DNA from: Mycolicibacterium goodii
Lineage (GTDB): Bacteria > Actinomycetota > Actinomycetes > Mycobacteriales > Mycobacteriaceae
Assembly (NCBI RefSeq): GCF_022370755.2
Contig: NZ_CP092364.2
Coordinates: 6,677,307 to 6,741,306, forward strand
Length of the DNA: 64,000 bases
Reading direction: 5' to 3'
Shown here: piece after piece, positions 1 through 64,000 of the stretch
Numbering within the stretch: the first letter of the stretch is position 1
Layout of the letters: the number at the start of each line of letters is the position of its first letter
Made by a program: the position numbers and the translations under genes
The notes under the pieces: model-generated
Database searches by the model: none
What the model was told of the DNA's origin: nothing
The model's input: the letters and a program-made list of their open reading frames with translations, nothing else

Positions 1-2
1 TG

Positions 3-455
3 GTGTTGCTCGTCGGCATGACCGTCCTCCTCAAACGCACGGCCTACGGCAGGCACATCTACGCCGTCGGCGGCAACGCCGAGGCCGCGCGCCGCGCGGG
101 TATCTCGGTGGACCGCATCCGGGTGTCGGCGTTCATCGCATGCTCGTCGCTCGCGGCGTTGAGCGGCATCATCGCGGCGTCGTACGCGGGCAAGGTGTCG
201 GCGTCGTCGGGTGCGGGCAACACACTGCTCTACGCGGTGGGTGCGGCTGTGATCGGCGGTACCAGCCTGTTCGGCGGCAAGGGCCGCGCGCTCGACGCCG
301 TGATCGGCGGCGTGGTGGTCGCGACCATCGCCAACGGTCTCGGCCTGCTGAACCAGTCGTCGTACATCAACTTCCTGGTCACCGGCGGTGTGCTGCTGCT
401 GGCCGCGAGTGTGGACGCGATCTCGCGTCGCAGGAGGTCGACGACGGGCCTGTAG
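3..455 (+). CDS. Sugar ABC transporter permease, C-terminal part (5' end outside window)
   Basis: The frame is open from the window edge, so only the last ~150 residues are present and the true start lies upstream. The sequence is hydrophobic and carries the conserved permease stretch beginning YGRHIYAVGGNAEAARRAGI, followed by GAAVIGGTSLFGGKG. This is the hallmark of the BPD_transp_2 family (RbsC/XylH/AraH type), which forms the membrane channel of ribose/xylose importers. Several membrane helices are visible. The gene converges on aspB with 12 nt between stop codons, so it is not part of the steroid operon. The sugar transported cannot be told from this fragment. Confidence 0.88.
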   Translation: MLLVGMTVLLKRTAYGRHIYAVGGNAEAARRAGISVDRIRVSAFIACSSLAALSGIIAASYAGKVSASSGAGNTLLYAVGAAVIGGTSLFGGKGRALDAVIGGVVVATIANGLGLLNQSSYINFLVTGGVLLLAASVDAISRRRRSTTGL

Positions 456-467
456 TGGGCCGGGAGT

Positions 468-1628
468 TCATCCGAGCCAGGGCCCGATACGCCGCAGCGC
501 CTCCTCGATGTCGCGCGTCGGGCCCGCGAACGACAACCGGACATAGGAGTTGCCGCGCACCGTGTCGAAGTCGATACCCGGTGCGATGGCAACTCCGGTG
601 TCGTTCAACAACTTCTCGCAGAACTGCAGCGAGTCGTCGGTGTACCTGCTGACATCGGCGTACACGTAGAACGCGCCGTCGGTGGGCGCCAACTTGTCGA
701 TGCCGAGACCGCGCAGGCCGTTGAGGAGCAACTGCCGGTTCTCGGCGTAGTGCGCGAGCAGACCCTCGGCCTCCGCGAGCGATTCGGGTGTGAACGCGGC
801 CAGTGCCGCGTACTGTGCCAGGGCCGGCGGGCAGATCGTGAAATTGCCGGTCAGGCAGTCGACCGCGCGACGCAGTTTCTCCGGCACCAGCAACCAGCCC
901 AGCCGCCAGCCCGTCATCGCGAAATACTTCGAGAAGCTGTTGACCACCACGGCATTTCGCGATGTCTGCCATGCGCACGTGGTTTCCGGAGCGCCCTCGT
1001 ACACCAGGCCGTGGTAGATCTCGTCGCTCACCAGCCGTGCCCCCGACGCATCGCACCACCGCGCGATGGCCGCGAGTTCCTCGGGTGCGATCACGGTGCC
1101 CGTGGGGTTGGCGGGGCTCGCGACGATCACACCCTGCACCGGGGGATCGAGCGCCTCCAGCATCGCGACGGTCGGCTGGAACCGCGTCTCGGGTCCACAC
1201 GGGATCTCCACGACCTCGCAGCCCAGCGCCGACAGGATGTTGCGGTAACACGGGTAGCCGGGGCTCGCGATCGCGACGCGGTCACCGGCGTCGAAGCACG
1301 CCAGGAACGTCAGCAGGAATCCGCCGGACGAGCCCGTGGTCAGCACGACGTCATCGACACCGACGTCGATGTGGTGACGGGCCCGGTAGGTCTGCGCGAT
1401 CTGTTCGCGCAGCTCGGGGATGCCCAGCGCGACGGTATAGCCGAGCTGATTGCGCCCGAGCGCCGCCGCGGCTGCATCCCGCACCGCGGCCGGGGCTCCC
1501 GCGCCGGGCTGGCCTGCAGACAGATTGACCAGATCACCATGAGTTCGCTGGCGCTCGGCCGCCGCCAGCCACACGTCCATCACGTAGAACGGTGGAATCC
1601 CTGCCCGAAGTGCGACGCGGTCGTTCAT
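468..1628 (-). CDS. aspB: PLP-dependent aminotransferase, AspB type (Rv3565-like)
   Basis: This 386-residue class I/II aminotransferase has the fold-type I landmarks: ASPANPTGT, the aspartate motif VSDEIYHG, and the PLP-lysine motif NSFSKYFAMTGWRLGW. The ATG at 1628 was chosen because the family begins shortly before the AGIPPFYVMDV stretch; the longer open frame runs back into fadE33. It is the last gene of the minus-strand fadD3-fadE31-fadE32-fadE33 series, 41 nt after fadE33, matching the M. tuberculosis gene order. The family transfers amino groups between amino acids and 2-oxo acids. Its role in HIP degradation is not obvious, and the substrate is unknown. Confidence 0.92.
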   Translation of the reverse strand: MNDRVALRAGIPPFYVMDVWLAAAERQRTHGDLVNLSAGQPGAGAPAAVRDAAAAALGRNQLGYTVALGIPELREQIAQTYRARHHIDVGVDDVVLTTGSSGGFLLTFLACFDAGDRVAIASPGYPCYRNILSALGCEVVEIPCGPETRFQPTVAMLEALDPPVQGVIVASPANPTGTVIAPEELAAIARWCDASGARLVSDEIYHGLVYEGAPETTCAWQTSRNAVVVNSFSKYFAMTGWRLGWLLVPEKLRRAVDCLTGNFTICPPALAQYAALAAFTPESLAEAEGLLAHYAENRQLLLNGLRGLGIDKLAPTDGAFYVYADVSRYTDDSLQFCEKLLNDTGVAIAPGIDFDTVRGNSYVRLSFAGPTRDIEEALRRIGPWLG

Positions 1629-1669
1629 CTCACCCACGCTAGAGCACACCCGAGTGTGTGCCCGACCCC

Positions 1670-2605
1670 TCAGAACACCTCGGCTTCGAGCCGGCGCAGC
1701 TGCTCGCGCGGCGGACCGAGCAACTGGGCGCTGCCGTGCGCACGCTTGAAGTACAGCTGGATGTCGTGTTCCCACGTGATCGCGATGCCACCGTGGATCT
1801 GGATGGCCTCCGACGTCACCGCCGACAGCGCCTCGCTGGCGAAGTAGCGCGCCAGCGCGGCCGACGTCGGCGACGGGGACGCGATCGAATCGTGTACGAC
1901 GGCGCGCGCCGAGGCGACCTTGACGTACAGGTCGGCCATGCGGTGCTTGAGCGCCTGGAAACTGCCGATCGGCCTGCCGAACTGTACGCGATCCTTGCTG
2001 TAGGCCACCGTCAGGTCGAGGCACCGCGATGCCGCGCCGATCTGCTCGGCCGCCATCAGCAGAGCCGCGCTGTCCGCGATGCCCGGATCGTCGCCGAGCG
2101 GGGTGGTCGAACCCGGGATCACCGACGCGAGACGACGCGTCATGTCCATGGTGGGTTTGGGCTGCGCAGTGAAAGTGTCCCACCGCGTGACGGTTTCGCC
2201 GTCCACCGCGAGCATGACGTCGGCGATGTCGCCGTTGATCACGAACTCGGAATCGAACACCACGGTCCCGATCGTGGCGCCCTGCGCGAGCTCCTCAAGT
2301 GGTTCGGTGTGCCCGGCCGACAGCAGTGCGAGCTCGGCGAGTGTGGTGCCCAGAAGCGGCGTCGGCACCAGGGCCTTGCCCAGCTCCTCCAGAACCACTG
2401 CGGCGTCGGCGAATTCACCGCCTGCGCCGCCGAACTCCTCGGGGATCACCAGCGCCGCGGCGCCGACCTGCTCACACAACAGGCGCCACAGGTTCGGGTC
2501 ATAGCCGAGCTCAGATTCCATCGCCGTGCGCACCGCGTCCGGCGATGCGTGCTTGTCCACCAACGCGGCGACGGTCTCGCGTAGCAGTTCGCGTTCTTCA
2601 CTCAC
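1670..2605 (-). CDS. fadE33: Acyl-CoA dehydrogenase FadE33
   Basis: This protein of about 311 residues has the acyl-CoA dehydrogenase fold: an N-terminal helical domain with VIPEEFGGAGG, a weakly conserved middle domain, and a C-terminal helical domain with KDRVQFGRPIGSFQALKH and IQIHGGIAITWEHD. It is shorter than canonical enzymes (~380) and lacks the usual catalytic-Glu motif near the C terminus. That is typical of the non-catalytic half of actinobacterial alpha2beta2 steroid dehydrogenases. The GTG at 2605 overlaps the fadE32 stop as GTGA, which decides the start over the upstream ATG at 2653. It belongs to the KstR2-regulated HIP pathway, probably late beta-oxidation of the opened ring products. 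Confidence 0.93.
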   Translation of the reverse strand: MSEERELLRETVAALVDKHASPDAVRTAMESELGYDPNLWRLLCEQVGAAALVIPEEFGGAGGEFADAAVVLEELGKALVPTPLLGTTLAELALLSAGHTEPLEELAQGATIGTVVFDSEFVINGDIADVMLAVDGETVTRWDTFTAQPKPTMDMTRRLASVIPGSTTPLGDDPGIADSAALLMAAEQIGAASRCLDLTVAYSKDRVQFGRPIGSFQALKHRMADLYVKVASARAVVHDSIASPSPTSAALARYFASEALSAVTSEAIQIHGGIAITWEHDIQLYFKRAHGSAQLLGPPREQLRRLEAEVF

Positions 2606-3558
2606 GACAGGCCCTCCAGTACTCTGCGGCGATGTAGCGCCGGATCCCCCCAAGCCGGGCGCAGAGCCTGCACCCGCAGCAACAACAACGACAGGTCGTG
2701 CTCCTGCGTGAACCCGATCGCGCCGTGGGTCTGCAGGGCCGACCTGGCGGCCAGAAGCGCCGCGTCGGCGGCAGCCACCTTGGCTGCGCTCACGTCGCGA
2801 GCGGTATCGGGTGAGCCATCGGCGAGCGACAGTGCCGCGCCGTACACCAGCGGGCGGGCCAGTTCGATGGCGATGTGGACGTCGGCCAGCTTGTGCTTGA
2901 TGGCCTGGTAGGACCCGATGACGCGGCCGAACTGCGTGCGCTGCTTGGCATATTCGACGGACTGGTCGAGCATCGCCTGGCCGGCGCCCACCAATTGGGC
3001 CGCCGTGGCCAGCACGCCGAACTCGTAGGCCGCGGCGGTGTCGGCTGGTCGAGCATCTCCGCCGGCCTCGACGTCGAAGAGTCTGCGGGTCGGGTCGACG
3101 GATTCGTGGCGCTTGCCCGCGGCGCCGTCGTACACCTGGCCGTCGTGTGCCACCAGGATCAGGCCCGCGGTGTCGGCGTCGACAGCGCGGGGGACCTGTG
3201 GCGGCAGCGCGACGGTGGCGATCAGCTCACCTGAGGCGAGCGCACCGCAGCGTTCGTCGTCGGCGAGCAGGATCGGCGCGACGGCGATCGATTCGGTGAC
3301 CGGTCCGGGCACACCCCAGTAGCCGAGCCGCTCCAACGCCACCACGAGATCCGCGGGATGCGCCTCGATGCCGTCGAACTTCTCGGCGACCAGCAGCGCG
3401 GTCACCCCGAGATCGGTCAACTGTGCCCAGACCTTGCGGCCCGGGGCGGTGTCGCCCTCACCCCATGCGCGGATCGCGGCGGGCACATCGGCGGCGCCGA
3501 GCGCCGCGTCGATGCTCGCGGCGAAATCGCGCTGCTGTTGGTCGGTTTCGAAGTTCAT
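2602..3558 (-). CDS. fadE32: Acyl-CoA dehydrogenase FadE32
   Basis: This 318-residue member of the acyl-CoA dehydrogenase family shows KQRTQFGRVIGSYQAIKHKL and LQTHGAIGFTQEHDLSLLL in the C-terminal helical domain. Like FadE33 it is short, and it is likely a heteromeric partner of FadE31. The ATG overlaps the FadE31 stop (ATGA), and its own stop overlaps the FadE33 GTG, so the three subunits are translationally coupled. Established work on M. tuberculosis places FadE31/32/33 in degradation of the last steroid rings. The pairing here is inferred from order and length. Confidence 0.93.
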   Translation of the reverse strand: MNFETDQQQRDFAASIDAALGAADVPAAIRAWGEGDTAPGRKVWAQLTDLGVTALLVAEKFDGIEAHPADLVVALERLGYWGVPGPVTESIAVAPILLADDERCGALASGELIATVALPPQVPRAVDADTAGLILVAHDGQVYDGAAGKRHESVDPTRRLFDVEAGGDARPADTAAAYEFGVLATAAQLVGAGQAMLDQSVEYAKQRTQFGRVIGSYQAIKHKLADVHIAIELARPLVYGAALSLADGSPDTARDVSAAKVAAADAALLAARSALQTHGAIGFTQEHDLSLLLLRVQALRPAWGDPALHRRRVLEGLS

Positions 3559-4724
3559 TTGCTCTTTCCCGCAGATTCGCGCGGCAGGCCAAGCAGCCGT
3601 TCGGCGATGATGTTGCGTTGAATCTCGTTGGTGCCCGCGTAGATCGGGCCGCCCAGCGCGAACAGCAGGCCCTCGGTCCAGGAGTAATTTTCCTCCTCGC
3701 GTCCGGGGGAGTCGACGAGCTCACCGTCGGCACCGGCCAGATCCAGCGCGGTCTGGTGCAGCGCCACGTCGAGATCCGACCAGAACACCTTGGTCACCGA
3801 CGATTCGGCGCCCAGCTCACCGCCGTTGGCCAGGCGCGTGACCGTGCCGAACGTGTGCAGCCGGTAGGCCTGCGCCTTGATCCACGCGTCGGCGACGCGG
3901 TCGGTGAACGCCGGATCGGGGTTCTCCTTCCACCGCGACACGAGGCGTTCGGCCGGGGCGAGGAAGCGTGCCGGGCTGCGCAGGGACATGCCGCGCTCGT
4001 TGCTCGACGTGCTCATCGCGGCGCGCCAGCCGTCGTGCACCCCGCCGATCACGTCGTTGTCCGGCACGAACACGTCGTCGAAGAAGATCTCGCCGAAGCC
4101 AGTGTCACCGCCGAGCTGCGCGATCGGGCGCACGGTGACGCCCTTGGCCTTGAGGTCGAACATGAAGTAGGTCAGGCCCTTGTGGCGCTGCGCCTCGGGA
4201 TCGGACCGGAACAGCCCGAAACCACGCTCGCCGAACACCGCCCGCGAGCTCCAGATCTTCTGCCCGTTGAGCAGCCAGCCGCCATCGGTCTTGGTCGCCG
4301 TCGACCGCAACGACGCCAGATCGCTGCCCGATTCGGGCTCCGACCAGGCCTGGGCCCAGATCTCCTCACCGCTGGCCATTTTCGGCAGGACGCGGTCGAG
4401 CTGCTCCTCGGTGCCGTGGGCGAACAATGTCGGCGCCAGCATCGAGGTGCCGTTGGCGCTGGCCCGCCCCGGCGCACCGGCCCGGAAGTACTCCTCCTCG
4501 AACACCACCCACTGCAGCAGCGTCGCGTCGCGCCCACCGTACTTCTTCGGCCAGGCGATCACCGACAGTCCCGCGTCGAACAGCACCTTGTCCCAACGGC
4601 GGTGCTGCTCGAAGCCTTCCTTGGTGTCGTACGACTTCGTCGGGAACTTCTCCCGGTTGGCGGCGAGGAATTCACGGACCTCGGCCCGAAAGGCCTCGGT
4701 CTCCTCGTCGAATTTCAGGTCCAT
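3555..4724 (-). CDS. fadE31: Acyl-CoA dehydrogenase FadE31
   Basis: This 389-residue protein is a full-length acyl-CoA dehydrogenase. It has WPKKYGGRDATLLQWVVFEEEY, the FAD/substrate loop QAWSEPESGSDLASLRSTA, and the C-terminal YAGTNEIQRNIIAERLLGLP, which supplies conserved FAD-binding residues. It is therefore the likely catalytic partner of the shorter FadE32/FadE33. The ATG at 4724 overlaps the fadD3 stop as ATGA; a GTG one codon upstream is the only close alternative. It is the second gene of the fadD3 operon and acts in beta-oxidation of the HIP-derived CoA thioesters. Confidence 0.95.
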   Translation of the reverse strand: MDLKFDEETEAFRAEVREFLAANREKFPTKSYDTKEGFEQHRRWDKVLFDAGLSVIAWPKKYGGRDATLLQWVVFEEEYFRAGAPGRASANGTSMLAPTLFAHGTEEQLDRVLPKMASGEEIWAQAWSEPESGSDLASLRSTATKTDGGWLLNGQKIWSSRAVFGERGFGLFRSDPEAQRHKGLTYFMFDLKAKGVTVRPIAQLGGDTGFGEIFFDDVFVPDNDVIGGVHDGWRAAMSTSSNERGMSLRSPARFLAPAERLVSRWKENPDPAFTDRVADAWIKAQAYRLHTFGTVTRLANGGELGAESSVTKVFWSDLDVALHQTALDLAGADGELVDSPGREEENYSWTEGLLFALGGPIYAGTNEIQRNIIAERLLGLPRESAGKSK

Positions 4725-6277
4725 CACACCTTCTCCCGTAGGGCCGGCTTGACCACTTTTCCACCCGGATTGCGTGGCAGCGCGTCCAGGAACTCGACCG
4801 ATCGCGGCACCTTGAAATTCGCCAGATGCTCACGGGCATAGGCGATCACGGTGGCCTCGTCCAACTGTGCGCCGGGCTTGGTGACCACGAAGGCCTTGCC
4901 CACCTCGCCGAGCCGTTCGTCGGGCACACCGATCACCGCGGATTCGGCAACGCCGTCCAGCCGCGCGAGCACCTGCTCGATCTCGGCGGGGTACACGTTG
5001 AAGCCGCCGCAGATGTACATGTCCTTGAGCCGGTCGGTGATCGTGAGGTTGCCCGCCGCGTCGAGTTTCCCGATGTCGCCGGTGTGCAGCCACCCCTCGG
5101 CGTCGACCGCCGCCGCCGTGGCCTCCTCGTCGTCGAGGTATCCGAGCATCACGTTGGGTCCGCGCAGCAGCACCTCACCCGAGTCAGCGAGGCGCAGTTC
5201 GAAATCGGCGATGGGCCTGCCGCACGTGGTGGCGACGGTGACGGCGTCGTCGTCCGCACGGCACATCGTGCCGAATCCGGCGGCTTCGGTCAGCCCGTAC
5301 GCGGTGAGCACGATGTCGATGTCCAGTTCGGACTGCATGCGCTCGATCAGCACCACCGGAACCACGGCGGCGCCGGTCACGGCGAACCGCAGCGAAGTCA
5401 GGTCGTAGTCGCCGCGGCGCGGGTGGTCGAGCAGCGTCTGGTAGATGGTCGGCGGTCCGGGCAGCACCGTGATGGCGTGCTCGGCAACGGCTTTCATCGT
5501 CTGCTCGGGATCGAACGTCAGCATGGGGTACAGCGTGGCGCCGGTTTGCAAACACGCGAGGATCCCGGCCTTGTAGCCGAAGTTGTGGAAGAACGGGTTG
5601 ATGCACAGGTAGCGGTCGGTGCTGGTGACCTGACCGCACTCGGCCCATGCCGCCGAACCGTCGAGGGACTGCCGGTGCGCGCAGCGCACACCCTTGCTGC
5701 GGCCCGTGGTGCCGGACGTGAACAGGATGTCGGAGACGTCGTCGGGGGACACCGCCGCTGCGCGGGCGTCGACCTCGGCCAGGGCCGCGTCGTCCGCTCG
5801 CGCCACGAATTCGTCCCAGGTGCCGTCGTTCTCGTCGATCGGCACGCGCACGATGTGCCGCAGCGCGGGCAGTGCGGCGCGGTCAAGGTCGGCGGTCTTG
5901 TCGGCGCCGAGGAACTTCCCCGACGCGATGAGCAGGGGTGCGCCCGTGCGGGCCAGGATGTCGGTCGCCTCGCTCGCGGTGTAGCGCGTGTTGAGCGGGA
6001 CGACGACGCCACCGGCGTAGTGGGTGGCCAGGCTCGCCACCACCCAGTGCCAGGTGTTGGGTGACCAGATCGCGATGCGATCGCCTGGTTGGACGCCGAG
6101 GGTGATCATCGCCGCAGCCGCGCGGCGGACCTCGTCGCGCAACTGTGGGTAGGTCAGTCGGCGATCGGGGCTGACCACCGCGTCGTGGTCGGGGAACTGC
6201 GCAGCGATCCGGTCCAGCACCGCTGGAACGGTTCTGACCCCCCGGTCGCTGCGCGCGTGACCAACGGCGCTCGTCAT
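4724..6277 (-). CDS. fadD3: Acyl-CoA synthetase FadD3 (HIP-CoA ligase)
   Basis: This 517-residue ANL-superfamily ligase has the AMP/ATP loop LFTSGTTGRSKGV, the motif AYGLTEAAGFG, and the C-terminal catalytic lysine loop NPGGKVVKPALRE. FadD3 in M. tuberculosis adds CoA to 3aalpha-H-4alpha(3'-propanoate)-7abeta-methylhexahydro-1,5-indanedione (HIP), the first step of C/D-ring degradation; HIP-CoA is the effector of KstR2. The start has a GAGGAG Shine-Dalgarno sequence 5 nt upstream. It heads the minus-strand operon and is divergent from fadE30 across 47 bp containing a KstR2 box, so both directions should be repressed together. Confidence 0.96.
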   Translation of the reverse strand: MTSAVGHARSDRGVRTVPAVLDRIAAQFPDHDAVVSPDRRLTYPQLRDEVRRAAAAMITLGVQPGDRIAIWSPNTWHWVVASLATHYAGGVVVPLNTRYTASEATDILARTGAPLLIASGKFLGADKTADLDRAALPALRHIVRVPIDENDGTWDEFVARADDAALAEVDARAAAVSPDDVSDILFTSGTTGRSKGVRCAHRQSLDGSAAWAECGQVTSTDRYLCINPFFHNFGYKAGILACLQTGATLYPMLTFDPEQTMKAVAEHAITVLPGPPTIYQTLLDHPRRGDYDLTSLRFAVTGAAVVPVVLIERMQSELDIDIVLTAYGLTEAAGFGTMCRADDDAVTVATTCGRPIADFELRLADSGEVLLRGPNVMLGYLDDEEATAAAVDAEGWLHTGDIGKLDAAGNLTITDRLKDMYICGGFNVYPAEIEQVLARLDGVAESAVIGVPDERLGEVGKAFVVTKPGAQLDEATVIAYAREHLANFKVPRSVEFLDALPRNPGGKVVKPALREKV

Positions 6278-6294
6278 CAGTGCTCCTCTAACAA

Positions 6295-6308
6295 AGCAAG
6301 TGCTTGGT
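6295..6308. promoter_or_regulatory. KstR2 operator between fadD3 and fadE30
   Basis: The palindrome agcaagtgcttggt fits the known KstR2 consensus AnCAAGnnCTTGnT. It lies in the 47-bp gap between the divergent fadD3 and fadE30 starts, so one site can control both operons. Confidence 0.92.
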
Positions 6309-6312
6309 AGGT

Positions 6313-6318
6313 TAGCCT
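6313..6318 (+). promoter_or_regulatory. fadE30: Putative -10 element, leaderless fadE30 promoter
   Basis: TAGCCT resembles the mycobacterial -10 hexamer (TANNNT). It ends exactly 6 nt before the fadE30 GTG and starts 4 nt after the KstR2 box. Transcription would start at or next to the start codon, giving a leaderless mRNA. No Shine-Dalgarno sequence is needed, and the operator would occlude the promoter. Confidence 0.6.
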
Positions 6319-6324
6319 ACAAGG

Positions 6325-7476
6325 GTGATAGAGGTCCAGGAATTCCGGGCCGAGGTCCGGCAGTGGCTCGCAGACAATCTCGTCGGTGAATTCGCAGCGC
6401 TCAAAGGACTCGGCGGCCCCGGGCGTGAGCACGAGGCGTTCGAGGAACGTCGTGCGTGGAATCAGCACCTGGCCGAGGCAGGACTGACCTGCCTCGGCTG
6501 GCCCGTCGAGCACGGGGGCCGGGGGCTTTCGGTCGCGCACCGCGTCGCGTTCTATGAGGAGTACGCGCGCGCCGATGCGCCCGACAAGGTCAACCACTTC
6601 GGCGAGGAACTGCTCGGGCCCACGCTGATCGAGTACGGCACCGGCGAGCAGCAGAAGCGCTTCCTTCCGAACATCCTCAACGTCACCGAGTTGTGGTGCC
6701 AGGGGTACTCCGAGCCCAACGCGGGCAGCGACCTGGCGAATGTGTCGACCACGGCTGAACTCGTCGGCGACGAATGGGTGATCAACGGGCAGAAGGTGTG
6801 GACGTCGCTCGCGCACTGGGCGCAGTGGTGCTTCGTGGTGGCCCGCACCGAGAAGGGCTCCAAGCGCCACGCGGGCCTGTCCTATCTGCTGGTGCCGCTC
6901 GATCAGCCCGGCGTCGAGATCCGGCCCATCAACCAGCTCACCGGGGACTCCGAGTTCAACGAGGTGTTCTTCGACAACGCCCGCACCGAGGCCGGCCTCG
7001 TGGTCGGTCAGCCCGGCGACGGCTGGCGCGTGGCGATGGGCACGCTGACCTTCGAACGCGGAGTCTCCACGCTCGGGCAGCAGATCCGTTACGCCCGCGA
7101 GCATTCCAACCTGGTCGAGCTGGCCAAGCGCACCGGCGCGGTCGACGACCCGCTGATCCGCGAGCGGCTGGTCCGGTCCTGGACCGGCCTGCAGGCCATG
7201 CGGTCGTACGCGCTGGCGACGATGGACGTAGAACAGCCGGGCCAAGATAACGTGTCGAAGCTGTTGTGGGCCAACTGGCATCGCGAACTCGGCGAGATCG
7301 CCATGGACGTACAGGGGATGGCCGGGCTCACGCTCGAGAACGGCGAGTTCGACGAGTGGCAGCGGCTCTACCTGTTCTCCCGCGCGGACACCATCTACGG
7401 CGGGTCCAACGAGATCCAGCGCAACATCATCGCCGAGCGCGTGCTCGGCCTACCCCGAGAGGTCAAAGGGTCATGA
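6325..7476 (+). CDS. fadE30: Acyl-CoA dehydrogenase FadE30
   Basis: This 383-residue full-length acyl-CoA dehydrogenase carries WPVEHGGRGLSV, QGYSEPNAGSDLANVSTTA and the C-terminal YGGSNEIQRNIIAERVLGLP. In M. tuberculosis FadE30 acts early on the propionyl side chain of HIP-CoA. The GTG start lies 6 nt behind a -10-like hexamer, which suggests leaderless expression. The stop overlaps the ipdF ATG (ATGA). It is the first gene of the plus-strand operon fadE30-ipdF, followed by kstR2-fadA6, which has its own promoter. Confidence 0.95.
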   Translation: MIEVQEFRAEVRQWLADNLVGEFAALKGLGGPGREHEAFEERRAWNQHLAEAGLTCLGWPVEHGGRGLSVAHRVAFYEEYARADAPDKVNHFGEELLGPTLIEYGTGEQQKRFLPNILNVTELWCQGYSEPNAGSDLANVSTTAELVGDEWVINGQKVWTSLAHWAQWCFVVARTEKGSKRHAGLSYLLVPLDQPGVEIRPINQLTGDSEFNEVFFDNARTEAGLVVGQPGDGWRVAMGTLTFERGVSTLGQQIRYAREHSNLVELAKRTGAVDDPLIRERLVRSWTGLQAMRSYALATMDVEQPGQDNVSKLLWANWHRELGEIAMDVQGMAGLTLENGEFDEWQRLYLFSRADTIYGGSNEIQRNIIAERVLGLPREVKGS

Positions 7477-8261
7477 ACCTGTCCGAGCCCCCGAAAGAGA
7501 TTGACGGGCACGGCCTTTTGAAGGGCAAAGTGGTCCTGGTGACCGCCGCCGCCGGTACCGGCATCGGCTCGACCACCGCGCGGCGCGCCCTGCTCGAGGG
7601 TGCGGACGTGGTGATCTCCGACTACCACGAGCGTCGCCTGGGGGAGACCCGCGATCAGCTGGCCGATCTGGGCTTGGGTCGCGTCGAATCAGTCGTGTGC
7701 GACGTGACCTCCACCGAGGCCGTCGACGCGCTGATCACCCAGACCGTCGAGAAGGCCGGCCGGCTGGACGTGCTGGTCAACAATGCCGGCCTCGGCGGGC
7801 AGACCCCCGTCATCGACATGACCGATGAGGAGTGGGACCGCGTCCTCAACGTCACGCTCACCTCGGTCATGCGCGCCACGCGGGCCGCGCTGCGGTACTT
7901 CCGTGGCGTCGAGCACGGCGGCGTCATCGTCAACAACGCGAGCGTTCTGGGTTGGCGCGCACAGCATTCGCAGTCGCACTATGCGGCCGCCAAGGCCGGC
8001 GTGATGGCGCTGACGCGTTGCAGCGCGATCGAGGCCGTGGAGTACGGCGTGCGCATCAACGCCGTGTCCCCGAGCATCGCGCGGCACAAGTTCCTGGAGA
8101 AGACGTCGTCGGCCGAACTGCTGGACCGTCTGGCCGGTGACGAGGCGTTCGGCCGTGCCGCCGAACCGTGGGAGGTCGCCGCGACCATCGCGTTCCTCGC
8201 CAGTGACTACTCGAGCTACCTCACCGGCGAAGTCATCTCGGTGTCCAGCCAGCGGGCCTGA
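7473..8261 (+). CDS. ipdF: Short-chain dehydrogenase IpdF (Rv3559c-like)
   Basis: This 262-residue classical SDR has a variant nucleotide motif TAAAGTGIGSTTA near residue 25, the NNAGLGG motif, the catalytic Ser in NNASVLG and the YAAAK dyad (SHYAAAKAGV). Its length equals that of Rv3559c, which is assigned to oxidation of the 5-hydroxy group of HIP-CoA derivatives. The ATG overlaps the fadE30 stop by ATGA, so the two are co-translated. A long hairpin follows the stop codon and separates it from kstR2. Confidence 0.92.
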   Translation: MNLSEPPKEIDGHGLLKGKVVLVTAAAGTGIGSTTARRALLEGADVVISDYHERRLGETRDQLADLGLGRVESVVCDVTSTEAVDALITQTVEKAGRLDVLVNNAGLGGQTPVIDMTDEEWDRVLNVTLTSVMRATRAALRYFRGVEHGGVIVNNASVLGWRAQHSQSHYAAAKAGVMALTRCSAIEAVEYGVRINAVSPSIARHKFLEKTSSAELLDRLAGDEAFGRAAEPWEVAATIAFLASDYSSYLTGEVISVSSQRA

Positions 8262-8299
8262 TCCTCGAGCCTCGCCTGGCGCGTGGTATCAGTCGCTGA

Positions 8300-8365
8300 C
8301 GCGCCGAGATTGCACTGAGGGACAATTGAGCGCGATTTTTTGTCCCTGGTTGCAATCTCGGCGCG
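8300..8365. terminator. Long imperfect inverted repeat between ipdF and kstR2
   Basis: The 25-nt arms 8300-8324 and 8341-8365 pair except for three mismatches in the middle (left core gagattgcactgaggg, right core ccctggttgcaatctc), with a 16-nt loop. RNA from either strand would form a strong stem. It sits 38 nt after the ipdF stop and ends 38 nt before the kstR2 operator. A terminator or RNA-processing role is likely; there is a T-run in the loop but none after the stem on the plus strand. Confidence 0.7.
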
Positions 8366-8402
8366 CGGCGCGATGGGCGAGGCAGCGCGCCCGACGTGAC
8401 CT

Positions 8403-8416
8403 AGCAAGTGCTTGGT
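8403..8416. promoter_or_regulatory. KstR2 operator upstream of kstR2 (autoregulation)
   Basis: agcaagtgcttggt is identical over 14 bp to the box before fadE30. It lies 15 nt before the kstR2 start codon, so KstR2 would repress its own gene and fadA6. Confidence 0.92.
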
Positions 8417-8419
8417 TGG

Positions 8420-8425
8420 TATGCT
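8420..8425 (+). promoter_or_regulatory. kstR2: Putative -10 element, leaderless kstR2 promoter
   Basis: TATGCT lies 3 nt after the KstR2 box and exactly 6 nt before the ATG at 8432. The geometry repeats that of fadE30 and of the SDR gene at 16199. Confidence 0.65.
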
Positions 8426-8431
8426 GGGTCA

Positions 8432-9049
8432 ATGGCGCCGGATACGCCCAGCCAGCCGGCTAGCAGACGCGACGAGCTGTTGCAGCTCGCCGCCACCATG
8501 TTCGCCGACCGTGGCCTCAAGGCCACCACGGTCCGCGACATCGCCGACTCCGCAGGCATCCTCTCGGGCAGCCTGTATCACCACTTCAAGTCCAAAGAGC
8601 AGATGGTCGAAGAGGTGCTGCGGGACTTCCTGGACTGGCTGTTCGGGCGCTACCAAGAGATCCTCGACACCGCGACCAGCCCGCTGGAGAAGCTCACCGG
8701 CCTGTTCATGGCGTCGTTCGAGGCCATCGAGCACCGGCACGCGCAGGTGGTGATCTACCAGGACGAGGCCAAGCGGCTCTCGGACCTGCCGCAGTTCGAC
8801 TTCGTCGAAGCGCGAAACAAAGAGCAGCGCAAGATGTGGTTGGACATCCTGCAGGAGGGCATCGCCGACGGCTCGTTGCGGCCCGATCTCGACGTCGACC
8901 TCGTCTACCGGTTCATCCGCGACACCACGTGGGTTTCGGTTCGCTGGTACAAACCGGGCGGGCCACTCACGGCCGAACAGGTCGGGCAGCAGTACCTCGC
9001 CATCGTTCTCGGCGGAATCACGCAGTCACAAGGAGATAAACATGCCTGA
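8432..9049 (+). CDS. kstR2: TetR-family repressor KstR2
   Basis: This 205-residue regulator has an N-terminal TetR helix-turn-helix (FADRGLKATTVRDIADSAG, SGSLYHHFKSKEQMVEEV) and an all-helical ligand domain. The family member in mycobacteria represses the HIP regulon and is released by HIP-CoA. The ATG at 8432 was preferred over a GTG at 8408, which would lie inside the operator; the resulting length is close to the ~200 residues of M. tuberculosis KstR2. Its stop overlaps the fadA6 start (ATG at 9042), so regulator and thiolase are coupled. Confidence 0.96.
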   Translation: MAPDTPSQPASRRDELLQLAATMFADRGLKATTVRDIADSAGILSGSLYHHFKSKEQMVEEVLRDFLDWLFGRYQEILDTATSPLEKLTGLFMASFEAIEHRHAQVVIYQDEAKRLSDLPQFDFVEARNKEQRKMWLDILQEGIADGSLRPDLDVDLVYRFIRDTTWVSVRWYKPGGPLTAEQVGQQYLAIVLGGITQSQGDKHA

Positions 9050-10190
9050 GGCGTACATCATCGATGCCGTACGCACCCCCGTCGGAAAGAAGAACGGGGC
9101 GCTGGCCCAGGTGCACCCGATCGATCTGGGTGTGCACGTGTTCCGCAGCATCTTCGACCGGGTGGACGTGGATCCGGGTGCGGTCGACGACGTGATCGTC
9201 GGCTGTGTCGACGCCATCGGTGGACAGGCGGGCAACATCGGCCGCAACGCGTGGCTCGCCGCGGGTTACCCCGAAGAGGTTCCCGGTGTCACCGTCGACC
9301 GCCAGTGCGGCTCCAGCCAGCAGGCCATCTCGTTCGGCGCGCAGGCGATCCTTTCGGGCACCGCGGACATCATCTTGGCCGGCGGCATGCAGAACATGAG
9401 CTGGGTGCCGATCTCGTCGGCGATGATCGTCGGCAAGGACCTCGGATTCAGCACTCCCACAGCCGAATCCGAGCATTGGCGGCATCGGTACGGCGACCAG
9501 GAGATCTCGCAGTTCCGCGGTTCCGAGCTCATCGCCGAGCGCTGGGACATCTCCCGCGAGGAGATGGAGAAGTTCGCGCTGGCCAGCCACCAGCGTGCGT
9601 TCGCCGCGATCCGTGCCGGCCACTTCGACAACGAGATCGTGCCGGTCGGCGACTTCGGTGTCGACGAGGGCCCGCGCGAGACCACGCTGGAGAAGATGGC
9701 CGCGCTGCAGCCGCTCGTCGAGGGGGGCCGCCTCACCGCGGCGCTCGCCAGCCAGATCTCCGACGGCGCAAGCGCGGTGCTGCTGGCATCCGAGCGGGCC
9801 GTCGAGGAGCACAACCTCAAGCCGCGCGCCCGCATCCACCACATCAGCGCCCGCGGCGCGGATCCGGTCATGATGCTCACGGGCCCGATCCCCGCGACGC
9901 AGTACGCGCTGAAGAAGACCGGCCTGTCGATCGACGACATCGACACCGTCGAGATCAACGAGGCGTTCGCACCCGTCGTGCTGGCCTGGATCAAGGACCT
10001 CAAGGCCGACCCGGAGAAGGTCAACCCCAACGGCGGCGCGATCGCGCTCGGCCACCCGCTCGGCGCCACCGGCGCCAAGCTGTTCGCCACCATGCTCAAC
10101 ACCCTTGAGCGCACCGGCGGGCGCTACGGCCTGCAGACCATGTGCGAGGGTGGCGGCACCGCCAACGTCACCATCATCGAGCGCCTCTGA
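9042..10190 (+). CDS. fadA6: Thiolase FadA6
   Basis: This 382-residue thiolase has the acylating cysteine at about residue 89 (DRQCGSSQQ), the [17 protein letters not shown] histidine motif, and the second cysteine in [10 protein letters not shown]. FadA6 is assigned to thiolytic cleavage late in C/D-ring degradation. A Shine-Dalgarno AAGGAG lies 6-7 nt before the ATG, inside the kstR2 end, and the gene overlaps kstR2 by 8 nt. In M. tuberculosis fadA6 also neighbours kstR2. Confidence 0.95.
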
Positions 10191-10215
10191 TCTCTCGCTC
10201 GCGCAATGGGCGAGG

Positions 10216-11202
10216 ATGGAGGATATGGCCCCGAGCGGCGAACCGGCGCGTGACGAGAGTTTCCTGACGGTCCTGGTCGCGCTGGCGGCCAACGCTCTCA
10301 TCGCACTCGCCAAGAGCGCGGTCGCGGCCGTGACAGGGTCCGCGTCGATGCTTGCCGAGGCCGCACATTCGTGGGCCGACACCGGCAATGAGGTGTTCCT
10401 GCTGATCGGCACCAGAATGTCGGCGAAGCCGGCCGACGACGAACATCGGCTCGGATACGGGCGCACCGGCTATATCTGGTCGATGTTCGCGGCCTTCGGC
10501 CTGTTCACCGTGGGCGCGGTGGTGTCGATCTGGCACGGCGTCCAATCGTTGGGCGGGGAGTCCGAGCCGGCCTCCTATGGGTGGGCGTACGCCGTGCTGG
10601 CGGTCGCCTTCGTCCTCGAAGGCACGTCGTTCGCGCAGGCCCTGCGCCAGACCAGGACCGGCGCCGTACGACGACGCCTCAGCGCACTGCGCTACATCCG
10701 TCTCACGTCAAACCCGATGCTGCGGGCCGTGTTCGTCGAGGACCTCTCGGCGCTGATCGGCATCGTCATCGCGGCCGCGGGCATCCTGGCTCATCAGATC
10801 ACCGGCAACGCCGTATGGGATGCGGTCGGCTCGATTCTGGTCGGGATACTCCTTGGCTCCGTCGCGTTGTTCCTCATCGCGCGCAACATGGATTTCCTCA
10901 CCGGCGAGGCCGTCACGCCGCTCGCGCGCAACATGATCCTGCAGGACCTCCGGGATCATCCCGACATCGAGCGGGTCAGCTATCTGCGCACCGAGTGGGT
11001 GGGCGCAGACCGGATCTATGTGGTCGCGGCTGTCGATCTGACCGGCGATGCCGCCGAATCCGACGTCGCGGCGAGGCTCAACGCGGTGGCAGATACGTTG
11101 CAGAACCGGCCGACGATCGTGCGCGCGCTGCTCACCCTCACCCGGCCCGGCGACGCGACGGATCTGCGCCCGGACAAGCTGCCTGATTGGTACTCCTCCT
11201 AG
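10216..11202 (+). CDS. Cation diffusion facilitator family metal efflux protein
   Basis: This ~328-residue membrane protein has six hydrophobic segments. Its N-terminal transmembrane domain carries the metal-site signature [17 protein letters not shown], with the HxxxD pair characteristic of the CDF/SLC30 family. It also has [15 protein letters not shown] and a C-terminal cytoplasmic domain (~residues 230-320). CDF proteins export Zn2+, Fe2+, Mn2+ or Co2+ against protons; the metal is not predictable here. The start could be ATG 10216 or ATG 10225. No Shine-Dalgarno is well placed, and the gene follows fadA6 by 25 nt, so read-through is possible. It has no evident link to sterol metabolism. 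Confidence 0.88.
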
Positions 11203-11209
11203 CGTCCGG

Positions 11210-11947
11210 TCACGCCGCCGCGACGAGGGCCAGGCCAGCGAACGCGAAGATCCAGCTGGCGAACGAGCCGACGAGGAAGTACTCGACGACCTCGTCGATG
11301 CCGATCTCCTGCTCGTCCTGGTTGCGCGTCGCGTTGATCTCGGGGAAGCGGATGACGCTCTTGGCGGCGACGACGGCCGAGGCCATGGTGAGCTGACCCG
11401 CCAGGCCGAGACCGACGATGAGCAGGCGCTCCATCGGGCCCAGCAACCGCCCGCCCTTGAGCCGATCGGACGCCTGCGGCTGACCTGCGGGCTTCACCGC
11501 TCCGACCGCACCGAGCACGAGGCGCACAACGTGATTGGCGGTGGTGAGCTGCACGAGCATGACGCCGAGCACCATGAGCACCCGCCCGGCCGACACGCCC
11601 TCGGGCATCCCGGCCCACGCCACCCAGCGCCCCACTGCGCCGTCGACGTCGGATGCCCAGCCCGACAACAAGATCAGGGCTGTCACCGCCCCGCCGATGA
11701 TCACCAGCGGGATACCCTGGCGCGTGCCGGTCAGCTCGGTGCGTTCGCACGCCACGTTCCAGCCGACGACCGCGATCGACGCGATGACGAGCAACGGCAG
11801 GTCGCCGAGGTGCCACAGCCCGGCCAGCAGCGAGCCCACCACGAGAACCACGACCGCGAGCACCGGCGGAACCCATCGGGTTCCGATGAACCGCCGCATC
11901 ACGTCACCGAGCCCGGTGGCGATGAGGAACATCGCCAGCATGCTCAT
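11210..11947 (-). CDS. Integral membrane protein partnered with SatD-like protein
   Basis: This 245-residue protein has about six or seven hydrophobic helices, starting at residue 2 and ending in a helix at the C terminus. A hydrophilic loop with RLKGGRLLGPMERLLIVGL precedes the sequence INATRNQDEQEIGIDEVVEYFLVG. The ATG overlaps the stop of the upstream SatD-family gene (ATGA), so the pair is translated together. SatD genes in other bacteria are often next to a membrane gene (SatE or DUF3307 proteins). A link to that partner is inferred from position; function is unknown. It converges on the CDF gene with only 7 nt between stops. Confidence 0.8.
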   Translation of the reverse strand: MSMLAMFLIATGLGDVMRRFIGTRWVPPVLAVVVLVVGSLLAGLWHLGDLPLLVIASIAVVGWNVACERTELTGTRQGIPLVIIGGAVTALILLSGWASDVDGAVGRWVAWAGMPEGVSAGRVLMVLGVMLVQLTTANHVVRLVLGAVGAVKPAGQPQASDRLKGGRLLGPMERLLIVGLGLAGQLTMASAVVAAKSVIRFPEINATRNQDEQEIGIDEVVEYFLVGSFASWIFAFAGLALVAAA

Positions 11948-12591
11948 GTGATCTCCGAAAGGTACTGCGAGGCGACGACGATGAGGTCCAGCCCGTCGCG
12001 GCCGGCGCGTTGGGACACCGCCGACGCGCTGATCCGCTCGGCAGCGGCGAGTTCCTTTTTCGACCGGTTGGACAAGAGACCCCTCAGGATGCGGATGGAC
12101 CGTTCATCGAGTGATCCAAACATGTGGTCCCGACACATCAGGGCCGCGTTGATCGCGTCCGGGGAGGGGCCGGGGGATACCGGGGTGTCGGCGGCCCTGC
12201 GGTAGGTGATGCGTACGAGTGCGAGCCCGGGCTGGCGTTGCGCCTCGGCGGTCCACTCGATGGCTTCGCGCGCGGCCCACCAACCGGGCCCGTCCTGGAT
12301 GCCCGTCGCCTCGTCGAGCACGCTCACCGCGCCCCAGCCGATGCCGAACCGCACGTCGATCTCGGGGGCGACCGTGAGCCGGATGGCCCAGGCCGCCGCC
12401 AGAGCTTCGCCGACGCGGCGGTAACTGCCCTGGAACTCGTCGCCGACGGTGAATGCCGGGGCGTCGATCGCGTGTTCTGCGACGGTGGCGAGTGCGGCGT
12501 TGAGGTCGCGGTGCAGCGCGCGGCGGTCGGCTGCGCCGCGTGAGCCGACGACGTCCCCGATGAGGGTCGCACGTGCTGAGGCTTGCTCCAC
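11944..12591 (-). CDS. SatD-family protein with C-terminal helix-turn-helix
   Basis: This 215-residue protein starts with ATLIGDVVGSRGAADRRALHRDLN and contains TVGDEFQGSYRRVGEALAAAW, both characteristic of the SatD family. SatD lies in the sat operon of Streptococcus mutans, linked to secretion and acid tolerance; its biochemistry is obscure. The last ~60 residues (RSKKELAAAERISASAVSQR) look like a winged or LuxR-like DNA-binding helix pair. The start is GTG at 12591. The upstream -10-like TATAGT is embedded in an inverted repeat, suggesting autoregulation. It is the first gene of a two-gene minus operon placed between fadA6 and ipdC. Confidence 0.85.
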   Translation of the reverse strand: MEQASARATLIGDVVGSRGAADRRALHRDLNAALATVAEHAIDAPAFTVGDEFQGSYRRVGEALAAAWAIRLTVAPEIDVRFGIGWGAVSVLDEATGIQDGPGWWAAREAIEWTAEAQRQPGLALVRITYRRAADTPVSPGPSPDAINAALMCRDHMFGSLDERSIRILRGLLSNRSKKELAAAERISASAVSQRAGRDGLDLIVVASQYLSEIT

Positions 12592-12594
12592 AAT

Positions 12595-12613
12595 GTGAAG
12601 ACTATAGCTTCAC
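12595..12613. promoter_or_regulatory. Inverted repeat overlapping -10 of the satD-like gene
   Basis: GTGAAG-7 nt-CTTCAC encloses TATAGT (minus strand, 12601-12606), which ends 9 nt before the GTG start at 12591. The placement fits an operator that blocks the promoter, perhaps bound by the SatD-like protein's own helix-turn-helix. A related pair CTTCAT...ATGAAG occurs at 12636-12656. Confidence 0.5.
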
Positions 12614-12643
12614 CGTCGCATAGTTAAGGCATTTACTTCATTT

Positions 12644-13714
12644 TCAGCTGATGAAGGAAGACGCTTTATTCAGGTGTTCCACAGCGTCGGCCACGATGCG
12701 TTCGATCAGCTCGGCGCACGACGGTAGATCGTCGATGATGCCGGCGACCTGCCCGGATGCCAGCACACCCGCGTCGGTGTTGCCCTCGACCAGACCTGCC
12801 TTGAGCAGCATCGGGGTGTTGGCCGCCATCACCACCTGCGACCACGTGAGTTCCTTGCCGTGCCGCATCGCGAGGCCGTCTTTGATCATCGACCGCCACG
12901 TCATGCCCGACATCTTCTTGAACTTCTGGGCATTGCCCACCGCGGCCGCGAAGCCCCGCACGCGCGAGCCGCTCTCCAGCTTCTCCACCAGGCCCGTGCG
13001 CAGCACCCGGTGCGGCATACCGTCCACGCGGGTCGAGACGACCGTGCCGTCGAGCGCGGCCTGCAGGTACCGCTGCTTGACCGCGTCGGGCACGGTGGAG
13101 TCGGAGGTGAGCAGGAAACGGGTGCCCATGGCCACCCCGGCCGCACCGTAGGACAGTGCCGCGGCCAGGCCACGCCCGTCGAAGAACCCGCCCGCGGCGA
13201 TCACCGGCATGCCGGTGTCGGCGACGGCGTCGAGCACCGACGGCAGCAGCAGGGTGGTGGCGATGGGGCCGGTGTGCCCACCGCCTTCGCCGCCCTGCAC
13301 GATCACCGCATCGGCGCCCCAGCTCGCGACTTTCTTGGCGTGCTTGGCCAGCCCGACGGACGGAATGACCACCACGCCCGCATCTTTGAGCTTGGCGATC
13401 AGATCCGGTTTGGGAGCCAGGGCGAAGGAGGCGACTTTGACTCCTTCGCTGATCAGGAGGTCGACGCGTTCGTTGGCGTCGCCGGCGTCGGCACGGATGT
13501 TGATGCCGAACGGTTTGTCGGTGGCCGTCTTGACCTTGGCGACCGCGGTCTTGAGTTCGTCGAGCGTCATGGTCGCCGACGCCAGGATGCCCAGGCCGCC
13601 CGCGTTGGAGGTCGCGGACACCAGTCGCGCCCCGGCGACCCAGCCCATACCGGTCTGGACGACGGGATGCTCGATGCCGACCAGCTCGGTGAGCGGGGTC
13701 TTGAGCCTGCTCAC
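12644..13714 (-). CDS. ipdC: FMN-dependent oxidoreductase IpdC
   Basis: This 356-residue protein belongs to the nitronate monooxygenase-like TIM-barrel family. It begins TPLTELVGIEHPVVQTGMGW and has NAGGLGILASATM, the FMN-phosphate site GADAVIVQGGEGGGHTG, and AAGGFFDGRGLAAALSYGA. IpdC of M. tuberculosis is required for HIP ring degradation as a flavin-dependent reductase/dehydrogenase of the ring-C intermediates. The GTG at 13714 overlaps the ipdB stop (GTGA); the open frame extends upstream into ipdB without a better start. It is the last gene of the echA20-ipdA-ipdB-ipdC operon. Confidence 0.94.
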   Translation of the reverse strand: MSRLKTPLTELVGIEHPVVQTGMGWVAGARLVSATSNAGGLGILASATMTLDELKTAVAKVKTATDKPFGINIRADAGDANERVDLLISEGVKVASFALAPKPDLIAKLKDAGVVVIPSVGLAKHAKKVASWGADAVIVQGGEGGGHTGPIATTLLLPSVLDAVADTGMPVIAAGGFFDGRGLAAALSYGAAGVAMGTRFLLTSDSTVPDAVKQRYLQAALDGTVVSTRVDGMPHRVLRTGLVEKLESGSRVRGFAAAVGNAQKFKKMSGMTWRSMIKDGLAMRHGKELTWSQVVMAANTPMLLKAGLVEGNTDAGVLASGQVAGIIDDLPSCAELIERIVADAVEHLNKASSFIS

Positions 13715-14457
13715 AGCTTGACTTCCTTGTCGCGCAGCGACTTCGGATCGATCACCTCGCGCAGCAGCTTGAGCTCGTCCTCGCTGGGCAGCCGCGTGGT
13801 CTCGGCGGTGTCGAGTCCGTGTACCTCGAAAGACGTGTTGTCTGCGACCTGATCGGCCTCGATGCCGGGATGCAGCGACACCGCGCGCATCTGGTGGTCC
13901 GGTCCGTTGAAGTCGAACACACCGAGGTTGGTCACGACGCGGTGGACGTTGACGAACCGGTACGCCGGATTGTCGGGATCGACCTTGTCCCAGCCGATTC
14001 CGGAGACGACGTCGACGGACTCGCCGAACACGCGCTTGGAGTGGTTGCCCACCCAGTAACTGGTGGCGTGGTTGATCGTGTTGCCCGGAGCTCCTCGCAC
14101 ACCGAACATCTGGCGCGTCGGGTGCTGCAGCGGACCGAACGCCGACAGGTTCTGGTTGCCGTGGCGATCGATCTGGTTGGCGCCCATGACCACATGGCGA
14201 CGGCCCCACGCCAGTGTCTCGAACACGCGCCCGAACGGCATCCAGCCCTCGATCTCTGCGGGCGCGCCGATGGCCGGAGTGTCGGCGATCAGACGGGCCT
14301 CACCGTCGGTGAGCAGGATGTCAGGGGAGAAGGTCAACCGTGCCAGCCGGGCGCCGATCGACACGATGGTCGTCATCGGGCTGACCATGATCTCGCCTGC
14401 GTCGCGGAACAATTCGGCGCACGCGACGGCGCACACCTCTGCGCGGGTCACCGACAT
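13711..14457 (-). CDS. ipdB: COCHEA-CoA hydrolase, beta subunit IpdB
   Basis: This 248-residue CoA-transferase family I beta subunit begins MSVTRAEVCAVACAELFRD and contains VMGANQIDRHGNQNLSAFG. The M. tuberculosis IpdAB complex is not a transferase but a hydrolase that opens the last steroid ring (ring C) of COCHEA-CoA. The start at 14457 overlaps the ipdA stop by ATGA, and the length agrees with M. tuberculosis IpdB (~250). An upstream in-frame ATG at 14553 was rejected because it lies inside ipdA. Confidence 0.95.
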   Translation of the reverse strand: MSVTRAEVCAVACAELFRDAGEIMVSPMTTIVSIGARLARLTFSPDILLTDGEARLIADTPAIGAPAEIEGWMPFGRVFETLAWGRRHVVMGANQIDRHGNQNLSAFGPLQHPTRQMFGVRGAPGNTINHATSYWVGNHSKRVFGESVDVVSGIGWDKVDPDNPAYRFVNVHRVVTNLGVFDFNGPDHQMRAVSLHPGIEADQVADNTSFEVHGLDTAETTRLPSEDELKLLREVIDPKSLRDKEVKL

Positions 14458-15380
14458 CACTTGGCCTCCTTCTGTGCGGCCGCGAACTCGCGCACCGCGG
14501 CCTGGTAGTCCGCCTCGCTGCCCGACAGGTACGTCTTGACGAACTCGGCCCACGTCTCCTCGGAGCCCGCGGCTTCGGCGTAGTGGCGCTGGAACTTCTC
14601 GTCGCGGCGGTAATCCGGCTCGGCCGTGGTGAAGTGGGCACCGTTGGGCGCCTCGACCACCGTGTCGACCATCATGCGGTTGACCAGCAGCGCCTGGGGT
14701 GGCACGGCCTTGACCAGTTCGTCGGTCGCTACCACGCGCTCCACCGAGAGGAACCGCTTCTGCGCGGCCATCAGGAACAGGTCGTCGAAGTACGGGTCGA
14801 TGCCGGTGTAGGCCGCATTGCCCTTGGCGTCACCGAGATTCATGTGCACGAACGCCGCGTCCAGGTTGAGGGCGGGCATCGCGATGAGTTCCTCGTAGCC
14901 GTCTTCCGGCGGGCTGGAGCGAAGCGACTCGGGGAGGTTCGGAGTGGGGTACGGCGATTTCACGGTCTTGAGTTCGTCGCCCCAGAAGTTGCGCACGTCG
15001 CTGCCGAGACCGGCGCGGATCGGCAGGAACGGCAACCGCGAAGCGGCGGCCTGCAGACCGCAACGCAGCATGCCCTCGTCCATCTCGCGCGCCTCGATCG
15101 AACCGGAGGTGCGGGCCCTGGCGAACCACGGGTCGTAGAACGGCGGCGAATCCAGCGAGACGAAGCCGTAGTAGACCCGCTTGACCTTGCCTGCCGAGCA
15201 CAGCAGGCCGAGATCCGGACCGCCGTAGGTGACGACCGTCAGATCGGTGACGTCGGTGCGCAGCAGCGCACGCACGAATGCCATGGGCTTGCGGCGTGAG
15301 CCCCAGCCGCCGATGCCGATGGTCATGCCGCTCTCGATCGATGCGACAGCCTCGTCCAGGGTGGTTCGTTTGTCGGTCAT
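14457..15380 (-). CDS. ipdA: COCHEA-CoA hydrolase, alpha subunit IpdA
   Basis: This 307-residue CoA-transferase family I alpha subunit has the glycine-rich N-terminal motif SGMTIGIGGWGSRRKPMAFV and VTYGGPDLGLLCSAGKVKRV. It pairs with IpdB to hydrolyse ring C. The ATG at 15380 lies 1 nt after the echA20 stop; a longer frame to 15428 would overlap echA20. The protein is slightly longer than M. tuberculosis IpdA (~292), mainly at the C terminus. Confidence 0.95.
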   Translation of the reverse strand: MTDKRTTLDEAVASIESGMTIGIGGWGSRRKPMAFVRALLRTDVTDLTVVTYGGPDLGLLCSAGKVKRVYYGFVSLDSPPFYDPWFARARTSGSIEAREMDEGMLRCGLQAAASRLPFLPIRAGLGSDVRNFWGDELKTVKSPYPTPNLPESLRSSPPEDGYEELIAMPALNLDAAFVHMNLGDAKGNAAYTGIDPYFDDLFLMAAQKRFLSVERVVATDELVKAVPPQALLVNRMMVDTVVEAPNGAHFTTAEPDYRRDEKFQRHYAEAAGSEETWAEFVKTYLSGSEADYQAAVREFAAAQKEAK

Positions 15381-15381
15381 G

Positions 15382-16137
15382 CTATTTCGCCCTCTTCTCG
15401 GTCCCGGCGAAGGCATCGCGATGCTCATCGGACACGCCGGACAGGTTCAGCTCGAACGTGAAGCCCTGCTCCATGCGGTAGCTGGAGTTGACGCGCTGCA
15501 CATCGATGAAGTTGAGCGCTTCCTTGGCCGCGCGGATCACGCGGGTGTCCTTGGCGGCGATGTCGCGGGCGACGCGCAGCGCGGCCTCGTCGAGTTCCGC
15601 GCGTGGCACCACCTCGTGCACCGAACCGAAGTGGTGCAGCGTCGCGGCGTCGACCGTGGCGGCGGTGAAGAACAGCCGCCGCATCATGTGCTGGGGCACC
15701 AGGCGTGAGAGGTGCGTGGCGGCGCCGAGTGCGCCGCGTTCCACTTCTGGGAGTCCGAATTTCGCGTCGTCGGACGCGACGATCACGTCGGAGTTGCCGA
15801 CGAGTCCGATACCGCCGCCGACGCAGAAGCCGTTGACCGCGGCGACCACCGGCACCTCACACTCGTACACCGCCTTGAAGGCCGCGTAGCAGCCGCGGTT
15901 GGCGTCGATGAGCGCGGTGAAGCCTTCGGTGTTCTGCATCTCCTTGATGTCGACGCCCGCGTTGAAGCCGCGGCCCTCGGCCCGCAGGATCACCACGTGC
16001 GTCTGCGGGTCGCGACCCGCGGCGGTGACGGCGTCGGCGAGTTCGAACCAGCCGCGCGACGGAATGGCGTTGACCGGTGGGTAGTTCACGGTGACCGAGA
16101 CGATGCCCGGCTCGACGGTGGTGGATGTGATCGTCAT
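15382..16137 (-). CDS. echA20: Crotonase-fold enoyl-CoA hydratase/hydrolase EchA20
   Basis: This 251-residue crotonase has the oxyanion-hole segments RAEGRGFNAGVDIKEM and VNGFCVGGGIGLVGNSDVIV, then DDAKFGLPEVERGALG. EchA20 in M. tuberculosis opens ring D of the HIP-derived CoA ester to give COCHEA-CoA. The ATG at 16137 gives the length of M. tuberculosis EchA20 (~247). It is the first gene of the minus operon and is divergent from the SDR gene at 16199; the 61-bp spacer holds a KstR2 box. Confidence 0.94.
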   Translation of the reverse strand: MTITSTTVEPGIVSVTVNYPPVNAIPSRGWFELADAVTAAGRDPQTHVVILRAEGRGFNAGVDIKEMQNTEGFTALIDANRGCYAAFKAVYECEVPVVAAVNGFCVGGGIGLVGNSDVIVASDDAKFGLPEVERGALGAATHLSRLVPQHMMRRLFFTAATVDAATLHHFGSVHEVVPRAELDEAALRVARDIAAKDTRVIRAAKEALNFIDVQRVNSSYRMEQGFTFELNLSGVSDEHRDAFAGTEKRAK

Positions 16138-16169
16138 CGGATTCCTGATCGTTCCTGGTCGGCTACCTA

Positions 16170-16183
16170 AGCAAGCACTTGCT
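16170..16183. promoter_or_regulatory. KstR2 operator between echA20 and the SDR gene
   Basis: agcaagcacttgct is a perfect 14-bp palindrome matching AnCAAGnnCTTGnT. It is the third KstR2 box in the window and can serve both divergent operons. Confidence 0.93.
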
Positions 16184-16186
16184 TGG

Positions 16187-16192
16187 TACGCT
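16187..16192 (+). promoter_or_regulatory. Putative -10 element, leaderless promoter of the Rv3549c-like gene
   Basis: TACGCT starts 3 nt after the KstR2 box and ends exactly 6 nt before the GTG at 16199. The spacing equals that at kstR2. Confidence 0.62.
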
Positions 16193-16198
16193 AGCACA

Positions 16199-16981
16199 GT
16201 GACCGATATGCCAGAAGCCGGCGCGATCAATTTGGGCCTGACCGGCAAGGTGGTCCTGGTGACCGGCGGAGTCCGAGGGGTCGGCGCCGGGATCAGCGCC
16301 ATCTTCGCCGATCAGGGTGCAACCGTCGTGACCTGTGCCCGCCGACCGGTCGAAGGGCTGCCGTACGAGTTCCACAGTTGCGACGTCCGAGATGACGAGT
16401 CCGTTGCCGCGCTCGTCGCCGCCATCGTCGACAAGCACGGCCGGATCGACGTCGTGGTGAACAACGCGGGCGGATCACCTCACGTCCCCGCTTCCGAGGC
16501 CTCGGCGCGGTTCAGCACCAAGATCATCGAACTGAACCTGCTTGGCCCGCTGTCGGTTTCGCAGCACGCCAACGCGATAATGCAGAATCAGGACGGTGGC
16601 GGCTCGATCATCAACATCTCCAGTGTCAGCGGCCATCGGCCCACACCGGGCACCGCGGCCTACGGTGCGGCCAAGGCCGGCGTCGACAACCTCACCAGTA
16701 CCCTCGCCGTCGAATGGGCGCCGAAGGTGCGGGTGAACTCCGTCGTGGTGGGCATGGTCGAGACCGAACAGTCCGAACTGTTCTACGGTGACGCCGATTC
16801 GATCGCCGCCATCTCGAAGAACGTGCCGCTGGGCCGGCTCGCCAAACCTGCCGATATCGGCTGGGCCGCAGCGTTTTTGGCTTCGGATGCCGCGTCATAC
16901 ATCAGCGGGGCGTCGCTGGAGGTGCACGGTGGTGGGGAACCGCCGCACTACCTGGCGACCACCACCGCCGACATCAGATAG
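16199..16981 (+). CDS. Short-chain dehydrogenase (Rv3549c-like)
   Basis: This 260-residue SDR has TGGVRGVGAGISAIF as the nucleotide motif, NNAGGSP, the catalytic Ser in INISSVSGHRP, and the dyad AAYGAAKAGVDN. The GTG at 16199 follows a KstR2 box and -10 element; an ATG three codons later is the alternative. The length matches M. tuberculosis Rv3549c (259). Co-regulation with HIP genes suggests oxidation or reduction of a ring-derived hydroxy/oxo-acyl-CoA, but the substrate is unproven. Confidence 0.9.
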   Translation: MTDMPEAGAINLGLTGKVVLVTGGVRGVGAGISAIFADQGATVVTCARRPVEGLPYEFHSCDVRDDESVAALVAAIVDKHGRIDVVVNNAGGSPHVPASEASARFSTKIIELNLLGPLSVSQHANAIMQNQDGGGSIINISSVSGHRPTPGTAAYGAAKAGVDNLTSTLAVEWAPKVRVNSVVVGMVETEQSELFYGDADSIAAISKNVPLGRLAKPADIGWAAAFLASDAASYISGASLEVHGGGEPPHYLATTTADIR

Positions 16982-17007
16982 ACATCGAACAGAAGGAGGA
17001 CACGCAC

Positions 17008-17913
17008 ATGGGATTGCTCGACGGCCGGGTGGTGATCGTCACGGGCGCAGGTGGCGGCATCGGACGGGCGCACGCGCTCGCGTTCGCCGCTGAGGGGGCA
17101 CGCGTGGTGGTCAACGACATCGGTGTGGGCCTCGACGGGTCACCCGCGAGCGGTGGCAGCGCCGCGCAGACCGTGGTCGACGAGATCGTCGCCGCCGGTG
17201 GAGAAGCCGTCGCCAACGGCTCCAACGTCGCCGACTGGGAACAGGCCGGGGCGCTCATCCAGAGCGCGGTCGACGCCTTCGGCACCCTCGACGTCCTGGT
17301 GAACAACGCAGGCATCGTGCGTGACCGAATGTTCGCCAACACCAGCGAGGAAGAGTTCGATGCCGTCACGGCCGTGCATCTCAAGGGCCATTTCGCGACC
17401 ATGAAGCACGCCGCGGCGTACTGGCGCGCCAAGTCCAAGGCCGGTGAAACCGTGGATGCGCGCATCATCAACACGAGTTCCGGTGCCGGTCTGCAGGGCA
17501 GCGTCGGCCAGGCCAATTACAGTGCGGCCAAGGCCGGTATCGCGGCGCTGACCCTCGTCGGCGCTGCCGAGATGGGGCGCTACGGCGTCACCGTCAACGC
17601 GATCGCACCGTCGGCGCGCACCCGCATGACCGAAACCGTGTTCGCCGAGATGATGGCCACGCAGGACCAGGAGTTCGACGCCATGGCGCCCGAGAACATC
17701 TCGCCGCTGGTGGTGTGGCTGGGCAGCGCCGAGTCCCGCGACGTCACCGGCAAGATGTTCGAGGTCGAGGGCGGCAAGATCCGCGTCGCCGAGGGCTGGG
17801 CACACGGTCCGGAGATCGACAAGGGGGCACGCTGGGATCCGGCAGAACTCGGGTCTGTCGTCACCGATCTGTTGGCCAAGGCCCGGCCCGCGGTCCCGGT
17901 CTACGGCGCCTGA
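17008..17913 (+). CDS. Short-chain dehydrogenase (Rv3548c-like)
   Basis: This 301-residue SDR has TGAGGGIGRAHALAFAAEGA, the NNAGIVRDRMF motif, Ser in IINTSSGAGL and the dyad ANYSAAKAGIAALT. The C-terminal ~50 residues (VEGGKIRVAEGWAHGPEID) resemble the dehydrogenase part of peroxisomal multifunctional enzymes (HSD17B4 type), pointing to a 3-hydroxyacyl-CoA substrate. A strong AAGGAGG Shine-Dalgarno precedes the ATG, and the gene follows the previous SDR by 26 nt. The 28-bp hairpin after the stop ends the operon. Confidence 0.92.
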   Translation: MGLLDGRVVIVTGAGGGIGRAHALAFAAEGARVVVNDIGVGLDGSPASGGSAAQTVVDEIVAAGGEAVANGSNVADWEQAGALIQSAVDAFGTLDVLVNNAGIVRDRMFANTSEEEFDAVTAVHLKGHFATMKHAAAYWRAKSKAGETVDARIINTSSGAGLQGSVGQANYSAAKAGIAALTLVGAAEMGRYGVTVNAIAPSARTRMTETVFAEMMATQDQEFDAMAPENISPLVVWLGSAESRDVTGKMFEVEGGKIRVAEGWAHGPEIDKGARWDPAELGSVVTDLLAKARPAVPVYGA

Positions 17914-17921
17914 CTTTCTAG

Positions 17922-17983
17922 GCCGAACAGACGCAAAACTGCCGCTTTTCACGCGAAAAGCGGCAGTTTTGCGTCTGTTCGGC
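17922..17983. terminator. Perfect 28-bp hairpin between convergent genes
   Basis: Arms 17922-17949 and 17956-17983 are perfectly complementary (outer gccgaacagacgcaaaactg, inner ccgctttt) with a 6-nt loop cacgcg. It lies 8 nt after the Rv3548c-like stop and 8 nt after the ddn-like stop on the other strand, so it can serve as a bidirectional terminator. There is no clear U-tract beyond the stem. Confidence 0.85.
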
Positions 17984-17991
17984 GAAAAGAA

Positions 17992-20062
<2,071 letters not shown>

Positions 20063-20064
<2 letters not shown>

Positions 20065-20076
20065 GAACACGTTTCA
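20063..20076. promoter_or_regulatory. KstR operator, fadA5 side
   Basis: tagaacacgtttca matches the KstR consensus TnnAACnnGTTnnA, with its first base 11 nt upstream of the fadA5 ATG. Confidence 0.92.
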
Positions 20077-20141
20077 GTAGCTTGACAAGCGACGATGTGA
20101 CCGCGCCTTTTATTAGCTACGAGGTCATGTTTTACTGGCCC

Positions 20142-20155
20142 TAGAACACGTTGCA
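20142..20155. promoter_or_regulatory. KstR operator, cyp125 side
   Basis: tagaacacgttgca matches the KstR consensus and ends 19 nt before the cyp125 ATG. Both KstR sites share the core tagaacacgtt and are 79 bp apart start to start. Confidence 0.92.
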
Positions 20156-20174
20156 TTTTGAGGAGCGCACACCT

Positions 20175-21458
20175 ATGCCCACGCCGAACATCCCTTCCGA
20201 TTTCGACTTCCTCGACGCGACCCTGAACCTCGAACGCCTGCCGGTCGAAGAGCTGGCCGAGCTGCGGAAATCCGAACCCATCCACTGGGTGGACGTCCCC
20301 GGTGGCACCGGCGGCTTCGGGGACAAGGGGTACTGGCTGGTCACCAAGCATGCCGACGTCAAGGAGGTGTCGAAGCGCAACGACGTCTTCGGTAGCTCGC
20401 CCGACGGCGCCATCCCGGTGTGGCCGCAGGACATGACCCGCGAGGCCGTCGACCTGCAGCGCGCGGTGCTGCTCAACATGGATGCGCCCCAGCACACGCG
20501 CCTGCGCAAGATCATCTCGCGTGGTTTCACCCCGCGCGCGATCGGTCGCCTCGAGGACGAGCTGCGGTCCCGTGCGCAGAAGATCGCCCAGACCGCGGCC
20601 GCGCAGGGAGCCGGCGACTTCGTCGAGCAGGTCTCGTGTGAGCTGCCGCTGCAGGCCATCGCCGAACTGCTCGGTGTGCCGCAGGATGACCGCGACAAGC
20701 TGTTCCGCTGGTCGAACGAGATGACCGCGGGCGAGGATCCCGAGTACGCGCACATCGATCCGGCGATGTCGTCGTTCGAGTTGATCCAGTACGCCATGAA
20801 GATGGCCGAAGAGCGCGCCGTGAACCCGACCGAGGACATCGTCACGAAGCTGATCGAGGCCGACATCGACGGTGAGAAGCTCTCCGACGACGAGTTCGGG
20901 TTCTTCGTGGTGATGCTCGCGGTGGCAGGCAACGAGACCACCCGCAACTCGATCACCCACGGCATGATCGCGTTCTCGCAGAACCCGGATCAGTGGGAGC
21001 TGTACAAGAAGGAGCGTCCGGAGACCGCGGCAGACGAGATCGTCCGCTGGGCCACCCCGGTGTCGGCGTTCCAGCGCACCGCGCTCGAGGACGTCGAACT
21101 CGGTGGCGTGCAGATCAAGAAGGGCCAGCGAGTGGTGATGTCGTACCGCTCGGCCAACTTCGACGAGGAGGTGTTCGAGGATCCGCACACCTTCAACATC
21201 CTGCGCAGCCCCAACCCGCATGTCGGTTTCGGCGGCACCGGTGCCCACTACTGCATCGGCGCGAACCTGGCCCGGATGACCATCAACCTGATCTTCAACG
21301 CCATCGCCGACAACATGCCGGATCTGAAGCCGATCGGCGATCCCGAGCGCCTGAAGTCGGGTTGGCTGAACGGCATCAAGCACTGGCAGGTCGACTACAC
21401 CGGGGCGGGCAAGGCTTCGGTTTCCGGGGCTCCTGGTACGTGCCCGGTCGCTCACTGA
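20175..21458 (+). CDS. cyp125: Steroid C26/C27-monooxygenase CYP125
   Basis: This 427-residue cytochrome P450 has the I-helix motif VMLAVAGNETTRNSITHGM, the ExxR-type helix ETAADEIVRW, and the heme-cysteine loop GFGGTGAHYCIGANLARM with Cys at about residue 360. CYP125 oxidises the terminal methyl of cholesterol or cholestenone, starting side-chain breakdown. The ATG at 20175 has GAGGAG 9 nt upstream and was preferred to a TTG at 20151 inside the KstR box. It is the first gene of the six-gene plus operon cyp125-fadE28-fadE29-chsH2-chsH1-ltp2. Confidence 0.97.
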   Translation: MPTPNIPSDFDFLDATLNLERLPVEELAELRKSEPIHWVDVPGGTGGFGDKGYWLVTKHADVKEVSKRNDVFGSSPDGAIPVWPQDMTREAVDLQRAVLLNMDAPQHTRLRKIISRGFTPRAIGRLEDELRSRAQKIAQTAAAQGAGDFVEQVSCELPLQAIAELLGVPQDDRDKLFRWSNEMTAGEDPEYAHIDPAMSSFELIQYAMKMAEERAVNPTEDIVTKLIEADIDGEKLSDDEFGFFVVMLAVAGNETTRNSITHGMIAFSQNPDQWELYKKERPETAADEIVRWATPVSAFQRTALEDVELGGVQIKKGQRVVMSYRSANFDEEVFEDPHTFNILRSPNPHVGFGGTGAHYCIGANLARMTINLIFNAIADNMPDLKPIGDPERLKSGWLNGIKHWQVDYTGAGKASVSGAPGTCPVAH

Positions 21459-21476
21459 CAAACGGAGGTGGATTCG

Positions 21477-22496
21477 GTGGACTTCGCACCGAACCCGGAG
21501 CAGCAGGCCGTCGCCGATGTGGTGACGTCGGTGCTGGAACGGGACAACAGCTGGGACGCATTGGTTTCCGGCGGTGTGACGGCGCTGGCGGTTCCCGAGC
21601 GTCTCGGCGGTGACGGGCTCGGGCTGGCCGAGGTTGCGACGGCACTGACCGAGATCGGCCGCCGTGGCACCGTGTCACCGGCGCTTGCCACGCTCGGGCT
21701 CGGGTTGGTGCCGCTGCTGGATCTGGCCTCCGACACCCAGCAGGACCGGTATCTCGCCGGGGTCGCCGAGGGTGCGGTGCTGTCGGCCGCGCTCAACGAG
21801 CCGGGGCGCCACCTGCCGCCGCGGCCCGCGACGACCTTCTCGGCCGGCACTCTCAACGGCATCAAAACCGGTGTGCCGTACGCGGAGTCGGCGAGATGGC
21901 TCGTGGTGACCGCCGATACCGCGGTGGTGGTCGTGTCGCCGACCGCGGCGGGCGTCACGTTGACCAAGACCCCGACCGCCAACGGTTCCGACGAGTACGT
22001 CGTGACGTTCACCGACGTCGCCGTGAGCGACGACGCCGTGCTGGCGGACGCCACCGCGGCGCGCGTCAACGACCTCGCGCTGGCGACGTCCGGCGCGTTC
22101 GCTGCCGGTCTGGTGGCGGGCGCGCTGCGGCTGACGGCCGACTACGTCGCCACCCGCGAGCAGTTCGGCCGCCCGTTGTCGACGTTCCAGACCGTGGCCG
22201 CGCAGCTTTCCGAGGTCTACATCGCCGCGCGCACGATCGATCTGGTGGCGACGTCGGTGGTGTGGCGGCTCGCCGACGGCCTCGACGCCGAGGAGGATCT
22301 CGCGATTCTCGGGTACTGGCTGACCTCGCAGGCTCCGCCGGCCATGCGGCTGTGCCATCACCTGCACGGCGGTATGGGCATGGACATCACCTACCCCATG
22401 GACCGCTACTACTCTTCGATCAAGGATCTGACGCGCCTGCTCGGTGGTCCGTCACATCGCCTGAACCTGGTGGGAGCGCAATGTACATCGAGCTGA
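21477..22496 (+). CDS. fadE28: Acyl-CoA dehydrogenase FadE28 (ChsE2)
   Basis: This 339-residue acyl-CoA dehydrogenase has the same length as M. tuberculosis FadE28. It has VPERLGGDGLGLAEVATALTEIG, ATREQFGRPLSTFQTVAAQL and HLHGGMGMDITYPMDRYY. With FadE29 it forms the alpha2beta2 enzyme that dehydrogenates the 3-carbon C22 side chain CoA ester. The GTG at 21477 has CGGAGG 8 nt upstream; the in-frame GTG at 21468 would overlap that ribosome site. It starts 18 nt after cyp125 and overlaps fadE29 by 16 nt. Confidence 0.95.
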   Translation: MDFAPNPEQQAVADVVTSVLERDNSWDALVSGGVTALAVPERLGGDGLGLAEVATALTEIGRRGTVSPALATLGLGLVPLLDLASDTQQDRYLAGVAEGAVLSAALNEPGRHLPPRPATTFSAGTLNGIKTGVPYAESARWLVVTADTAVVVVSPTAAGVTLTKTPTANGSDEYVVTFTDVAVSDDAVLADATAARVNDLALATSGAFAAGLVAGALRLTADYVATREQFGRPLSTFQTVAAQLSEVYIAARTIDLVATSVVWRLADGLDAEEDLAILGYWLTSQAPPAMRLCHHLHGGMGMDITYPMDRYYSSIKDLTRLLGGPSHRLNLVGAQCTSS

Positions 22497-23644
22497 CGCC
22501 CGAACAACGGAAGCTGCAAGCCGAACTGCGGGAGTACTTCTCGAACCTCATCACGCCCGAAGAGGCCGCGGCGATGGAGTCCGATCGCCACAACGAGGCC
22601 TACCGCGCGGTGATCAAGCGGATGGGTTCTGACGGCAAACTCGGGGTGGGCTGGCCCAAGGAGTACGGCGGACTGGGCTACGGCCCGATCGAACAGCAGA
22701 TCTTCATCAACGAGGCCAACCGCGCCGACATCCCGCTGCCGATGGTGACCCTGCAGACCGTGGGTCCCACCCTGCAGGTGTACGGCACCGAGGAACAGAA
22801 GAAGAAGTTTCTGCCCGGAATCCTCTCCGGCGACGTCCATTTCGCGATCGGCTACTCCGAGCCGGAGGCCGGCACCGATCTGGCGTCGTTGCGGACGACC
22901 GCCGTCCGCCATGGTGACGAATACATCGTGAACGGCCAGAAGATGTGGACGACCGGTGCACACGACGCCGACTACATCTGGCTGGCGTGCCGCACCGATC
23001 CGGCCGCGGCAAAGCACAAGGGCATCTCGATCCTCATCGTCGACACCAAGGATCCCGGCTACTCGTGGACGCCGATCATCCTGTCCGACGGGGCCCACCA
23101 CACCAACGCGTCGTACTACAACGACGTGCACGTGCCCGCCGACATGCTCGTCGGCGAGGAGAACGGCGGCTGGAAGCTCATCACCACACAGCTCAACCAC
23201 GAGCGCGTCGGACTCGGACCGGCCGGTCGTGTCGCCGGCATCTACGATCAGGTGCACAAGTGGGCATCGACGCCGGGTTCCGACGGCGTCACCCCCATCG
23301 AGCATCCGGAGGCGCAACGGCTGCTCGCCCAGATCAAGTCCATCTGGCGGATCAACGAGCTGTTGAACTGGCAGGTCGCGGCATCCGGTGAGACCATCGC
23401 CGTCGCCGACGCGGCGGCCACGAAAGTCTTTTCGACCGAACGCATTCAGGAAGTCGGGCGGCTCGCCGAGGAGGTCGTCGCGCGGTTCGGCAACCCGGCC
23501 GACCAGCACACCGCCCAGTTGCTGGTGTGGCTGGACAAGATGGCCAAGCGCAATCTGGTCATCACTTTCGGCGGCGGTGTCAACGAGGTGATGCGCGAGA
23601 TGATCGCGGCGTCCGGTTTGAAGGTTCCGAGGGTTCCGCGATGA
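22481..23644 (+). CDS. fadE29: Acyl-CoA dehydrogenase FadE29 (ChsE1)
   Basis: This 387-residue protein equals M. tuberculosis FadE29 in length. It begins MYIELTPEQRKLQAELREYF and has WPKEYGGLGYGPIEQQ, GYSEPEAGTDLASLRT, and C-terminal FGGGVNEVMREMIAASGL in place of the usual NEI motif. It pairs with FadE28 and acts on 3-oxo-4-pregnene-20-carboxyl-CoA. The stop TGA overlaps an ATG (ATGA at 23641-23644) that belongs to the first of three 32-bp repeats rather than to chsH2. Confidence 0.95.
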   Translation: MYIELTPEQRKLQAELREYFSNLITPEEAAAMESDRHNEAYRAVIKRMGSDGKLGVGWPKEYGGLGYGPIEQQIFINEANRADIPLPMVTLQTVGPTLQVYGTEEQKKKFLPGILSGDVHFAIGYSEPEAGTDLASLRTTAVRHGDEYIVNGQKMWTTGAHDADYIWLACRTDPAAAKHKGISILIVDTKDPGYSWTPIILSDGAHHTNASYYNDVHVPADMLVGEENGGWKLITTQLNHERVGLGPAGRVAGIYDQVHKWASTPGSDGVTPIEHPEAQRLLAQIKSIWRINELLNWQVAASGETIAVADAAATKVFSTERIQEVGRLAEEVVARFGNPADQHTAQLLVWLDKMAKRNLVITFGGGVNEVMREMIAASGLKVPRVPR

Positions 23645-23736
23645 GCGCTTGCGCGAAGAGCAGAGGGCACAGATGAGCGCTTGCGCGAAGAGCAGAGGGC
23701 ACAGATGAGCGCTTGCGCGAAGAGCAGAGGGCACAG
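23641..23736 (+). repeat. Three tandem 32-bp repeats carrying coupled 11-codon mini-ORFs
   Basis: The unit atgagcgcttgcgcgaagag plus cagagggcacag occurs three times without mismatch at 23641, 23673 and 23705, and then the chsH2 ATG follows at 23737. Each copy encodes MSACAKSRGHR, whose TGA overlaps the next ATG (ATGA). Each contains an AGAGGGC ribosome-binding-like stretch before the next start. Because 32 is not a multiple of 3, the three copies run through all frames. Confidence 0.95.
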
Positions 23737-24711
23737 ATGAGCGAAGATCTGCGGGCGGGGATCGAGAGGATCAAGGCCGAGGGTAGAAGCGAGCCGCGCA
23801 AAGGCCGAGACCCGGTGAACCAGCCTATGATTCACCACTGGGTCGACGCCATCGGCGACAAGAACCCCATTTACGTCGACAACGAGGCCGCCAAGGCCGC
23901 CGGTCATCCGGGCATCGTCGCGCCGCCGGCGATGATCCAGGTGTGGACGATGGGCGGGCTCGGTGAGGGCCGCTCCGAGGACGATCCGCTGTCGAAGATC
24001 ATGCGGCTCTTCGACGACGCCGGATATGTCGGCGTGGTCGCCACCAACTGCGAACAGACCTACCACCGCTACCTGCAGCCGGGTGAAGAGGTCACCATCC
24101 ACGCCGAGATCACTGACGTGGTGGGGCCCAAGCAGACGGCGCTGGGCGAGGGCTACTTCATCAACCAGCTCATCACGTGGACCGTCCCCAACGGCGTCGA
24201 CGGGGACGAGGCGGTCGCCGAGATGAACTGGCGCATCATGAAGTTCAGGCCGCGTGAGGAGGCGACGGCCGCGGTGGCCGAAGTTCCGGCCGATCTCGAT
24301 CCCGACAAGCTGATGCGTCCCGCGTCATCGAAAGACACCCAGTTCTTCTGGGACGGCGTCAACGCGCACGAACTGCGGATCCAGCGTCGTCCCGATGGCA
24401 CGCTGCAGCATCCGCCGGTGCCCGCGGTGTGGCAGGACAAAGAACAACCGATCGACTACGTCGTCGCCTCGGGCGACGGCACCGTGTTCAGCTATGTGGT
24501 GCACCACGCCCCGAAGGTGCCCGGACGCACCCTGCCGTTCGTCATCGCCCTCGTCGAACTGGAGGAGGGCGTGCGGATGCTGGGCGAGCTCCGCAACGTC
24601 GATCCCGACAAGGTCGAGATCGGAATGCCGGTGCGGGTCACCTTCATCGACTTCCCGGACAGTGATGTGAGTCCGGCGTGGACGCTGTATGCATGGGAGC
24701 CAAGAGCATGA
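23737..24711 (+). CDS. chsH2: Steroid enoyl-CoA hydratase large subunit ChsH2 (MaoC-like + DUF35)
   Basis: This 324-residue two-domain protein has an N-terminal MaoC-like hotdog (WVDAIGDKNPIYVDNEAA, GIVAPPAMIQVWTMGG) and, after a linker near residue 190, a C-terminal DUF35/OB domain (DTQFFWDGVNAHELRIQRR). ChsH2 pairs with ChsH1 to hydrate the 17(20)-enoyl-CoA, and its DUF35 domain then binds Ltp2. The ATG at 23737 follows the tandem repeats and has AGAGGGC upstream; an upstream in-frame ATG at 23713 lies in the last repeat. It overlaps chsH1 by ATGA. Confidence 0.95.
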   Translation: MSEDLRAGIERIKAEGRSEPRKGRDPVNQPMIHHWVDAIGDKNPIYVDNEAAKAAGHPGIVAPPAMIQVWTMGGLGEGRSEDDPLSKIMRLFDDAGYVGVVATNCEQTYHRYLQPGEEVTIHAEITDVVGPKQTALGEGYFINQLITWTVPNGVDGDEAVAEMNWRIMKFRPREEATAAVAEVPADLDPDKLMRPASSKDTQFFWDGVNAHELRIQRRPDGTLQHPPVPAVWQDKEQPIDYVVASGDGTVFSYVVHHAPKVPGRTLPFVIALVELEEGVRMLGELRNVDPDKVEIGMPVRVTFIDFPDSDVSPAWTLYAWEPRA

Positions 24712-25106
24712 CCGTGATCGAAGCCGGCACCGCGCTGCCCGAGCTGGCCATCTACGGCGACCCGACGTTCATCGTGTCGACCGCGATCGCCACGCGCGAC
24801 TACCAGGACGTGCACCACGACCGTGACAAGGCACAGGCCAAGGGATCCAAGGACATCTTCGTCAACATCCTCACCGACACGGGGCTGGTGCAGCGCTACC
24901 TGACCGACTGGGCCGGCCCGTCGGCGCGGATCAAGTCGATCGGTCTGCGGCTCGGGGTGCCGTGGTACGCCTACGACACCGTCACGTTCCGCGGCGAGGT
25001 GACGGCCATCGACGACGATCTCGTGACGGTCAAGGTCACCGGCTCCAACAGTCTCGGCAACCACGTCATCGCCACCGCGACACTTACATTGGGGGACAGG
25101 GCATGA
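24708..25106 (+). CDS. chsH1: Steroid enoyl-CoA hydratase small subunit ChsH1
   Basis: This 132-residue single-hotdog MaoC-like protein carries the catalytic-type segment YQDVHHDRDKAQAKGSKDIF (hydratase Asp/His) and NILTDTGLVQRYLTDWAGP. M. tuberculosis ChsH1 is 129 residues. It supplies the active-site residues lacking in ChsH2. Overlaps at both ends (ATGA with chsH2 and with ltp2) couple the three. Confidence 0.95.
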   Translation: MTVIEAGTALPELAIYGDPTFIVSTAIATRDYQDVHHDRDKAQAKGSKDIFVNILTDTGLVQRYLTDWAGPSARIKSIGLRLGVPWYAYDTVTFRGEVTAIDDDLVTVKVTGSNSLGNHVIATATLTLGDRA

Positions 25107-26266
25107 GCGGCTTGTCCGGCAAGGCAGCCATCGCCGGTATCGGGGCCACCGACTTCTCCAAGAACTCCGGCCGCAGCGAACTGCGCCTGGCCGCGGAGTG
25201 CGTGCTCGACGCGCTCGACGACGCCGGTCTGGAACCCGCGGACGTCGACGGCCTGGTGACGTTCACTATGGATTCCAACCTGGAGACCGCGGTCGCACGC
25301 GCCACGGGTATCGGGGAGCTGAAGTTCTTCAGCCAGATCGGCTACGGCGGCGGTGCGGCCGCCGCGACCGTTCAGCAGGCCGCACTGGCCGTCGCGACCG
25401 GTGTCGCGGAGGTGGTCGTCGCCTACCGCGCGTTCAACGAGCGTTCGGAGTTCCGCTTCGGGCAGGTCATGACGGGCCTGACGGTCAACGCGGATTCGCG
25501 TGGCGTCGAGTACAGCTGGTCCTATCCGCACGGCCTGAGCACGCCCGCCGCGTCGGTGGCGATGATCGCCCGCCGCTACATGCACGAATACGGTGCCACC
25601 AGCGCCGATTTCGGCGTGGTGTCGGTGGCTGACCGCAAACATGCCGCGAACAACCCCAAGGCGCACTTCTACGGCAAGCCGATCAGCATCTCCGACCACC
25701 AGAACTCGAGGTGGATCGCCGAGCCGTTGCGCCTGCTGGACTGCTGCCAGGAGACCGACGGTGGTGTGGCGATCGTCGTCACCACGCCCGAGCGGGCCAA
25801 GGATCTCAAGCACCGACCCGTGAGCATCGAGGCCGCCGCGCAGGGCTCGGGCACCGACCAGTTCACGATGTACTCCTACTACCGCGACGAACTCGGTCTG
25901 CCCGAGATGGGGCTGGTCGGCAAGCAGCTGTGGGAGCAGAGTGGGCTCACGCCCGCCGACATCCAGACGGCCATCCTGTACGACCACTTCACGCCGTACA
26001 CATTGCTGCAGCTCGAGGAGCTCGGGTTCTGTGGCAAGGGCGAGGCCAAGGACTTCATCGCAGGCGGCGCCATCGAGATCGGCGGGAAGCTGCCGATCAA
26101 CACCCACGGCGGGCAGCTCGGCGAGGCCTACATCCACGGCATGAACGGAATCGCCGAAGGTGTGCGCCAGTTGCGCGGCACATCGGTCAACCAGGTCCCG
26201 GGTGTCGAGCACGTGTTGGTCACGGCCGGTACAGGTGTCCCGACCTCGGGTTTGATCCTGGGATAA
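25103..26266 (+). CDS. ltp2: Retro-aldolase Ltp2 (thiolase-like)
   Basis: This 387-residue thiolase-fold protein of the SCP-x/Ltp type begins GKAAIAGIGATDFSKNSGRS and has YSWSYPHGLSTPAASVAMIARRYMHEYG, YDHFTPYTLLQLEELGFC, and the C-terminal NTHGGQLGEAYIHGMNGIAE. Ltp2 cleaves the 17-hydroxy-CoA ester to androstenedione-type 17-ketone plus propionyl-CoA, in complex with the ChsH2 DUF35 domain. It lacks the usual thiolase acylating cysteine motif, as expected for an aldolase. It is the last gene of the cyp125 operon. Confidence 0.95.
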   Translation: MSGLSGKAAIAGIGATDFSKNSGRSELRLAAECVLDALDDAGLEPADVDGLVTFTMDSNLETAVARATGIGELKFFSQIGYGGGAAAATVQQAALAVATGVAEVVVAYRAFNERSEFRFGQVMTGLTVNADSRGVEYSWSYPHGLSTPAASVAMIARRYMHEYGATSADFGVVSVADRKHAANNPKAHFYGKPISISDHQNSRWIAEPLRLLDCCQETDGGVAIVVTTPERAKDLKHRPVSIEAAAQGSGTDQFTMYSYYRDELGLPEMGLVGKQLWEQSGLTPADIQTAILYDHFTPYTLLQLEELGFCGKGEAKDFIAGGAIEIGGKLPINTHGGQLGEAYIHGMNGIAEGVRQLRGTSVNQVPGVEHVLVTAGTGVPTSGLILG

Positions 26267-26341
26267 AGGTGCGTTGTCACCCCCGCTGCGCACGGTAATC
26301 TTTGCTGCAGACATGCAGGACGCGTAGAAGGGGGACGCGGC

Positions 26342-27445
26342 GTGGGGATCATGCCCGACAGCAGTCCGTTCGGCTCGCAGACGGTGATCGGTCCGGGTTG
26401 GCCGAACGTCGACGAGGAGCAGTTGACGGCTGCGGCGGCATCGTACGAGAAGCTCGCCGCCACGATCAGCGGCAATATCGTGCCCCAGCAGACCAACCAG
26501 CTCATGAAGCTCACGGAGGTCTGGCAGGGTGCCGGGTCGTTGGCGGCCTCGGGTGAAGCCACCACGATGATCGCGGGCCATGAGGCCAACGCCGCGCAGG
26601 CGCAGGCCATCGCGGCTCAGCTGACGCAGATGGCGGCCGCCGTCGTCAAGACCAAGATGGCCGTGAACGCGGCCGCACAGGAAGTGCAGCACGAGGTCGA
26701 AGCGCTGCAGGCGCTGCCGTTCGGCAACAAGCAGGAGTTGATCGAGAGCCGCATCAAGATGGGGCTCTCGCAGAACATCGCGACCGTCACGGCCGGCACC
26801 ACCGAACTCGCCAGCGCGCTCGGCACCGTGGCCAACGTTCCCCAGGTGACGACGCCGCCGACGGCCCAGGCGCAGCAGGCCGTACAGAAGGGCGCCGATC
26901 AGGGCGCGCAGATGGCCATGCAGATGGCCGGCCAGCTGCCGCAGATGCTCGGGCAGATCCCGCAGATGCTCGGCCAGGTGCCGCAGCAGCTCTCACAGCC
27001 GTTGCAGCAGATGACCCAGCCGCTGCAGCAGCTGACATCGATGTTGGGGTCGGTCGGCAAAGGTGGTACCGGGGCAGGGCCGTCCCCGTTCTCGGCGTTC
27101 TCGAATCATCCGCTCGCAGGCGGATCGGGGCCGAGCAGTGGTGCCGGCCTTGTGAAAGCGGCCGGGCTGCCCGGCGGTGGCGGTGGTGTGGGTGCACAGA
27201 CACCCTTGTTGTCGAAGCTTGTCGGTACGGCGCCGGTCTCGGTCGATCCTGGCGCCGCGGCGGGCGGTGCCGTCGTGGGCGGTGTCGCGCCGGTGGCGGC
27301 GGGTGCCATGGGCGGCATGGGCGGTCCGATGGGCATGATGGGCGCACCGCGCGGGGGCGGTGGCGGTGGGACCGCCGCGACCCTGGCTGTTCCGGCCCCG
27401 TTGGAGCACGAACTCGACGAAGGCGACGACGACGATGACTGGTGA
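26342..27445 (+). CDS. ESX-substrate-like helical protein with WxG motif
   Basis: I do not recognise a named family. The protein has 367 residues. Residues 20-165 are predicted helical (Ala/Gln-rich) with a WQG (WxG) turn at 61-63, resembling the WXG100/PPE helix-turn-helix. Residues 199-232 form five Pro/Gln/Leu heptads (PQMLGQI type). The rest is Gly/Pro/Ala-rich and ends in the acidic tail [12 protein letters not shown]. There is no signal peptide. The GTG at 26342 has GGGGG 8 nt upstream. A partner carrying the type VII signal follows 39 nt later, as in EspE/EspF- or PPE/PE-like pairs. Secretion is inferred. Confidence 0.72.
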
Positions 27446-27484
27446 GACGACTGGTGAGCTGACCCTGCACGGAGGAGTCCGATC

Positions 27485-28288
27485 GTGAACCAACCGATGA
27501 CGACGCCCGGCATGCTCAATTGGACTGCCGCGCCGGTGCAGTTGCCGGATATGCCGCCGATCCAGGCCGGTGAAGACGCCATGAGCATGACCATCGCCGG
27601 TTTGCTCCCGACGCTCCACGCGTCGCTTACCGCCAATGTCACGGCGTTGGCGGCCAAGGAGAACATGTTCAACGGCAAGCTGGGCGATGCCCAGGGTGCG
27701 TACGAGAACGCCGACCAGTCAGGGCAGCAGGGCGTCGGTCAGATCGGACAGATGATGGGTCAGCTCGGTCAGCTGGGCCAGATGGCGTCGCAGCCGGCCC
27801 AGATGGCCGGCGGCATGGGTGGTCAGTTCAGTTCGCTGATGGAGCCGCTCATGAAGGCCATGGAGGGTGCCAAGGGCGGCGGCGGTCCAGAAGGCGCGGG
27901 CGCGCCGGGCGGTCCCGGTGCACCCGGTGCTCCGATGGGGCCGAATCCGCAACAGCAGCAACAGGAACGCGAAGCTCAGCTCAACGAGCGTGACGCCAGA
28001 CAGAACGAGCGCGAGGAACACCTCAACCAACGCGAGGACCAGCAGAACCGCCGTGAGGCCGATCAGAATGATCGAGAGGCACATCTGAACGAACGTGCGG
28101 GCGCGTCGTCCTCGGCATCTTCGGCTGCTGCGCCCGCTGCGCCGGCACCGAGCGCTCCCGCGCCGGCCGCGCCTCCGGCGAGCGCAGCCGGCCCCGCTGA
28201 CGCCCGGCCCGCGCCCGGTCCTGTGCCGGTCACGCCGCATGAGCCGCCACGCCACAGCGGCGGCGACGATCTCGCTAAGCGGATGTAG
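27485..28288 (+). CDS. ESX-substrate-like protein with YxxxD signal and heptad repeats
   Basis: This 267-residue protein has an N-terminal helical pair (residues 30-75) ending in AYENADQSG, a YxxxD motif at 73-77 that is the known general secretion signal of mycobacterial type VII substrates (as in EspC, EspF and PE proteins). A Gln/Gly/Met-rich linker follows, then six 7-residue repeats (165-206) of the form xxNxREx, and a Pro/Ala-rich tail. There is no N-terminal signal peptide. The Shine-Dalgarno GGAGG lies about 7 nt before the GTG start. It forms a two-gene unit with the WxG protein. No ESX machinery gene is in the window, so which ESX system would export it is unknown. Confidence 0.75.
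   Translation: MNQPMTTPGMLNWTAAPVQLPDMPPIQAGEDAMSMTIAGLLPTLHASLTANVTALAAKENMFNGKLGDAQGAYENADQSGQQGVGQIGQMMGQLGQLGQMASQPAQMAGGMGGQFSSLMEPLMKAMEGAKGGGGPEGAGAPGGPGAPGAPMGPNPQQQQQEREAQLNERDARQNEREEHLNQREDQQNRREADQNDREAHLNERAGASSSASSAAAPAAPAPSAPAPAAPPASAAGPADARPAPGPVPVTPHEPPRHSGGDDLAKRM
27977..28102 (+). repeat. Six 21-bp (7-codon) coding repeats, xxNxREx heptads
   Basis: Codons 165-206 read QLNERDA, RQNEREE, HLNQRED, QQNRREA, DQNDREA, HLNERAG. Asn3, Arg5 and, mostly, Glu6 are invariant. The pattern predicts a highly charged, extended helix or coiled coil. Confidence 0.9.
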
Positions 28289-28634
28289 GTCAGCTGACGA
28301 AGTATCAGCAACCATTACACGTTTGTCGTATGGGTAGTGCAGCCGTTGCTGAACGTGCGCAACCAGGGAGAATCTGAGCGTCTAGCCGAGCTATCCTCAC
28401 GGCGATCGAGGGCGTCGCTCTGTCGCACTTTCTCGCCGGTGAGGGCGGAAATCGCCTGCAGGTTGTTGTTTAGGGAACCGTGGGTATGGATGTCGGGGTC
28501 CTAAACCGACGAATAGTATGAAACAGCGCGCTAGCTGCGTAGATGCGACCACGGATTTCGTATGCGCCGGCGTTCGAGAGAGTCCGATTTCTTACCACTG
28601 CAACCTTTGCTAAGAATACGCTTCGCGGCCCGTT
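28289..28634. other. Intergenic region without gene, upstream part of the LuxR-regulator promoter region
   Basis: I see no convincing coding sequence on either strand. The base composition is visibly lower in GC than the flanking genes. It may hold regulator binding sites for the exopolysaccharide cluster, but no clear palindrome was found. Confidence 0.5.
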
Positions 28635-28664
28635 GACCGCCGTTACGGCAAATGCCTACCATCG
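28635..28664 (+). promoter_or_regulatory. Sigma-A-like promoter upstream of leader peptide and LuxR regulator
   Basis: TTGACC at 28635-28640 and TACCAT at 28659-28664 are separated by 18 nt, close to the mycobacterial SigA consensus. Transcription would start near 28671, about 50 nt before the leader ORF. Confidence 0.55.
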
Positions 28665-28722
28665 GCGCACCTTGGATCTGGGTTAAGAAACGCCCATCCG
28701 TGCGGGGAGGACCGGTTTGATC

Positions 28723-28812
28723 ATGATGTGTTCACACGGGGTTGTGGTTCTGACCAGGCGAGATCACCCGCTGATGCAGGTGATGTCTGCGGCAGCACCC
28801 CTCAAGTACTGA
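28723..28812 (+). CDS. Possible 29-codon leader peptide upstream of LuxR regulator
   Basis: The ORF begins ATGATG and encodes MMCSHGVVVLTRRDHPLMQV followed by MSAAAPLKY. It stops at TGA 28810-28812, one base before the regulator's ATG at 28814. A GGGGAGG ribosome site lies 12 nt before the first ATG, whereas the regulator itself has no Shine-Dalgarno. Translational coupling is therefore likely if the regulator's start is right. The peptide has no recognisable family. Confidence 0.5.
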   Translation: MMCSHGVVVLTRRDHPLMQVMSAAAPLKY

Positions 28813-28813
28813 A

Positions 28814-29731
28814 ATGGAAGAGTTTTCAGGAACTTCGGCGGAACTCGAGGGCCATGACGTGCGAACAGTTGCCGCCGACAACGAGTTGCTCAGCGCTCCG
28901 GTAGGCGAGGCCACCGAGTCGGTGTGTGCGTACACGCCGAACAACGGACGTCGGCCAGCAAACGGCCGCATCCATCAACTGTCCCGCGAAGAGTGGCGCG
29001 GGGGGCTGCCACCTTCGCCCGCAGGAACGTGGGGGGAGTCCTATCGCGAGGCGACGGACGGGGCGGGTCTGCTCCGCGACGCACGCGTTCTGATCGTCGG
29101 CGACTGCACCCTCTACCGCGACTACCTCGCCGCGGTACTGGCTTCACACGGTGCCGTGGCACCCGGGGTTGCGTGGGATCTACCGTCGTTGGTCGCGTCG
29201 TACGAGACCACTGTCCCCCGCGTCATCCTGCTGGACATGTCGACGCGGAACAGCGCGATGTTGCTGCGGCAGGCGTTGCAACTCAGCCCGCACGTACGCG
29301 TGATCGTCATGGGTGTATCAGAGGATGACGAGCCTGAGATCGTCGCGTGTGCCGAGGCCGGAGTGGCCGGTTATCACCTGCGGTCGGATTCGCTCAAAGA
29401 TCTTCTTGTATTGATACACAAAGTTGCTGCGGGAGAGTCGCTGTGTTCGCCGAGAGTGTCGGCGATCCTTCTGCGACGCTTGTCGGACCTGGCGTCGCAG
29501 CGGCAACCGACCGCCAAGGAACTGGTCCTTACGTCCCGGGAGATCCAGATCCTTCGATTGTTGGAGATGGGTCTTTCGAATCGGGACATTGCCGACCAGC
29601 TCTGCATCGCTGTCCACACCGTCAAAAATCACGTGCACAGTCTGTTGGCCAAGCTCGGCGTCAGTACGCGGGCCCAGGCGGCGGCCATGGCACGCTCCAC
29701 GGTGTTCACCGAACAGGCTCTCGGGAACTAG
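28814..29731 (+). CDS. LuxR/NarL-type response regulator with degenerate receiver domain
   Basis: This 305-residue protein has an unusual ~88-residue N-terminal extension, a receiver-like domain (residues 90-205, LIVGDCTLYRDYL, phospho-site-like LLDMS with Asp141) and a LuxR helix-turn-helix at ~238-295 (LTSREIQILRLLEMGLSNRDIA, VKNHVHSLLAKLGV). Only one acidic residue (Asp97) sits at the usual Asp-Asp pocket, and the conserved lysine is Arg190 (GYHLR). Phosphorylation may thus be absent or altered. No sensor kinase is nearby. The following gene starts the exopolysaccharide cluster, so local regulation of that cluster is the natural inference. A start further downstream near residue 88 cannot be excluded. 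Confidence 0.85.
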   Translation: MEEFSGTSAELEGHDVRTVAADNELLSAPVGEATESVCAYTPNNGRRPANGRIHQLSREEWRGGLPPSPAGTWGESYREATDGAGLLRDARVLIVGDCTLYRDYLAAVLASHGAVAPGVAWDLPSLVASYETTVPRVILLDMSTRNSAMLLRQALQLSPHVRVIVMGVSEDDEPEIVACAEAGVAGYHLRSDSLKDLLVLIHKVAAGESLCSPRVSAILLRRLSDLASQRQPTAKELVLTSREIQILRLLEMGLSNRDIADQLCIAVHTVKNHVHSLLAKLGVSTRAQAAAMARSTVFTEQALGN

Positions 29732-29766
29732 GCCTGGATCCAGTCCGAAGTTCGATCTGATGGTCT

Positions 29767-30039
29767 ATGTACCAACGGCTTTCGGGCCTCGATAGTGAGA
29801 AGGTGTTTGCGGGGGTAGCTCGGAGCGGGGCCACGGGATCGCTGAGGACCGATCGTGGTGCAGGTCCGGCAATCGCGGTGCAGGCACCGGGAATGGCCCA
29901 CACCGATATCGATGCCATCGTCTTCGGATCGCCAAAGACCGCTCACCACAAAGAGATCTACCCATTCTCGTCACCGCGGCGAGTGCGGGGCCAGATCGCG
30001 GGAAGACCGTTAGCTGTTCCTGCCGAAGGGAGCCGGTGA
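29767..30039 (+). CDS. Uncertain small ORF before the GlmS-like gene
   Basis: This 90-codon frame fills the gap between the regulator and the GlmS-like gene, and its stop overlaps the next start as TGATG. No Shine-Dalgarno is visible and the sequence (MYQRLSGLDSEKVFAGVARS...) has no recognisable family. The overlap favours it; everything else is neutral. If it is not coding, this 307-bp gap holds nothing else I can identify. Confidence 0.3.
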   Translation: MYQRLSGLDSEKVFAGVARSGATGSLRTDRGAGPAIAVQAPGMAHTDIDAIVFGSPKTAHHKEIYPFSSPRRVRGQIAGRPLAVPAEGSR

Positions 30040-31826
30040 TGTGCGGAATTATCGCCTGCCATACCGATCGGCCGGCTGCGGAGTATCTGCGAGTGGGATT
30101 GCGCAGACTCGAGTACCGCGGATACGACTCGGTGGGGGTGGCGCTCAGAACCGTCAGCGGCGATATCGCCCGACTGAGAACCACCGGGCGTATCGGTGCG
30201 CTGGAAAGCCTGTTGGACGAGTGGTCGGGACCGCAGCTCGATGGTGTCGGCATCGGGCACACGCGGTGGGCGACCCATGGTGCAGTGACCGAGCGCAATG
30301 CGCATCCCCACGTCGACTGCACCGGGCAAATCAGTCTGGTGCACAACGGGATCATCGAGAACGCCGCGGGGCTCCGGGTGGCACTGGCGGGCAGTGGCCA
30401 CACGTTCGCCACGACGGTGGACAGCGAGGTGCTGTGCCACTTGATCGAAGACGAACTTCGTGACCGTGCCGATCTGGTCACTGCCGTACAGCGGGCGCTG
30501 TGCAAGGTGCAGGGATCATGGGCGATCGCCGTCCTGGATCGGTATTCCGGCCGGATCGTCGTCGCGGCCGACGGTTCGCCGCTACTGGTCGCCCACACCG
30601 AACACGGTGACTTCGCGGCCAGTGACATCGCCGCGATCGCCGACTGGGCCGACGAGTTCCGTGTTCTGGAAAGCGGTGACGTGGTCGAGCTGTCCGACGA
30701 TGGCCGATGGACCCGCTCGGGCGTCATTGCTTCACCGCCGGCCGCAACGCGCTGCACGCTCAGGGGCGCCGACGTGGAGCTCAACGGCTACACCGACTAC
30801 ATGGCGAAGGAGATCGACGAACAGCCAGAGGCGGTCACTCGGGTTCTCGATCACCTGGGAGACCGGATCGCCACCGGTGCGCTCTGGCGCGAGTTCGGCC
30901 TTCCCCCCTTCGAACGTCTGCGGGTGATCGGTTGCGGCACATCGCTGAACGCCGGGAGTGTGATCGGCAACCTGGCGCGTGAGCTCGGTGCGATACCGGT
31001 GATCACCACCGTGGCAAGCGAGGCAGCGGCAGAGGTGCCGGAGTCCGCACAGATCTGCATTGCGATCAGCCAGTCCGGAGAGACCGCGGACGTGCTGCGT
31101 GCCGTGGAGTCGCCTGCGGTGGGGGCGTCACCCCTGGTGGCGCTCACCAACAGTTCGCATTCCACCTTGGCGCGGTTGGCCGATGCTGTCGTCGGATGCT
31201 CGGCCGGCCCCGAGATCGGTGTCGCGGCCACGAAAACCTTCACCTGTCAGATAGTCACCGGAACCGCGCTCATGATCTCCGCGCTCGTCGCGACGAGGCG
31301 GATCTCCACGGTGTGCGCCGGCCGACTCGTGGACGGCCTCTTGCGGGTACCTGACGAACTCGTCGCCGCAACGTCGATCGCGAAGCGGGTGCTGCCGCAG
31401 ATCGTCGATGAGTTGGTGGACTCCACCGGCTTCATCTTCATCGCACGGGGGTCGGGTCTTCCGTATGCCGCCGAGGGGGCGCTGAAACTCAAAGAGCTCA
31501 CCTATCGGTGGGCAGAGCATCATCCGGCGGGAGAACTCAAGCACGGCCCGCTGGCACTGGTCGGCCAGGACACGCCTGTCGTGGTGATCGACAACGGGGA
31601 CCAGAAGCTGGGCTGCAATGTTGCCGAGGTCCGCGCACGTGGTGGTCGGGTCATCTCGATCGGGCCGGCCGGTAGCAGCATCCCGGTGGTCGGGCTCAAC
31701 CGCGCCCCGTGGGGGCCACTTCAGGCGACCGTGCCCTTGCAAATCCTCGCGCGCACCCTGGCGCTGGCCCTCGGGCACGACGTCGACAAGCCGCGCAACC
31801 TGGCCAAGTCGGTGACGGTGGAGTGA
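30039..31826 (+). CDS. Glutamine-fructose-6-phosphate aminotransferase paralogue (GlmS-like)
   Basis: This 595-residue protein begins MCGIIAC, giving the N-terminal nucleophile Cys of class II glutamine amidotransferases. It has RLEYRGYDSVGV, HTRWATHG, and two SIS isomerase domains (GCGTSLNAGSVI; ARGSGLPYAAEGALKLKE), with KEIDEQPEA before the first and the family C terminus DKPRNLAKSVTVE. GlmS makes glucosamine-6-phosphate from fructose-6-P and glutamine. The ATG at 30039 is required to expose the Cys; a GTG one codon upstream is excluded. An AAGGGAG ribosome site precedes it. As mycobacteria have a housekeeping glmS elsewhere, this copy probably supplies amino sugar to the polysaccharide. 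Confidence 0.92.
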   Translation: MCGIIACHTDRPAAEYLRVGLRRLEYRGYDSVGVALRTVSGDIARLRTTGRIGALESLLDEWSGPQLDGVGIGHTRWATHGAVTERNAHPHVDCTGQISLVHNGIIENAAGLRVALAGSGHTFATTVDSEVLCHLIEDELRDRADLVTAVQRALCKVQGSWAIAVLDRYSGRIVVAADGSPLLVAHTEHGDFAASDIAAIADWADEFRVLESGDVVELSDDGRWTRSGVIASPPAATRCTLRGADVELNGYTDYMAKEIDEQPEAVTRVLDHLGDRIATGALWREFGLPPFERLRVIGCGTSLNAGSVIGNLARELGAIPVITTVASEAAAEVPESAQICIAISQSGETADVLRAVESPAVGASPLVALTNSSHSTLARLADAVVGCSAGPEIGVAATKTFTCQIVTGTALMISALVATRRISTVCAGRLVDGLLRVPDELVAATSIAKRVLPQIVDELVDSTGFIFIARGSGLPYAAEGALKLKELTYRWAEHHPAGELKHGPLALVGQDTPVVVIDNGDQKLGCNVAEVRARGGRVISIGPAGSSIPVVGLNRAPWGPLQATVPLQILARTLALALGHDVDKPRNLAKSVTVE

Positions 31827-31862
31827 CGTGATGCAGATGAACGCTCAGAAAGTCGGAATGCG

Positions 31863-32819
31863 ATGAGGTTCTTGGTAACCGGCGCTGCCGGCTTCATCGG
31901 GTCCAACCTCGTCGACCGTCTGCTGGCCGACGGCCATCAGGTGATCGGTGTCGACAACTTCTTCACCGGCGATCCGTCCAATCTCGAATCGGCGATGGAA
32001 CGCGGAAGCTCGATCGGTCGTGGATTCACCATGGTGAGGGCTGACATCCAAGCTCCCGAACTGACCGACATCGTCGCGGGCGCGTGTCCTCATGTGGTCT
32101 TCCATCTGGCGGCACGGCTCGAGCATGATGCCGCGCACCCGGATCCGCTCGTCGACGCCCGCACCAACGTGCTCGGCACCATCAACCTCCTGGAGGCGTG
32201 CAGGGTGGTCGGCGTGCGAAGGATCGTCTACGCCACGTCCGAGAATTCCGCATACGGGGTGGAGCCGCTGTCGTCCCATGCGGCAGCGAAACTCTCGGCC
32301 GAGCTGTACCTGCGGGCGTATGCCGAGATGTACGGTCTGGCACCGATCTGTCTTGCGCTGTCCAACGTCTACGGGCCGCGTCAGCGCCCCCACGGTGTCG
32401 CGGCACTCATCACGGTCCTTGCCAGCGCCATGGTTACGGGCCGGCCGTACGTCGTGAACCGGGACCATGCCGACGCACACGACTTTGTGTATGTCGGCGA
32501 CGTCGTCGACGCGTTCGTGCGAGCTGCGCATGCACCACTCGGGACGGTCGGAACCTTCGACATCAGCGGGACCCACGTCACGGCCACCGACATCCACCAC
32601 GCGATTGCCGCGGTGCTCGACGAAGCAGCACCGTCAGATGCCATCGGGGAGGGGAGCAGGGAATTGATCGAAAACGTTGTTTGCACCGACACGGAAGACG
32701 AACTCGGGTGGAAACCCGCCGTGAGCCTTATGCATGGCATTCGGCAGACCGTCGAATGGCTGTGTCAGACACTCGAACCTAATTGTTTGCCAGCGGACTT
32801 CGTTGCAGAAGGTGCATGA
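31863..32819 (+). CDS. NAD-dependent epimerase/dehydratase lacking the catalytic tyrosine
   Basis: This 318-residue extended SDR has the NAD site VTGAAGFIGSNLVDRLLADG, D31 for NAD, HLAAR, and SNVYGPRQRP. Relatives include UDP-glucose/UDP-GlcNAc 4-epimerases and UDP-glucuronate decarboxylase. Where these have YxxxK, this protein reads SSHAAAK, with His139 in place of Tyr and Lys143 kept. The preceding loop is also shortened (SENSAYGVEPLSS). Activity may be altered or lost. It lies 36 nt after the GlmS-like gene and overlaps the initiating transferase by ATGA. Confidence 0.87.
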   Translation: MRFLVTGAAGFIGSNLVDRLLADGHQVIGVDNFFTGDPSNLESAMERGSSIGRGFTMVRADIQAPELTDIVAGACPHVVFHLAARLEHDAAHPDPLVDARTNVLGTINLLEACRVVGVRRIVYATSENSAYGVEPLSSHAAAKLSAELYLRAYAEMYGLAPICLALSNVYGPRQRPHGVAALITVLASAMVTGRPYVVNRDHADAHDFVYVGDVVDAFVRAAHAPLGTVGTFDISGTHVTATDIHHAIAAVLDEAAPSDAIGEGSRELIENVVCTDTEDELGWKPAVSLMHGIRQTVEWLCQTLEPNCLPADFVAEGA

Positions 32820-34372
32820 TGACCGCTCAGATCTCGAACTTCGACAATCAGTTCGGCACCCGTCCGTCGGTGGACTTACCGAGGGTCGACTCGTTCGTGG
32901 CGGGAACGAACATCTCGATCAAGTTGCCGCCGAGCAGTGTTTTCCAGCGGTCGAACTGGCAGAAGAGGTACTCCGCCTATCTGCTGATGACCGATACCGT
33001 GGTGATCGCACTTTCGGTGGGTTTTGCCCAACTCGTCCGGTTCGGCCCGACGCTGCACCCGTGGGGATATCCGAAGTTCTACGTGCCTGCCTTCTCGATA
33101 CTGTTCGCGATCGCCTGGCTGCTGGCCCTGTCGGCACTGCGTACTCGCTCGCCACGTATCACCGCGGCATGTGTCGACGAATATCGCCGTGTCGCGGCCG
33201 CATCGTTCTGGACGTTCGGGGCGATCGCCATGGTGTCACTGCTACTGAAGCTGGACATCGCGCGTGGCTACCTCGCGGTGGCTCTTCCGGTGGGCACGCT
33301 CGGTCTGCTGCTCGGCCGCCGCTTCTGGCACCGACACGTCGCCCGTGAACGTGTCGCGGGCCGGTATCGAACGGCGGTTCTGGCGTTCGGCGAAATCGAC
33401 GCGGTCACCGAACTCGCCGGTGAACTGTCCCGAAATCCCGCGGACGGGTATCACGTTGTGGGTGTCGGTATTCCGCGATATGGCCGACCACGAGGCGAGT
33501 TCGTGACGGTGAACGGACACCGGATACCGATAATCGGCGGCGAAGCCGAGATGCTTGATGCGGTCCACACCTGCGGCGCCGACACCGTCGCGATCGCCGG
33601 CACCGAAGCCTTCGGCGTCCGCGGAATTCGAAGACTACTGTGGCAATTGGAGCCTCTCGGGGTGGACCTGGTGGTGTCGACGGGCGCCATGGATGTGGCG
33701 CTCTCGCGCATGGTTATGCAGCCCATAGCGGGAATTCCGCTGCTGCACATCGAGAAGCCGCTATACCGGAATGCCAAGCGATTCCAGAAGTATCTGTTCG
33801 ACATGAGCTTTGCGCTCGCCGTGCTCATCGTGACTTCGCCACTTCTACTAATGACGGCCATGGCGATCAAGGTGACCAGCAGAGGGCCGGTGTTCTACTC
33901 GGCGGAACGGATCGGTGTCGACGGCAAGCTGTTCTCGATGCTGAAGTTCCGCACGATGGTTCAGAACGCGGATCAGCTGCTCGACGACCTGAAGGAACTG
34001 AACGAGTCCGACGGTCTACTGTTCAAGATTCACGATGATCCGCGTGTGACAAGGGTCGGTCGGATCCTGAGGCGCCTGAGCATCGATGAGCTTCCACAGT
34101 TCATCAACGTGCTCCGAGGTGAGATGAGCGTCGTCGGACCCCGTCCACCGTTGCGGCGCGAGGTCGAGGAGTACGACTGCGAGATCCTACGCAGGCTGCT
34201 CGTGAAACCGGGAGTGACCGGCCTGTGGCAGGTGAGCGGTCGGTCGGACCTGTCGTGGGATCAGGCGGTTCGGCTCGATCTGTCCTATGTCGACAACTGG
34301 TCCATGATCGGTGACATCTTGATCGTGGCAAAGACATTCGGCGCGGTTCTGCGCAAAGACGGCGCGTACTGA
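32816..34372 (+). CDS. Polyprenyl-phosphate sugar-1-phosphate transferase (WbaP/CpsE type)
   Basis: This ~518-residue membrane protein has about four N-terminal helices (residues 50-190), a Rossmann-like middle domain (GGEAEMLDAVHTCGADTVAIAG), a fifth helix (FDMSFALAVLIVTSPLLLM) and a C-terminal bacterial sugar transferase domain (MLKFRTMVQNAD, LRRLSIDELPQFINVLRGEM, VGPRPPLRREVE, KPGVTGLWQVSGRS). Such enzymes start repeat-unit assembly by moving a sugar-1-phosphate onto decaprenyl/undecaprenyl phosphate. The start ATG overlaps the epimerase stop; the second ATG at 32819 is equally possible. Confidence 0.95.
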   Translation: MMTAQISNFDNQFGTRPSVDLPRVDSFVAGTNISIKLPPSSVFQRSNWQKRYSAYLLMTDTVVIALSVGFAQLVRFGPTLHPWGYPKFYVPAFSILFAIAWLLALSALRTRSPRITAACVDEYRRVAAASFWTFGAIAMVSLLLKLDIARGYLAVALPVGTLGLLLGRRFWHRHVARERVAGRYRTAVLAFGEIDAVTELAGELSRNPADGYHVVGVGIPRYGRPRGEFVTVNGHRIPIIGGEAEMLDAVHTCGADTVAIAGTEAFGVRGIRRLLWQLEPLGVDLVVSTGAMDVALSRMVMQPIAGIPLLHIEKPLYRNAKRFQKYLFDMSFALAVLIVTSPLLLMTAMAIKVTSRGPVFYSAERIGVDGKLFSMLKFRTMVQNADQLLDDLKELNESDGLLFKIHDDPRVTRVGRILRRLSIDELPQFINVLRGEMSVVGPRPPLRREVEEYDCEILRRLLVKPGVTGLWQVSGRSDLSWDQAVRLDLSYVDNWSMIGDILIVAKTFGAVLRKDGAY

Positions 34373-34381
34373 GGACGGATC

Positions 34382-35260
34382 ATGCGTGGGATCATCTTGG
34401 CAGCCGGACTCGGCTCGCGCCTGTACCCGATCACCATCGGAGTCAGCAAGCAATTGCTGCCCGTCTACGACAAGCCGATGGTGTATTACCCGTTGTCGAC
34501 GTTGATACTCGCAGGCATCCGTGACGTCCTGGTGATCACCGCCCCCGTGGATGCACGCGCCTTCAGCGCGTTGCTCGGTGACGGCTCGCAGTTCGGGATG
34601 AACATCGAGTACGCCGTTCAGCCGAAGCCAGAGGGAATCGCCCAGGCCTTCGACATCGGTCGCAGCTTCATCGGTTCGGACCGTGTTGCTCTGGCCCTCG
34701 GCGACAACATCTTCCATGGTCCCAAGCTGGGTGCCAGCCTGAGCAGGTTCGGCGCCATCGACGGCGCGGGGATTTTCGCCTACCGTGTCGCCGACCCGAC
34801 CGCCTACGGTGTGGTCGAGTTCGACGACCAATGTCGCGCGGTGTCCCTCGAGGAGAAGCCGAAGGTACCGCGATCCGAGTACGCCGTTCCAGGTCTGTAC
34901 TTCTACGACAACGACGTGATCGAGATCGCCGCCGGCCTGAAGCCATCGGATCGCGGCGAACTCGAGATCACCGATGTCAACGGCGCATATCTCGACCAGG
35001 GCCGGTTGTCGGTCGAGGAGCTTCCGCGCGGCACGGCGTGGTTGGACACGGGGACGTTCGACTCGCTACTGGACGCAGGCAGTTACGTCCGCACGATCGA
35101 GCAACGGCAAGGTCTGAAGGTCGGAGTGCCGGAGGAAGCTGCGTGGCGCCGCGGGCTCATCGACGACGACACGCTGCGTGAGCGCGGTGAACTTCTCTAC
35201 AAGTCCGGATACGGGAACTACCTGCTGCGTCTGCTGGACGGTTGGGGGGCACCGGCATGA
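34382..35260 (+). CDS. rmlA: Glucose-1-phosphate thymidylyltransferase
   Basis: This 292-residue nucleotidyltransferase has [50 protein letters not shown] and [20 protein letters not shown], the set diagnostic of RmlA. It makes dTDP-glucose from glucose-1-P. It starts 9 nt after the transferase stop and overlaps ugd by ATGA. It is presumably a second copy dedicated to this cluster, because mycobacteria need housekeeping RmlA for the cell-wall linker. RmlB and RmlD are not in the window. Confidence 0.95.
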
Positions 35261-36618
35261 GGATGGTGGTGTTGGGCACCGGATATCTCGGAGCCACCCA
35301 TGCGGCGTGCATGGCCGAGCTGGGTCATGAAGTCCTCGGGGTGGATATCGATCCGGCCAAGCTCGCGAAACTGGAAGCGGGTGAGGTGCCGTTCTTCGAA
35401 CCCGGGCTCTCCGAGGTGCTCAGAAGACACACCACCAGCGGGCGTCTGCGCTTCTCGCCCTCGTACGACGAAGCGGTCGCCTTCGCCGATGTCTTCTTCG
35501 TCGCCGTTGCGACGCCGCAGAAGAAGGGCGATTACGGCGCCGATCTCAGCTTCGTCGATGCCGTGATCGCCAGCCTGGCACCGCTGTTGGACAAGCCCGC
35601 GGTGATCATCGGGAAGTCGACGGTCCCCGTGGGGACCGCCGCGAGGCTTGCTTCCCGGGTGCGGGCTCTTGCACCGGCACGTGAGGCCGTCGAACTGGCG
35701 TGGAACCCCGAGTTCCTGCGGGAAGGCTTCGCAGTTCAAGGGACACTGCACCCCGACCGTCTCGTTCTCGGTATCGAGCGGCCCGGTGCGGGTCGCGCCG
35801 AGGGGGTGGTGCATGAGATCTACGCCGAGTTGATCGCCGACGGCGTTCCGTTCATCGTGACCGATCTCGCCACCGCCGAGCTGGTGAAGGTATCGGCGAA
35901 TGCGTTTCTCGCAACCAAGATCTCGTTCATCAATGCCATAGCCGAGGTTTGCGAGGCGGTGGACGCAGACGTCACCGTCCTCGCCGATGCGATCGGTTAC
36001 GACGGGCGGATCGGGCGGCGGTTCCTCAACGCGGGCATAGGCTTCGGTGGAGGTTGTCTGCCGAAGGACATCCGGGCATTCATGGCCAGGGCAGGTGAAC
36101 TGGGCGCCAACCAGGCACTGACGTTCCTGCGTGAAGTCGACAGCATCAACATGCGGCGCAGGACGCGGGTGGTCGAGATCGCCCGGGAGACCTGCGGGGG
36201 GAGCTTCATCGGCGCCCGGGTTGCCGTCCTCGGCGCGGCATTCAAACCGGATTCCGACGATGTGCGGGACTCACCGGCGCTGAACGTCGCAGGCCAGATC
36301 CAGCTGCAGGGGGCGTGTGTGAACGTGTTCGACCCCCAGGCGATGGACAACTCGCGCGCATTGTTCCCGACGTTGAACTACGCGACTTCTGCTTTCGAGG
36401 CCTGCGAAGGCGCCGACGTGGTTCTGGTTCTGACCGAATGGGCAGAGTTCCGTGCGATCGATCCTGCCGCGCTGAGAACGACGGTCAGATCTGCCGTGGT
36501 GATCGACGGGCGCAACTGCCTGGACGCCAAAGCGTGGCAGGCGGCCGGTTGGCACTACCGGGCCCTGGGCAGGCCCGCGTTGCCGCGCGAGTTGAGTGCA
36601 TCGGTGAATGCGCAATGA
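35257..36618 (+). CDS. ugd: UDP-glucose 6-dehydrogenase
   Basis: This 453-residue enzyme has the N-terminal NAD fold ([20 protein letters not shown]), [33 protein letters not shown], the central [20 protein letters not shown], the catalytic cysteine loop [16 protein letters not shown], and a C-terminal domain with [17 protein letters not shown]. It oxidises UDP-glucose to UDP-glucuronic acid. The presence of this gene and of a PssD/PssE-type transferase next to it suggests that glucuronic acid is part of the repeat unit. Confidence 0.95.
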
Positions 36619-37604
36619 CGAACGCCGCGCGGTACGTAGTCGCCCCGGAGTGCGACCCGGTACCTGGATGCCATTTGTTGGCTGCCTCGACCGGGGGGCA
36701 TTTGGCCCAACTCGTGAAGTGGTCGGGGGTGATCGGTTCTGATCCCGACTCTCTGTGGGTGACGTTCAAGTCGCCTCAGAGCGATTCGCTACTGCAACGC
36801 CGTCGGGTGATGTACGTCCCGTATGTCGCGCCACGCGATATCCGTGGAGCCGTCGATGCGCTGAGGCGCATGATGCGGGAGATCCACTGGAAAGAAGAGG
36901 ATTTCACGGCAGCGGTGACGACAGGCGCGGCAGTCGGTCTGGCGGCGCTCGTCGCTGCGCGGTCCCATCACATACCGTCCTATTACTTCGAGAGCGTGTC
37001 TCGTGTGGACGGGCCATCGCTCACCGGCAAGCTGGCCAGCCTCCACCCGGGTGTCCGTACCAGCTGTCAGTATCAGCAGTGGGCGGGCCGCCGCTGGAGG
37101 TATCGAGGGTCTCTTTTCGACAGCTACACAACGTGTCCCAAACCGCAGGTCGACAATCCGAGCCTGTTCGTCACTCTTGGCACGATCTATCCCTACCGGT
37201 TCGACGCGCTTGTCGACGCGGTTCTCCGGACCGGCCTTGCCGATGGCCGCACCGTGTGGCAACTCGGCAGCACGGCGCGCGAGGGACTGCCAGGAAGGGC
37301 AATGTCGCAAATGGGTGCCGCCGAGTTCGAAGACTGCGCGCGCACCGCCGGTGTCGTCATCACTCACGCCGGCGTCGGGACGATAATGCACCTGCTCGAG
37401 ATGGGGATCTATCCCGTGGTGGTTCCGCGCCGCGCGAAGCGGCACGAGCACATCGACGATCACCAGGTACAGATCTCGTCACTGCTGAAGAGCCGGGAGA
37501 TCTCGGTCGTGGCCGAAGCCGATGAGCTGAACCGCAGCACGATCGTCGCGGCCTCCACGACATCGGTGCGTAGCGGGCCCGGGCTCGCGGTCGAAAGAGC
37601 CTGA
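36615..37604 (+). CDS. Fused Alg14/Alg13-type (PssD-PssE) glycosyltransferase
   Basis: This 329-residue protein combines two halves usually separate. The N-terminal half (~1-165, LLAASTGGHLAQLVKW, AVTTGAAVGLAALVAARS, YYFESVSRVD) resembles Alg14/PssD/EpsE. The C-terminal half (~185-325, LFVTLGTIYPYRFDALVDAV, VVITHAGVGTIMHLLEMGIY, RRAKRHEHIDDHQVQISSLL) resembles the GT28 C-domain of Alg13/PssE. In rhizobia PssD-PssE transfers glucuronic acid to the lipid-linked glucose. The ATG overlaps the ugd stop (ATGA), which supports UDP-GlcA as the donor by inference. Confidence 0.9.
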   Translation: MTNAARYVVAPECDPVPGCHLLAASTGGHLAQLVKWSGVIGSDPDSLWVTFKSPQSDSLLQRRRVMYVPYVAPRDIRGAVDALRRMMREIHWKEEDFTAAVTTGAAVGLAALVAARSHHIPSYYFESVSRVDGPSLTGKLASLHPGVRTSCQYQQWAGRRWRYRGSLFDSYTTCPKPQVDNPSLFVTLGTIYPYRFDALVDAVLRTGLADGRTVWQLGSTAREGLPGRAMSQMGAAEFEDCARTAGVVITHAGVGTIMHLLEMGIYPVVVPRRAKRHEHIDDHQVQISSLLKSREISVVAEADELNRSTIVAASTTSVRSGPGLAVERA

Positions 37605-37633
37605 ACGTGTCCACGCAGAAGAACGGAGATCTC

Positions 37634-38890
37634 ATGACCTGCAGACTGTGCGGCGCCCACCGCCTCGTCAGCGTGCTCGATCTCGGCGCAACCCCGCCGT
37701 GCGAGACATTCTTGTCCGCCGGTGATCTGGACCTGCCGGAGACCACCTACCCGCTGCACCTTCGGTTGTGTGAGGACTGCCTTCTCCTGCAGATTCCGGC
37801 CCTGATCACTCCCGAGGACACGTTCAGTGAGTACGCGTACTTCTCCTCCTACTCCGACAGCTGGGTCGCTCACGCGAAGCGATTTGTCGACGACGCTGCC
37901 GCGCGGCTCGGGCTCGGTCCCGAATCGTTCGTCATCGAAGTGGCGAGCAACGACGGGTACCTACTGCAACATGTGGTGGCCGCCGGGATTCCGTGTCTGG
38001 GTATCGAGCCGTCGGTGAACGTGGGCGCAGCGGCCCGTGCGGGCGGCGTGCCGACCCTCACAGCGTTCCTGGATGAGAATTTGGCATCACGTGTGAGATC
38101 CGATCACGGACCCGCTGATCTCGTCGTCGCGAACAACGTCTATGCGCACATCCCCGATCTCCTGGGTTTCACCCGATCACTGCGCGGACTGATGGCCGAC
38201 GACGGGTGGTTGAGCATCGAGGTACACCACGCCTTGAACCTGGTCACCCTCGGCCAGTTCGACACCATCTACCACGAGCATTTCCAGTACTACACCGTCC
38301 TGTCTGCCATGCGTGCGCTCGCAACGGCCGGTTTGGCAGTCGTCGACGTGGAGATGCTCCCGACGCACGGCGGGTCGATTCGGCTCTGGGCTCAACTCGA
38401 CGCCGTCGCCGGATCGCCGAGCGCACGAGTGGCAGAGGTACTCGCTGTCGAAGAGGAAGCCGGATTACACGAGGTCGACGGCTATCTCGCGCTGAGGCCA
38501 CGGGCCGAAGCTGTTCGCCACCAATTGCTGCGGTTCCTGCTCGACTGCCGCACCGAGGGCAAGCTGGTGGTCGGTTACGGCGCACCCGGCAAGGGAAACA
38601 CCCTGCTGAACTACTGCGGCATCCGACCCGACCTCCTGCCGTACACCGTCGACCGGAACCCGTACAAGCACGGACGTTTCACACCTGGCACCCGGATTCC
38701 GATTCATGACCCGGCGCAGATCGCCAAGGACCGGCCCGATGTCGTCCTGGCGCTGCCCTGGAATCTCGAAACCGAGTTGACAGAGCAACTCTCGTACATC
38801 TGGGAATGGGGCGGACAGCTGGTGTTTCCCCTGCCCACTCTGCACAGCTCGGCCGTGTTCAAAGCGCCACTGGGAGGGATATCAGCATGA
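37634..38890 (+). CDS. Sugar C-methyltransferase (class I SAM, TylC3/NovU-like)
   Basis: This 418-residue protein has an N-terminal zinc domain (CRLCGAH... CEDCLLLQ), a SAM-binding domain (FVIEVASNDGYLLQHVVAAGI, ADLVVANNVYAHI), a Hx-rich EVHHALNLV and HEHFQYY segment with likely catalytic His, and a C-terminal domain (VVGYGAPGKGNTLLNYCGI). These are the three domains of NDP-4-keto-deoxyhexose 3-C-methyltransferases. The ATG at 37634 has CGGAG 5 nt upstream; the in-frame GTG at 37607 lacks one. It overlaps rfbF by ATGA. Confidence 0.92.
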   Translation: MTCRLCGAHRLVSVLDLGATPPCETFLSAGDLDLPETTYPLHLRLCEDCLLLQIPALITPEDTFSEYAYFSSYSDSWVAHAKRFVDDAAARLGLGPESFVIEVASNDGYLLQHVVAAGIPCLGIEPSVNVGAAARAGGVPTLTAFLDENLASRVRSDHGPADLVVANNVYAHIPDLLGFTRSLRGLMADDGWLSIEVHHALNLVTLGQFDTIYHEHFQYYTVLSAMRALATAGLAVVDVEMLPTHGGSIRLWAQLDAVAGSPSARVAEVLAVEEEAGLHEVDGYLALRPRAEAVRHQLLRFLLDCRTEGKLVVGYGAPGKGNTLLNYCGIRPDLLPYTVDRNPYKHGRFTPGTRIPIHDPAQIAKDRPDVVLALPWNLETELTEQLSYIWEWGGQLVFPLPTLHSSAVFKAPLGGISA

Positions 38891-39687
38891 AAGTCGTTCT
38901 GTTCTGCGGCGGATACGGTATGCGCATGCGCAACGGTCCGGGTGACGCCGTACCGAAGCCGATGCAGATGGTCGGTCCGCGGCCGCTCATCTGGCACGTC
39001 ATGCGTTACTACGCGCACTTCGGCCACAAAGAGTTCATCCTGTGCCTCGGTTACGGCGCGGACCACATCAAGAACTACTTCCTGACGTACCAGGAGGCCG
39101 CCTCGAACGATTTCGTGATGAGCGGTGGCCAGGTCCAGTTGATGCACTCCGATATCAGCGACTGGACGATCTCCTTCGTCGACACCGGACTCGAATCGCC
39201 GATCGGAGAGCGTCTGCGCAGGGTTCGTGATTATCTCGGCGGCGACGAGTACTTTTTGGCGAACTACGCCGACGTGCTGACCGACGCACCGTTGGACCAC
39301 ATGATCGACGAGTTCCATCGGTCCGGTGCGGTCGCCTCGATGATGGTGGTGCCGCCTCAATCGTCATTCCACTGCGTCGAGGTGTCAGAGGCCGGCGAGG
39401 TCAAGGAGATCATTGCGGTCTCCGAGTTGACCATCTGGGAAAACGGTGGCTTCTTCGTTCTCTCCCAGGACATCTTCGATCTGCTCCCGCCGGGCGGTGA
39501 CCTCGTGGCGGATGTGTGCGGCACGCTGGCGGGGCAGGGAAAGCTGTTCGGATACCGGTACCAGGGGTTCTGGAAGCCCGCCGACACGTTCAAGGAACGG
39601 GCCGAACTCGAGGCCAGATACCACGACGGTGACCGCCCATGGATGTTGTGGGAGAAGTCGGCCCGCGCGGTGCGCGAGGCCTCATGA
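38887..39687 (+). CDS. rfbF: Glucose-1-phosphate cytidylyltransferase
   Basis: This 266-residue nucleotidyltransferase has VVLFCGGYGMRMRNG, PKPMQMVGPRPLIWHVMRYY, ILCLGYGADHIKNYF and FWKPADTFKERAELE, as in RfbF/DdhA, which makes CDP-glucose. A typical CDP-glucose 4,6-dehydratase (GHTGFKG motif) is not in the window; the SDR at 40382 may take that or a later step. Overlaps (ATGA) at both ends tie it to the C-methyltransferase and the PIG-L protein. Confidence 0.93.
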   Translation: MKVVLFCGGYGMRMRNGPGDAVPKPMQMVGPRPLIWHVMRYYAHFGHKEFILCLGYGADHIKNYFLTYQEAASNDFVMSGGQVQLMHSDISDWTISFVDTGLESPIGERLRRVRDYLGGDEYFLANYADVLTDAPLDHMIDEFHRSGAVASMMVVPPQSSFHCVEVSEAGEVKEIIAVSELTIWENGGFFVLSQDIFDLLPPGGDLVADVCGTLAGQGKLFGYRYQGFWKPADTFKERAELEARYHDGDRPWMLWEKSARAVREAS

Positions 39688-40352
39688 TCGATTTGTCCAC
39701 CGGTGCGCTCCGGGAAATCGCCGTCGTCGGTGCTCATTGCGACGACATACCGATCGGCATGGGAGGCACTCTGCTCACACTCGCGAGCTCGGTTCCCGGG
39801 CTTCGGGTCAGTGCCCTCGTGCTGTCCGGCGGCGGTACGGAACGCGAGGCAGAGGAGATCGGCGCGCTGGCAGCGTTCTGTCCAGGTGCCGATGTGAACC
39901 TGACGGTGCTGGACGTGGAGGATGGTAGAACTCCCGCGCACTGGGAGCGAATCAAGCAGCACGTCACTGTGTTTCGGACGTCGTGTTGTCCTCAGGTCGT
40001 GTTCGGGCCACACCGTGGTGATGCGCATCAGGATCATCGACTACTGGCGGAACTTCTGCCGACCGAATTTCGTGACCATCTCGTGCTCGGCTACGAGATC
40101 CTCAAGTGGGAGGCCGACACTCCGAGGCCGTCGATCTTTCATCCGCTCGACGCGTCAGTCGCCGAGGAGAAGGCACGCCTGCTTCACAAGCACTACCCGT
40201 CCCAGACCGCTCACGACTGGTTCGATGAGCAAGCTTTCCTCGGTCTGTTGAGGATGCGGGGGGTCCAGTGTCGACACATCTACGCCGAGAGCTTCGTCAT
40301 GGAGAAGGCGACCGTCAGATTCGGCGCATACGACACACAGTCGCCGTGGTGA
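39684..40352 (+). CDS. PIG-L/LmbE-family deacetylase
   Basis: This 222-residue protein has the zinc motif VVGAHCDDIPIGMGGTLL, with Cys in place of the usual Pro of AHPDD, and PHRGDAHQDHRLL with the metal-binding His residues. The family removes N-acetyl groups from sugars (GlcNAc-inositol, GlcNAc-PI). Such genes recur in cassettes with RfbF, an SDR, an RmlC-like protein and C-methyltransferases. The substrate here is unknown. It overlaps rfbF by ATGA and lies 29 nt before the SDR. Confidence 0.9.
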   Translation: MIDLSTGALREIAVVGAHCDDIPIGMGGTLLTLASSVPGLRVSALVLSGGGTEREAEEIGALAAFCPGADVNLTVLDVEDGRTPAHWERIKQHVTVFRTSCCPQVVFGPHRGDAHQDHRLLAELLPTEFRDHLVLGYEILKWEADTPRPSIFHPLDASVAEEKARLLHKHYPSQTAHDWFDEQAFLGLLRMRGVQCRHIYAESFVMEKATVRFGAYDTQSPW

Positions 40353-40381
40353 CGAACGACAAAGTAAGGGAGGAACAGGGG

Positions 40382-41410
40382 ATGAGAGTACTGATCACCG
40401 GCCATCAAGGATATCTGGGCACCGTCATGGTGCCGATCCTGCAGCTTGCCGGACATGACGTAACGGGGCTGGACACCGGTTTCTTCGCCGACTGTGTCCT
40501 CGGCCCGGCGCCGGTGGACCCACCGGCGATGCGGCTGGACCTCAGAGATGTGACGGCGGAGCACCTGGTCGGGTTCGACGCCGTCATCCATCTCGCGGCG
40601 TTGTCGAACGACCCCCTCGGCGCGCTGGCACCGCAGATCACTTACGAGATCAACCACTTCGCATCCGCGAGGTTGGCTCGATCGGCGAAGGCCGCCGGTG
40701 TGCGGAGGTTCCTCTACGCGTCCACGTGTTCGGTGTACGGGGCAGCCGGTAAGGGGCTCGTCGACGAGGAAGCCCCGCTGCGACCCCTCACCCCGTACGC
40801 GGAGAGCAAAGTGCGCGTCGAGGAGGACGTGGCGGAGATCGCGGACGACTCCTTCACCCCGGTCTTCCTCCGCAATGCCACAGCCTTCGGGTTCTCACCG
40901 CGCCTGCGCGCGGACATCGTCCTGAACAACCTCGTCGGGCACGCGTTCCTCACCGGCGATGTCCGCGTGTTGTCGGACGGGACGCCGTGGCGACCGCTCG
41001 TCCATGCGCAGGACATCGCGTACGCTTTCCTGCTCGCGTTGGAAGCGCCTGCCGAGAAGGTGCATTGCGCGGCCTTCAACGTCGGCACCGAGTCGAACAA
41101 TCTGACGGTGGCGGACATCGCGCAGGCCGTAGTCGATGTGGTTCCGGGGGCAAAGCTGCTGATCACCGGTGAGACCGGATCTGACCCGCGTTCGTACCGC
41201 GTGGACTTCTCGAAACTCAGGGAGGAGTTGGGTTTCGAGGCGAAGTGGTCGATCGCAGACGGTGCCGCCGAGCTCTACAAGGAGTACGACGCAGCCGGCC
41301 TGACGGCAGAGGCGTTCGCAAAGAAGTTCACGCGCCTGCCGCACCTCGAACGACTGCGGACGGCCGGCATCATCGACAAGACGTTGCGGCGGATCACGGC
41401 AGACGCGTGA
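40382..41410 (+). CDS. NAD-dependent nucleotide-sugar epimerase/dehydratase
   Basis: This 342-residue extended SDR has ITGHQGYLGTVMVPILQLAG, HLAALSNDPLG, the catalytic Ser/Thr in ASTCSVYG and TPYAESK (YxxxK), and RNATAFGFSPRLRADIVLNN. Members in CDP/dTDP-sugar cassettes act as 4,6-dehydratases, 4-epimerases or reductases. The ATG at 40382 has AAGGGAGGAA upstream, the best ribosome site in this stretch. Its last 17 nt overlap the end of the convergent RmlC-like gene. Confidence 0.92.
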   Translation: MRVLITGHQGYLGTVMVPILQLAGHDVTGLDTGFFADCVLGPAPVDPPAMRLDLRDVTAEHLVGFDAVIHLAALSNDPLGALAPQITYEINHFASARLARSAKAAGVRRFLYASTCSVYGAAGKGLVDEEAPLRPLTPYAESKVRVEEDVAEIADDSFTPVFLRNATAFGFSPRLRADIVLNNLVGHAFLTGDVRVLSDGTPWRPLVHAQDIAYAFLLALEAPAEKVHCAAFNVGTESNNLTVADIAQAVVDVVPGAKLLITGETGSDPRSYRVDFSKLREELGFEAKWSIADGAAELYKEYDAAGLTAEAFAKKFTRLPHLERLRTAGIIDKTLRRITADA

Positions 41411-41948
41411 GCAGTTCGGCCCAACTTCCGGCATCCGCGTCCCGCGAAGAGATCACGGACACCGGTAGGGGCCACACGATGCCGAGGTCCGGGTCGTTGT
41501 ACGCAACGGCGAGATCCTCGGCCGGATCGTGGGGGCGGTCGATCCGATAGCAGACGTCGGCGGTGGCCGTCAGCGCCTGAAAACCATGTAGGAAACCGGG
41601 GGGCACGTACAGGTGTCGAAAATCTTTGTCATCCAGGAGAAATGCCTGGTGACGCCCAAAGGTCGGCGAGTCTCGGCGAATATCGACGAGCACGTCGTGT
41701 ACGGCGCCGTTCGCACAGCGCACCAGCTTGGCTTCACCCCTTCCGGAACGGCCGTGCAAGCCGCGAACCACACCCTGCGACGAACGCGACTGCGAATCTT
41801 GAACGAACGACGCCGACACTCCTGGCTTTCCGAGACAGTCGTCGAAGATTCGCGCGTCGAACGTCCGGGTGAACAGTCCGCGCTCGTCACGGAACGGCTG
41901 GGGGACCAGGATCAGGACGTCGGCCAGGTCGGTTCTTTCGATACGCAC
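41394..41948 (-). CDS. dTDP-4-dehydrorhamnose 3,5-epimerase-like (RmlC family), inverted in the operon
   Basis: This 184-residue cupin has QPFRDERGLFTRTFD, GVVRGLHGRSGRGEAKLVRC (base His65, Lys74), YVPPGFLHGFQAL, and Tyr134 at the usual catalytic distance, so the enzyme looks active. It epimerises C3 and/or C5 of a 4-keto-6-deoxy sugar nucleotide. It is the only minus-strand gene between two plus-strand genes: its 3' end overlaps the SDR by 17 nt and its GTG start is 14 nt from the divergent methyltransferase ATG. Its promoter must lie inside the methyltransferase gene. Confidence 0.93.
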   Translation of the reverse strand: MRIERTDLADVLILVPQPFRDERGLFTRTFDARIFDDCLGKPGVSASFVQDSQSRSSQGVVRGLHGRSGRGEAKLVRCANGAVHDVLVDIRRDSPTFGRHQAFLLDDKDFRHLYVPPGFLHGFQALTATADVCYRIDRPHDPAEDLAVAYNDPDLGIVWPLPVSVISSRDADAGSWAELLTRLP

Positions 41949-41962
41949 ATGGAGATGGTGTC

Positions 41963-43039
41963 ATGATTGCGTGTCGCGGATGCGGAAAGCCGGATCTCAC
42001 GCGCGTCCTGGACCTCGGAAAAGTACCAGCGTCAGACCATTTTCCACGCCTCACCGATCCTGTCAGTCCCGAGGAGGTGTCACATCCGCTGGCGATGGAC
42101 CTGTGTGGCGTATGTGGCCTCGCGCAACTTGCCGATGACGACACCGTCGCCGACGAACCGCGCGGGGTGGAACCGCAGGCACTCAAAGATCAGGCCGCGG
42201 CGGCGATCGCCCAGGTCGAAGACGCCGGTTGGTTGCCAGGGGGGACGGTCCTCGAGTTCGGCAGTCCGCACGGCGGCACCTGGATCCCGCTTCTCGCCGA
42301 TCGCGGTTATACCGCTGTGTCATCGAGCGCGGATGTGGTGCTCGACTGCTTCGGCATCATGCACGAGCCCGACCAGCGCAGGGCATTCGAGCAACGTGCT
42401 CAGCGGATCCGGCCCGGCGGAGTGATGCTGTTGCAGTACCACTCACTGATGACGATAGTCGAGCGTGGGCAGTGGAATGCCCTGCGGCACGGTCACTTCG
42501 CCTACTACTCACTCACCGCACTCATACGGCTTCTCGACGAGGTCGGACTTCGGGTGGCCACGGCATGGGAGTTCGACCTGTACGGCGGGACGGTGTTGCT
42601 GGCGCTGGTTCGAGAAGAGGGTGACCGCGACCACGTCGTGGAGCGCATCCTTGATGCCGAGCGCGCATTCGGCATCACCGATCCGGCTGTCGTCGGTGAT
42701 CTTCAGAAGCAGGCCGACGAACACGTGGCGGAACTGAGGAGCTGGCTCGAGTCGGAGTCCGGGGCGGGCCGTACGGTGTTCGCATATGGCGCCGCGTCGC
42801 GAGCGGTGGCTCTGTTCAGTCGCGCGGGTCTCGACTCCCGGCTGATCGCAGCCGTCGCCGACGCGTCATCGGCGAAGCTGGGACGTCGTATGCCGGGCAC
42901 GGACATCCCGATCGTGTCACCGGACGAGTTGCTGGCAGCGAACCCGGATCACGTGCTTCTCACCGTCCCCGATCTCTTGCCGGAGGTGTGCGCGCGCTAT
43001 CCGCAACTGCACGGTCGGTACAGGACGGAAGGGCGGTGA
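41963..43039 (+). CDS. Second sugar C-methyltransferase-like protein
   Basis: This 358-residue protein has the zinc-type N terminus CRGCGKPDL... CGVCGLAQL, a SAM domain with an atypical glycine motif (VLEFGSPHGGTWIPLLADRG), QYHSLMTIVERGQWNALRHGHFAYY, and C-terminal VFAYGAASRAVALFSRAGL. It is related to the protein at 37634 but about 60 residues shorter, with a contracted central region and without the HEHF sequence (RHGHF instead). It may methylate a different sugar or have lost activity. No Shine-Dalgarno is evident. It is followed by a 510-bp gap. Confidence 0.87.
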   Translation: MIACRGCGKPDLTRVLDLGKVPASDHFPRLTDPVSPEEVSHPLAMDLCGVCGLAQLADDDTVADEPRGVEPQALKDQAAAAIAQVEDAGWLPGGTVLEFGSPHGGTWIPLLADRGYTAVSSSADVVLDCFGIMHEPDQRRAFEQRAQRIRPGGVMLLQYHSLMTIVERGQWNALRHGHFAYYSLTALIRLLDEVGLRVATAWEFDLYGGTVLLALVREEGDRDHVVERILDAERAFGITDPAVVGDLQKQADEHVAELRSWLESESGAGRTVFAYGAASRAVALFSRAGLDSRLIAAVADASSAKLGRRMPGTDIPIVSPDELLAANPDHVLLTVPDLLPEVCARYPQLHGRYRTEGR

Positions 43040-43549
43040 ATCTCCCCTGAGCGCGATCAGCGATGGTGTGATTCACACGTGGATCACTCAACCCCTCGAT
43101 GTGCTTGGCACACAACCCATCCGACACGATCTGAACCGGAACGCTCACGTACCTGCCTGATGGGTGGAACCGGGCATCTATGGGATCTAGACTGACGGGG
43201 TAAATCGAAGCGTTCCGGAGTATCACGCCGAGCCGTTCTCCGCGCGTTTTGAACAAAGCACATCGCGGCAGGTGGTCGAATTGAGAGTGGGTTGACCGCG
43301 AACAACCGATTCATATTGATGTGCGGCGGATTCATGTGCAACGGCGGTTGACCAGAAACCTGGCGGAACGCTGTGTGTTGTCATACAGCTCGCTGTGCAA
43401 CTCATAAATACGAACAGAGGTGACGGATATTCTGAGGCATCCTGATTGCGTAGGCTCTGACGAATACCAGCGTGAATCGGCGAAATTCGTCATGAGCATC
43501 ATGCCTTCGACAGGGGCAAATCGATCTTCCGTGCGCCGAAGGGGTCGCG
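43040..43549. other. 510-bp non-coding stretch of lower GC
   Basis: No credible ORF is seen on either strand. The part from about 43200 to 43500 is lower in GC than the flanks. TTGACC (43292) and TATTGA (43314) with 16 nt between could be a promoter for the gene at 43550, but this is weak. Confidence 0.45.
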
Positions 43550-44542
43550 ATGTTGAGGACAATCAAGAAGCGTCTGGACGGCGATCGTCCACTTCGGGTC
43601 GGTGACCTTGTCGAGATCAGATCGCTGGCCGAGATCGTCGCGACGCTTGACGACGACGGCCGACTCGACGGCATGCCATTCATGCCCGAGATGGTCGCGT
43701 ACTGCGGTCAGCGGGCGACCGTGGCCAAACGTGCGCACAAGACCTGCGATGGACATGGGCACATTCGGTGGCTCGATGACGCAGTACATCTCAACGGGTT
43801 ACATTGCGATGGCTCTGCCCACGACGGCTGTCAGGCCAGATGCCCCATCTACTGGAAGAACGCGTGGCTCAAGCGCGTTGCCGACGACGCTGTCCCGCAA
43901 TCGCCACGCCCTCGGGAAGCCGACGTGGAACTACTCGCGCGGCTTGGCAGAACGTCGCGGGAGGCCGAGGACGGCACGGTGCGTTACATGTGCCAGGCGA
44001 CGGAGGTGAATGCCGCCACCCGCCCGCTGCCGATCGGCGAGCTGAAGCAGTACCTCTGGGACGTGTCTTCCAGGAACTACTCGTTGTGGGCGTTTGCCCG
44101 CATCATGGCGGAAGCGGTGATCAATCGCTATCAGCGGATAAGTACCGAACATCTACCTCCAGCGCTGCGAGTTCGTGGTGGACGGCGCCTCCGCCAGGTC
44201 CAGGGTCGTGGGGTGCGCACCCCGAAGGCCACCCTCGACCTGAAGGTGGGTGAGCGGGTGCATATTCGTTCGCGTCAGGAGATCGAGTCAACCCTCAACC
44301 AGCACAACACGAACCGTGGACTGCTGTTCGACGCGGAGGACGCCACGTGGTGTGGGGCGTCGAGCACGGTGATCGATCGCATCGAACGGTTCATCAACGA
44401 CGAGACCGGGGAGATGATCGAGATCAAATCCGACTGCATCATGCTCGACGGCGTAGGGTGTCGCGGCGAGTACTGGCGGATGTGTTCTCGTGGGTTGCCC
44501 ACCTACTGGCGTGAGATCTGGCTGGAGCGCGAAACCGACTGA
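43550..44542 (+). CDS. Cys-rich protein with duplicated ~95-residue domain, function unknown
   Basis: This 330-residue protein contains two copies of one domain: residues ~15-110 (LRVGDLVEIRSLAEIVATLD ... CGQRATV ... CDGSAHDGCQARCPIYWKNAWLKR) and ~231-327 (LKVGERVHIRSRQEIESTLN ... CGASSTV ... CRGEYWRMCSRGLPTYWREIWLER). Shared positions include C52/C268, C86/C304, C94/C312 and the YWK/R-x-x-WL ending. The first copy has extra cysteines C66 and C98. A helical linker with NYSLWAFARIMAEAVINRYQ joins them. The cysteines suggest metal binding. I recall single-copy relatives as hypothetical proteins in polysaccharide clusters. AAGGGG lies 5 nt before the ATG. Confidence 0.85.
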   Translation: MLRTIKKRLDGDRPLRVGDLVEIRSLAEIVATLDDDGRLDGMPFMPEMVAYCGQRATVAKRAHKTCDGHGHIRWLDDAVHLNGLHCDGSAHDGCQARCPIYWKNAWLKRVADDAVPQSPRPREADVELLARLGRTSREAEDGTVRYMCQATEVNAATRPLPIGELKQYLWDVSSRNYSLWAFARIMAEAVINRYQRISTEHLPPALRVRGGRRLRQVQGRGVRTPKATLDLKVGERVHIRSRQEIESTLNQHNTNRGLLFDAEDATWCGASSTVIDRIERFINDETGEMIEIKSDCIMLDGVGCRGEYWRMCSRGLPTYWREIWLERETD

Positions 44543-44593
44543 GATGGTTCGACGTTGCCGGTCATCGGGGCCGATACGTGGGTTCTCCGAAAC

Positions 44594-45256
44594 TCAGCGG
44601 ACCGCGATCAGTGATTTGGTCATGCCGAGTGCCCGCTCCCTGAGAAGCGTCGAGCCAGGGAAGTAGTCCCGCATTTCCGTCACACTCAACAGTTCGGTCC
44701 ACAGGACCGCATCGCGCGCTTGCTCGATGCTTTCGGGCCGCGTGTGCACCAGCGGCCAGCGTTTCGCGACGTGTACTCGTGCGGCGACGGGCATGAACTG
44801 CATACCTGGGAACAGCCAATGGGGCTCGACCGGGAAGTATCGGTAGGGCGTCTGCACCCAGTGTCTCGGCGCGAGCCCGTCGATCTCGGTGGCCAGTTCG
44901 CAACGCCGTGCGTGGCCTCCGACATGTTCGATCAATGAGTTCGAGAACACGATGTCGAACTGTGTGTCCACGCCGGCATCGGCCAGCGTAGTGGTGGCCT
45001 TACAGGCGTCGCCTTTGACCGCAAGTATGCTCTCGCCATCCGACTCGCCGGGCTCGAACAGGTTCAACACCGTTATCTTCCTGGGCTTTACAGGTGATCG
45101 GTGCCAGGTTTGCGTGGTACCACCGAGGTCCAGAAGGTTCATGTCCTCGATGTTCGGAAACGTTCTGCGAAACAGCTCCCAGCGCTTCATACGCGCCTTC
45201 GCGCCCAGGGAGGTGGGTGAGTCCACGAACACCTGCCGCAGTCGAGTCGCAATCAC
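44594..45256 (-). CDS. SAM-dependent methyltransferase-like protein
   Basis: This 220-residue protein has a class I methyltransferase core: MNLLDLGGTTQTWH (SAM motif), ITVLNLF, KGDACKATTTL and FDIVFSNSLIEHVGGHARR. A tail PYRYFPVEPHWLFPGMQFMPV is typical of small polysaccharide-cluster methyltransferases. The GTG at 45256 has GAGGGGGA 4 nt upstream. It is downstream of the aminotransferase on the same strand (135 nt apart). The substrate is unknown; an O-methylated sugar is possible. Confidence 0.83.
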   Translation of the reverse strand: MIATRLRQVFVDSPTSLGAKARMKRWELFRRTFPNIEDMNLLDLGGTTQTWHRSPVKPRKITVLNLFEPGESDGESILAVKGDACKATTTLADAGVDTQFDIVFSNSLIEHVGGHARRCELATEIDGLAPRHWVQTPYRYFPVEPHWLFPGMQFMPVAARVHVAKRWPLVHTRPESIEQARDAVLWTELLSVTEMRDYFPGSTLLRERALGMTKSLIAVR

Positions 45257-45391
45257 TGGTCCCCCTCGATCTCACCGTTTACCCACTCGGTTCGGATGAA
45301 CATCACGCTACGCCCGATGATGACAGCACACCGGCGAGACGACCATGGGCGTCCGGGTTCGTGATGTATTGGCACCCATATGATCCGATGG

Positions 45392-46771
45392 TCACCGGGA
45401 CGCAGGGGTCTGTGTCAGGCCGCTCGGAGATCCGATGCGACGCGGGGCGGCATACTGCCGAATGGCCGGTGCAACCGGCCGGCCTTCGAGCAGTCCCTCG
45501 ACCGAACCGCGTTCGACTGCACGCTTGTAGGCCGGTAGTGCACCGCGAACAGCGGTGACCGTCTGCTCGATATCGCTATCGGTATGGGCCGCGGAGGTTA
45601 CGAAGGACTGACCCAGTACCCCCCGTTTGAGCAACTCCTGAAGGAAAAGTGTGCGATATGCCTGCGAGGGAAGCTGCTCTGGATCCCGGGTGATGAACGT
45701 CAGGCAGGAGGGCCTGCCGGCAAGCTGCACGTAGTCCGACAGGCCCGCTTCGTGAATAGCGGCGCGTACACCGTCGGCCAACAGACGTCCAGCCCGCTCC
45801 ATTCGGCCGATGGGGTCGTTGTCGGCGTACTCCTGAACCACCGCGCGGAACGCGGCCAGCGAACCCCTCTCGGGACCGTGCGTTGTGGACAGGAGGAACA
45901 CCCGCTCACGGTCGGTGCACAGACCACCGAGTTCCATGAACTCCCGCTTGCCGGCCAGAGCCGATATCGGGAAACCGTTGCCCATCGCTTTCCCCCAGCA
46001 GGACAGATCTGGTTCTATGCCGTAAACCGCCTGCGCACCGTGTTCAGACCAACGGAACCCGGTGATCATCTCATCGATCACGAGGAGTGCTCCGTGATCG
46101 TCGCACAGTCGTCGGACGCCGTCGAGATAGCCCGGTGCGGGCTCGGTGGTCGAAGTTGCGGCTTCAAGGATCACGCATGCGATGTCATGGGCCGTCAAGA
46201 CCGAGGCGAGTGAGTCGAGATCGTTGTACTGGAAGCGCACGGTCGAGTTCCGGCTGGCATGAGGTATCCCACCGGCCATTTCGGTGGTTCCGATGAACCA
46301 GTCGTCGGTTGAGAAGAACGGTTGGTGGCAGGCCGCGACCGTGACCCTGCCGGTGACGGCCCGAGCCAACCGAACAGCGGCCGTGGTGACATCGGATCCG
46401 TTCTTGGCGAACTTGACCATGTCGGCGGCCGGAACGAGATTCAGGAAGTCCTCGGCGGCGTCCAACTCGAGTGTGGTCGGCCGGCTGAAGTTCACCCCGT
46501 CGGCGATTGCCGAGCACACGGCGTCGATGACTGGCCGGAATCCGTGACCGAGCGTCACCGACCGCAGCCCCATGCCGTACTCGATGTACTCGTTGCCGTC
46601 CGCATCCCAGACGTGGCAACCACGGCCGTTCGTCAGCACCGGGGGCATGAACTCCGGATATTGATCCGACCCACGCGAGTAGGTGTGTGCACCACCCGGT
46701 ATTACGTGGTGCAGCTTCGCCTGAAGCTCGCAGGACCTGTCGAATGACCGAACTGCCGGGATGTGCGGCAT
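45392..46771 (-). CDS. Class III aminotransferase, glutamate-1-semialdehyde aminotransferase-like
   Basis: This 459-residue PLP enzyme has IPGGAHTYSRGSDQYPEFMP, NEYIEYGMGLRSVTLGH, the Asp motif LLVIDEMITGFRW, and the PLP lysine in CWGKAMGNGFPISALAGK. HemL-like proteins of this sort in polysaccharide clusters convert sugar or polyol ketones to amines, or make aminated decorations. A role in heme synthesis is unlikely given the context. The ATG has GGAG 8 nt upstream. It heads the two-gene minus-strand unit embedded in the plus-strand cluster. Confidence 0.9.
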   Translation of the reverse strand: MPHIPAVRSFDRSCELQAKLHHVIPGGAHTYSRGSDQYPEFMPPVLTNGRGCHVWDADGNEYIEYGMGLRSVTLGHGFRPVIDAVCSAIADGVNFSRPTTLELDAAEDFLNLVPAADMVKFAKNGSDVTTAAVRLARAVTGRVTVAACHQPFFSTDDWFIGTTEMAGGIPHASRNSTVRFQYNDLDSLASVLTAHDIACVILEAATSTTEPAPGYLDGVRRLCDDHGALLVIDEMITGFRWSEHGAQAVYGIEPDLSCWGKAMGNGFPISALAGKREFMELGGLCTDRERVFLLSTTHGPERGSLAAFRAVVQEYADNDPIGRMERAGRLLADGVRAAIHEAGLSDYVQLAGRPSCLTFITRDPEQLPSQAYRTLFLQELLKRGVLGQSFVTSAAHTDSDIEQTVTAVRGALPAYKRAVERGSVEGLLEGRPVAPAIRQYAAPRRIGSPSGLTQTPASR

Positions 46772-47124
46772 TTGCGTTCTCCGTGAATAGGCCAGGTAAT
46801 CCGTGTAGTGTACGTCGCGTCAAGGTTTGCGGGGAGGGTAACGGCCGGCGCGATCTTCAGTGGCAGTAGCAGATATGAACTTCTCGCAGGTTCGCTGGGG
46901 AGCGTTTCAAGATCGCACGGCTCGACCGGCGGTATCTCTCGCGGAGGAGGTTTCAGTCTCGCCAGAGGTCATCAGTGGGCGCCAGGAGCTATGCGGTCTC
47001 GACCGTCCCCGTGAACACCCGGCGTCGGTGAATGACCTTGGTGGGCAGTCTGTTCGGGACGCCAAAGAGGTCGGCACGGCCCGACGTGGACCGGGCCCGA
47101 AGGTGATCGAGAAAGTTGTGTGGG
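46772..47124. other. 353-bp divergent intergenic region
   Basis: It separates the minus aminotransferase from the plus glycosyltransferase and presumably holds both promoters. A 95-codon frame starting at GTG 46860 runs through it and overlaps the next gene by 23 nt; it has no recognisable family and is not called. Confidence 0.45.
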
Positions 47125-48315
47125 ATGCGGAGATACCGATTCGCTGAAAAATCGCCGGTTGCGCGCGTTCTCTGTATCTCGAACCGGGACATCGCTCCGG
47201 TTGTTTCACGGAGCGGCTTGTACGAGTTCGAGGATCTCATAGGTGCAATTGACACGGTTGACCTGATCGCGCCGCAGGACACGCCGGATCCGGCTGATGC
47301 CCGCAGTCCGCTCGGTCATGTCACCCGCACGCTACAGCGACTGGGGGCGAAGGCGTTTCGACGGTTCTCGGTGGTACTGGAGGGAAAGCTCCCCACCGCC
47401 GGCCTGCGCCGGCTTCCTGCCGGCATCAGGCGCGACTACGAAATCCTTTTCGTCAGCAATCAATCGGCGAACGACCTGTACAACATCGGGCCGTGCGCGA
47501 TGTGGCGATCCAGGGCGCGGGTCTCGATGTGCTACATCGATGAGATCTACCCCTCTGATGTGGCCGGTCTCGGCAGTCTGTTGAGCGTCCTCAAGCTGTT
47601 CGACCATGTCTTTGTATCTGTGCGTGACACCGTGGAACCACTTGCCGCGGTCACCGGTCGGCCATGTCATTTCCTGGCGCCCTCCGTCGACACGCTGGAA
47701 TTCTGCCCATACCCCGAGGAACCGAAGCGGGTCATCGATTTCTACGCGATGGGCAATCGTCCTCCAGAGACGCACAGGGCGTTGCTTCGGATGGCGGATC
47801 GTGGCGACTGGTACTACGTGTACGACACGTTGAAGAACTCGCCGGTCACCAGTCACACCGAGCATCGTGTGCGCCTGGCGGAGATGCTGAAGCGGACACG
47901 GTTCTTCCTGGTGACGGCCGTCAGGCACTACAACCCCGAGCGAACCAGGGGCAATCAGGAGTTGGGACTGCGCTATTTCGAGGGTGCGGCCGCCGGCACG
48001 GTCCTCATCGGTGACGCTCCGTGCAATGAGTCCTTCAGGCAGAACTTCGGATGGGGGGATTCGGTGATCCCGCTCGGGTTCAATTCTGGTGACATCGCCG
48101 GTGTGATCCGGAAATTGGAGGCCGATCCGGCTCGCCTCGAGCGGATTCGCAGGACCAACGCGGCGAACTCTCTCCGACTTCATGACCACGTGCACCGATG
48201 GGGGCAGATTCTATCCATTGCGGGCCTTGAGGAGACGGCTGACATGCGGGCTCGCCGACGGCAACTGGACGAACTGGCGGCGTCCATCGAACAGAAAATG
48301 CCAGAATTCCGGTGA
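47125..48315 (+). CDS. CgeB-like glycosyltransferase
   Basis: This ~396-residue protein has a GT-B layout with the C-terminal segment RGNQELGLRYFEGAAAGTVLIGDAP and WGDSVIPLGF, typical of CgeB/GT1-type glycosyltransferases. The N-terminal half (VARVLCISNRDIAPVVSRSG, YEILFVSNQSANDLYNIGP) is poorly conserved. ATG 47125 was chosen over TTG 47116; neither has a good ribosome site. It is the first gene of the next plus-strand run and is followed by the flippase. Acceptor and donor sugars cannot be named. Confidence 0.82.
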   Translation: MRRYRFAEKSPVARVLCISNRDIAPVVSRSGLYEFEDLIGAIDTVDLIAPQDTPDPADARSPLGHVTRTLQRLGAKAFRRFSVVLEGKLPTAGLRRLPAGIRRDYEILFVSNQSANDLYNIGPCAMWRSRARVSMCYIDEIYPSDVAGLGSLLSVLKLFDHVFVSVRDTVEPLAAVTGRPCHFLAPSVDTLEFCPYPEEPKRVIDFYAMGNRPPETHRALLRMADRGDWYYVYDTLKNSPVTSHTEHRVRLAEMLKRTRFFLVTAVRHYNPERTRGNQELGLRYFEGAAAGTVLIGDAPCNESFRQNFGWGDSVIPLGFNSGDIAGVIRKLEADPARLERIRRTNAANSLRLHDHVHRWGQILSIAGLEETADMRARRRQLDELAASIEQKMPEFR

Positions 48316-48429
48316 CCGCGCTGTTCCCGGCACCCCGTCATCGTCCCGCCGCACCTCATGCCGGTGGTGCCCAGATCTGCCGGTGGAGGCATCCGGAAAA
48401 TCAACGGGCGCTGTGGTTACGGAGCTGTG

Positions 48430-49962
48430 ATGGCCGGCCCGGGTAACCGCTCGGACAAACCGGAAGCCCTTGACTCCGACGCTCCCGCCACGGGCGAGGC
48501 TCCGGTTGAGCCGCTCGGCCGGTCGGCGGCCGCCGGAACGCTGTGGCTGACTGCCGCTCAATGGCTCATGCGACTGACGGGTCTGATCACCGTCGCGGTC
48601 CTCACGCGTCTGCTGACGCCGGAGGACTTCGGGGTGGTTGCGGCCGCAATGACGGTCACCCCGTTCATATTGCTGCTCGCCGACCTCGGACTTTCCACCT
48701 ATGTGATTCAGGTGAAGCATGCCGATCAACGGCTTCTCAGCACGGCGTTCTGGTACTCGCTGTCGATGGCGATCGCATTGATGACGGCCATGGCGGTGTT
48801 CGCCCCGGTCATCGCGGTCATGTTCAATCTGCCGGGCGCCGCGCCCGTGCTCCGTGGCTGCTCCCTCGCGGCCGGCTTCATCGTCCTCTGCTCGGTTCCC
48901 GCAGCGCTGCTGCGGCGGGAGATGAGATTTCGCGAGCTCTCGCTGCAATGGCTGGTCTCTGCGGTCATCGCGCAGGTCGTCGCTGTTGTCCTTGCGTTCC
49001 ACGGCGCGGGTGCCTGGGCGCTGGTGAGCCAGCTTGTGGTGGCAGAGGCGATCAGTTGCATCTTGGTGTGGAAGGCGGCGCGGTGGCGTCCGAAGTTCCA
49101 GTTCTCGAAGAGCGAGTTCTTCGATATGGCGAAATTCGGAAACAAGGTGATCACGGTCGACCTGATTGTGGCGATGCGACCGGCGGCCGAGGCGGCGATC
49201 ATCTCGACAGTCCTCGGGCCGGCCGCACTCGGCTTCCTGAGCATCGCCCAACGACTGGTCCAGGTCACGCAGGATTTGGGTGGCAAGGCGTTGGTTCCGG
49301 TTTCCACGGTGGTGTTCGCCAAGGTCCGTGAATCCCCGCAGCGGTTGCAGTCGGCATATGTGAAGGCGTTGGGCATCGCATACGCCGCTGTATCTCCGCT
49401 CATGACCGTGGTCGTTGTCGGCGGGACGCTGGTCGTCCCACTTCTCTTCGGCCAAGGATGGGACCAGAGTGTGCCGGTGGCACAAGCGCTCGGCCTGGCC
49501 GCGATCCTCACGCTGGGCGCAATCATCGATCAGCGTCTCTATTACGGAATCGGTAAACCGGGGCGTTGGCTGATATATGCGGCCTGCATCGGTGCGCTTG
49601 AGATCACGGTGACCGCGCTGGTGGCTCGTCACGGTCTGAACTGGGTGGCGATCGGATTCGTCACGGTGGCCTTCGTGGCGACCGTCGTCCGGTGGGTTCT
49701 GGTCGGCCGGCTGCTGGATATCCGGTCGCGGACACTGGCGATGGTTTTCGCCGCGGCATCGGTGGCTGTCGCCGGGTCGGCGGGGGCGGGACTCCTCGTC
49801 CTGACCGTCACCGGGAGGTGGGCCCCGGCATGGTCATTGACGGCTGTGATTTTGACGGTGGGTCTCGTACACATCGGAATCGTCCGGGTCGTCTCACCAG
49901 AGGTGTATCGGACCGTACGTTCGTTGGTGCACCGCGCACCCCGGGAAGACGAGTCATCGTGA
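48430..49962 (+). CDS. Wzx-type oligosaccharide flippase (PST/MOP family)
   Basis: This ~510-residue protein has 12 or more hydrophobic helices. It has the family opening GTLWLTAAQWLMRLTGLITVAVLTRLLTPEDFGVVAAA, the central KFGNKVITVDLIVAMRPAAEAAIIS and LGPAALGFLSIAQRLVQVT, and LLFGQGWDQSVPVAQAL, like WzxC and the Polysacc_synt family. It would move lipid-linked repeat units across the membrane. The ATG at 48430 has GGAG 5 nt upstream. It lies 114 nt after the CgeB-like gene. Confidence 0.93.
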   Translation: MAGPGNRSDKPEALDSDAPATGEAPVEPLGRSAAAGTLWLTAAQWLMRLTGLITVAVLTRLLTPEDFGVVAAAMTVTPFILLLADLGLSTYVIQVKHADQRLLSTAFWYSLSMAIALMTAMAVFAPVIAVMFNLPGAAPVLRGCSLAAGFIVLCSVPAALLRREMRFRELSLQWLVSAVIAQVVAVVLAFHGAGAWALVSQLVVAEAISCILVWKAARWRPKFQFSKSEFFDMAKFGNKVITVDLIVAMRPAAEAAIISTVLGPAALGFLSIAQRLVQVTQDLGGKALVPVSTVVFAKVRESPQRLQSAYVKALGIAYAAVSPLMTVVVVGGTLVVPLLFGQGWDQSVPVAQALGLAAILTLGAIIDQRLYYGIGKPGRWLIYAACIGALEITVTALVARHGLNWVAIGFVTVAFVATVVRWVLVGRLLDIRSRTLAMVFAAASVAVAGSAGAGLLVLTVTGRWAPAWSLTAVILTVGLVHIGIVRVVSPEVYRTVRSLVHRAPREDESS

Positions 49963-50302
49963 TACACAGAGGGTTCGAGCAACGAGTCACCCCCCGCCGT
50001 GATACCGCTGGCGGCGGCGCGCGATCGGCGCGGGCACGATCGATTTTCGTCCAGCAACCAGCCCAAGACGATGTGTCGCCGTGAAGGGCAGATCAAGCGA
50101 TCATCGGTCATGAACAACAGCGCGGTCCCGAATTACGCCTGTCCCGTTGCCCATTCCAAGATCAATGCGCGGGCGGGTTCGGAAAAAACGCTGTCAAAAT
50201 GCTGCGAGCGCGCCACACTAACGTCATTGCAGCAATCTTCGACTGGTTGATGCGGGTCGATCAATCGGATTCATCGGGGGCCGGAAAAAAAGGGGGCAGG
50301 GC
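49963..50302. other. Intergenic region before the GMC oxidoreductase
   Basis: The 340 bp hold no gene I can support; an 83-codon frame (49999-50250) has no ribosome site and no family. An A7G5 run sits at 50285-50296, and its G5 part forms the best Shine-Dalgarno of this stretch. Confidence 0.4.
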
Positions 50303-50395
50303 GTGAAGGTCCTACGGAAATCGCGCGATGTCGCATCGGTTTTCATTACCGCCGTGGGTGTTCAGCACGGATGCGGTGCAGTCGATGGAGGCTGA
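50303..50395 (+). CDS. Possible 30-codon leader ORF overlapping the GMC gene start
   Basis: GTG at 50303 has a strong AGGGGG ribosome site 6 nt upstream, better than any for the GMC gene. It encodes VKVLRKSRDVASVFITAVGV then QHGCGAVDGG and stops at 50393-50395. It is out of frame with the GMC gene and ends just past the GMC in-frame ATG at 50385, so it could couple translation to that start. Confidence 0.4.
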   Translation: MKVLRKSRDVASVFITAVGVQHGCGAVDGG

Positions 50396-51998
50396 CCCGA
50401 AGTCAGCGGACCTCGACGTGATCGTCGTCGGGGGAGGATTGGCCGGGAGCATAGCGGCGCTGACGGTGGCGCATGCGGGGTACTCGGTCGGCGTCATCGA
50501 ATGCGGCCCGTCGCGGTCGCAAGGGCCGGCGCCCGGTCCAGGGACGCTGCGCAAGATCACCGCACGGCTTGCCGGGCACGTGTTGCCCCGACCGGGACGG
50601 TGGCCGGTGCCGTTGATGCGTGACATGGGCCGCGGCCGGTCTGCGAAGCCCATGGCGGCGGTGCTCGGTTTCGGACCAGGAGGCTCCTCAACGGTCTACG
50701 GTGCCGCCTTGTCGCGCTATCGCCGGTCGGACTTCGCGCCGTTGCGCATCCCAGGTGCTCTACCACGTGAATGGCCGATCGCGTACGACGAGCTGCGGCC
50801 GTTCTACGCTCGTATGGAGCAGTTGCTGCGGGTTGCCGGCTCGCCGGATCCGCTCGACCCGGACGACGACGCAGTACTGAGACCACCGCCCCCGCTCGGC
50901 CCGCGCGATACGGCTTTGGCGGCAGCCATGCAGGAGGCAGGTCTTCATCCATACCGATTACATGTCGGGATCGACTACCTACCTGGGTGTTCGGAGTGCC
51001 TGGGGGATGCGTGTCCACGGGACTGCAAGGCGGATGGCAACAACCGGGCGTTGCAACAAGCGGTGGCAATCGGTGCGCTGCTGATTCACGATGAGACGGT
51101 TGTCCGGCTTGAGCCTGCACCCGAGGGGGTGCAGGTCGTCAGCCGGACCGGCGGCCCCACTGCCACGACGGGCGCCGGACGAAAACGACTGGCCCGCCAC
51201 GTGATCCTTGCCGCAGGTGCATTGAACACGCCTCTCGTTCTCGCACGGTCGAGTGCACTGTGGCGCGACGGCAGCCCGCCCCCGCTGTTGGGATGCGGTT
51301 TGATGTTCCACATAACCGACATCCTGGGTCTGCAGCCACGTCGCGATGTCGCCAATTACGGGCCGCAGAAGACGTTGGCCATCCGCGACCTGTATGAAGT
51401 CGGCGAAGTTCAGTCGATGGCCATGCGCGTGCGAGCGGCGCCGATCGCGTCGTACCTGCGCGCCGAGGTCGAACGGCTCGGATTCGGCTGGCTGGGCGGT
51501 GGTTTGGAGGCACTTCGTCTTCCCGCCGCTGTCGCGGCGAAGTTCCTGGGCCGGGCCGCCACCTTCGCCACGGTCCAGGAGGACTATGCCTATGCGGCCA
51601 ACCGTGTGTGGGAGGATTCGGGCCAGCCGGAGAGGATTCGTTTCAGATACGAGGTGCCGGACGAGCTGCGTGACCGGTCGTCGTGTGGGCGACGCGTCAT
51701 CCGAGAGCGTCTCGGGCACCTCCGGCCTTTCTTCCTGACCCCGCTGGCAACTCCGAACTGGGGCCATCCGATGGGGACGTGCCGGATGGGGCGCGATCCG
51801 GCCGTGTCGGTCACCGACTCCGAGGGACGGGTCTGGGGCGTGCCCAACGTGGTTGTGGCTGATGCCGCGACACTGCCGACATCAGGCTCGACGAATCCGG
51901 CACTGACCGTCTCCGCGAACGCCTTGAGAATCGCCGAATCACTGGTGGCCCGCATGAACGCGGCGGCACCGGAACCGAGACAAGAACATGTCGAGTGA
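50328..51998 (+). CDS. GMC-family FAD oxidoreductase
   Basis: This 556-residue flavoprotein has the FAD motif DLDVIVVGGGLAGSIAALTVAHAGYSVGVIE-type fold (residues 29 onward), GFGPGGSSTVYGAALSRYR, a Cys-containing insert (GCSECLGDACPRDCKADGNN), LAAGALNTPLVLARS, and the C-terminal HPMGTCRMG ... VADAATLPTSGSTNPALTVSANA. GMC enzymes oxidise alcohols or sugars. ATG 50328 has only a weak GGAAA site; ATG 50385 would remove 19 residues that are not part of the FAD fold. The gene overlaps the next SDR by 11 nt. A sugar-oxidising role in repeat-unit modification is inferred. Confidence 0.9.
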   Translation: MSHRFSLPPWVFSTDAVQSMEADPKSADLDVIVVGGGLAGSIAALTVAHAGYSVGVIECGPSRSQGPAPGPGTLRKITARLAGHVLPRPGRWPVPLMRDMGRGRSAKPMAAVLGFGPGGSSTVYGAALSRYRRSDFAPLRIPGALPREWPIAYDELRPFYARMEQLLRVAGSPDPLDPDDDAVLRPPPPLGPRDTALAAAMQEAGLHPYRLHVGIDYLPGCSECLGDACPRDCKADGNNRALQQAVAIGALLIHDETVVRLEPAPEGVQVVSRTGGPTATTGAGRKRLARHVILAAGALNTPLVLARSSALWRDGSPPPLLGCGLMFHITDILGLQPRRDVANYGPQKTLAIRDLYEVGEVQSMAMRVRAAPIASYLRAEVERLGFGWLGGGLEALRLPAAVAAKFLGRAATFATVQEDYAYAANRVWEDSGQPERIRFRYEVPDELRDRSSCGRRVIRERLGHLRPFFLTPLATPNWGHPMGTCRMGRDPAVSVTDSEGRVWGVPNVVVADAATLPTSGSTNPALTVSANALRIAESLVARMNAAAPEPRQEHVE

Positions 51999-52815
51999 TC
52001 TGTCGCAGGACACCACGGCCCGTTGTGAAGTGCCTGTTTTCATCGATTCGTTGACCGAACACCGGATCCGGGTGGCGGTGGTCACCGGTGGAGGAGCCGG
52101 TATCGGTCGCGCCGTCGCCCGCGGGCTCGCATCAACGGGCTATTGCGTCGCCGTTGTCGGCCGACACATGGAGAGTCTGGTCCAGACCGCGGAAGACCAT
52201 GCTCATATCGCGCCGTTTCGCCTCGATGTCGGCGATGCCGCTCGCAGCGCTGTGGTGTTCGCCGAAGTCGAGCGGCAGTTGGGGCCGGTCGACATCCTGG
52301 TTGCGAATGCCGCCGTCTACCCTCGGGTGCATTTTCTCGATCAGAGTCCGGCGAGTTTCGAAGAGACATTTCAGACCAACGTTCACGGTGTGGCGAATGC
52401 CGTGCGTTCCGTTCTTCCGGGCATGCTGTCGAGAAACGCCGGCCGCATCATCGTTCTCGGCTCGCTCGCCGATCAGAGCCCGTTGGCCGGTGCGTGCGCC
52501 TATTCTTCATCGAAGGGCGCGTTGCACGCGTTGGTGCGCGGAATCGCCGTCGAGATCGACCGAGTTCGGTATCCGAATGTTCTGATCAACGAGTTCAATC
52601 CCGGCCGGACGCGGACCGCGATGGGAAAGGGCGGCCATCCACCCGAGGCCGTGTATCCGCTGATTCAGGCATTGATCGACCAACCACCGGGTGGTCCGCA
52701 CGGGCGGATGTTCATCATGGATCGGGAGGTGCGTTCGAATGAGCGTCTCAGCCGTGCGATCCTCCGGCGGTTCGGTATCGGCCCGAGGCTCATGAGACTG
52801 CAGCCGGCTCGATAG
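51988..52815 (+). CDS. Short-chain dehydrogenase paired with the GMC oxidoreductase
   Basis: This 275-residue SDR has VTGGGAGIGRAVARGLASTGY, ANAAVYPRVHF in place of NNAG, Ser in IIVLGSLADQSPLAG, and the dyad CAYSSSKGALHALV. Overlap with the GMC gene implies joint action, for example oxidation and stereo-inverting reduction of a sugar hydroxyl. The pairing resembles DprE1/DprE2 logic, but DprE1 is not a GMC enzyme. The substrate is unknown. Confidence 0.88.
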   Translation: MSSDLSQDTTARCEVPVFIDSLTEHRIRVAVVTGGGAGIGRAVARGLASTGYCVAVVGRHMESLVQTAEDHAHIAPFRLDVGDAARSAVVFAEVERQLGPVDILVANAAVYPRVHFLDQSPASFEETFQTNVHGVANAVRSVLPGMLSRNAGRIIVLGSLADQSPLAGACAYSSSKGALHALVRGIAVEIDRVRYPNVLINEFNPGRTRTAMGKGGHPPEAVYPLIQALIDQPPGGPHGRMFIMDREVRSNERLSRAILRRFGIGPRLMRLQPAR

Positions 52816-52848
52816 CCTGCACTTCCGACCAGCACGCCTGAACCGGCG

Positions 52849-54492
52849 TCACGTGGCGGGATTGGACACCCACTTCATCTCATCGCTTTCGTTGACATCC
52901 CATTTGAGATTGGTCGGGCCGTCAGGTTGTGCCGGAACACTGCCGCGGTGGAGCTCCCAGAACGCATCGACGAACGGATCGAAACTGGTGGTCTCCTCGG
53001 GAGGCCGTTCGTACCCTTGCCGGTTGGCGGCATAGACGTCGGTCTTTCGCATCCAGTCGTCGATGTTGTCGAAGAATGCATTGTGGTTCCACTGTGCCTT
53101 GGCGCTCATCAACAACGCGGCGAGGCCCTGCGCGACCCAGGCGCGCACGTTGCAACAGATCCGATAATCCTCGGATGTCTGGTCCCACTCGTCCCACTGG
53201 CTGGGCGGCTTCTCCTGGTAGGGCTGACGTGGTCCGTGGTGCCACACCATCTGCCACAGCGCGTGCTGGCCGTACCAGCCCGGCCCGTAGTACGTCTGGG
53301 CGTCCTCATGAAAGACCGTGGTCCGAGCCTCTGGCACGAAGGACGGCTCACCGAGCATCAGTCCGGCGAACAACACGGGCCACTTGCGTCCGCTGGTGAC
53401 TCCACCACCCTCGTTGAAAACCGCGCCGAGCCGGATCATGCCGTGAAGATCGATGCCGTACTGGACGAGACCGTACAGCAAGCGCCGCTTCTGGTCCTGG
53501 GAGGCAGCACTATTGAGCAGTAACGATGCGGCGCCCACGATACGGGCGATCTCACGCCCGTAGGCCGGCTGATTCTCGACCGGCAGGAGATACTGGCCCT
53601 CCCACGCGCCGTTCAGGTGGTCCAACCACGGGCGCTCAAGGTAGCGCTCGTACTGCGCGAAGGAGGGAACGGGGTACTTCGTGGCGTCCATGGGAAGGTT
53701 TTGGAGCAGATCCCATCGCAGGCTTGAAGCGCGAAAGATCTCTTTGTCGGCACCGACATAGGTCGGTCGGAAGGCGTCCGACGGCGGAGCCTCCGCCAAA
53801 CTGGTCAGCACCGCGGCGGTCTTCATCACGTTCGGAGTCTGCCTCTCCGAGGACCACATGAGGTCGGCGTACATCGCCGTATTCGGCGTGGAGACCTCAC
53901 TGATCGAAGAGATGAGCGAGCGGTTGGCATCCAGTTCGTACGGGAACGCGATCGATGTGCTCGGGTCATAGGTGGTCCCGCGGGAGTCGTAACCTTGCGA
54001 CGGGCCGAGTTCCATCACGACCATCGAACCGTTGCGTCGCTCCGGGTTGTCCTGCAGACCGGTGTCGTCCCATTGATTCAGGCTGAGGTCGATGACCTCG
54101 TCGGCCGGCGCCGGCCCCGGCTCCGGGGTCACCGACACCACCTTCACCGGGCCGACCACCCACCAATCACCGTTCACGAACTGGCCGACGGGGTAGTCGC
54201 GGTCGAATTTCCAGGTGATCCCGTACTGGCTGACCTCGCTCGCACGCTGCTCGGTGACGCGCGCTTGACACGCGACGAGCGCGGTGGGCGCGACGAGCAA
54301 CACGATTGCGAGAGTGCAGAACCTGCGCCGCCAGGTGGTGCGCACGCCGATGTGCCGTGGTGGTCCGTCAATTGACGTGGGCGGGTCTGCGATCGCACCG
54401 ACCGCTCGTGATGATTCGCCAACCCCGGTGGACTCGACACTGTCGGGACCACCGCACGATAGGTCCGGGCTCTGGTAGCTGGTCCGGTTCAT
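52849..54492 (-). CDS. Predicted secreted lipoprotein of unknown function
   Basis: Up to 547 residues. A lipoprotein-like signal (RRRFCTLAIVLLVAPTALVAC, lipobox Cys75) is preceded by 50 polar residues if ATG 54492 is used; starting at GTG 54345 would give a standard signal peptide. Neither start has a strong ribosome site. The mature part opens with YGITWKFDRDYPVGQFVNGDWWVVG and includes YGIDLHGMIRLGAVFNEGGG, GQHALWQMVWHHGP and many Trp residues. The helical, aromatic-rich layout suggests a glycan-active (alpha/alpha)-barrel such as a lyase or hydrolase, but no family is identified. It is the only long minus-strand gene in this part. Confidence 0.78.
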   Translation of the reverse strand: MNRTSYQSPDLSCGGPDSVESTGVGESSRAVGAIADPPTSIDGPPRHIGVRTTWRRRFCTLAIVLLVAPTALVACQARVTEQRASEVSQYGITWKFDRDYPVGQFVNGDWWVVGPVKVVSVTPEPGPAPADEVIDLSLNQWDDTGLQDNPERRNGSMVVMELGPSQGYDSRGTTYDPSTSIAFPYELDANRSLISSISEVSTPNTAMYADLMWSSERQTPNVMKTAAVLTSLAEAPPSDAFRPTYVGADKEIFRASSLRWDLLQNLPMDATKYPVPSFAQYERYLERPWLDHLNGAWEGQYLLPVENQPAYGREIARIVGAASLLLNSAASQDQKRRLLYGLVQYGIDLHGMIRLGAVFNEGGGVTSGRKWPVLFAGLMLGEPSFVPEARTTVFHEDAQTYYGPGWYGQHALWQMVWHHGPRQPYQEKPPSQWDEWDQTSEDYRICCNVRAWVAQGLAALLMSAKAQWNHNAFFDNIDDWMRKTDVYAANRQGYERPPEETTSFDPFVDAFWELHRGSVPAQPDGPTNLKWDVNESDEMKWVSNPAT

Positions 54493-54846
54493 AGGAAATC
54501 CAATGTTGTCGATGCCCCCGACCACCGGTCCCACTGGCTGACCGGTCCACTGCAGGCGCCGGCGAAGGCGTATGGGTGTTCTCGATTCGCTTCGGTGTTC
54601 TGCCCACCGCCCCCGGAGGGGGCCGACAGGGATGCCAGCGAGTGTAGATCGTTTAGCTGTGCGGCACGGCAAACTGGAGGTATCCGGCAGGAAAGTCGTC
54701 GGCACGCGGCCAGCGGCATCCCATCCGGCATGTAGACGCACCGCCCCGCACCGAATTTCGTTGCGTAGTGGAAGATTTGTGAAATCTCTCGCGCTGGTTC
54801 TTCGGTCACGGCTCCCGGTCGAGGCGCCTGCAACTACCCTCAGAGC
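54493..54846. other. 354-bp divergent intergenic region
   Basis: It lies between the lipoprotein gene and the GT4 gene and should hold both promoters. No clear promoter hexamers, repeats or genes were recognised. Confidence 0.4.
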
Positions 54847-56133
54847 GTGCCCCGTCGAGCGGTGAAAGTGGCGATCCTGGGTATCAACTACGCCCCGGAG
54901 CCGACGGGAATCGCACCGTATACGACGGGCTTGGCCCTAGGCCTCACCGACCGTGGCCACGACGTGCGTGTGTTGACCGGCTTCCCGCATTACCCACAGT
55001 GGAGGCGCGACAAGACCAGACCTGGGTTCCGCTCGATCGAGCAGATGGACGGAGTACCGGTGTTTCGGCTCAGTCACGTGGTGCCGCATCGGCTCTCCTG
55101 GACGGGGCGTGCGGCCATGGAGGTCACGTTCGGCCTGCAGCTGGTGACCGCTCGCTGGGGTCGGCCGGACGTCGTCGTGTGTGTGACACCGCCCCTGCTG
55201 GCGGCCGCGGCGGCGGCTGTCCGTGCACGTTTGACGTGGCCACGCCCCGCCATCGGAATGGTGGTGCAAGACCTGTACAGCCGCGGGATCACGGAAACCG
55301 GTGTGGCATCCGGGCTTTCCGCGTCTGCGATCACCACCATCGAATCAGCTGCACTCAGGCTCGCCGATGGCGTCGCCGTCATCCACTCGGGATTCGTGGC
55401 CGAGCTTTCCGGCCATCTCGGAGTGCCTGCGCGCCGGATTCGCGTGATCAGGAACTGGACTCACATACCCGCTCCGGACGCGACGGCGAGCGCGGACTTT
55501 CGCGCCGCCCACGGCTGGGGACCTGACGAGATCGTGGTTCTGCATGCCGGGAACATGGGCTTCAAGCAGGGACTGGAGAACGTGATCGCCGCTGCCGAGT
55601 TGGCCGGCCGCGGCAAGAAGCGGATCCGGTTCGTTCTCCTCGGCGACGGTAACCAGCGTGTGCACCTGCAATCGATCGGTGCGGGAATCCGGGGACTCGA
55701 TTTCGTGCCACCGGTCGGTGACGACGAGTTTCCGGCGGCGCTCGGTGCCGCCGACGTCCTGCTGGTGAACGAACGTCCCGGCGTTTCGCAGATGGCCGTG
55801 CCGAGCAAACTCACGTCCTACTTCCGTGCCGGCCGACCGATCCTGGCCGCCAGCGACGAGCACGGTTTCACCGCGCAGGAGCTCGCGGCGTCCGGCGCCG
55901 GCATCGTGGTGCCACCAGATCGGCCAGATCTGCTGCTGGATGCCGTGAATCGGCTTGGAGATGACCGTTCGCTCGCCACGGAACTAGGTGAGGCGGGCAG
56001 TAGATACAGCGAAGCGGTCCTGTCCGCGGCTGCGGCGATCGACAGCTATGAGGACTGGATCGTCGGCATGTTCGAGTCCAATCGGCCTGCGGGGCGTCGG
56101 GGAACGGATGCACCTGCCGGTGCCGATTCGTGA
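54847..56133 (+). CDS. Family 4 glycosyltransferase (WbuB/WcaI-like)
   Basis: This 428-residue GT-B enzyme has the N-terminal motif AILGINYAPEPTGIAPYTTGLALGL, GFPHYPQWRRDKTRPG, VVCVTPPLLAAAAAA, IRVIRNWTHIPAP, the C-domain VVLHAGNMGFKQGLENVI, and PSKLTSYFRAGRPILAASD. The family includes colanic acid WcaI and fucosaminyltransferase WbuB. The start is GTG with no Shine-Dalgarno, so leaderless translation is possible. A 227-nt gap follows. Confidence 0.92.
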   Translation: MPRRAVKVAILGINYAPEPTGIAPYTTGLALGLTDRGHDVRVLTGFPHYPQWRRDKTRPGFRSIEQMDGVPVFRLSHVVPHRLSWTGRAAMEVTFGLQLVTARWGRPDVVVCVTPPLLAAAAAAVRARLTWPRPAIGMVVQDLYSRGITETGVASGLSASAITTIESAALRLADGVAVIHSGFVAELSGHLGVPARRIRVIRNWTHIPAPDATASADFRAAHGWGPDEIVVLHAGNMGFKQGLENVIAAAELAGRGKKRIRFVLLGDGNQRVHLQSIGAGIRGLDFVPPVGDDEFPAALGAADVLLVNERPGVSQMAVPSKLTSYFRAGRPILAASDEHGFTAQELAASGAGIVVPPDRPDLLLDAVNRLGDDRSLATELGEAGSRYSEAVLSAAAAIDSYEDWIVGMFESNRPAGRRGTDAPAGADS

Positions 56134-56360
56134 TGGAAGCCGCAGGTGACAAGCGTGCGTTCGGCTGATCGGCTGCGACGTCGCGCCACCGCTGTGTGCG
56201 ACGGCACGCCTGGTCTGGAACCAGAATCGTTCTCTAGTCAAGCAAAGCCTTTGGAGTTTGCCACAGGGGGCATAAGATCTGCCAAGGTGGTGGTGGGCGC
56301 GCGAGAGTTCGATGGTCGCGCGTGTGTCGAGGGAGGGCGACGTGGGGGAATGGCGAGCCC

Positions 56361-58487
56361 GTGGTTAGCGTGTTGACAGAGCCCAGTGGGCTTGTGAATC
56401 CCGTTGCGGTGAGCCGAATCTCCGGACCTCCCCGGCGCGGGGCCGTGATAGTTCCCGCGTACAACGAAGCCGCGGTGATCGAACGGACGCTGGCTCCACT
56501 GAGTCAGGCGGCGACCGAGGGATTCATCGAACTGATCGTGGTTTGCAACGGCTGCACCGACGACACCGCGTCCTTGGCGCGACGTATCCCGGGGGTCCAG
56601 GTAGTGGAACTGGCGCAGGGGTCCAAGCCTGCTGCGCTCAATGCCGGAGACGCCGCGGCCACCCTCTGGCCCCGGCTGTATCTGGATGCGGACATCCAGA
56701 TCTCGCCTGATGCGGTCCTGGCAGTTCTCGACCGGCTCGCGCGCGGCGATGTGTTGGCCGCGCGCCCCGACTGCAGGTACGACACCGACGGAGCCAGCGG
56801 GGTGGTCCGCAGCTACTACCGGACACGCCAGCGACTTCCGCAGCACAAACTCGCGATGTGGGGTGCCGGGGCCTACGGCCTCACCGCGACCGGGCATGAG
56901 CGGTTCGGTGCCTTTCCGATGGTGACCGGCGATGATTTCTTCATCGACAACCAATTTGAGGCCCACGAGAAGGTCGTGGTGCAAACCGAACCCTCGGTCG
57001 TGAAAACGCCTGTCGATGCCAAGAGCCTGTTGGCGATCCTGCGACGGAGTTACCGAGGCAAGGTCGAATTGTCGTCTGCCGACCGACTCCGATTACCCGA
57101 GCGGGTACGACGAATGGGTGCGCACACGGCAGTCGCCGTCGTACGGGCAGTTGACGGACCACGATCTGCTGTTGATGCGGGCGTGTACCTGGGCATGGCG
57201 CTGGCCAAACGGTTGTCCGTGGGAACGTCACAGACATGGGCGAGAGACGAGAGCAGTCGAGCGCTCAACCGGGGAGGTGGAGACAGTCGACCTCGTGGCT
57301 CCACTCACAGCGTCGAGATCCTGTGCGCAGTGGACGATCTCGACCGTGTCCGCGACGAATGGGACGGCTTCGTCGAACGTTCTGGCAGTGACATCTACTT
57401 CACGGTGGATTGGTTACAAGCGTGGTGGGCACACTACGGCGGGCAACGTGAGTTCTTCGGCCTGCTCATCAGAGAGCACGGGAAGTTGGTCGGTGTCCTG
57501 CCCTTGTGTGTCCATCGGATCTGGGCGGGACCGGTCCCGGTGCGGTTGGCGCGGTTCGTCGGAGCCGACTCCACCCTGCCGGTCTTCACGCCCGCGATCG
57601 CCGACGGCCATGAACAGACCGTGGTGCGTGCCGCTCTCGAAATGGTCTTCGACGAGGCCGGCTGCGACGCCTTGAGCCTGTCCCCGCTGTCGGGTCGGTC
57701 ACCCGTGGCAGCGGCCGTCGAGCGGGCAGTGGATGAAGCCGCCTCGCTCAGAATATTGCGTGCGGACACCCATGGACCCCACGCGGTGTTCGCACTTCCG
57801 GGAACCTTCGACGAGTACCTCCTCGATCTCAGCAGTGCACAACGCAAAGCTCACAGGCGCAACCTGCGGAAGCTGAACAATCGGTACGACCTCTCGTTCC
57901 GAACGATCAGTGGTGACGAGGCGATCGGCTACTTCGACGGTTTCGTCGACTTGCACACGTCGTACTGGCGCCGGCGGGGCAAGCTCGGGCATTTCGGGGA
58001 CTGGCCGCGCAGTGCCGAATTCAATCGCGAACTCATCTCGCGCATGGCGCCGAGCGGACGAGCACGGTTCTATGAAATCGCCGGAGACGGTCGGGTGCTG
58101 GCCATCGAGTACGGATTCGTTCTCGGCGATCGGTGCTACTCGCGTTTGCCTGCACGAGTAGACGACCCGTCGCTGGAAACGCTGGGCTTGGGCCGGGTGA
58201 GCGTCGCGGAGAAGTTCCGGGCCCTGATCGGAAGCGGGATCAGAGAGGTCGAGAGCGGTCCCGGCCACTACGACCACAAGGTACTTCTGGGGGCCGAGGA
58301 GTATCCGCTACGCCGCCTGGTGGTGAGCCGGCGCTGCGGACTTCCGCGTTGGCGCGGTGAGTTTCTGGTCCTCTGGGCCGACCTGCTGAACCTGGCCTAC
58401 TATCGCGTCTGGTTCCTCAAACTCCGCCGAAGGCTGCGGCTGCCGCCGCGACACCTGTGGCGCCCGTGGATACAGACCCGTGTGTAA
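56361..58487 (+). CDS. Fusion of family 2 glycosyltransferase and GNAT/BcsL-type acyltransferase
   Basis: This ~708-residue protein joins two enzymes. Residues ~25-290 are a GT2 domain (VIVPAYNEAAVIERTL, LIVVCNGCTDDTASLA, LYLDADIQISPDAVLAVL, MVTGDDFFIDNQF). After a linker, residues ~330-690 form a GNAT/CelD-type domain (SDIYFTVDWLQAWWAHYGG, LSSAQRKAHRRNLRKLNNRY, GDRCYSRLPA). The same acyltransferase type occurs alone at 60187. The start is uncertain: GTG 56361, GTG 56370 and GTG 56322 are all in frame; 56361 has GGGGGA 11 nt upstream. Sugar transfer followed by amine or hydroxyl acylation is inferred. Confidence 0.87.
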   Translation: MVSVLTEPSGLVNPVAVSRISGPPRRGAVIVPAYNEAAVIERTLAPLSQAATEGFIELIVVCNGCTDDTASLARRIPGVQVVELAQGSKPAALNAGDAAATLWPRLYLDADIQISPDAVLAVLDRLARGDVLAARPDCRYDTDGASGVVRSYYRTRQRLPQHKLAMWGAGAYGLTATGHERFGAFPMVTGDDFFIDNQFEAHEKVVVQTEPSVVKTPVDAKSLLAILRRSYRGKVELSSADRLRLPERVRRMGAHTAVAVVRAVDGPRSAVDAGVYLGMALAKRLSVGTSQTWARDESSRALNRGGGDSRPRGSTHSVEILCAVDDLDRVRDEWDGFVERSGSDIYFTVDWLQAWWAHYGGQREFFGLLIREHGKLVGVLPLCVHRIWAGPVPVRLARFVGADSTLPVFTPAIADGHEQTVVRAALEMVFDEAGCDALSLSPLSGRSPVAAAVERAVDEAASLRILRADTHGPHAVFALPGTFDEYLLDLSSAQRKAHRRNLRKLNNRYDLSFRTISGDEAIGYFDGFVDLHTSYWRRRGKLGHFGDWPRSAEFNRELISRMAPSGRARFYEIAGDGRVLAIEYGFVLGDRCYSRLPARVDDPSLETLGLGRVSVAEKFRALIGSGIREVESGPGHYDHKVLLGAEEYPLRRLVVSRRCGLPRWRGEFLVLWADLLNLAYYRVWFLKLRRRLRLPPRHLWRPWIQTRV

Positions 58488-58544
58488 GCCGGCCATTGCA
58501 ACCCGACGGCGGTCGGTCAACATTCGCAGGCGAGATCGGGGGTT

Positions 58545-59252
58545 GTGTTGTCGGTTCGGTCAACTCGCCCAGTAGGTGTCGAGCGCGCTTCCGTCTGTAA
58601 CCTCACAGTCCACGGAATCGGCATGGCCTCTCGTGAGTTGGATCCGGGGGAGGATCTGACCTGGGTCAGTGTCGCGCAGTTCGAGCTGGTCCTCGATGCG
58701 GTAGCGGGGCGATCAGACGTGCGCCTCACGTTCGACGACGGAAACGCATCGGATGTGGACATCGCGTTACCGCGGCTGATGGAGCGTGGCATCAAGGCGG
58801 AGTTCTTCTTGCTCGCAGGTGAATTGGGCAAGCAGGGACGTGTCGACCACACCGGGGTCGAGAAGCTCCTTGATGCAGGTATGGCGATCGGTTCGCACGG
58901 CTGGTCGCATCGCGATTGGCGGCGCATCGACGACGCGCAGGCTCTTGAGGAAGTCGAAGGCGCCCAACGTACGCTGAGCGCTCTCACCGGTGGTCCCGTG
59001 TCACGGGTCGCGATCCCGTTCGGTTCGTATGACCGCCACGTGCTGCGGCGGCTGCGGCGCGCCGGAGTGACGCGCGTATACACCAGTGACGGTGGGCGGG
59101 CCCGACCGGACGCCTGGTTACAGCCACGTACCAGTCTGCGTCATGACATTGACGAGGCCTGGATAGCACGTGTGCTCGATCAGAACACGCCGCTCGTTCG
59201 CGCAGCGCGTAACCGCGCCGCGCGGGCCGCGAAGCGCTGGAGGGGCCGATGA
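58545..59252 (+). CDS. Polysaccharide deacetylase (NodB family)
   Basis: This 235-residue protein has the NodB motifs RLTFDDGNASD, GSHGWSHRDWRR and RVAIPFGSYDRHVLRRLRRAG. It has no signal peptide, so it should act in the cytoplasm on a precursor or lipid-linked sugar. The GTG at 58545 is kept because the family N terminus (VCNLTVHGIG) lies after it; GGGGG is 3 nt upstream. The stop overlaps the next glycosyltransferase by ATGA. Confidence 0.9.
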   Translation: MLSVRSTRPVGVERASVCNLTVHGIGMASRELDPGEDLTWVSVAQFELVLDAVAGRSDVRLTFDDGNASDVDIALPRLMERGIKAEFFLLAGELGKQGRVDHTGVEKLLDAGMAIGSHGWSHRDWRRIDDAQALEEVEGAQRTLSALTGGPVSRVAIPFGSYDRHVLRRLRRAGVTRVYTSDGGRARPDAWLQPRTSLRHDIDEAWIARVLDQNTPLVRAARNRAARAAKRWRGR

Positions 59253-60190
59253 CGCGAGACGAAGATTTCACTCGTGCAACCGATGTGGCGCGTGTGGCGG
59301 TAGTGATCGTGACTTACAACAGCGCAGACGTCCTCGGCGACTGCCTGCGTGCGCTCGCCGATGAGGGCACGCCGTTGGCAGCCGTGGTCGTTGCAGACAA
59401 TGCCTCCCGGGATGAGACATGCGGGATCGCCGAGGATTTCGCCGATCTGGACGTCACGGTGATCCGAACCGGACGCAACGGCGGATACGCCGCCGGGGTG
59501 AACGCCGGCATCGCCGCGCTCGACCTGGCCTGTCTGGACGCAATACTCGTGCTCAACGCCGACTGTCGGGTCTCGCCGAACACGCTGCAGGTACTGGCTT
59601 GTGCGTTGCGCCGGCCCGGCCGCGGCATCGCCGTGCCGCGTTTGCTCTATCCCAACGGCACTCAGCAATACACCCTGCGCCGCAAACCGACCGTGGTCCG
59701 GGCGCTGGTCGAGGCCTTGGTGCCCGGAAGCTTGGCCGGTCGGATGGGGCCGCTGGGCGAACGAGTAACCGATCCCCGCGCTTACGAGCAAGCAGGCGTC
59801 ACCGCGTGGGCCACCGGCGCGGCGATGATGCTCTCGGTACCGACGTTGCTCGATGTGGGCTTGTGGGACGAGTCGTTCCTGATGTACAGCGAGGAGACCG
59901 AATACTGTTTGCGCGCAGCGGACAAGGGTTGGTGCACCTGGTACGAGCCCGCCGCGGTGTTCGAGCACGTCGGCGGTGACTCCGAGACCAAGCCGATGTT
60001 CGCCTCGATGCTGACAGTCAACAAGGTGGAGCTGTTCCGGCGGCGGCACAACCGCCTGCATGGTGCGGCCTATCTCGCGGCAGTGGCGGTGGGGCAGGGT
60101 CTGCGTGCGGTGGCCGGCCGACCCACGTCGCGTGCGTCGATCGCGGCTCTGTTCCAGCCTTCTCGCCGGTTGCAGGAGTTACCCACGTGA
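59249..60190 (+). CDS. Family 2 glycosyltransferase (rhamnosyltransferase-like)
   Basis: This 313-residue GT2 enzyme has VAVVIVTYNSADVLGDCLRAL, VVADNASRDET, GRNGGYAAGVNAGI, ILVLNADCRVSPNTL, GAAMMLSVPTLLDVGLWDESFLMYSEETEYCLRA. It resembles WbbL/RfbF-type rhamnosyltransferases. The ATG overlaps the deacetylase stop; its own stop overlaps the next gene's GTG. The donor may be dTDP-rhamnose or another deoxy sugar. Confidence 0.92.
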   Translation: MTRDEDFTRATDVARVAVVIVTYNSADVLGDCLRALADEGTPLAAVVVADNASRDETCGIAEDFADLDVTVIRTGRNGGYAAGVNAGIAALDLACLDAILVLNADCRVSPNTLQVLACALRRPGRGIAVPRLLYPNGTQQYTLRRKPTVVRALVEALVPGSLAGRMGPLGERVTDPRAYEQAGVTAWATGAAMMLSVPTLLDVGLWDESFLMYSEETEYCLRAADKGWCTWYEPAAVFEHVGGDSETKPMFASMLTVNKVELFRRRHNRLHGAAYLAAVAVGQGLRAVAGRPTSRASIAALFQPSRRLQELPT

Positions 60191-61290
60191 CCGCTACTTC
60201 CGATCTCACCAGCTCCCGCCTTGTGGGCTTCGATGCGCTGGGCAACGAGGAAATCGAAGCGTGGCATGCGTTGCGGGCAAGCAATCCGGCGCTGGACAGC
60301 CCCTATTTCCACCCAGGATTCGCGGCGGCTGTACATGCCACCGGACGGCACGTGTCGGTGGTTGTGGTGCGGAACAGCTCCGGTGCGGTGTCCGCACTGC
60401 TCCCGGGACACCGCGAGGGTGCCGTATTGCAACCCGTGAGCTGGCCTGGCGCAGACTTCCAGGGACCACTCTTCAGGCCGGCCGAGGCGCCGTCTGCGTC
60501 CGAGTTCCTGGTGGATGGCCTTCGGGTCCTCATGTTCGATCATCTGATTTCGCAAGGGCCCGATTTCGACCCGTGGATCGTGTCGAGTCAGCCATCACCC
60601 TGGATGGACGTCACGGGCGGGTTGGACGGCTACCTCGGCCGAGCGTCGCGCAGCGGCCGGGACAAGATGAAGGAGGCCCGGCGCTGCCTGGCGAAAGCCG
60701 AACGGTCCCATGGGCCGGTCCGTTTCGCCGTCGATGTTGTCGACGACGATGCGCTCGCGCGCTTGATCGAGTTGAAGCGCGCCCAGTACGCCGCCACGGG
60801 CAGCCGCGACTTCTTCGCGAAGCCGGGCCACATCGAGTTGATGCACCGTCTGCTGCATACTCGTGAGCCCGGGTTCGGAGGTGTACTTTCCACGGTTCGT
60901 GTCGGGGATCGATTGGTCGCGGCTCATTTCGGAATCCGCTCCGATCATGTCCTGCACTGGTGGTTCCCGGTCTACGATCCGGTGTTCTCCCAACTGTCGC
61001 CAGGCTGGATCCTGTTGCGTGAGGTGATCTCTGCCGCACCAGGATCAGGCATTCTCCGTTTGGACCTCGGCCGAGGCGATGACGACTACAAACGACGGGC
61101 GAAGACCGGCGAAACGGTCGTGAGCCAAGCCTTCATCAGCAACAGTGCCACTCGACGGGTGTTGCGCGGCGGACGTGACGCGGTGATGAACGCGGTGAAG
61201 AACTCACCTCTCGCTCCCAGGCTGCGACAGGGAGTTCGCTACCTCCGCGGTGTCAGGTCATCTGGCCGACAGATGCCGTCGCGGAGCTAG
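60187..61290 (+). CDS. GNAT/CelD (BcsL)-type acyltransferase
   Basis: This 367-residue protein has the two-lobed CelD-like layout: SPYFHPGFAAAVHATGRHVS, ASRSGRDKMKEARRCLAKAER, and the second lobe DRLVAAHFGIRSDHVLHWWFPVYDPVFSQLSPGWILLREVI. FemAB- and CelD-like enzymes transfer acyl or aminoacyl groups. It parallels the C-terminal half of the fusion at 56361, so two acylations may occur. The GTG overlaps the GT2 stop. The last 33 nt overlap the 3' end of the convergent Wzy-like gene. Confidence 0.88.
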   Translation: MTATSDLTSSRLVGFDALGNEEIEAWHALRASNPALDSPYFHPGFAAAVHATGRHVSVVVVRNSSGAVSALLPGHREGAVLQPVSWPGADFQGPLFRPAEAPSASEFLVDGLRVLMFDHLISQGPDFDPWIVSSQPSPWMDVTGGLDGYLGRASRSGRDKMKEARRCLAKAERSHGPVRFAVDVVDDDALARLIELKRAQYAATGSRDFFAKPGHIELMHRLLHTREPGFGGVLSTVRVGDRLVAAHFGIRSDHVLHWWFPVYDPVFSQLSPGWILLREVISAAPGSGILRLDLGRGDDDYKRRAKTGETVVSQAFISNSATRRVLRGGRDAVMNAVKNSPLAPRLRQGVRYLRGVRSSGRQMPSRS

Positions 61291-62670
61291 GCGCCCGGCA
61301 TACCTGCCCCTGGTGCGATCGGGCTCAGGAGATTCGACGGTGTACCCGGACCACAGCAGGCCAAAGGTGATGAAGAACAGGAAGGTTGCCTGCTGGAAAC
61401 CGAACAGGTCGAATGTGAAGCTCGAGACGAGCACCGCGACGATGATCGCTCCGAGTACATACGCCTGATACCGTTCACGGGAATTCGAGGCGCAGCGCAG
61501 TGCGGCAGCGATGCCGAAAACACCTCCGCCCGCGAGCACAATCATCGCGGTGACTCCGACAAGGCCACCTTGCACGACCGCCTGAAGCCACTCGTTGTCC
61601 AGCAGCCCGTAGACCTCCGGCGGTGATGCACCGAGCCCCAGACCGAACGCCGGACGAGCGCGAAAGGTCTCGGATACCGTGGCATAGTCGGCAGTCCTGC
61701 CGAGGACGCTCGGATCCTTCTCCGACGTGACGATGGTCTCCCACAGTGCCCTGGTGATGTTCGGGAACGCAGTCATGTACCCGCCGACAGCGAGGATTCC
61801 GACAACTAGGCCGACTGCGATCTGACGGACCGTATGGCCGAACATCAGGATCAGAAGGGCCGCGCCCAGGGCGATCACACCTGTCCTCGACACTCCGGTC
61901 GGCACAGTCACGATGGCCAGACCACACACCGCGGCGGACAGTATGCGGCGATTGCGTGTGTTGGCGAAGCGAGCGAAATAGAGAGCCAGGGGAAGCGCCG
62001 ACGCGGTCAGGATGGAGTACTCGATCGCGTGTTCGGAGGTCCCCAGAGCACGTTCGACACCCGCACGCTCAACCAGCGACAGAGTATCGGTGCTGACAAC
62101 AAATCCCGGTGGTTGGAACAGGAACCGCAAGTCGACAGACACGGCGCTTTGAAGAAGACCTACGACGCAACCGAAAGCCATCCCGCACAAAAGACATCCG
62201 AGGACGAAATCACGCTGCCGGGGCGTCCGTACGCGCGTCACCACGTAGAGGCCCAATCCGACATTCGCGGTGAGCGCGATCAGGCTGCGGGTCATGCTTG
62301 CATCGGTGGCGGCAGATGCCGGCGAGGGGTCGAAGTCGAGTAGTGCGACCCCGTACGTCGTGAGCCAGAGGAAGAAGTAGAGCACGAGGATCAACACGCC
62401 GGGCTGTATTCGGCGGGCCTTCTCGGTCCGGCGGACCATCAGGAAGCCGAGCACGATCAAACCGAAGAACACCACCGCGATCATGCGTGCCGGCGAGCCG
62501 TTGCTCTTCAACGGCCCCGGAAACAGTACATAGCTCGGCAGGATCATCATCACGATGCAGAGGATCCCGAGCAACCACGGCCGGCGTTCTTCTGTCTCGG
62601 CAGGTGCGCTTGCCAGGAAATCAGTCGGAACGGATCGTGCCGACCTCGTGGTCCTCACTGGCGCTGCCAT
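61258..62670 (-). CDS. O-antigen polymerase/ligase-like membrane protein (Wzy candidate)
   Basis: This ~470-residue protein has about 11-12 hydrophobic helices and a long extracytoplasmic loop. It has VPTGVSRTGVIALGAALLIL, GRTADYATVSETFRARPAFGLGLGASPPEV, LDNEWLQAVVQGGLVGVTAM, patterns of the Wzy_C/O-antigen ligase superfamily. It would polymerise the repeat units outside the membrane. ATG 62670 lies 1 nt after the Wzz-like stop, so the two are co-transcribed. A longer frame to 62805 overlaps the wzz-like gene and was rejected. Confidence 0.9.
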   Translation of the reverse strand: MAAPVRTTRSARSVPTDFLASAPAETEERRPWLLGILCIVMMILPSYVLFPGPLKSNGSPARMIAVVFFGLIVLGFLMVRRTEKARRIQPGVLILVLYFFLWLTTYGVALLDFDPSPASAATDASMTRSLIALTANVGLGLYVVTRVRTPRQRDFVLGCLLCGMAFGCVVGLLQSAVSVDLRFLFQPPGFVVSTDTLSLVERAGVERALGTSEHAIEYSILTASALPLALYFARFANTRNRRILSAAVCGLAIVTVPTGVSRTGVIALGAALLILMFGHTVRQIAVGLVVGILAVGGYMTAFPNITRALWETIVTSEKDPSVLGRTADYATVSETFRARPAFGLGLGASPPEVYGLLDNEWLQAVVQGGLVGVTAMIVLAGGGVFGIAAALRCASNSRERYQAYVLGAIIVAVLVSSFTFDLFGFQQATFLFFITFGLLWSGYTVESPEPDRTRGRYAGRLAPRRHLSAR

Positions 62671-62671
62671 G

Positions 62672-63412
62672 TCAGGGCTGATTGACTTCTGAGCTTCTGA
62701 CCGGCTGTCCATTGGTCGATGCGGCTTCGGAAGTGTGGTCCTCCCTGACCATTCCGGCCACGGGGGAGCGTCTGCGTCGTCGACCGATCCGAACGAGCAG
62801 CACATCCAAAAGCACCGTCACCACAACCGATATACCGATGCCGGCAACGAAGATCGCGATCGTCGATCGGGTTCGGGCGGGCATCCCGGCGGCTGGGGCG
62901 CTCGGGGGTGACACGACAAACGGTCGGACCATCTGTGCTTCGGGTACCTGAGCCTGCTGCTGCAGGTTTCGCAGTGTTTCCTCCGCCTGCGCGGTGACCA
63001 GTTGCATGGTGATGGCCACAGCCTGCTCGTCGGCGTTCGTGGCTTCGATCATCACCAGTGGTAACTGCTGCATGTTCGCGGGGCTGGGGAACATCCTGGC
63101 GTCGTAGTCGGGGATGCCGCCCGAGGCGACGACCTTGTCGATCACCGCCGGCTCCTTGAGCCCCAGAGCTGTCATATTGGCGATCAGCGATGCGCCACCG
63201 ACGTCGAGAAGTCCGTTGCGTGGTATCGAAACACCTTGTGGCGCATTGTCGATACGCGTGCTCGGGGCCGCGATTCCTATGACAGCGTTCGAATAATAGA
63301 CCGGCTGAACCGAGTTGTATGTCGAGTAGCTGAACCAGGTCACGATCGCCAACAGCGGAACGAAGACATACCAGCGGCGAACGCATGACCGCACGACATC
63401 GAACAGGTCCAC
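62672..63412 (-). CDS. Wzz-like chain-length/export protein without kinase domain
   Basis: This 246-residue protein has a transmembrane helix near each end (WYVFVPLLAIVTWFSY at ~15-30, STIAIFVAGIGISVVVTVLLDVLLV at ~185-210). Between them is an extracytoplasmic domain with GIAAPSTRIDN, LDVGGASLIANMTALGL and a helical QAEETLRNLQQQAQVPEAQ before PFVVSPPSAP. This is the Wzz/YveK arrangement controlling chain length. No tyrosine-kinase domain or Tyr-rich tail is present. GTG 63412 has AGGGA upstream. It leads the minus-strand wzz-wzy pair. Confidence 0.87.
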   Translation of the reverse strand: MDLFDVVRSCVRRWYVFVPLLAIVTWFSYSTYNSVQPVYYSNAVIGIAAPSTRIDNAPQGVSIPRNGLLDVGGASLIANMTALGLKEPAVIDKVVASGGIPDYDARMFPSPANMQQLPLVMIEATNADEQAVAITMQLVTAQAEETLRNLQQQAQVPEAQMVRPFVVSPPSAPAAGMPARTRSTIAIFVAGIGISVVVTVLLDVLLVRIGRRRRRSPVAGMVREDHTSEAASTNGQPVRSSEVNQP

Positions 63413-63881
63413 GTCATCGTCCCTTCGTGATGCAATCCATGGGAGTCCGAGATTTGGCTGTGCTCAGGCTACCCAGCGGGTGGGGTTCTGGTTATCGATT
63501 CGGCATTTGCGGGGAAATTCCCTTTTTGTCGGTTCCCGCAAGCGCTGACTATTTGCCAACGACACCGCGGGTTCATCCTTCAGTGTGCGGTCGACGGTGA
63601 TCCTGAGCAACGGGAGAGTGAGGTTGTTTGAAATGTAATGAATTAATCAAAGATATTGAAACGAGGACGTTCTGGCGAGATTTCACGGGCGGAAAAGACG
63701 CAGGTAGACGTCGCGGGACCTGCTGCTGGCAAGCTTTCAGGCACGTCTCTGGGGGCGATTTCCAACGAAAATTCAACGGCGTAGGGGCGCACCTGGTCTG
63801 GTTGTGGCAAAGGGTGTTAGCATTGCCACCTCGACTGGCGGAATGCTGGCCCAGGAGCTTGCGACGCGGGAAGGGCAGTCG
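63413..63881. other. 469-bp divergent intergenic region with an AT-rich segment
   Basis: It separates the Wzz-like gene from the partial gene at 63882. Bases ~63620-63665 are strikingly AT-rich for this genome (tgaaatgtaatgaattaatc). No gene is seen; promoters for both directions are expected here. Confidence 0.5.
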
Positions 63882-64000
63882 ATGCCGAGAATTGACAACT
63901 CACAGGGTGGTGATTCACTCGCGGCCCGCGAATTCGAGGGTGTCGCGCAAACCTTCGTGCCTTGTGGGCGACCGGTGCAGCCTTGTGGGCGACCGGTGCA
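63882..64000 (+). CDS. 5' part of a gene encoding PCGRPVQ heptad repeats (cut by window end)
   Basis: ATG 63882 has AAGGG 6 nt upstream and the frame stays open to the window edge. It begins MPRIDNSQGGDSLAAREFEG, then VAQTFV, then PCGRPVQ PCGRPV. The last 41 bases are two copies of one 21-bp unit, so a tandem-repeat region starts here. No signal peptide is present in the visible part. Location next to the wzz/wzy genes suggests a cluster-associated protein; its identity needs the downstream sequence. Confidence 0.65.
   Translation, partial: MPRIDNSQGGDSLAAREFEGVAQTFVPCGRPVQPCGRPV
63960..64000 (+). repeat. 21-bp tandem repeat at the window edge
   Basis: The unit ccttgtgggcgaccggtgca plus g occurs at 63960-63980 and again at 63981-64000, where the window cuts its last base. 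It is in frame with the ORF and encodes PCGRPVQ. Confidence 0.9.

Follow-up and report, generated by a model that had tools for sequence, protein, structure and literature searches.

A probable Wzx/Wzy-dependent surface-polysaccharide locus with an exchangeable centre between conserved ends at the ltp2–hsd4B site of Mycolicibacterium goodii

Introduction

In Mycolicibacterium goodii, the part of the cholesterol-catabolism region bounded by ltp2 and hsd4B probably, as judged from gene content and comparison with relatives, accommodates a Wzx/Wzy-dependent surface-polysaccharide locus whose ends are conserved and whose centre is exchangeable, resembling a K locus. At this site, mycobacterial genomes have either only a short gap or a large island of variable content. 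The locus itself is of a known kind (Wzx/Wzy) and is notable for its mycobacterial host, its site and its double machinery. No surface glycan described from mycobacteria is known to be made via Wzx/Wzy. Among the open-access literature matches listed, none was found to describe a mycobacterial Wzx/Wzy polysaccharide, and an earlier reading made from the sequence alone, which had excluded the known mycobacterial glycans from this route, met no exception there.

Extent and gene content of the locus

The DNA analysed here, a stretch of 64,000 nucleotides referred to as the window, is the terminal part of a 6.74 Mb contig (G000:C1), and the cluster runs on past the contig end into the contig start, by about 16 kb. 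The whole locus is about 51 kb long, extending from the gene for a LuxR-type response-regulator-like protein (28814..29731, + strand; PF00196, 62.7 bits) to L030:16191, where L030 denotes contig-start coordinates. The junction falls within ugd2, encoding a UDP-glucose/GDP-mannose dehydrogenase, which begins at 63996 and continues in frame from base 2 of the contig start (63996..64000, then L030:2-1315, + strand); it has the same neighbours in G199 and G344, the former inferred to be a genome of M. diernhoferi and the latter one of M. goodii. Beyond ugd2, the cluster extends for about 15 kb more and encodes another Wzx, another Wzy and two additional Wzz-like proteins.

In total, the locus encodes one polyprenyl-phosphate sugar-1-phosphate transferase, 7 glycosyltransferases, 2 flippase-like, 2 polymerase/ligase-like and 3 Wzz-like proteins, together with precursor and decorating enzymes. 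The listed open reading frames are free of internal stops and show coding-like G+C at their codon positions; with the domain matches, this places the gene content far beyond chance. The sequence-only reading was right to describe a Wzx/Wzy-type gene set, as every component that it named is present, and to place it in a mycobacterium, the closest named homologues being from Mycolicibacterium. Its limits (a complete cluster at 30039-63412) were too narrow at both ends, since the first gene of the cluster is that of the LuxR-type regulator (28814) and the cluster continues past the contig end, where the second Wzx/Wzy set lies outside the window.

Initiating transferase and sugar supply

The initiating transferase (PGT), a polyprenyl-phosphate hexose-1-phosphate transferase anticipated by the sequence-only reading, is encoded at 32783..34372 (+; likely ATG at 32816). 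It scores well above the cut-offs of both PF02397 (222.5 bits, cut-off 27) and TIGR03025 (422.3, cut-off 295.55), and its residues 320-529 align to solved WbaP structures (E 3.5e-57) with the SxDELPQ stretch retained. A scan of named species genomes for the PGT only returned 26 loci (Cyanobacteria, Clostridia, Acidobacteria and others), 0 of them mycobacterial, a count that is uninformative on mycobacteria, since entries close to the genome of the window were possibly excluded there.

The expected precursor genes are also present, namely glmS-like, rmlA and ugd genes and a glucose-1-phosphate cytidylyltransferase cassette. The GlmS-like glucosamine-6-phosphate synthase paralogue (30036..31826, +; TIGR01135, 533.6 bits, cut-off 418) has an ATG at 30039 that makes Cys the second residue. 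It is followed by the NDP-sugar epimerase/dehydratase gene epiA (31863..32819, +; PF01370, 152 bits) and, after the PGT gene, by those for an RmlA-like nucleotidyltransferase (34382..35260, +; PF00483, 218.5 bits) and a member of the UDP-glucose dehydrogenase family for UDP-GlcA supply (35242..36618, +; TIGR03026, 421.8 bits, cut-off 189.8). Further along are sugar C-methyltransferase 1 (37607..38890, +; PF08484, PF08421), an RfbF-like glucose-1-phosphate cytidylyltransferase (38887..39687, +, start estimated; TIGR02623 179.3 bits, below the cut-off of 300), the NAD-dependent epimerase/reductase epiB (40379..41410, +, start estimated; PF01370, 142 bits), an RmlC-like 3,5-epimerase (41394..41948, −; PF00908, 184.5 bits, cut-off 27), sugar C-methyltransferase 2 (41963..43039, +; PF08484, 93.4 bits) and a class III aminotransferase (45392..46771, −; PF00202, 121 bits, cut-off 30.5). 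No CDP-glucose 4,6-dehydratase scores over the model cut-off in the whole genome, which leaves a gap in the CDP-sugar route as reconstructed.

Glycosyltransferases and decorating enzymes

Several glycosyltransferases had been claimed; five lie within the window and two more past it. The five comprise a fused PssD-PssE type (GT28-like) putative glucuronosyltransferase (36615..37604, +, start estimated; PF04101; NF046028 WelK 108.6 bits, cut-off 400), a PF13524 glycosyltransferase (47116..48315, +; 42.5 bits, cut-off 25), a WcaI-like GT4 enzyme (54847..56133, +; PF13579, 77.3 bits; NF007640, 234 against a cut-off of 276), a GT2 enzyme fused to a GNAT/FemAB-like domain (56322..58487, +; PF00535 58.4, PF13480 84.1 bits) and a further GT2 enzyme (59249..60190, +; PF00535, 81.4 bits).

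Candidate decorating enzymes include a GNAT/FemAB-like acetyltransferase (60187..61290, +; PF13480, 134.6 bits), a polysaccharide deacetylase (58545..59252, +; PF01522, 80 bits) and a PIG-L family deacetylase (39639..40352, +; PF02585, 40.9 bits, cut-off 28.2). A GMC oxidoreductase (50328..51998, +; PF05199, PF00732) and a short-chain dehydrogenase (51988..52815, +; PF00106, 153 bits) are encoded side by side. The remaining window genes are less readily named. One encodes a methyltransferase-like protein, recognized by eye (44594..45256, −; no Pfam match; 83% identical in G199), and another a protein that appears by eye to be duplicated (43550..44542, +; 73% in G199 and 75% in G344), with no Pfam match over cut-off. 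The third encodes a lipoprotein-like secreted protein (52849..54492, −; 547 aa form) which, by homologue search, belongs to an unnamed, phylum-crossing family (1108 homologues among 7994 scored candidates); it has neither a Pfam nor a PDB sequence match, and its structure model has a pLDDT of 84.7.

Flippases, polymerases or ligases, and Wzz-like proteins

Both flippases belong to the MOP superfamily. The Wzx-like protein of the sequence-only reading is wzx1 (48358..49962, +), which lies in the exchangeable centre, matches PF13440 (218.7 bits, cut-off 23) and PF01943 and has 12 TM-like segments; wzx2, beyond the window, matches PF01943 (38.7 bits, cut-off 28.2) and has 11. Matches to wzx1 at E<=1e-30 occur in 2 of 198 genomes of the genus, its own included, and the match in G199 is 84% identical.

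The first Wzy/WaaL-superfamily protein, Wzy1 (61258..62670, −, with the open reading frame extending to 62805), corresponds to the Wzy-like protein reported earlier and exceeds the cut-off of PF04932 (45.2 bits against 31.7). PF04932 includes ligases as well as polymerases. The best match of the predicted Wzy1 fold is the O-antigen ligase WaaL (7tpg; Foldseek E 1.7e-7, TM 0.50/0.56), at only 17% identity. The family match and the predicted WaaL-like fold are as compatible with a polymerase as with a ligase, and Wzy1 is a polymerase/ligase candidate. Matches to wzy1 at E<=1e-60 were found in 12 of 396 genomes of the genus, counting its own. wzy2 has no Pfam match itself; some of its close homologues carry PF04932, and a named homologue, from M. 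smegmatis MKD8, is 85% identical over 94% of the query.

The Wzz-like protein predicted within the window is present next to wzy1 (62672..63412, −). As its PF02706 score (12.4 bits) is below the cut-off of 25.5, the assignment is based on its position and on relatives 51-76% identical near wzy1 in 9 other genomes. Of the two beyond the window, the protein at L030:3170-3820 exceeds the same cut-off (33.0 bits), whereas the other scores 18.2. The scanned open reading frames of the locus include no outer-membrane exporter, a component of the Gram-negative versions of such loci.

Chromosomal site and comparison with relatives

On its left, the locus is flanked by cholesterol side-chain genes, including a P450, ChsH2-like and thiolase genes, among them an ltp2-like thiolase gene (24962..26266, +; PF22691, 110.5 bits); on its right are an FAD-binding kstD-like gene and an FAA-hydrolase gene. 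The names ltp2, hsd4B and kstD are used here for these flanking genes. In M. smegmatis, a published table of gene clusters induced by cholesterol relative to androstenedione includes MSMEG_5953-5966, whose numbers fall between MSMEG_5941 (KstD) and MSMEG_5990 (PMC4881515); these genes may be a counterpart of the present locus. Between ltp2 and the locus lie genes for two conserved proteins, PPE/ESX-like by eye (26342-27445 and 27485-28288, both +; no Pfam match), which also adjoin ltp2 in G118, G191, G108, G177, G199 and G344. Relatives of the LuxR-type protein are found on the ltp2 side in G118, G137, G165, G177, G191, G196, G108, G056, G199 and G344.

Among 112 genomes having both markers on one contig, the ltp2–hsd4B gap measures at most 5.5 kb in 79 and 5.5-10 kb in 1, and it holds an island of more than 10 kb (10-57 kb) in 32. 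A PF02397 transferase is present in 15 of these 32 large gaps and absent from the other 17; with G169, where it lies on the ltp2 side of a contig end, it occurs in 16 of 33 genomes searched. Not all large gaps at this position, therefore, are polysaccharide loci: 17 of the 33 lack PF02397, and G132 contains transposase-like and catabolic open reading frames by eye, apparently unrelated to polysaccharides, which indicates that the position also serves more generally for insertions. Nor is the locus unique to the window strain, as the search for the gene set in other mycobacteria proposed in the sequence-only reading returned related but reshuffled loci at the same chromosomal site.

Of the 40 cluster genes compared, the relative G199 has matches to 39, in identical order and with the same flanks. 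In G344, both ends of the locus are kept and the centre is replaced, flippase included: wzx1, gmc1, sdr, pda, femL and mt3 are unmatched in this genome at E<=1e-20 (wzx1 has a 24% match at a looser cut-off), and DNA-match coverage drops to 15% at 48-50 kb and to 0% at 50-52 and 58-60 kb. The K-locus pattern, that is, a fixed site, conserved ends and a centre exchanged between related genomes, is thus seen here, with the site documented in 15 of 32 large gaps and in G169 and the replaced centre in one relative, G344. Codon comparison indicates that the locus genes are under purifying selection, as dN/dS is 0.04-0.28 in all 39 matched genes against G199 and 0.05-0.26 in 33 of 34 against G344, the 34th being the 39%-identical gt2 (0.53).

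Proposed pathway and alternative explanations

From the gene content, protein families, site, conserved order, purifying selection and replaced centre in one relative, all of which were observed directly, we infer the individual enzymatic steps, which sugars the product contains and that it is a capsule or exopolysaccharide. The PGT would load hexose-1-phosphate onto decaprenyl phosphate, and the PssDE-like enzyme would attach glucuronic acid supplied by Ugd. Further transferases may then attach amino and C-methylated deoxy sugars from the glmS2 and CDP-sugar cassettes. The lipid-linked repeat would be flipped by the flippase(s) and polymerized by the Wzy-type enzyme(s) together with the Wzz-like co-polymerases, and acetyl-, acyl- and deacetylase-type enzymes may decorate the polymer.

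Since wzx1/wzy1 and wzx2/wzy2 form two separable sets, the locus likely merges two systems that occur separately in other species. G170 has a PGT, the CDP cassette, its own Wzx and a PF04932 protein and no match to wzx2/wzy2; G165 has a PGT and relatives of wzx2 (46% identical) and wzy2 (38%) and no separate match to wzx1/wzy1. As these G165 relatives have no Pfam match, the notion of one complete system in that genome is based on their resemblance to the proteins of the present locus and on membrane pattern. A flippase-polymerase fusion in G118 and G137 is a guess from membrane pattern and context, and Pfam, a PDB sequence search (with the G118 N-terminal half) and profile comparison gave it no support. 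The single "distinct polysaccharide" of the sequence-only reading went beyond the gene anatomy, which suits one polymer or two. A bolder proposal, which we offer tentatively and consider doubtful, is that the ltp2–hsd4B interval is a general K-like serotype locus of environmental mycobacteria that exchange flippases, transferases and sugar cassettes, and that this strain unites two complete Wzx/Wzy systems sharing one transferase and yielding two polymers, with a conserved wzx2/wzy2 part and a variable wzx1 centre, the cholesterol-gene site tying the coat to growth on sterols.

Other products can be considered. Wzy1 could be a WaaL/PglL-type ligase acting on a protein- or lipid-linked glycan, with the second Wzy/Wzx pair serving the same or another glycoconjugate. 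The PF04932 description ("O-antigen ligase"), the WaaL fold match and a TIGR03097 ("putative O-glycosylation ligase") score of 47.7 bits, below the cut-off of 188.1, speak for it; but the family also covers polymerases, no exosortase was found among the scanned open reading frames, and three Wzz-like co-polymerases, one of them over cut-off, point to control of polymer chain length, so that we regard this as unlikely. Mycobacterial lipooligosaccharides (LOS) contain branched and C-methylated sugars, and an AMP-ligase/carrier/acyltransferase protein is encoded in the part of the locus beyond the window (L030:13405-16191), as might suit a LOS or glycopeptidolipid (GPL) locus, a known mycobacterial glycolipid kind. 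Such loci are defined by polyketide synthase and acyltransferase genes for the lipid part, however, and the scanned open reading frames contain neither a polyketide synthase (ketosynthase) nor a PapA-type acyltransferase domain; moreover, we know of no described LOS or GPL route with a WbaP-type PGT, Wzy or Wzz proteins, which makes this origin highly improbable.

It is also very unlikely that the island is inactive or decaying, a passenger at an insertion hot spot. Its G+C content (0.60-0.66 in the 28-64 kb bins) is below that of the left flank (0.66-0.69 in the 1-28 kb bins), its distribution is patchy, with a gap of only 0-5.5 kb in other species, and five of the G199 matches (sdr, wzz3, wzz2, wzx2 and ampAT) contain six in-frame stops in total. 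Against this, the listed reading frames are open with a coding-like codon pattern, and gene order and purifying selection are maintained relative to G199 and G344.

Comparison with known systems

The probable surface-polysaccharide locus shares with K-locus type Wzx/Wzy loci a WbaP/WcaJ-type transferase, a MOP flippase, a PF04932 polymerase/ligase, Wzz-like proteins and precursor genes, as well as the arrangement at a fixed chromosomal site with a variable centre flanked by conserved ends. It differs in the mycobacterial host, the ltp2–hsd4B cholesterol site and the combination of only one PF02397 transferase with a pair each of Wzx and Wzy and three Wzz-like proteins. XrtA/PEP-CTERM exopolysaccharide clusters have a similar enzyme set, but no exosortase was found among the scanned open reading frames, and the locus matches all three associated profiles below the curated cut-offs (TIGR03013, 182.5 against 393.35; TIGR03006, 21.1 against 276.2; TIGR03097 as above). 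In the actinobacterium Actinoplanes missouriensis, one report describes the Wzx/Wzy clusters imp and wps-1/2/3, which likewise join Wzx, Wzy, Wzz and glycosyltransferases in one cluster, wps-3 also sharing a deacetylase and an aminotransferase with the present locus (PMC13390465). The wps clusters have 10-11 genes with one Wzx and one Wzy each, and the clusters belong to another organism and have a developmental role, the likeness being one of gene content (PMC13390465).

Significance

Forms close to the window's locus occur in G199 and G344, the inferred M. diernhoferi and M. goodii genomes, and the related, reshuffled blocks at the same spot elsewhere suggest, at the sequence level, a capsule-like coat that varies in composition between species. 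If this is true, a capsule-like polymer would be added to the mycobacterial envelope and a genetic basis would be given for surface variation between species, both of which would be testable in a fast-growing laboratory species. The locus might further be relevant to phage receptors, to clumping and biofilm, and to the passage of a large hydrophilic polymer through the mycolate layer.

Position and extent of the locus

The window covers bases 6677307-6741306 of one 6,741,306-base contig and so reaches the contig's end. The polysaccharide cluster, which the sequence-only reading had taken to be complete within 30039..63412, instead starts with a LuxR-type regulator gene at 28814, extends to the window end, and continues for about 16 kb at the start of the same contig (L030 1-16191), where it includes a second flippase and a second putative polymerase (Wzx2 and Wzy2). 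The gene ugd2 starts at 63996 and reads on in frame from base 2 of the contig start. Two other genomes, G199 and G344, which appear to be M. diernhoferi and M. goodii, share the order wzz1-ugd2-epiC, and this supports the adjacency of the two contig ends. Right at the contig end (window 63959-64000), where ugd2 starts, a 21-base stretch is tandemly duplicated, possibly an untrimmed circularisation overlap.

The left flank carries cholesterol side-chain genes (CoA-transferase, enoyl-CoA hydratase, thiolases, P450, acyl-CoA dehydrogenases, ChsH2-like), and the right end of the cluster abuts an opposite-strand 286-aa gene and an FAD-binding gene. We take the latter two to be hsd4B and kstD, and the left thiolase to be ltp2, following the gene order of M. 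tuberculosis. The closest named homologues of the window's proteins are from Mycolicibacterium (diernhoferi, goodii, agri, frederiksbergense, smegmatis and others); those from Rhodococcus are more distant.

Gene content and proposed assembly

The left part of the cluster encodes, in order, LuxR, a GlmS paralogue, an epimerase, the initiating transferase (PGT), RmlA, UDP-glucose dehydrogenase and a PssDE-like glucuronosyltransferase, followed by a cassette (window 37607-43039) of C-methyltransferase, glucose-1-phosphate cytidylyltransferase-like protein, PIG-L deacetylase, epimerase, RmlC-like protein and second C-methyltransferase, and then a class III aminotransferase. The centre holds a glycosyltransferase, Wzx1, GMC oxidoreductase, SDR and a lipoprotein-like secreted protein, then a WcaI-like transferase, GT2-GNAT fusion, deacetylase, GT2 and GNAT, and finally Wzy1 and Wzz1. 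Beyond the window (L030) lie ugd2, an epimerase, two Wzz-like proteins, two SGNH hydrolases, GT4, a hexapeptide transferase, Wzy2, GT2, Wzx2, a DUF218-like protein (21.9 bits, under the cut-off of 27.6), a second GMC oxidoreductase and an AMP-ligase/carrier/acyltransferase protein. The last of these, a 928 aa ORF (L030 13405-16191, +) with AMP-ligase, carrier and membrane acyltransferase domains, ends against hsd4B and possibly activates an acyl group and transfers it to the glycan.

PGT residues 320-529 align to solved WbaP structures and retain the SxDELPQ stretch. The predicted model of Wzy1 (pLDDT 81.8) has WaaL as its best structural match; Wzy2 has no Pfam match of its own, and PF04932, the Wzy/WaaL superfamily, is present in some of its close homologues. 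Wzz1 is weak by sequence (12.4 bits vs a cut-off of 25.5), while the two Wzz-like proteins past the window score 33.0 bits, which passes, and 18.2, which does not.

The carrier in mycobacteria is decaprenyl (C50) phosphate, according to a published account (PMC12826051). The repeat would start with glucose-glucuronic acid, since initiation looks to be of WbaP/WcaJ type and the enzyme after it resembles PssDE/WelK, at model scores below cut-off. A search of the genome for CDP-glucose 4,6-dehydratase gave 8 matches, none over cut-off; since the CDP-sugar route thus has no recognised dehydratase of this kind, that sugar is uncertain. The cytidylyltransferase/C-methyltransferase/PIG-L/epimerase/RmlC cassette recurs, whole or in part, in six other genomes (G006, G045, G116, G108, G170 and G395).

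The same genome has a second polysaccharide locus at about 4842000-4882000 (L031, L032). Besides its own PGT (50-52% identical), it holds, at 60-72% identity, most of the CDP-sugar/C-methyl cassette; rmlC has no match there. A shorter PGT copy at this locus, whose matches are split into several pieces, is apparently broken.

The ltp2-hsd4B site across the genus

Among 198 genus genomes, our own included, relatives of ltp2 occur in 183 and of hsd4B in 182. With 150 places listed per marker, 120 genomes appear in both lists, 8 with the markers split between contigs and 112 with both on the same contig. The two genes are convergent in all 111 genomes checked by script and, from coordinates, in our own genome. 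Of the 112 listed, 79 have a gap of at most 5.5 kb, one has a gap of 5.5-10 kb, and in 32 it exceeds 10 kb. A PF02397 transferase lies inside 15 of these 32 large gaps, and in G169 it sits beside ltp2 where the contig ends, giving 16 of 33; it is absent there in the other 17 of the 33 searched. Two of these 17 were read: in G056 there are genes resembling Wzz, GlmS and LuxR, and G132 (L099-L100) has a 29 kb insertion with transposase-like and catabolic ORFs by eye and no matches to the window's polysaccharide genes. The site therefore serves as an insertion spot in general.

At the same site, G118 (L062 8142-11111, +) and G137 (L065 2192-5068, -) encode a single 960-990 aa protein. Its 21-23 TM-like segments fall into about 12 plus 9-11. 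It stands at the place expected for Wzx and Wzy and may be a naturally occurring fusion of flippase and polymerase; comparisons by Pfam, PDB sequence and profile lent this no support.

Doubled and apparently exchanged machinery

At E<=1e-30, Wzx1 is matched in 2 of 198 genus genomes, namely itself and one 27% match; for Wzy1, a cut-off of E<=1e-60 gives matches in 12 of 396, counting its own. Of the 11 other Wzy1 genomes, 10 were read around the match (G041 among them, G302 left out). In these 10, wzy2 is present in nine and wzx2 in eight: G323 shows neither within the 20 kb read, and in G041 the 11 kb contig runs out before wzx2 would be reached. Six have, in the stretch read, a second MOP flippase that matches wzx1, at 84% in G199 and 24-27% in G344, G280, G335, G304 and G285. 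In six (G199, G344, G335, G304, G395 and G255) hsd4B lies close to the block; in the remaining four, the stretch read does not include it.

Relatives of PGT, wcaI, gt4, wzz, wzy2, gt2b and wzx2 are present in G165, with no separate wzx1 or wzy1 match and no Pfam match for its wzx2 and wzy2 relatives. In G170, a PGT and the C-methyl/CDP cassette (72-83% identity) are accompanied by a Wzx of its own (PF13440) and a PF04932 protein, and wzx2 and wzy2 have no match. From these contents, the locus of the window resembles a union of two systems at one place, each of which would stand alone in another species.

Third-position G+C is about 0.70-0.81 among the cluster genes listed, a listing without four centre genes, one of which separately gave 0.78. 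In the flanks it is 0.85-0.91 in four of five genes listed and 0.76 in the fifth (27485). Overall G+C drops from 0.66-0.69 in the earlier bins of the window to 0.60-0.66 across 28-64 kb. Both measures fit exchanged DNA. DNA matches to G199 run at 75-80% across most of the block; those to G344 are 81-91% identical at the ends, with coverage falling to 15% at 48-50 kb and 0% at 50-52 and 58-60 kb.

Forty cluster genes, ugd2 and the DUF218 gene being outside this set, were compared with both genomes. In G199, 39 have matches (epiA has none), with dN/dS of 0.04-0.28; in-frame stops occur in five of them (one each in sdr, wzz3, wzz2 and wzx2, two in ampAT), which may lie at match ends or be real breaks. 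In G344, 34 have matches at E<=1e-20, with dN/dS of 0.05-0.26 in 33; the 34th, gt2 (39% identical, 0.53), is probably not orthologous. dS to G344 is 0.35 for hsd4B and 0.31 for kstD in the flank, 0.29-0.96 in outer cluster genes save AT3 (1.20), and 0.89-1.57 in the matched centre genes (gtX, orf630, wcaI, gt2gnat, gt2, wzy1, wzz1), where values near 1 approach saturation. The higher values in the centre would fit exchange.

Significance

Among the open-access papers listed, no description of a mycobacterial Wzx/Wzy polysaccharide was found, subscription literature being mostly outside the search. Wzx/Wzy-type clusters of Actinoplanes missouriensis have been studied by deletion, according to one report (PMC13390465), so the kind is already known in the phylum. 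What makes the locus described here notable is the host it occurs in, the place it occupies, and a machinery that is doubled and exchangeable.
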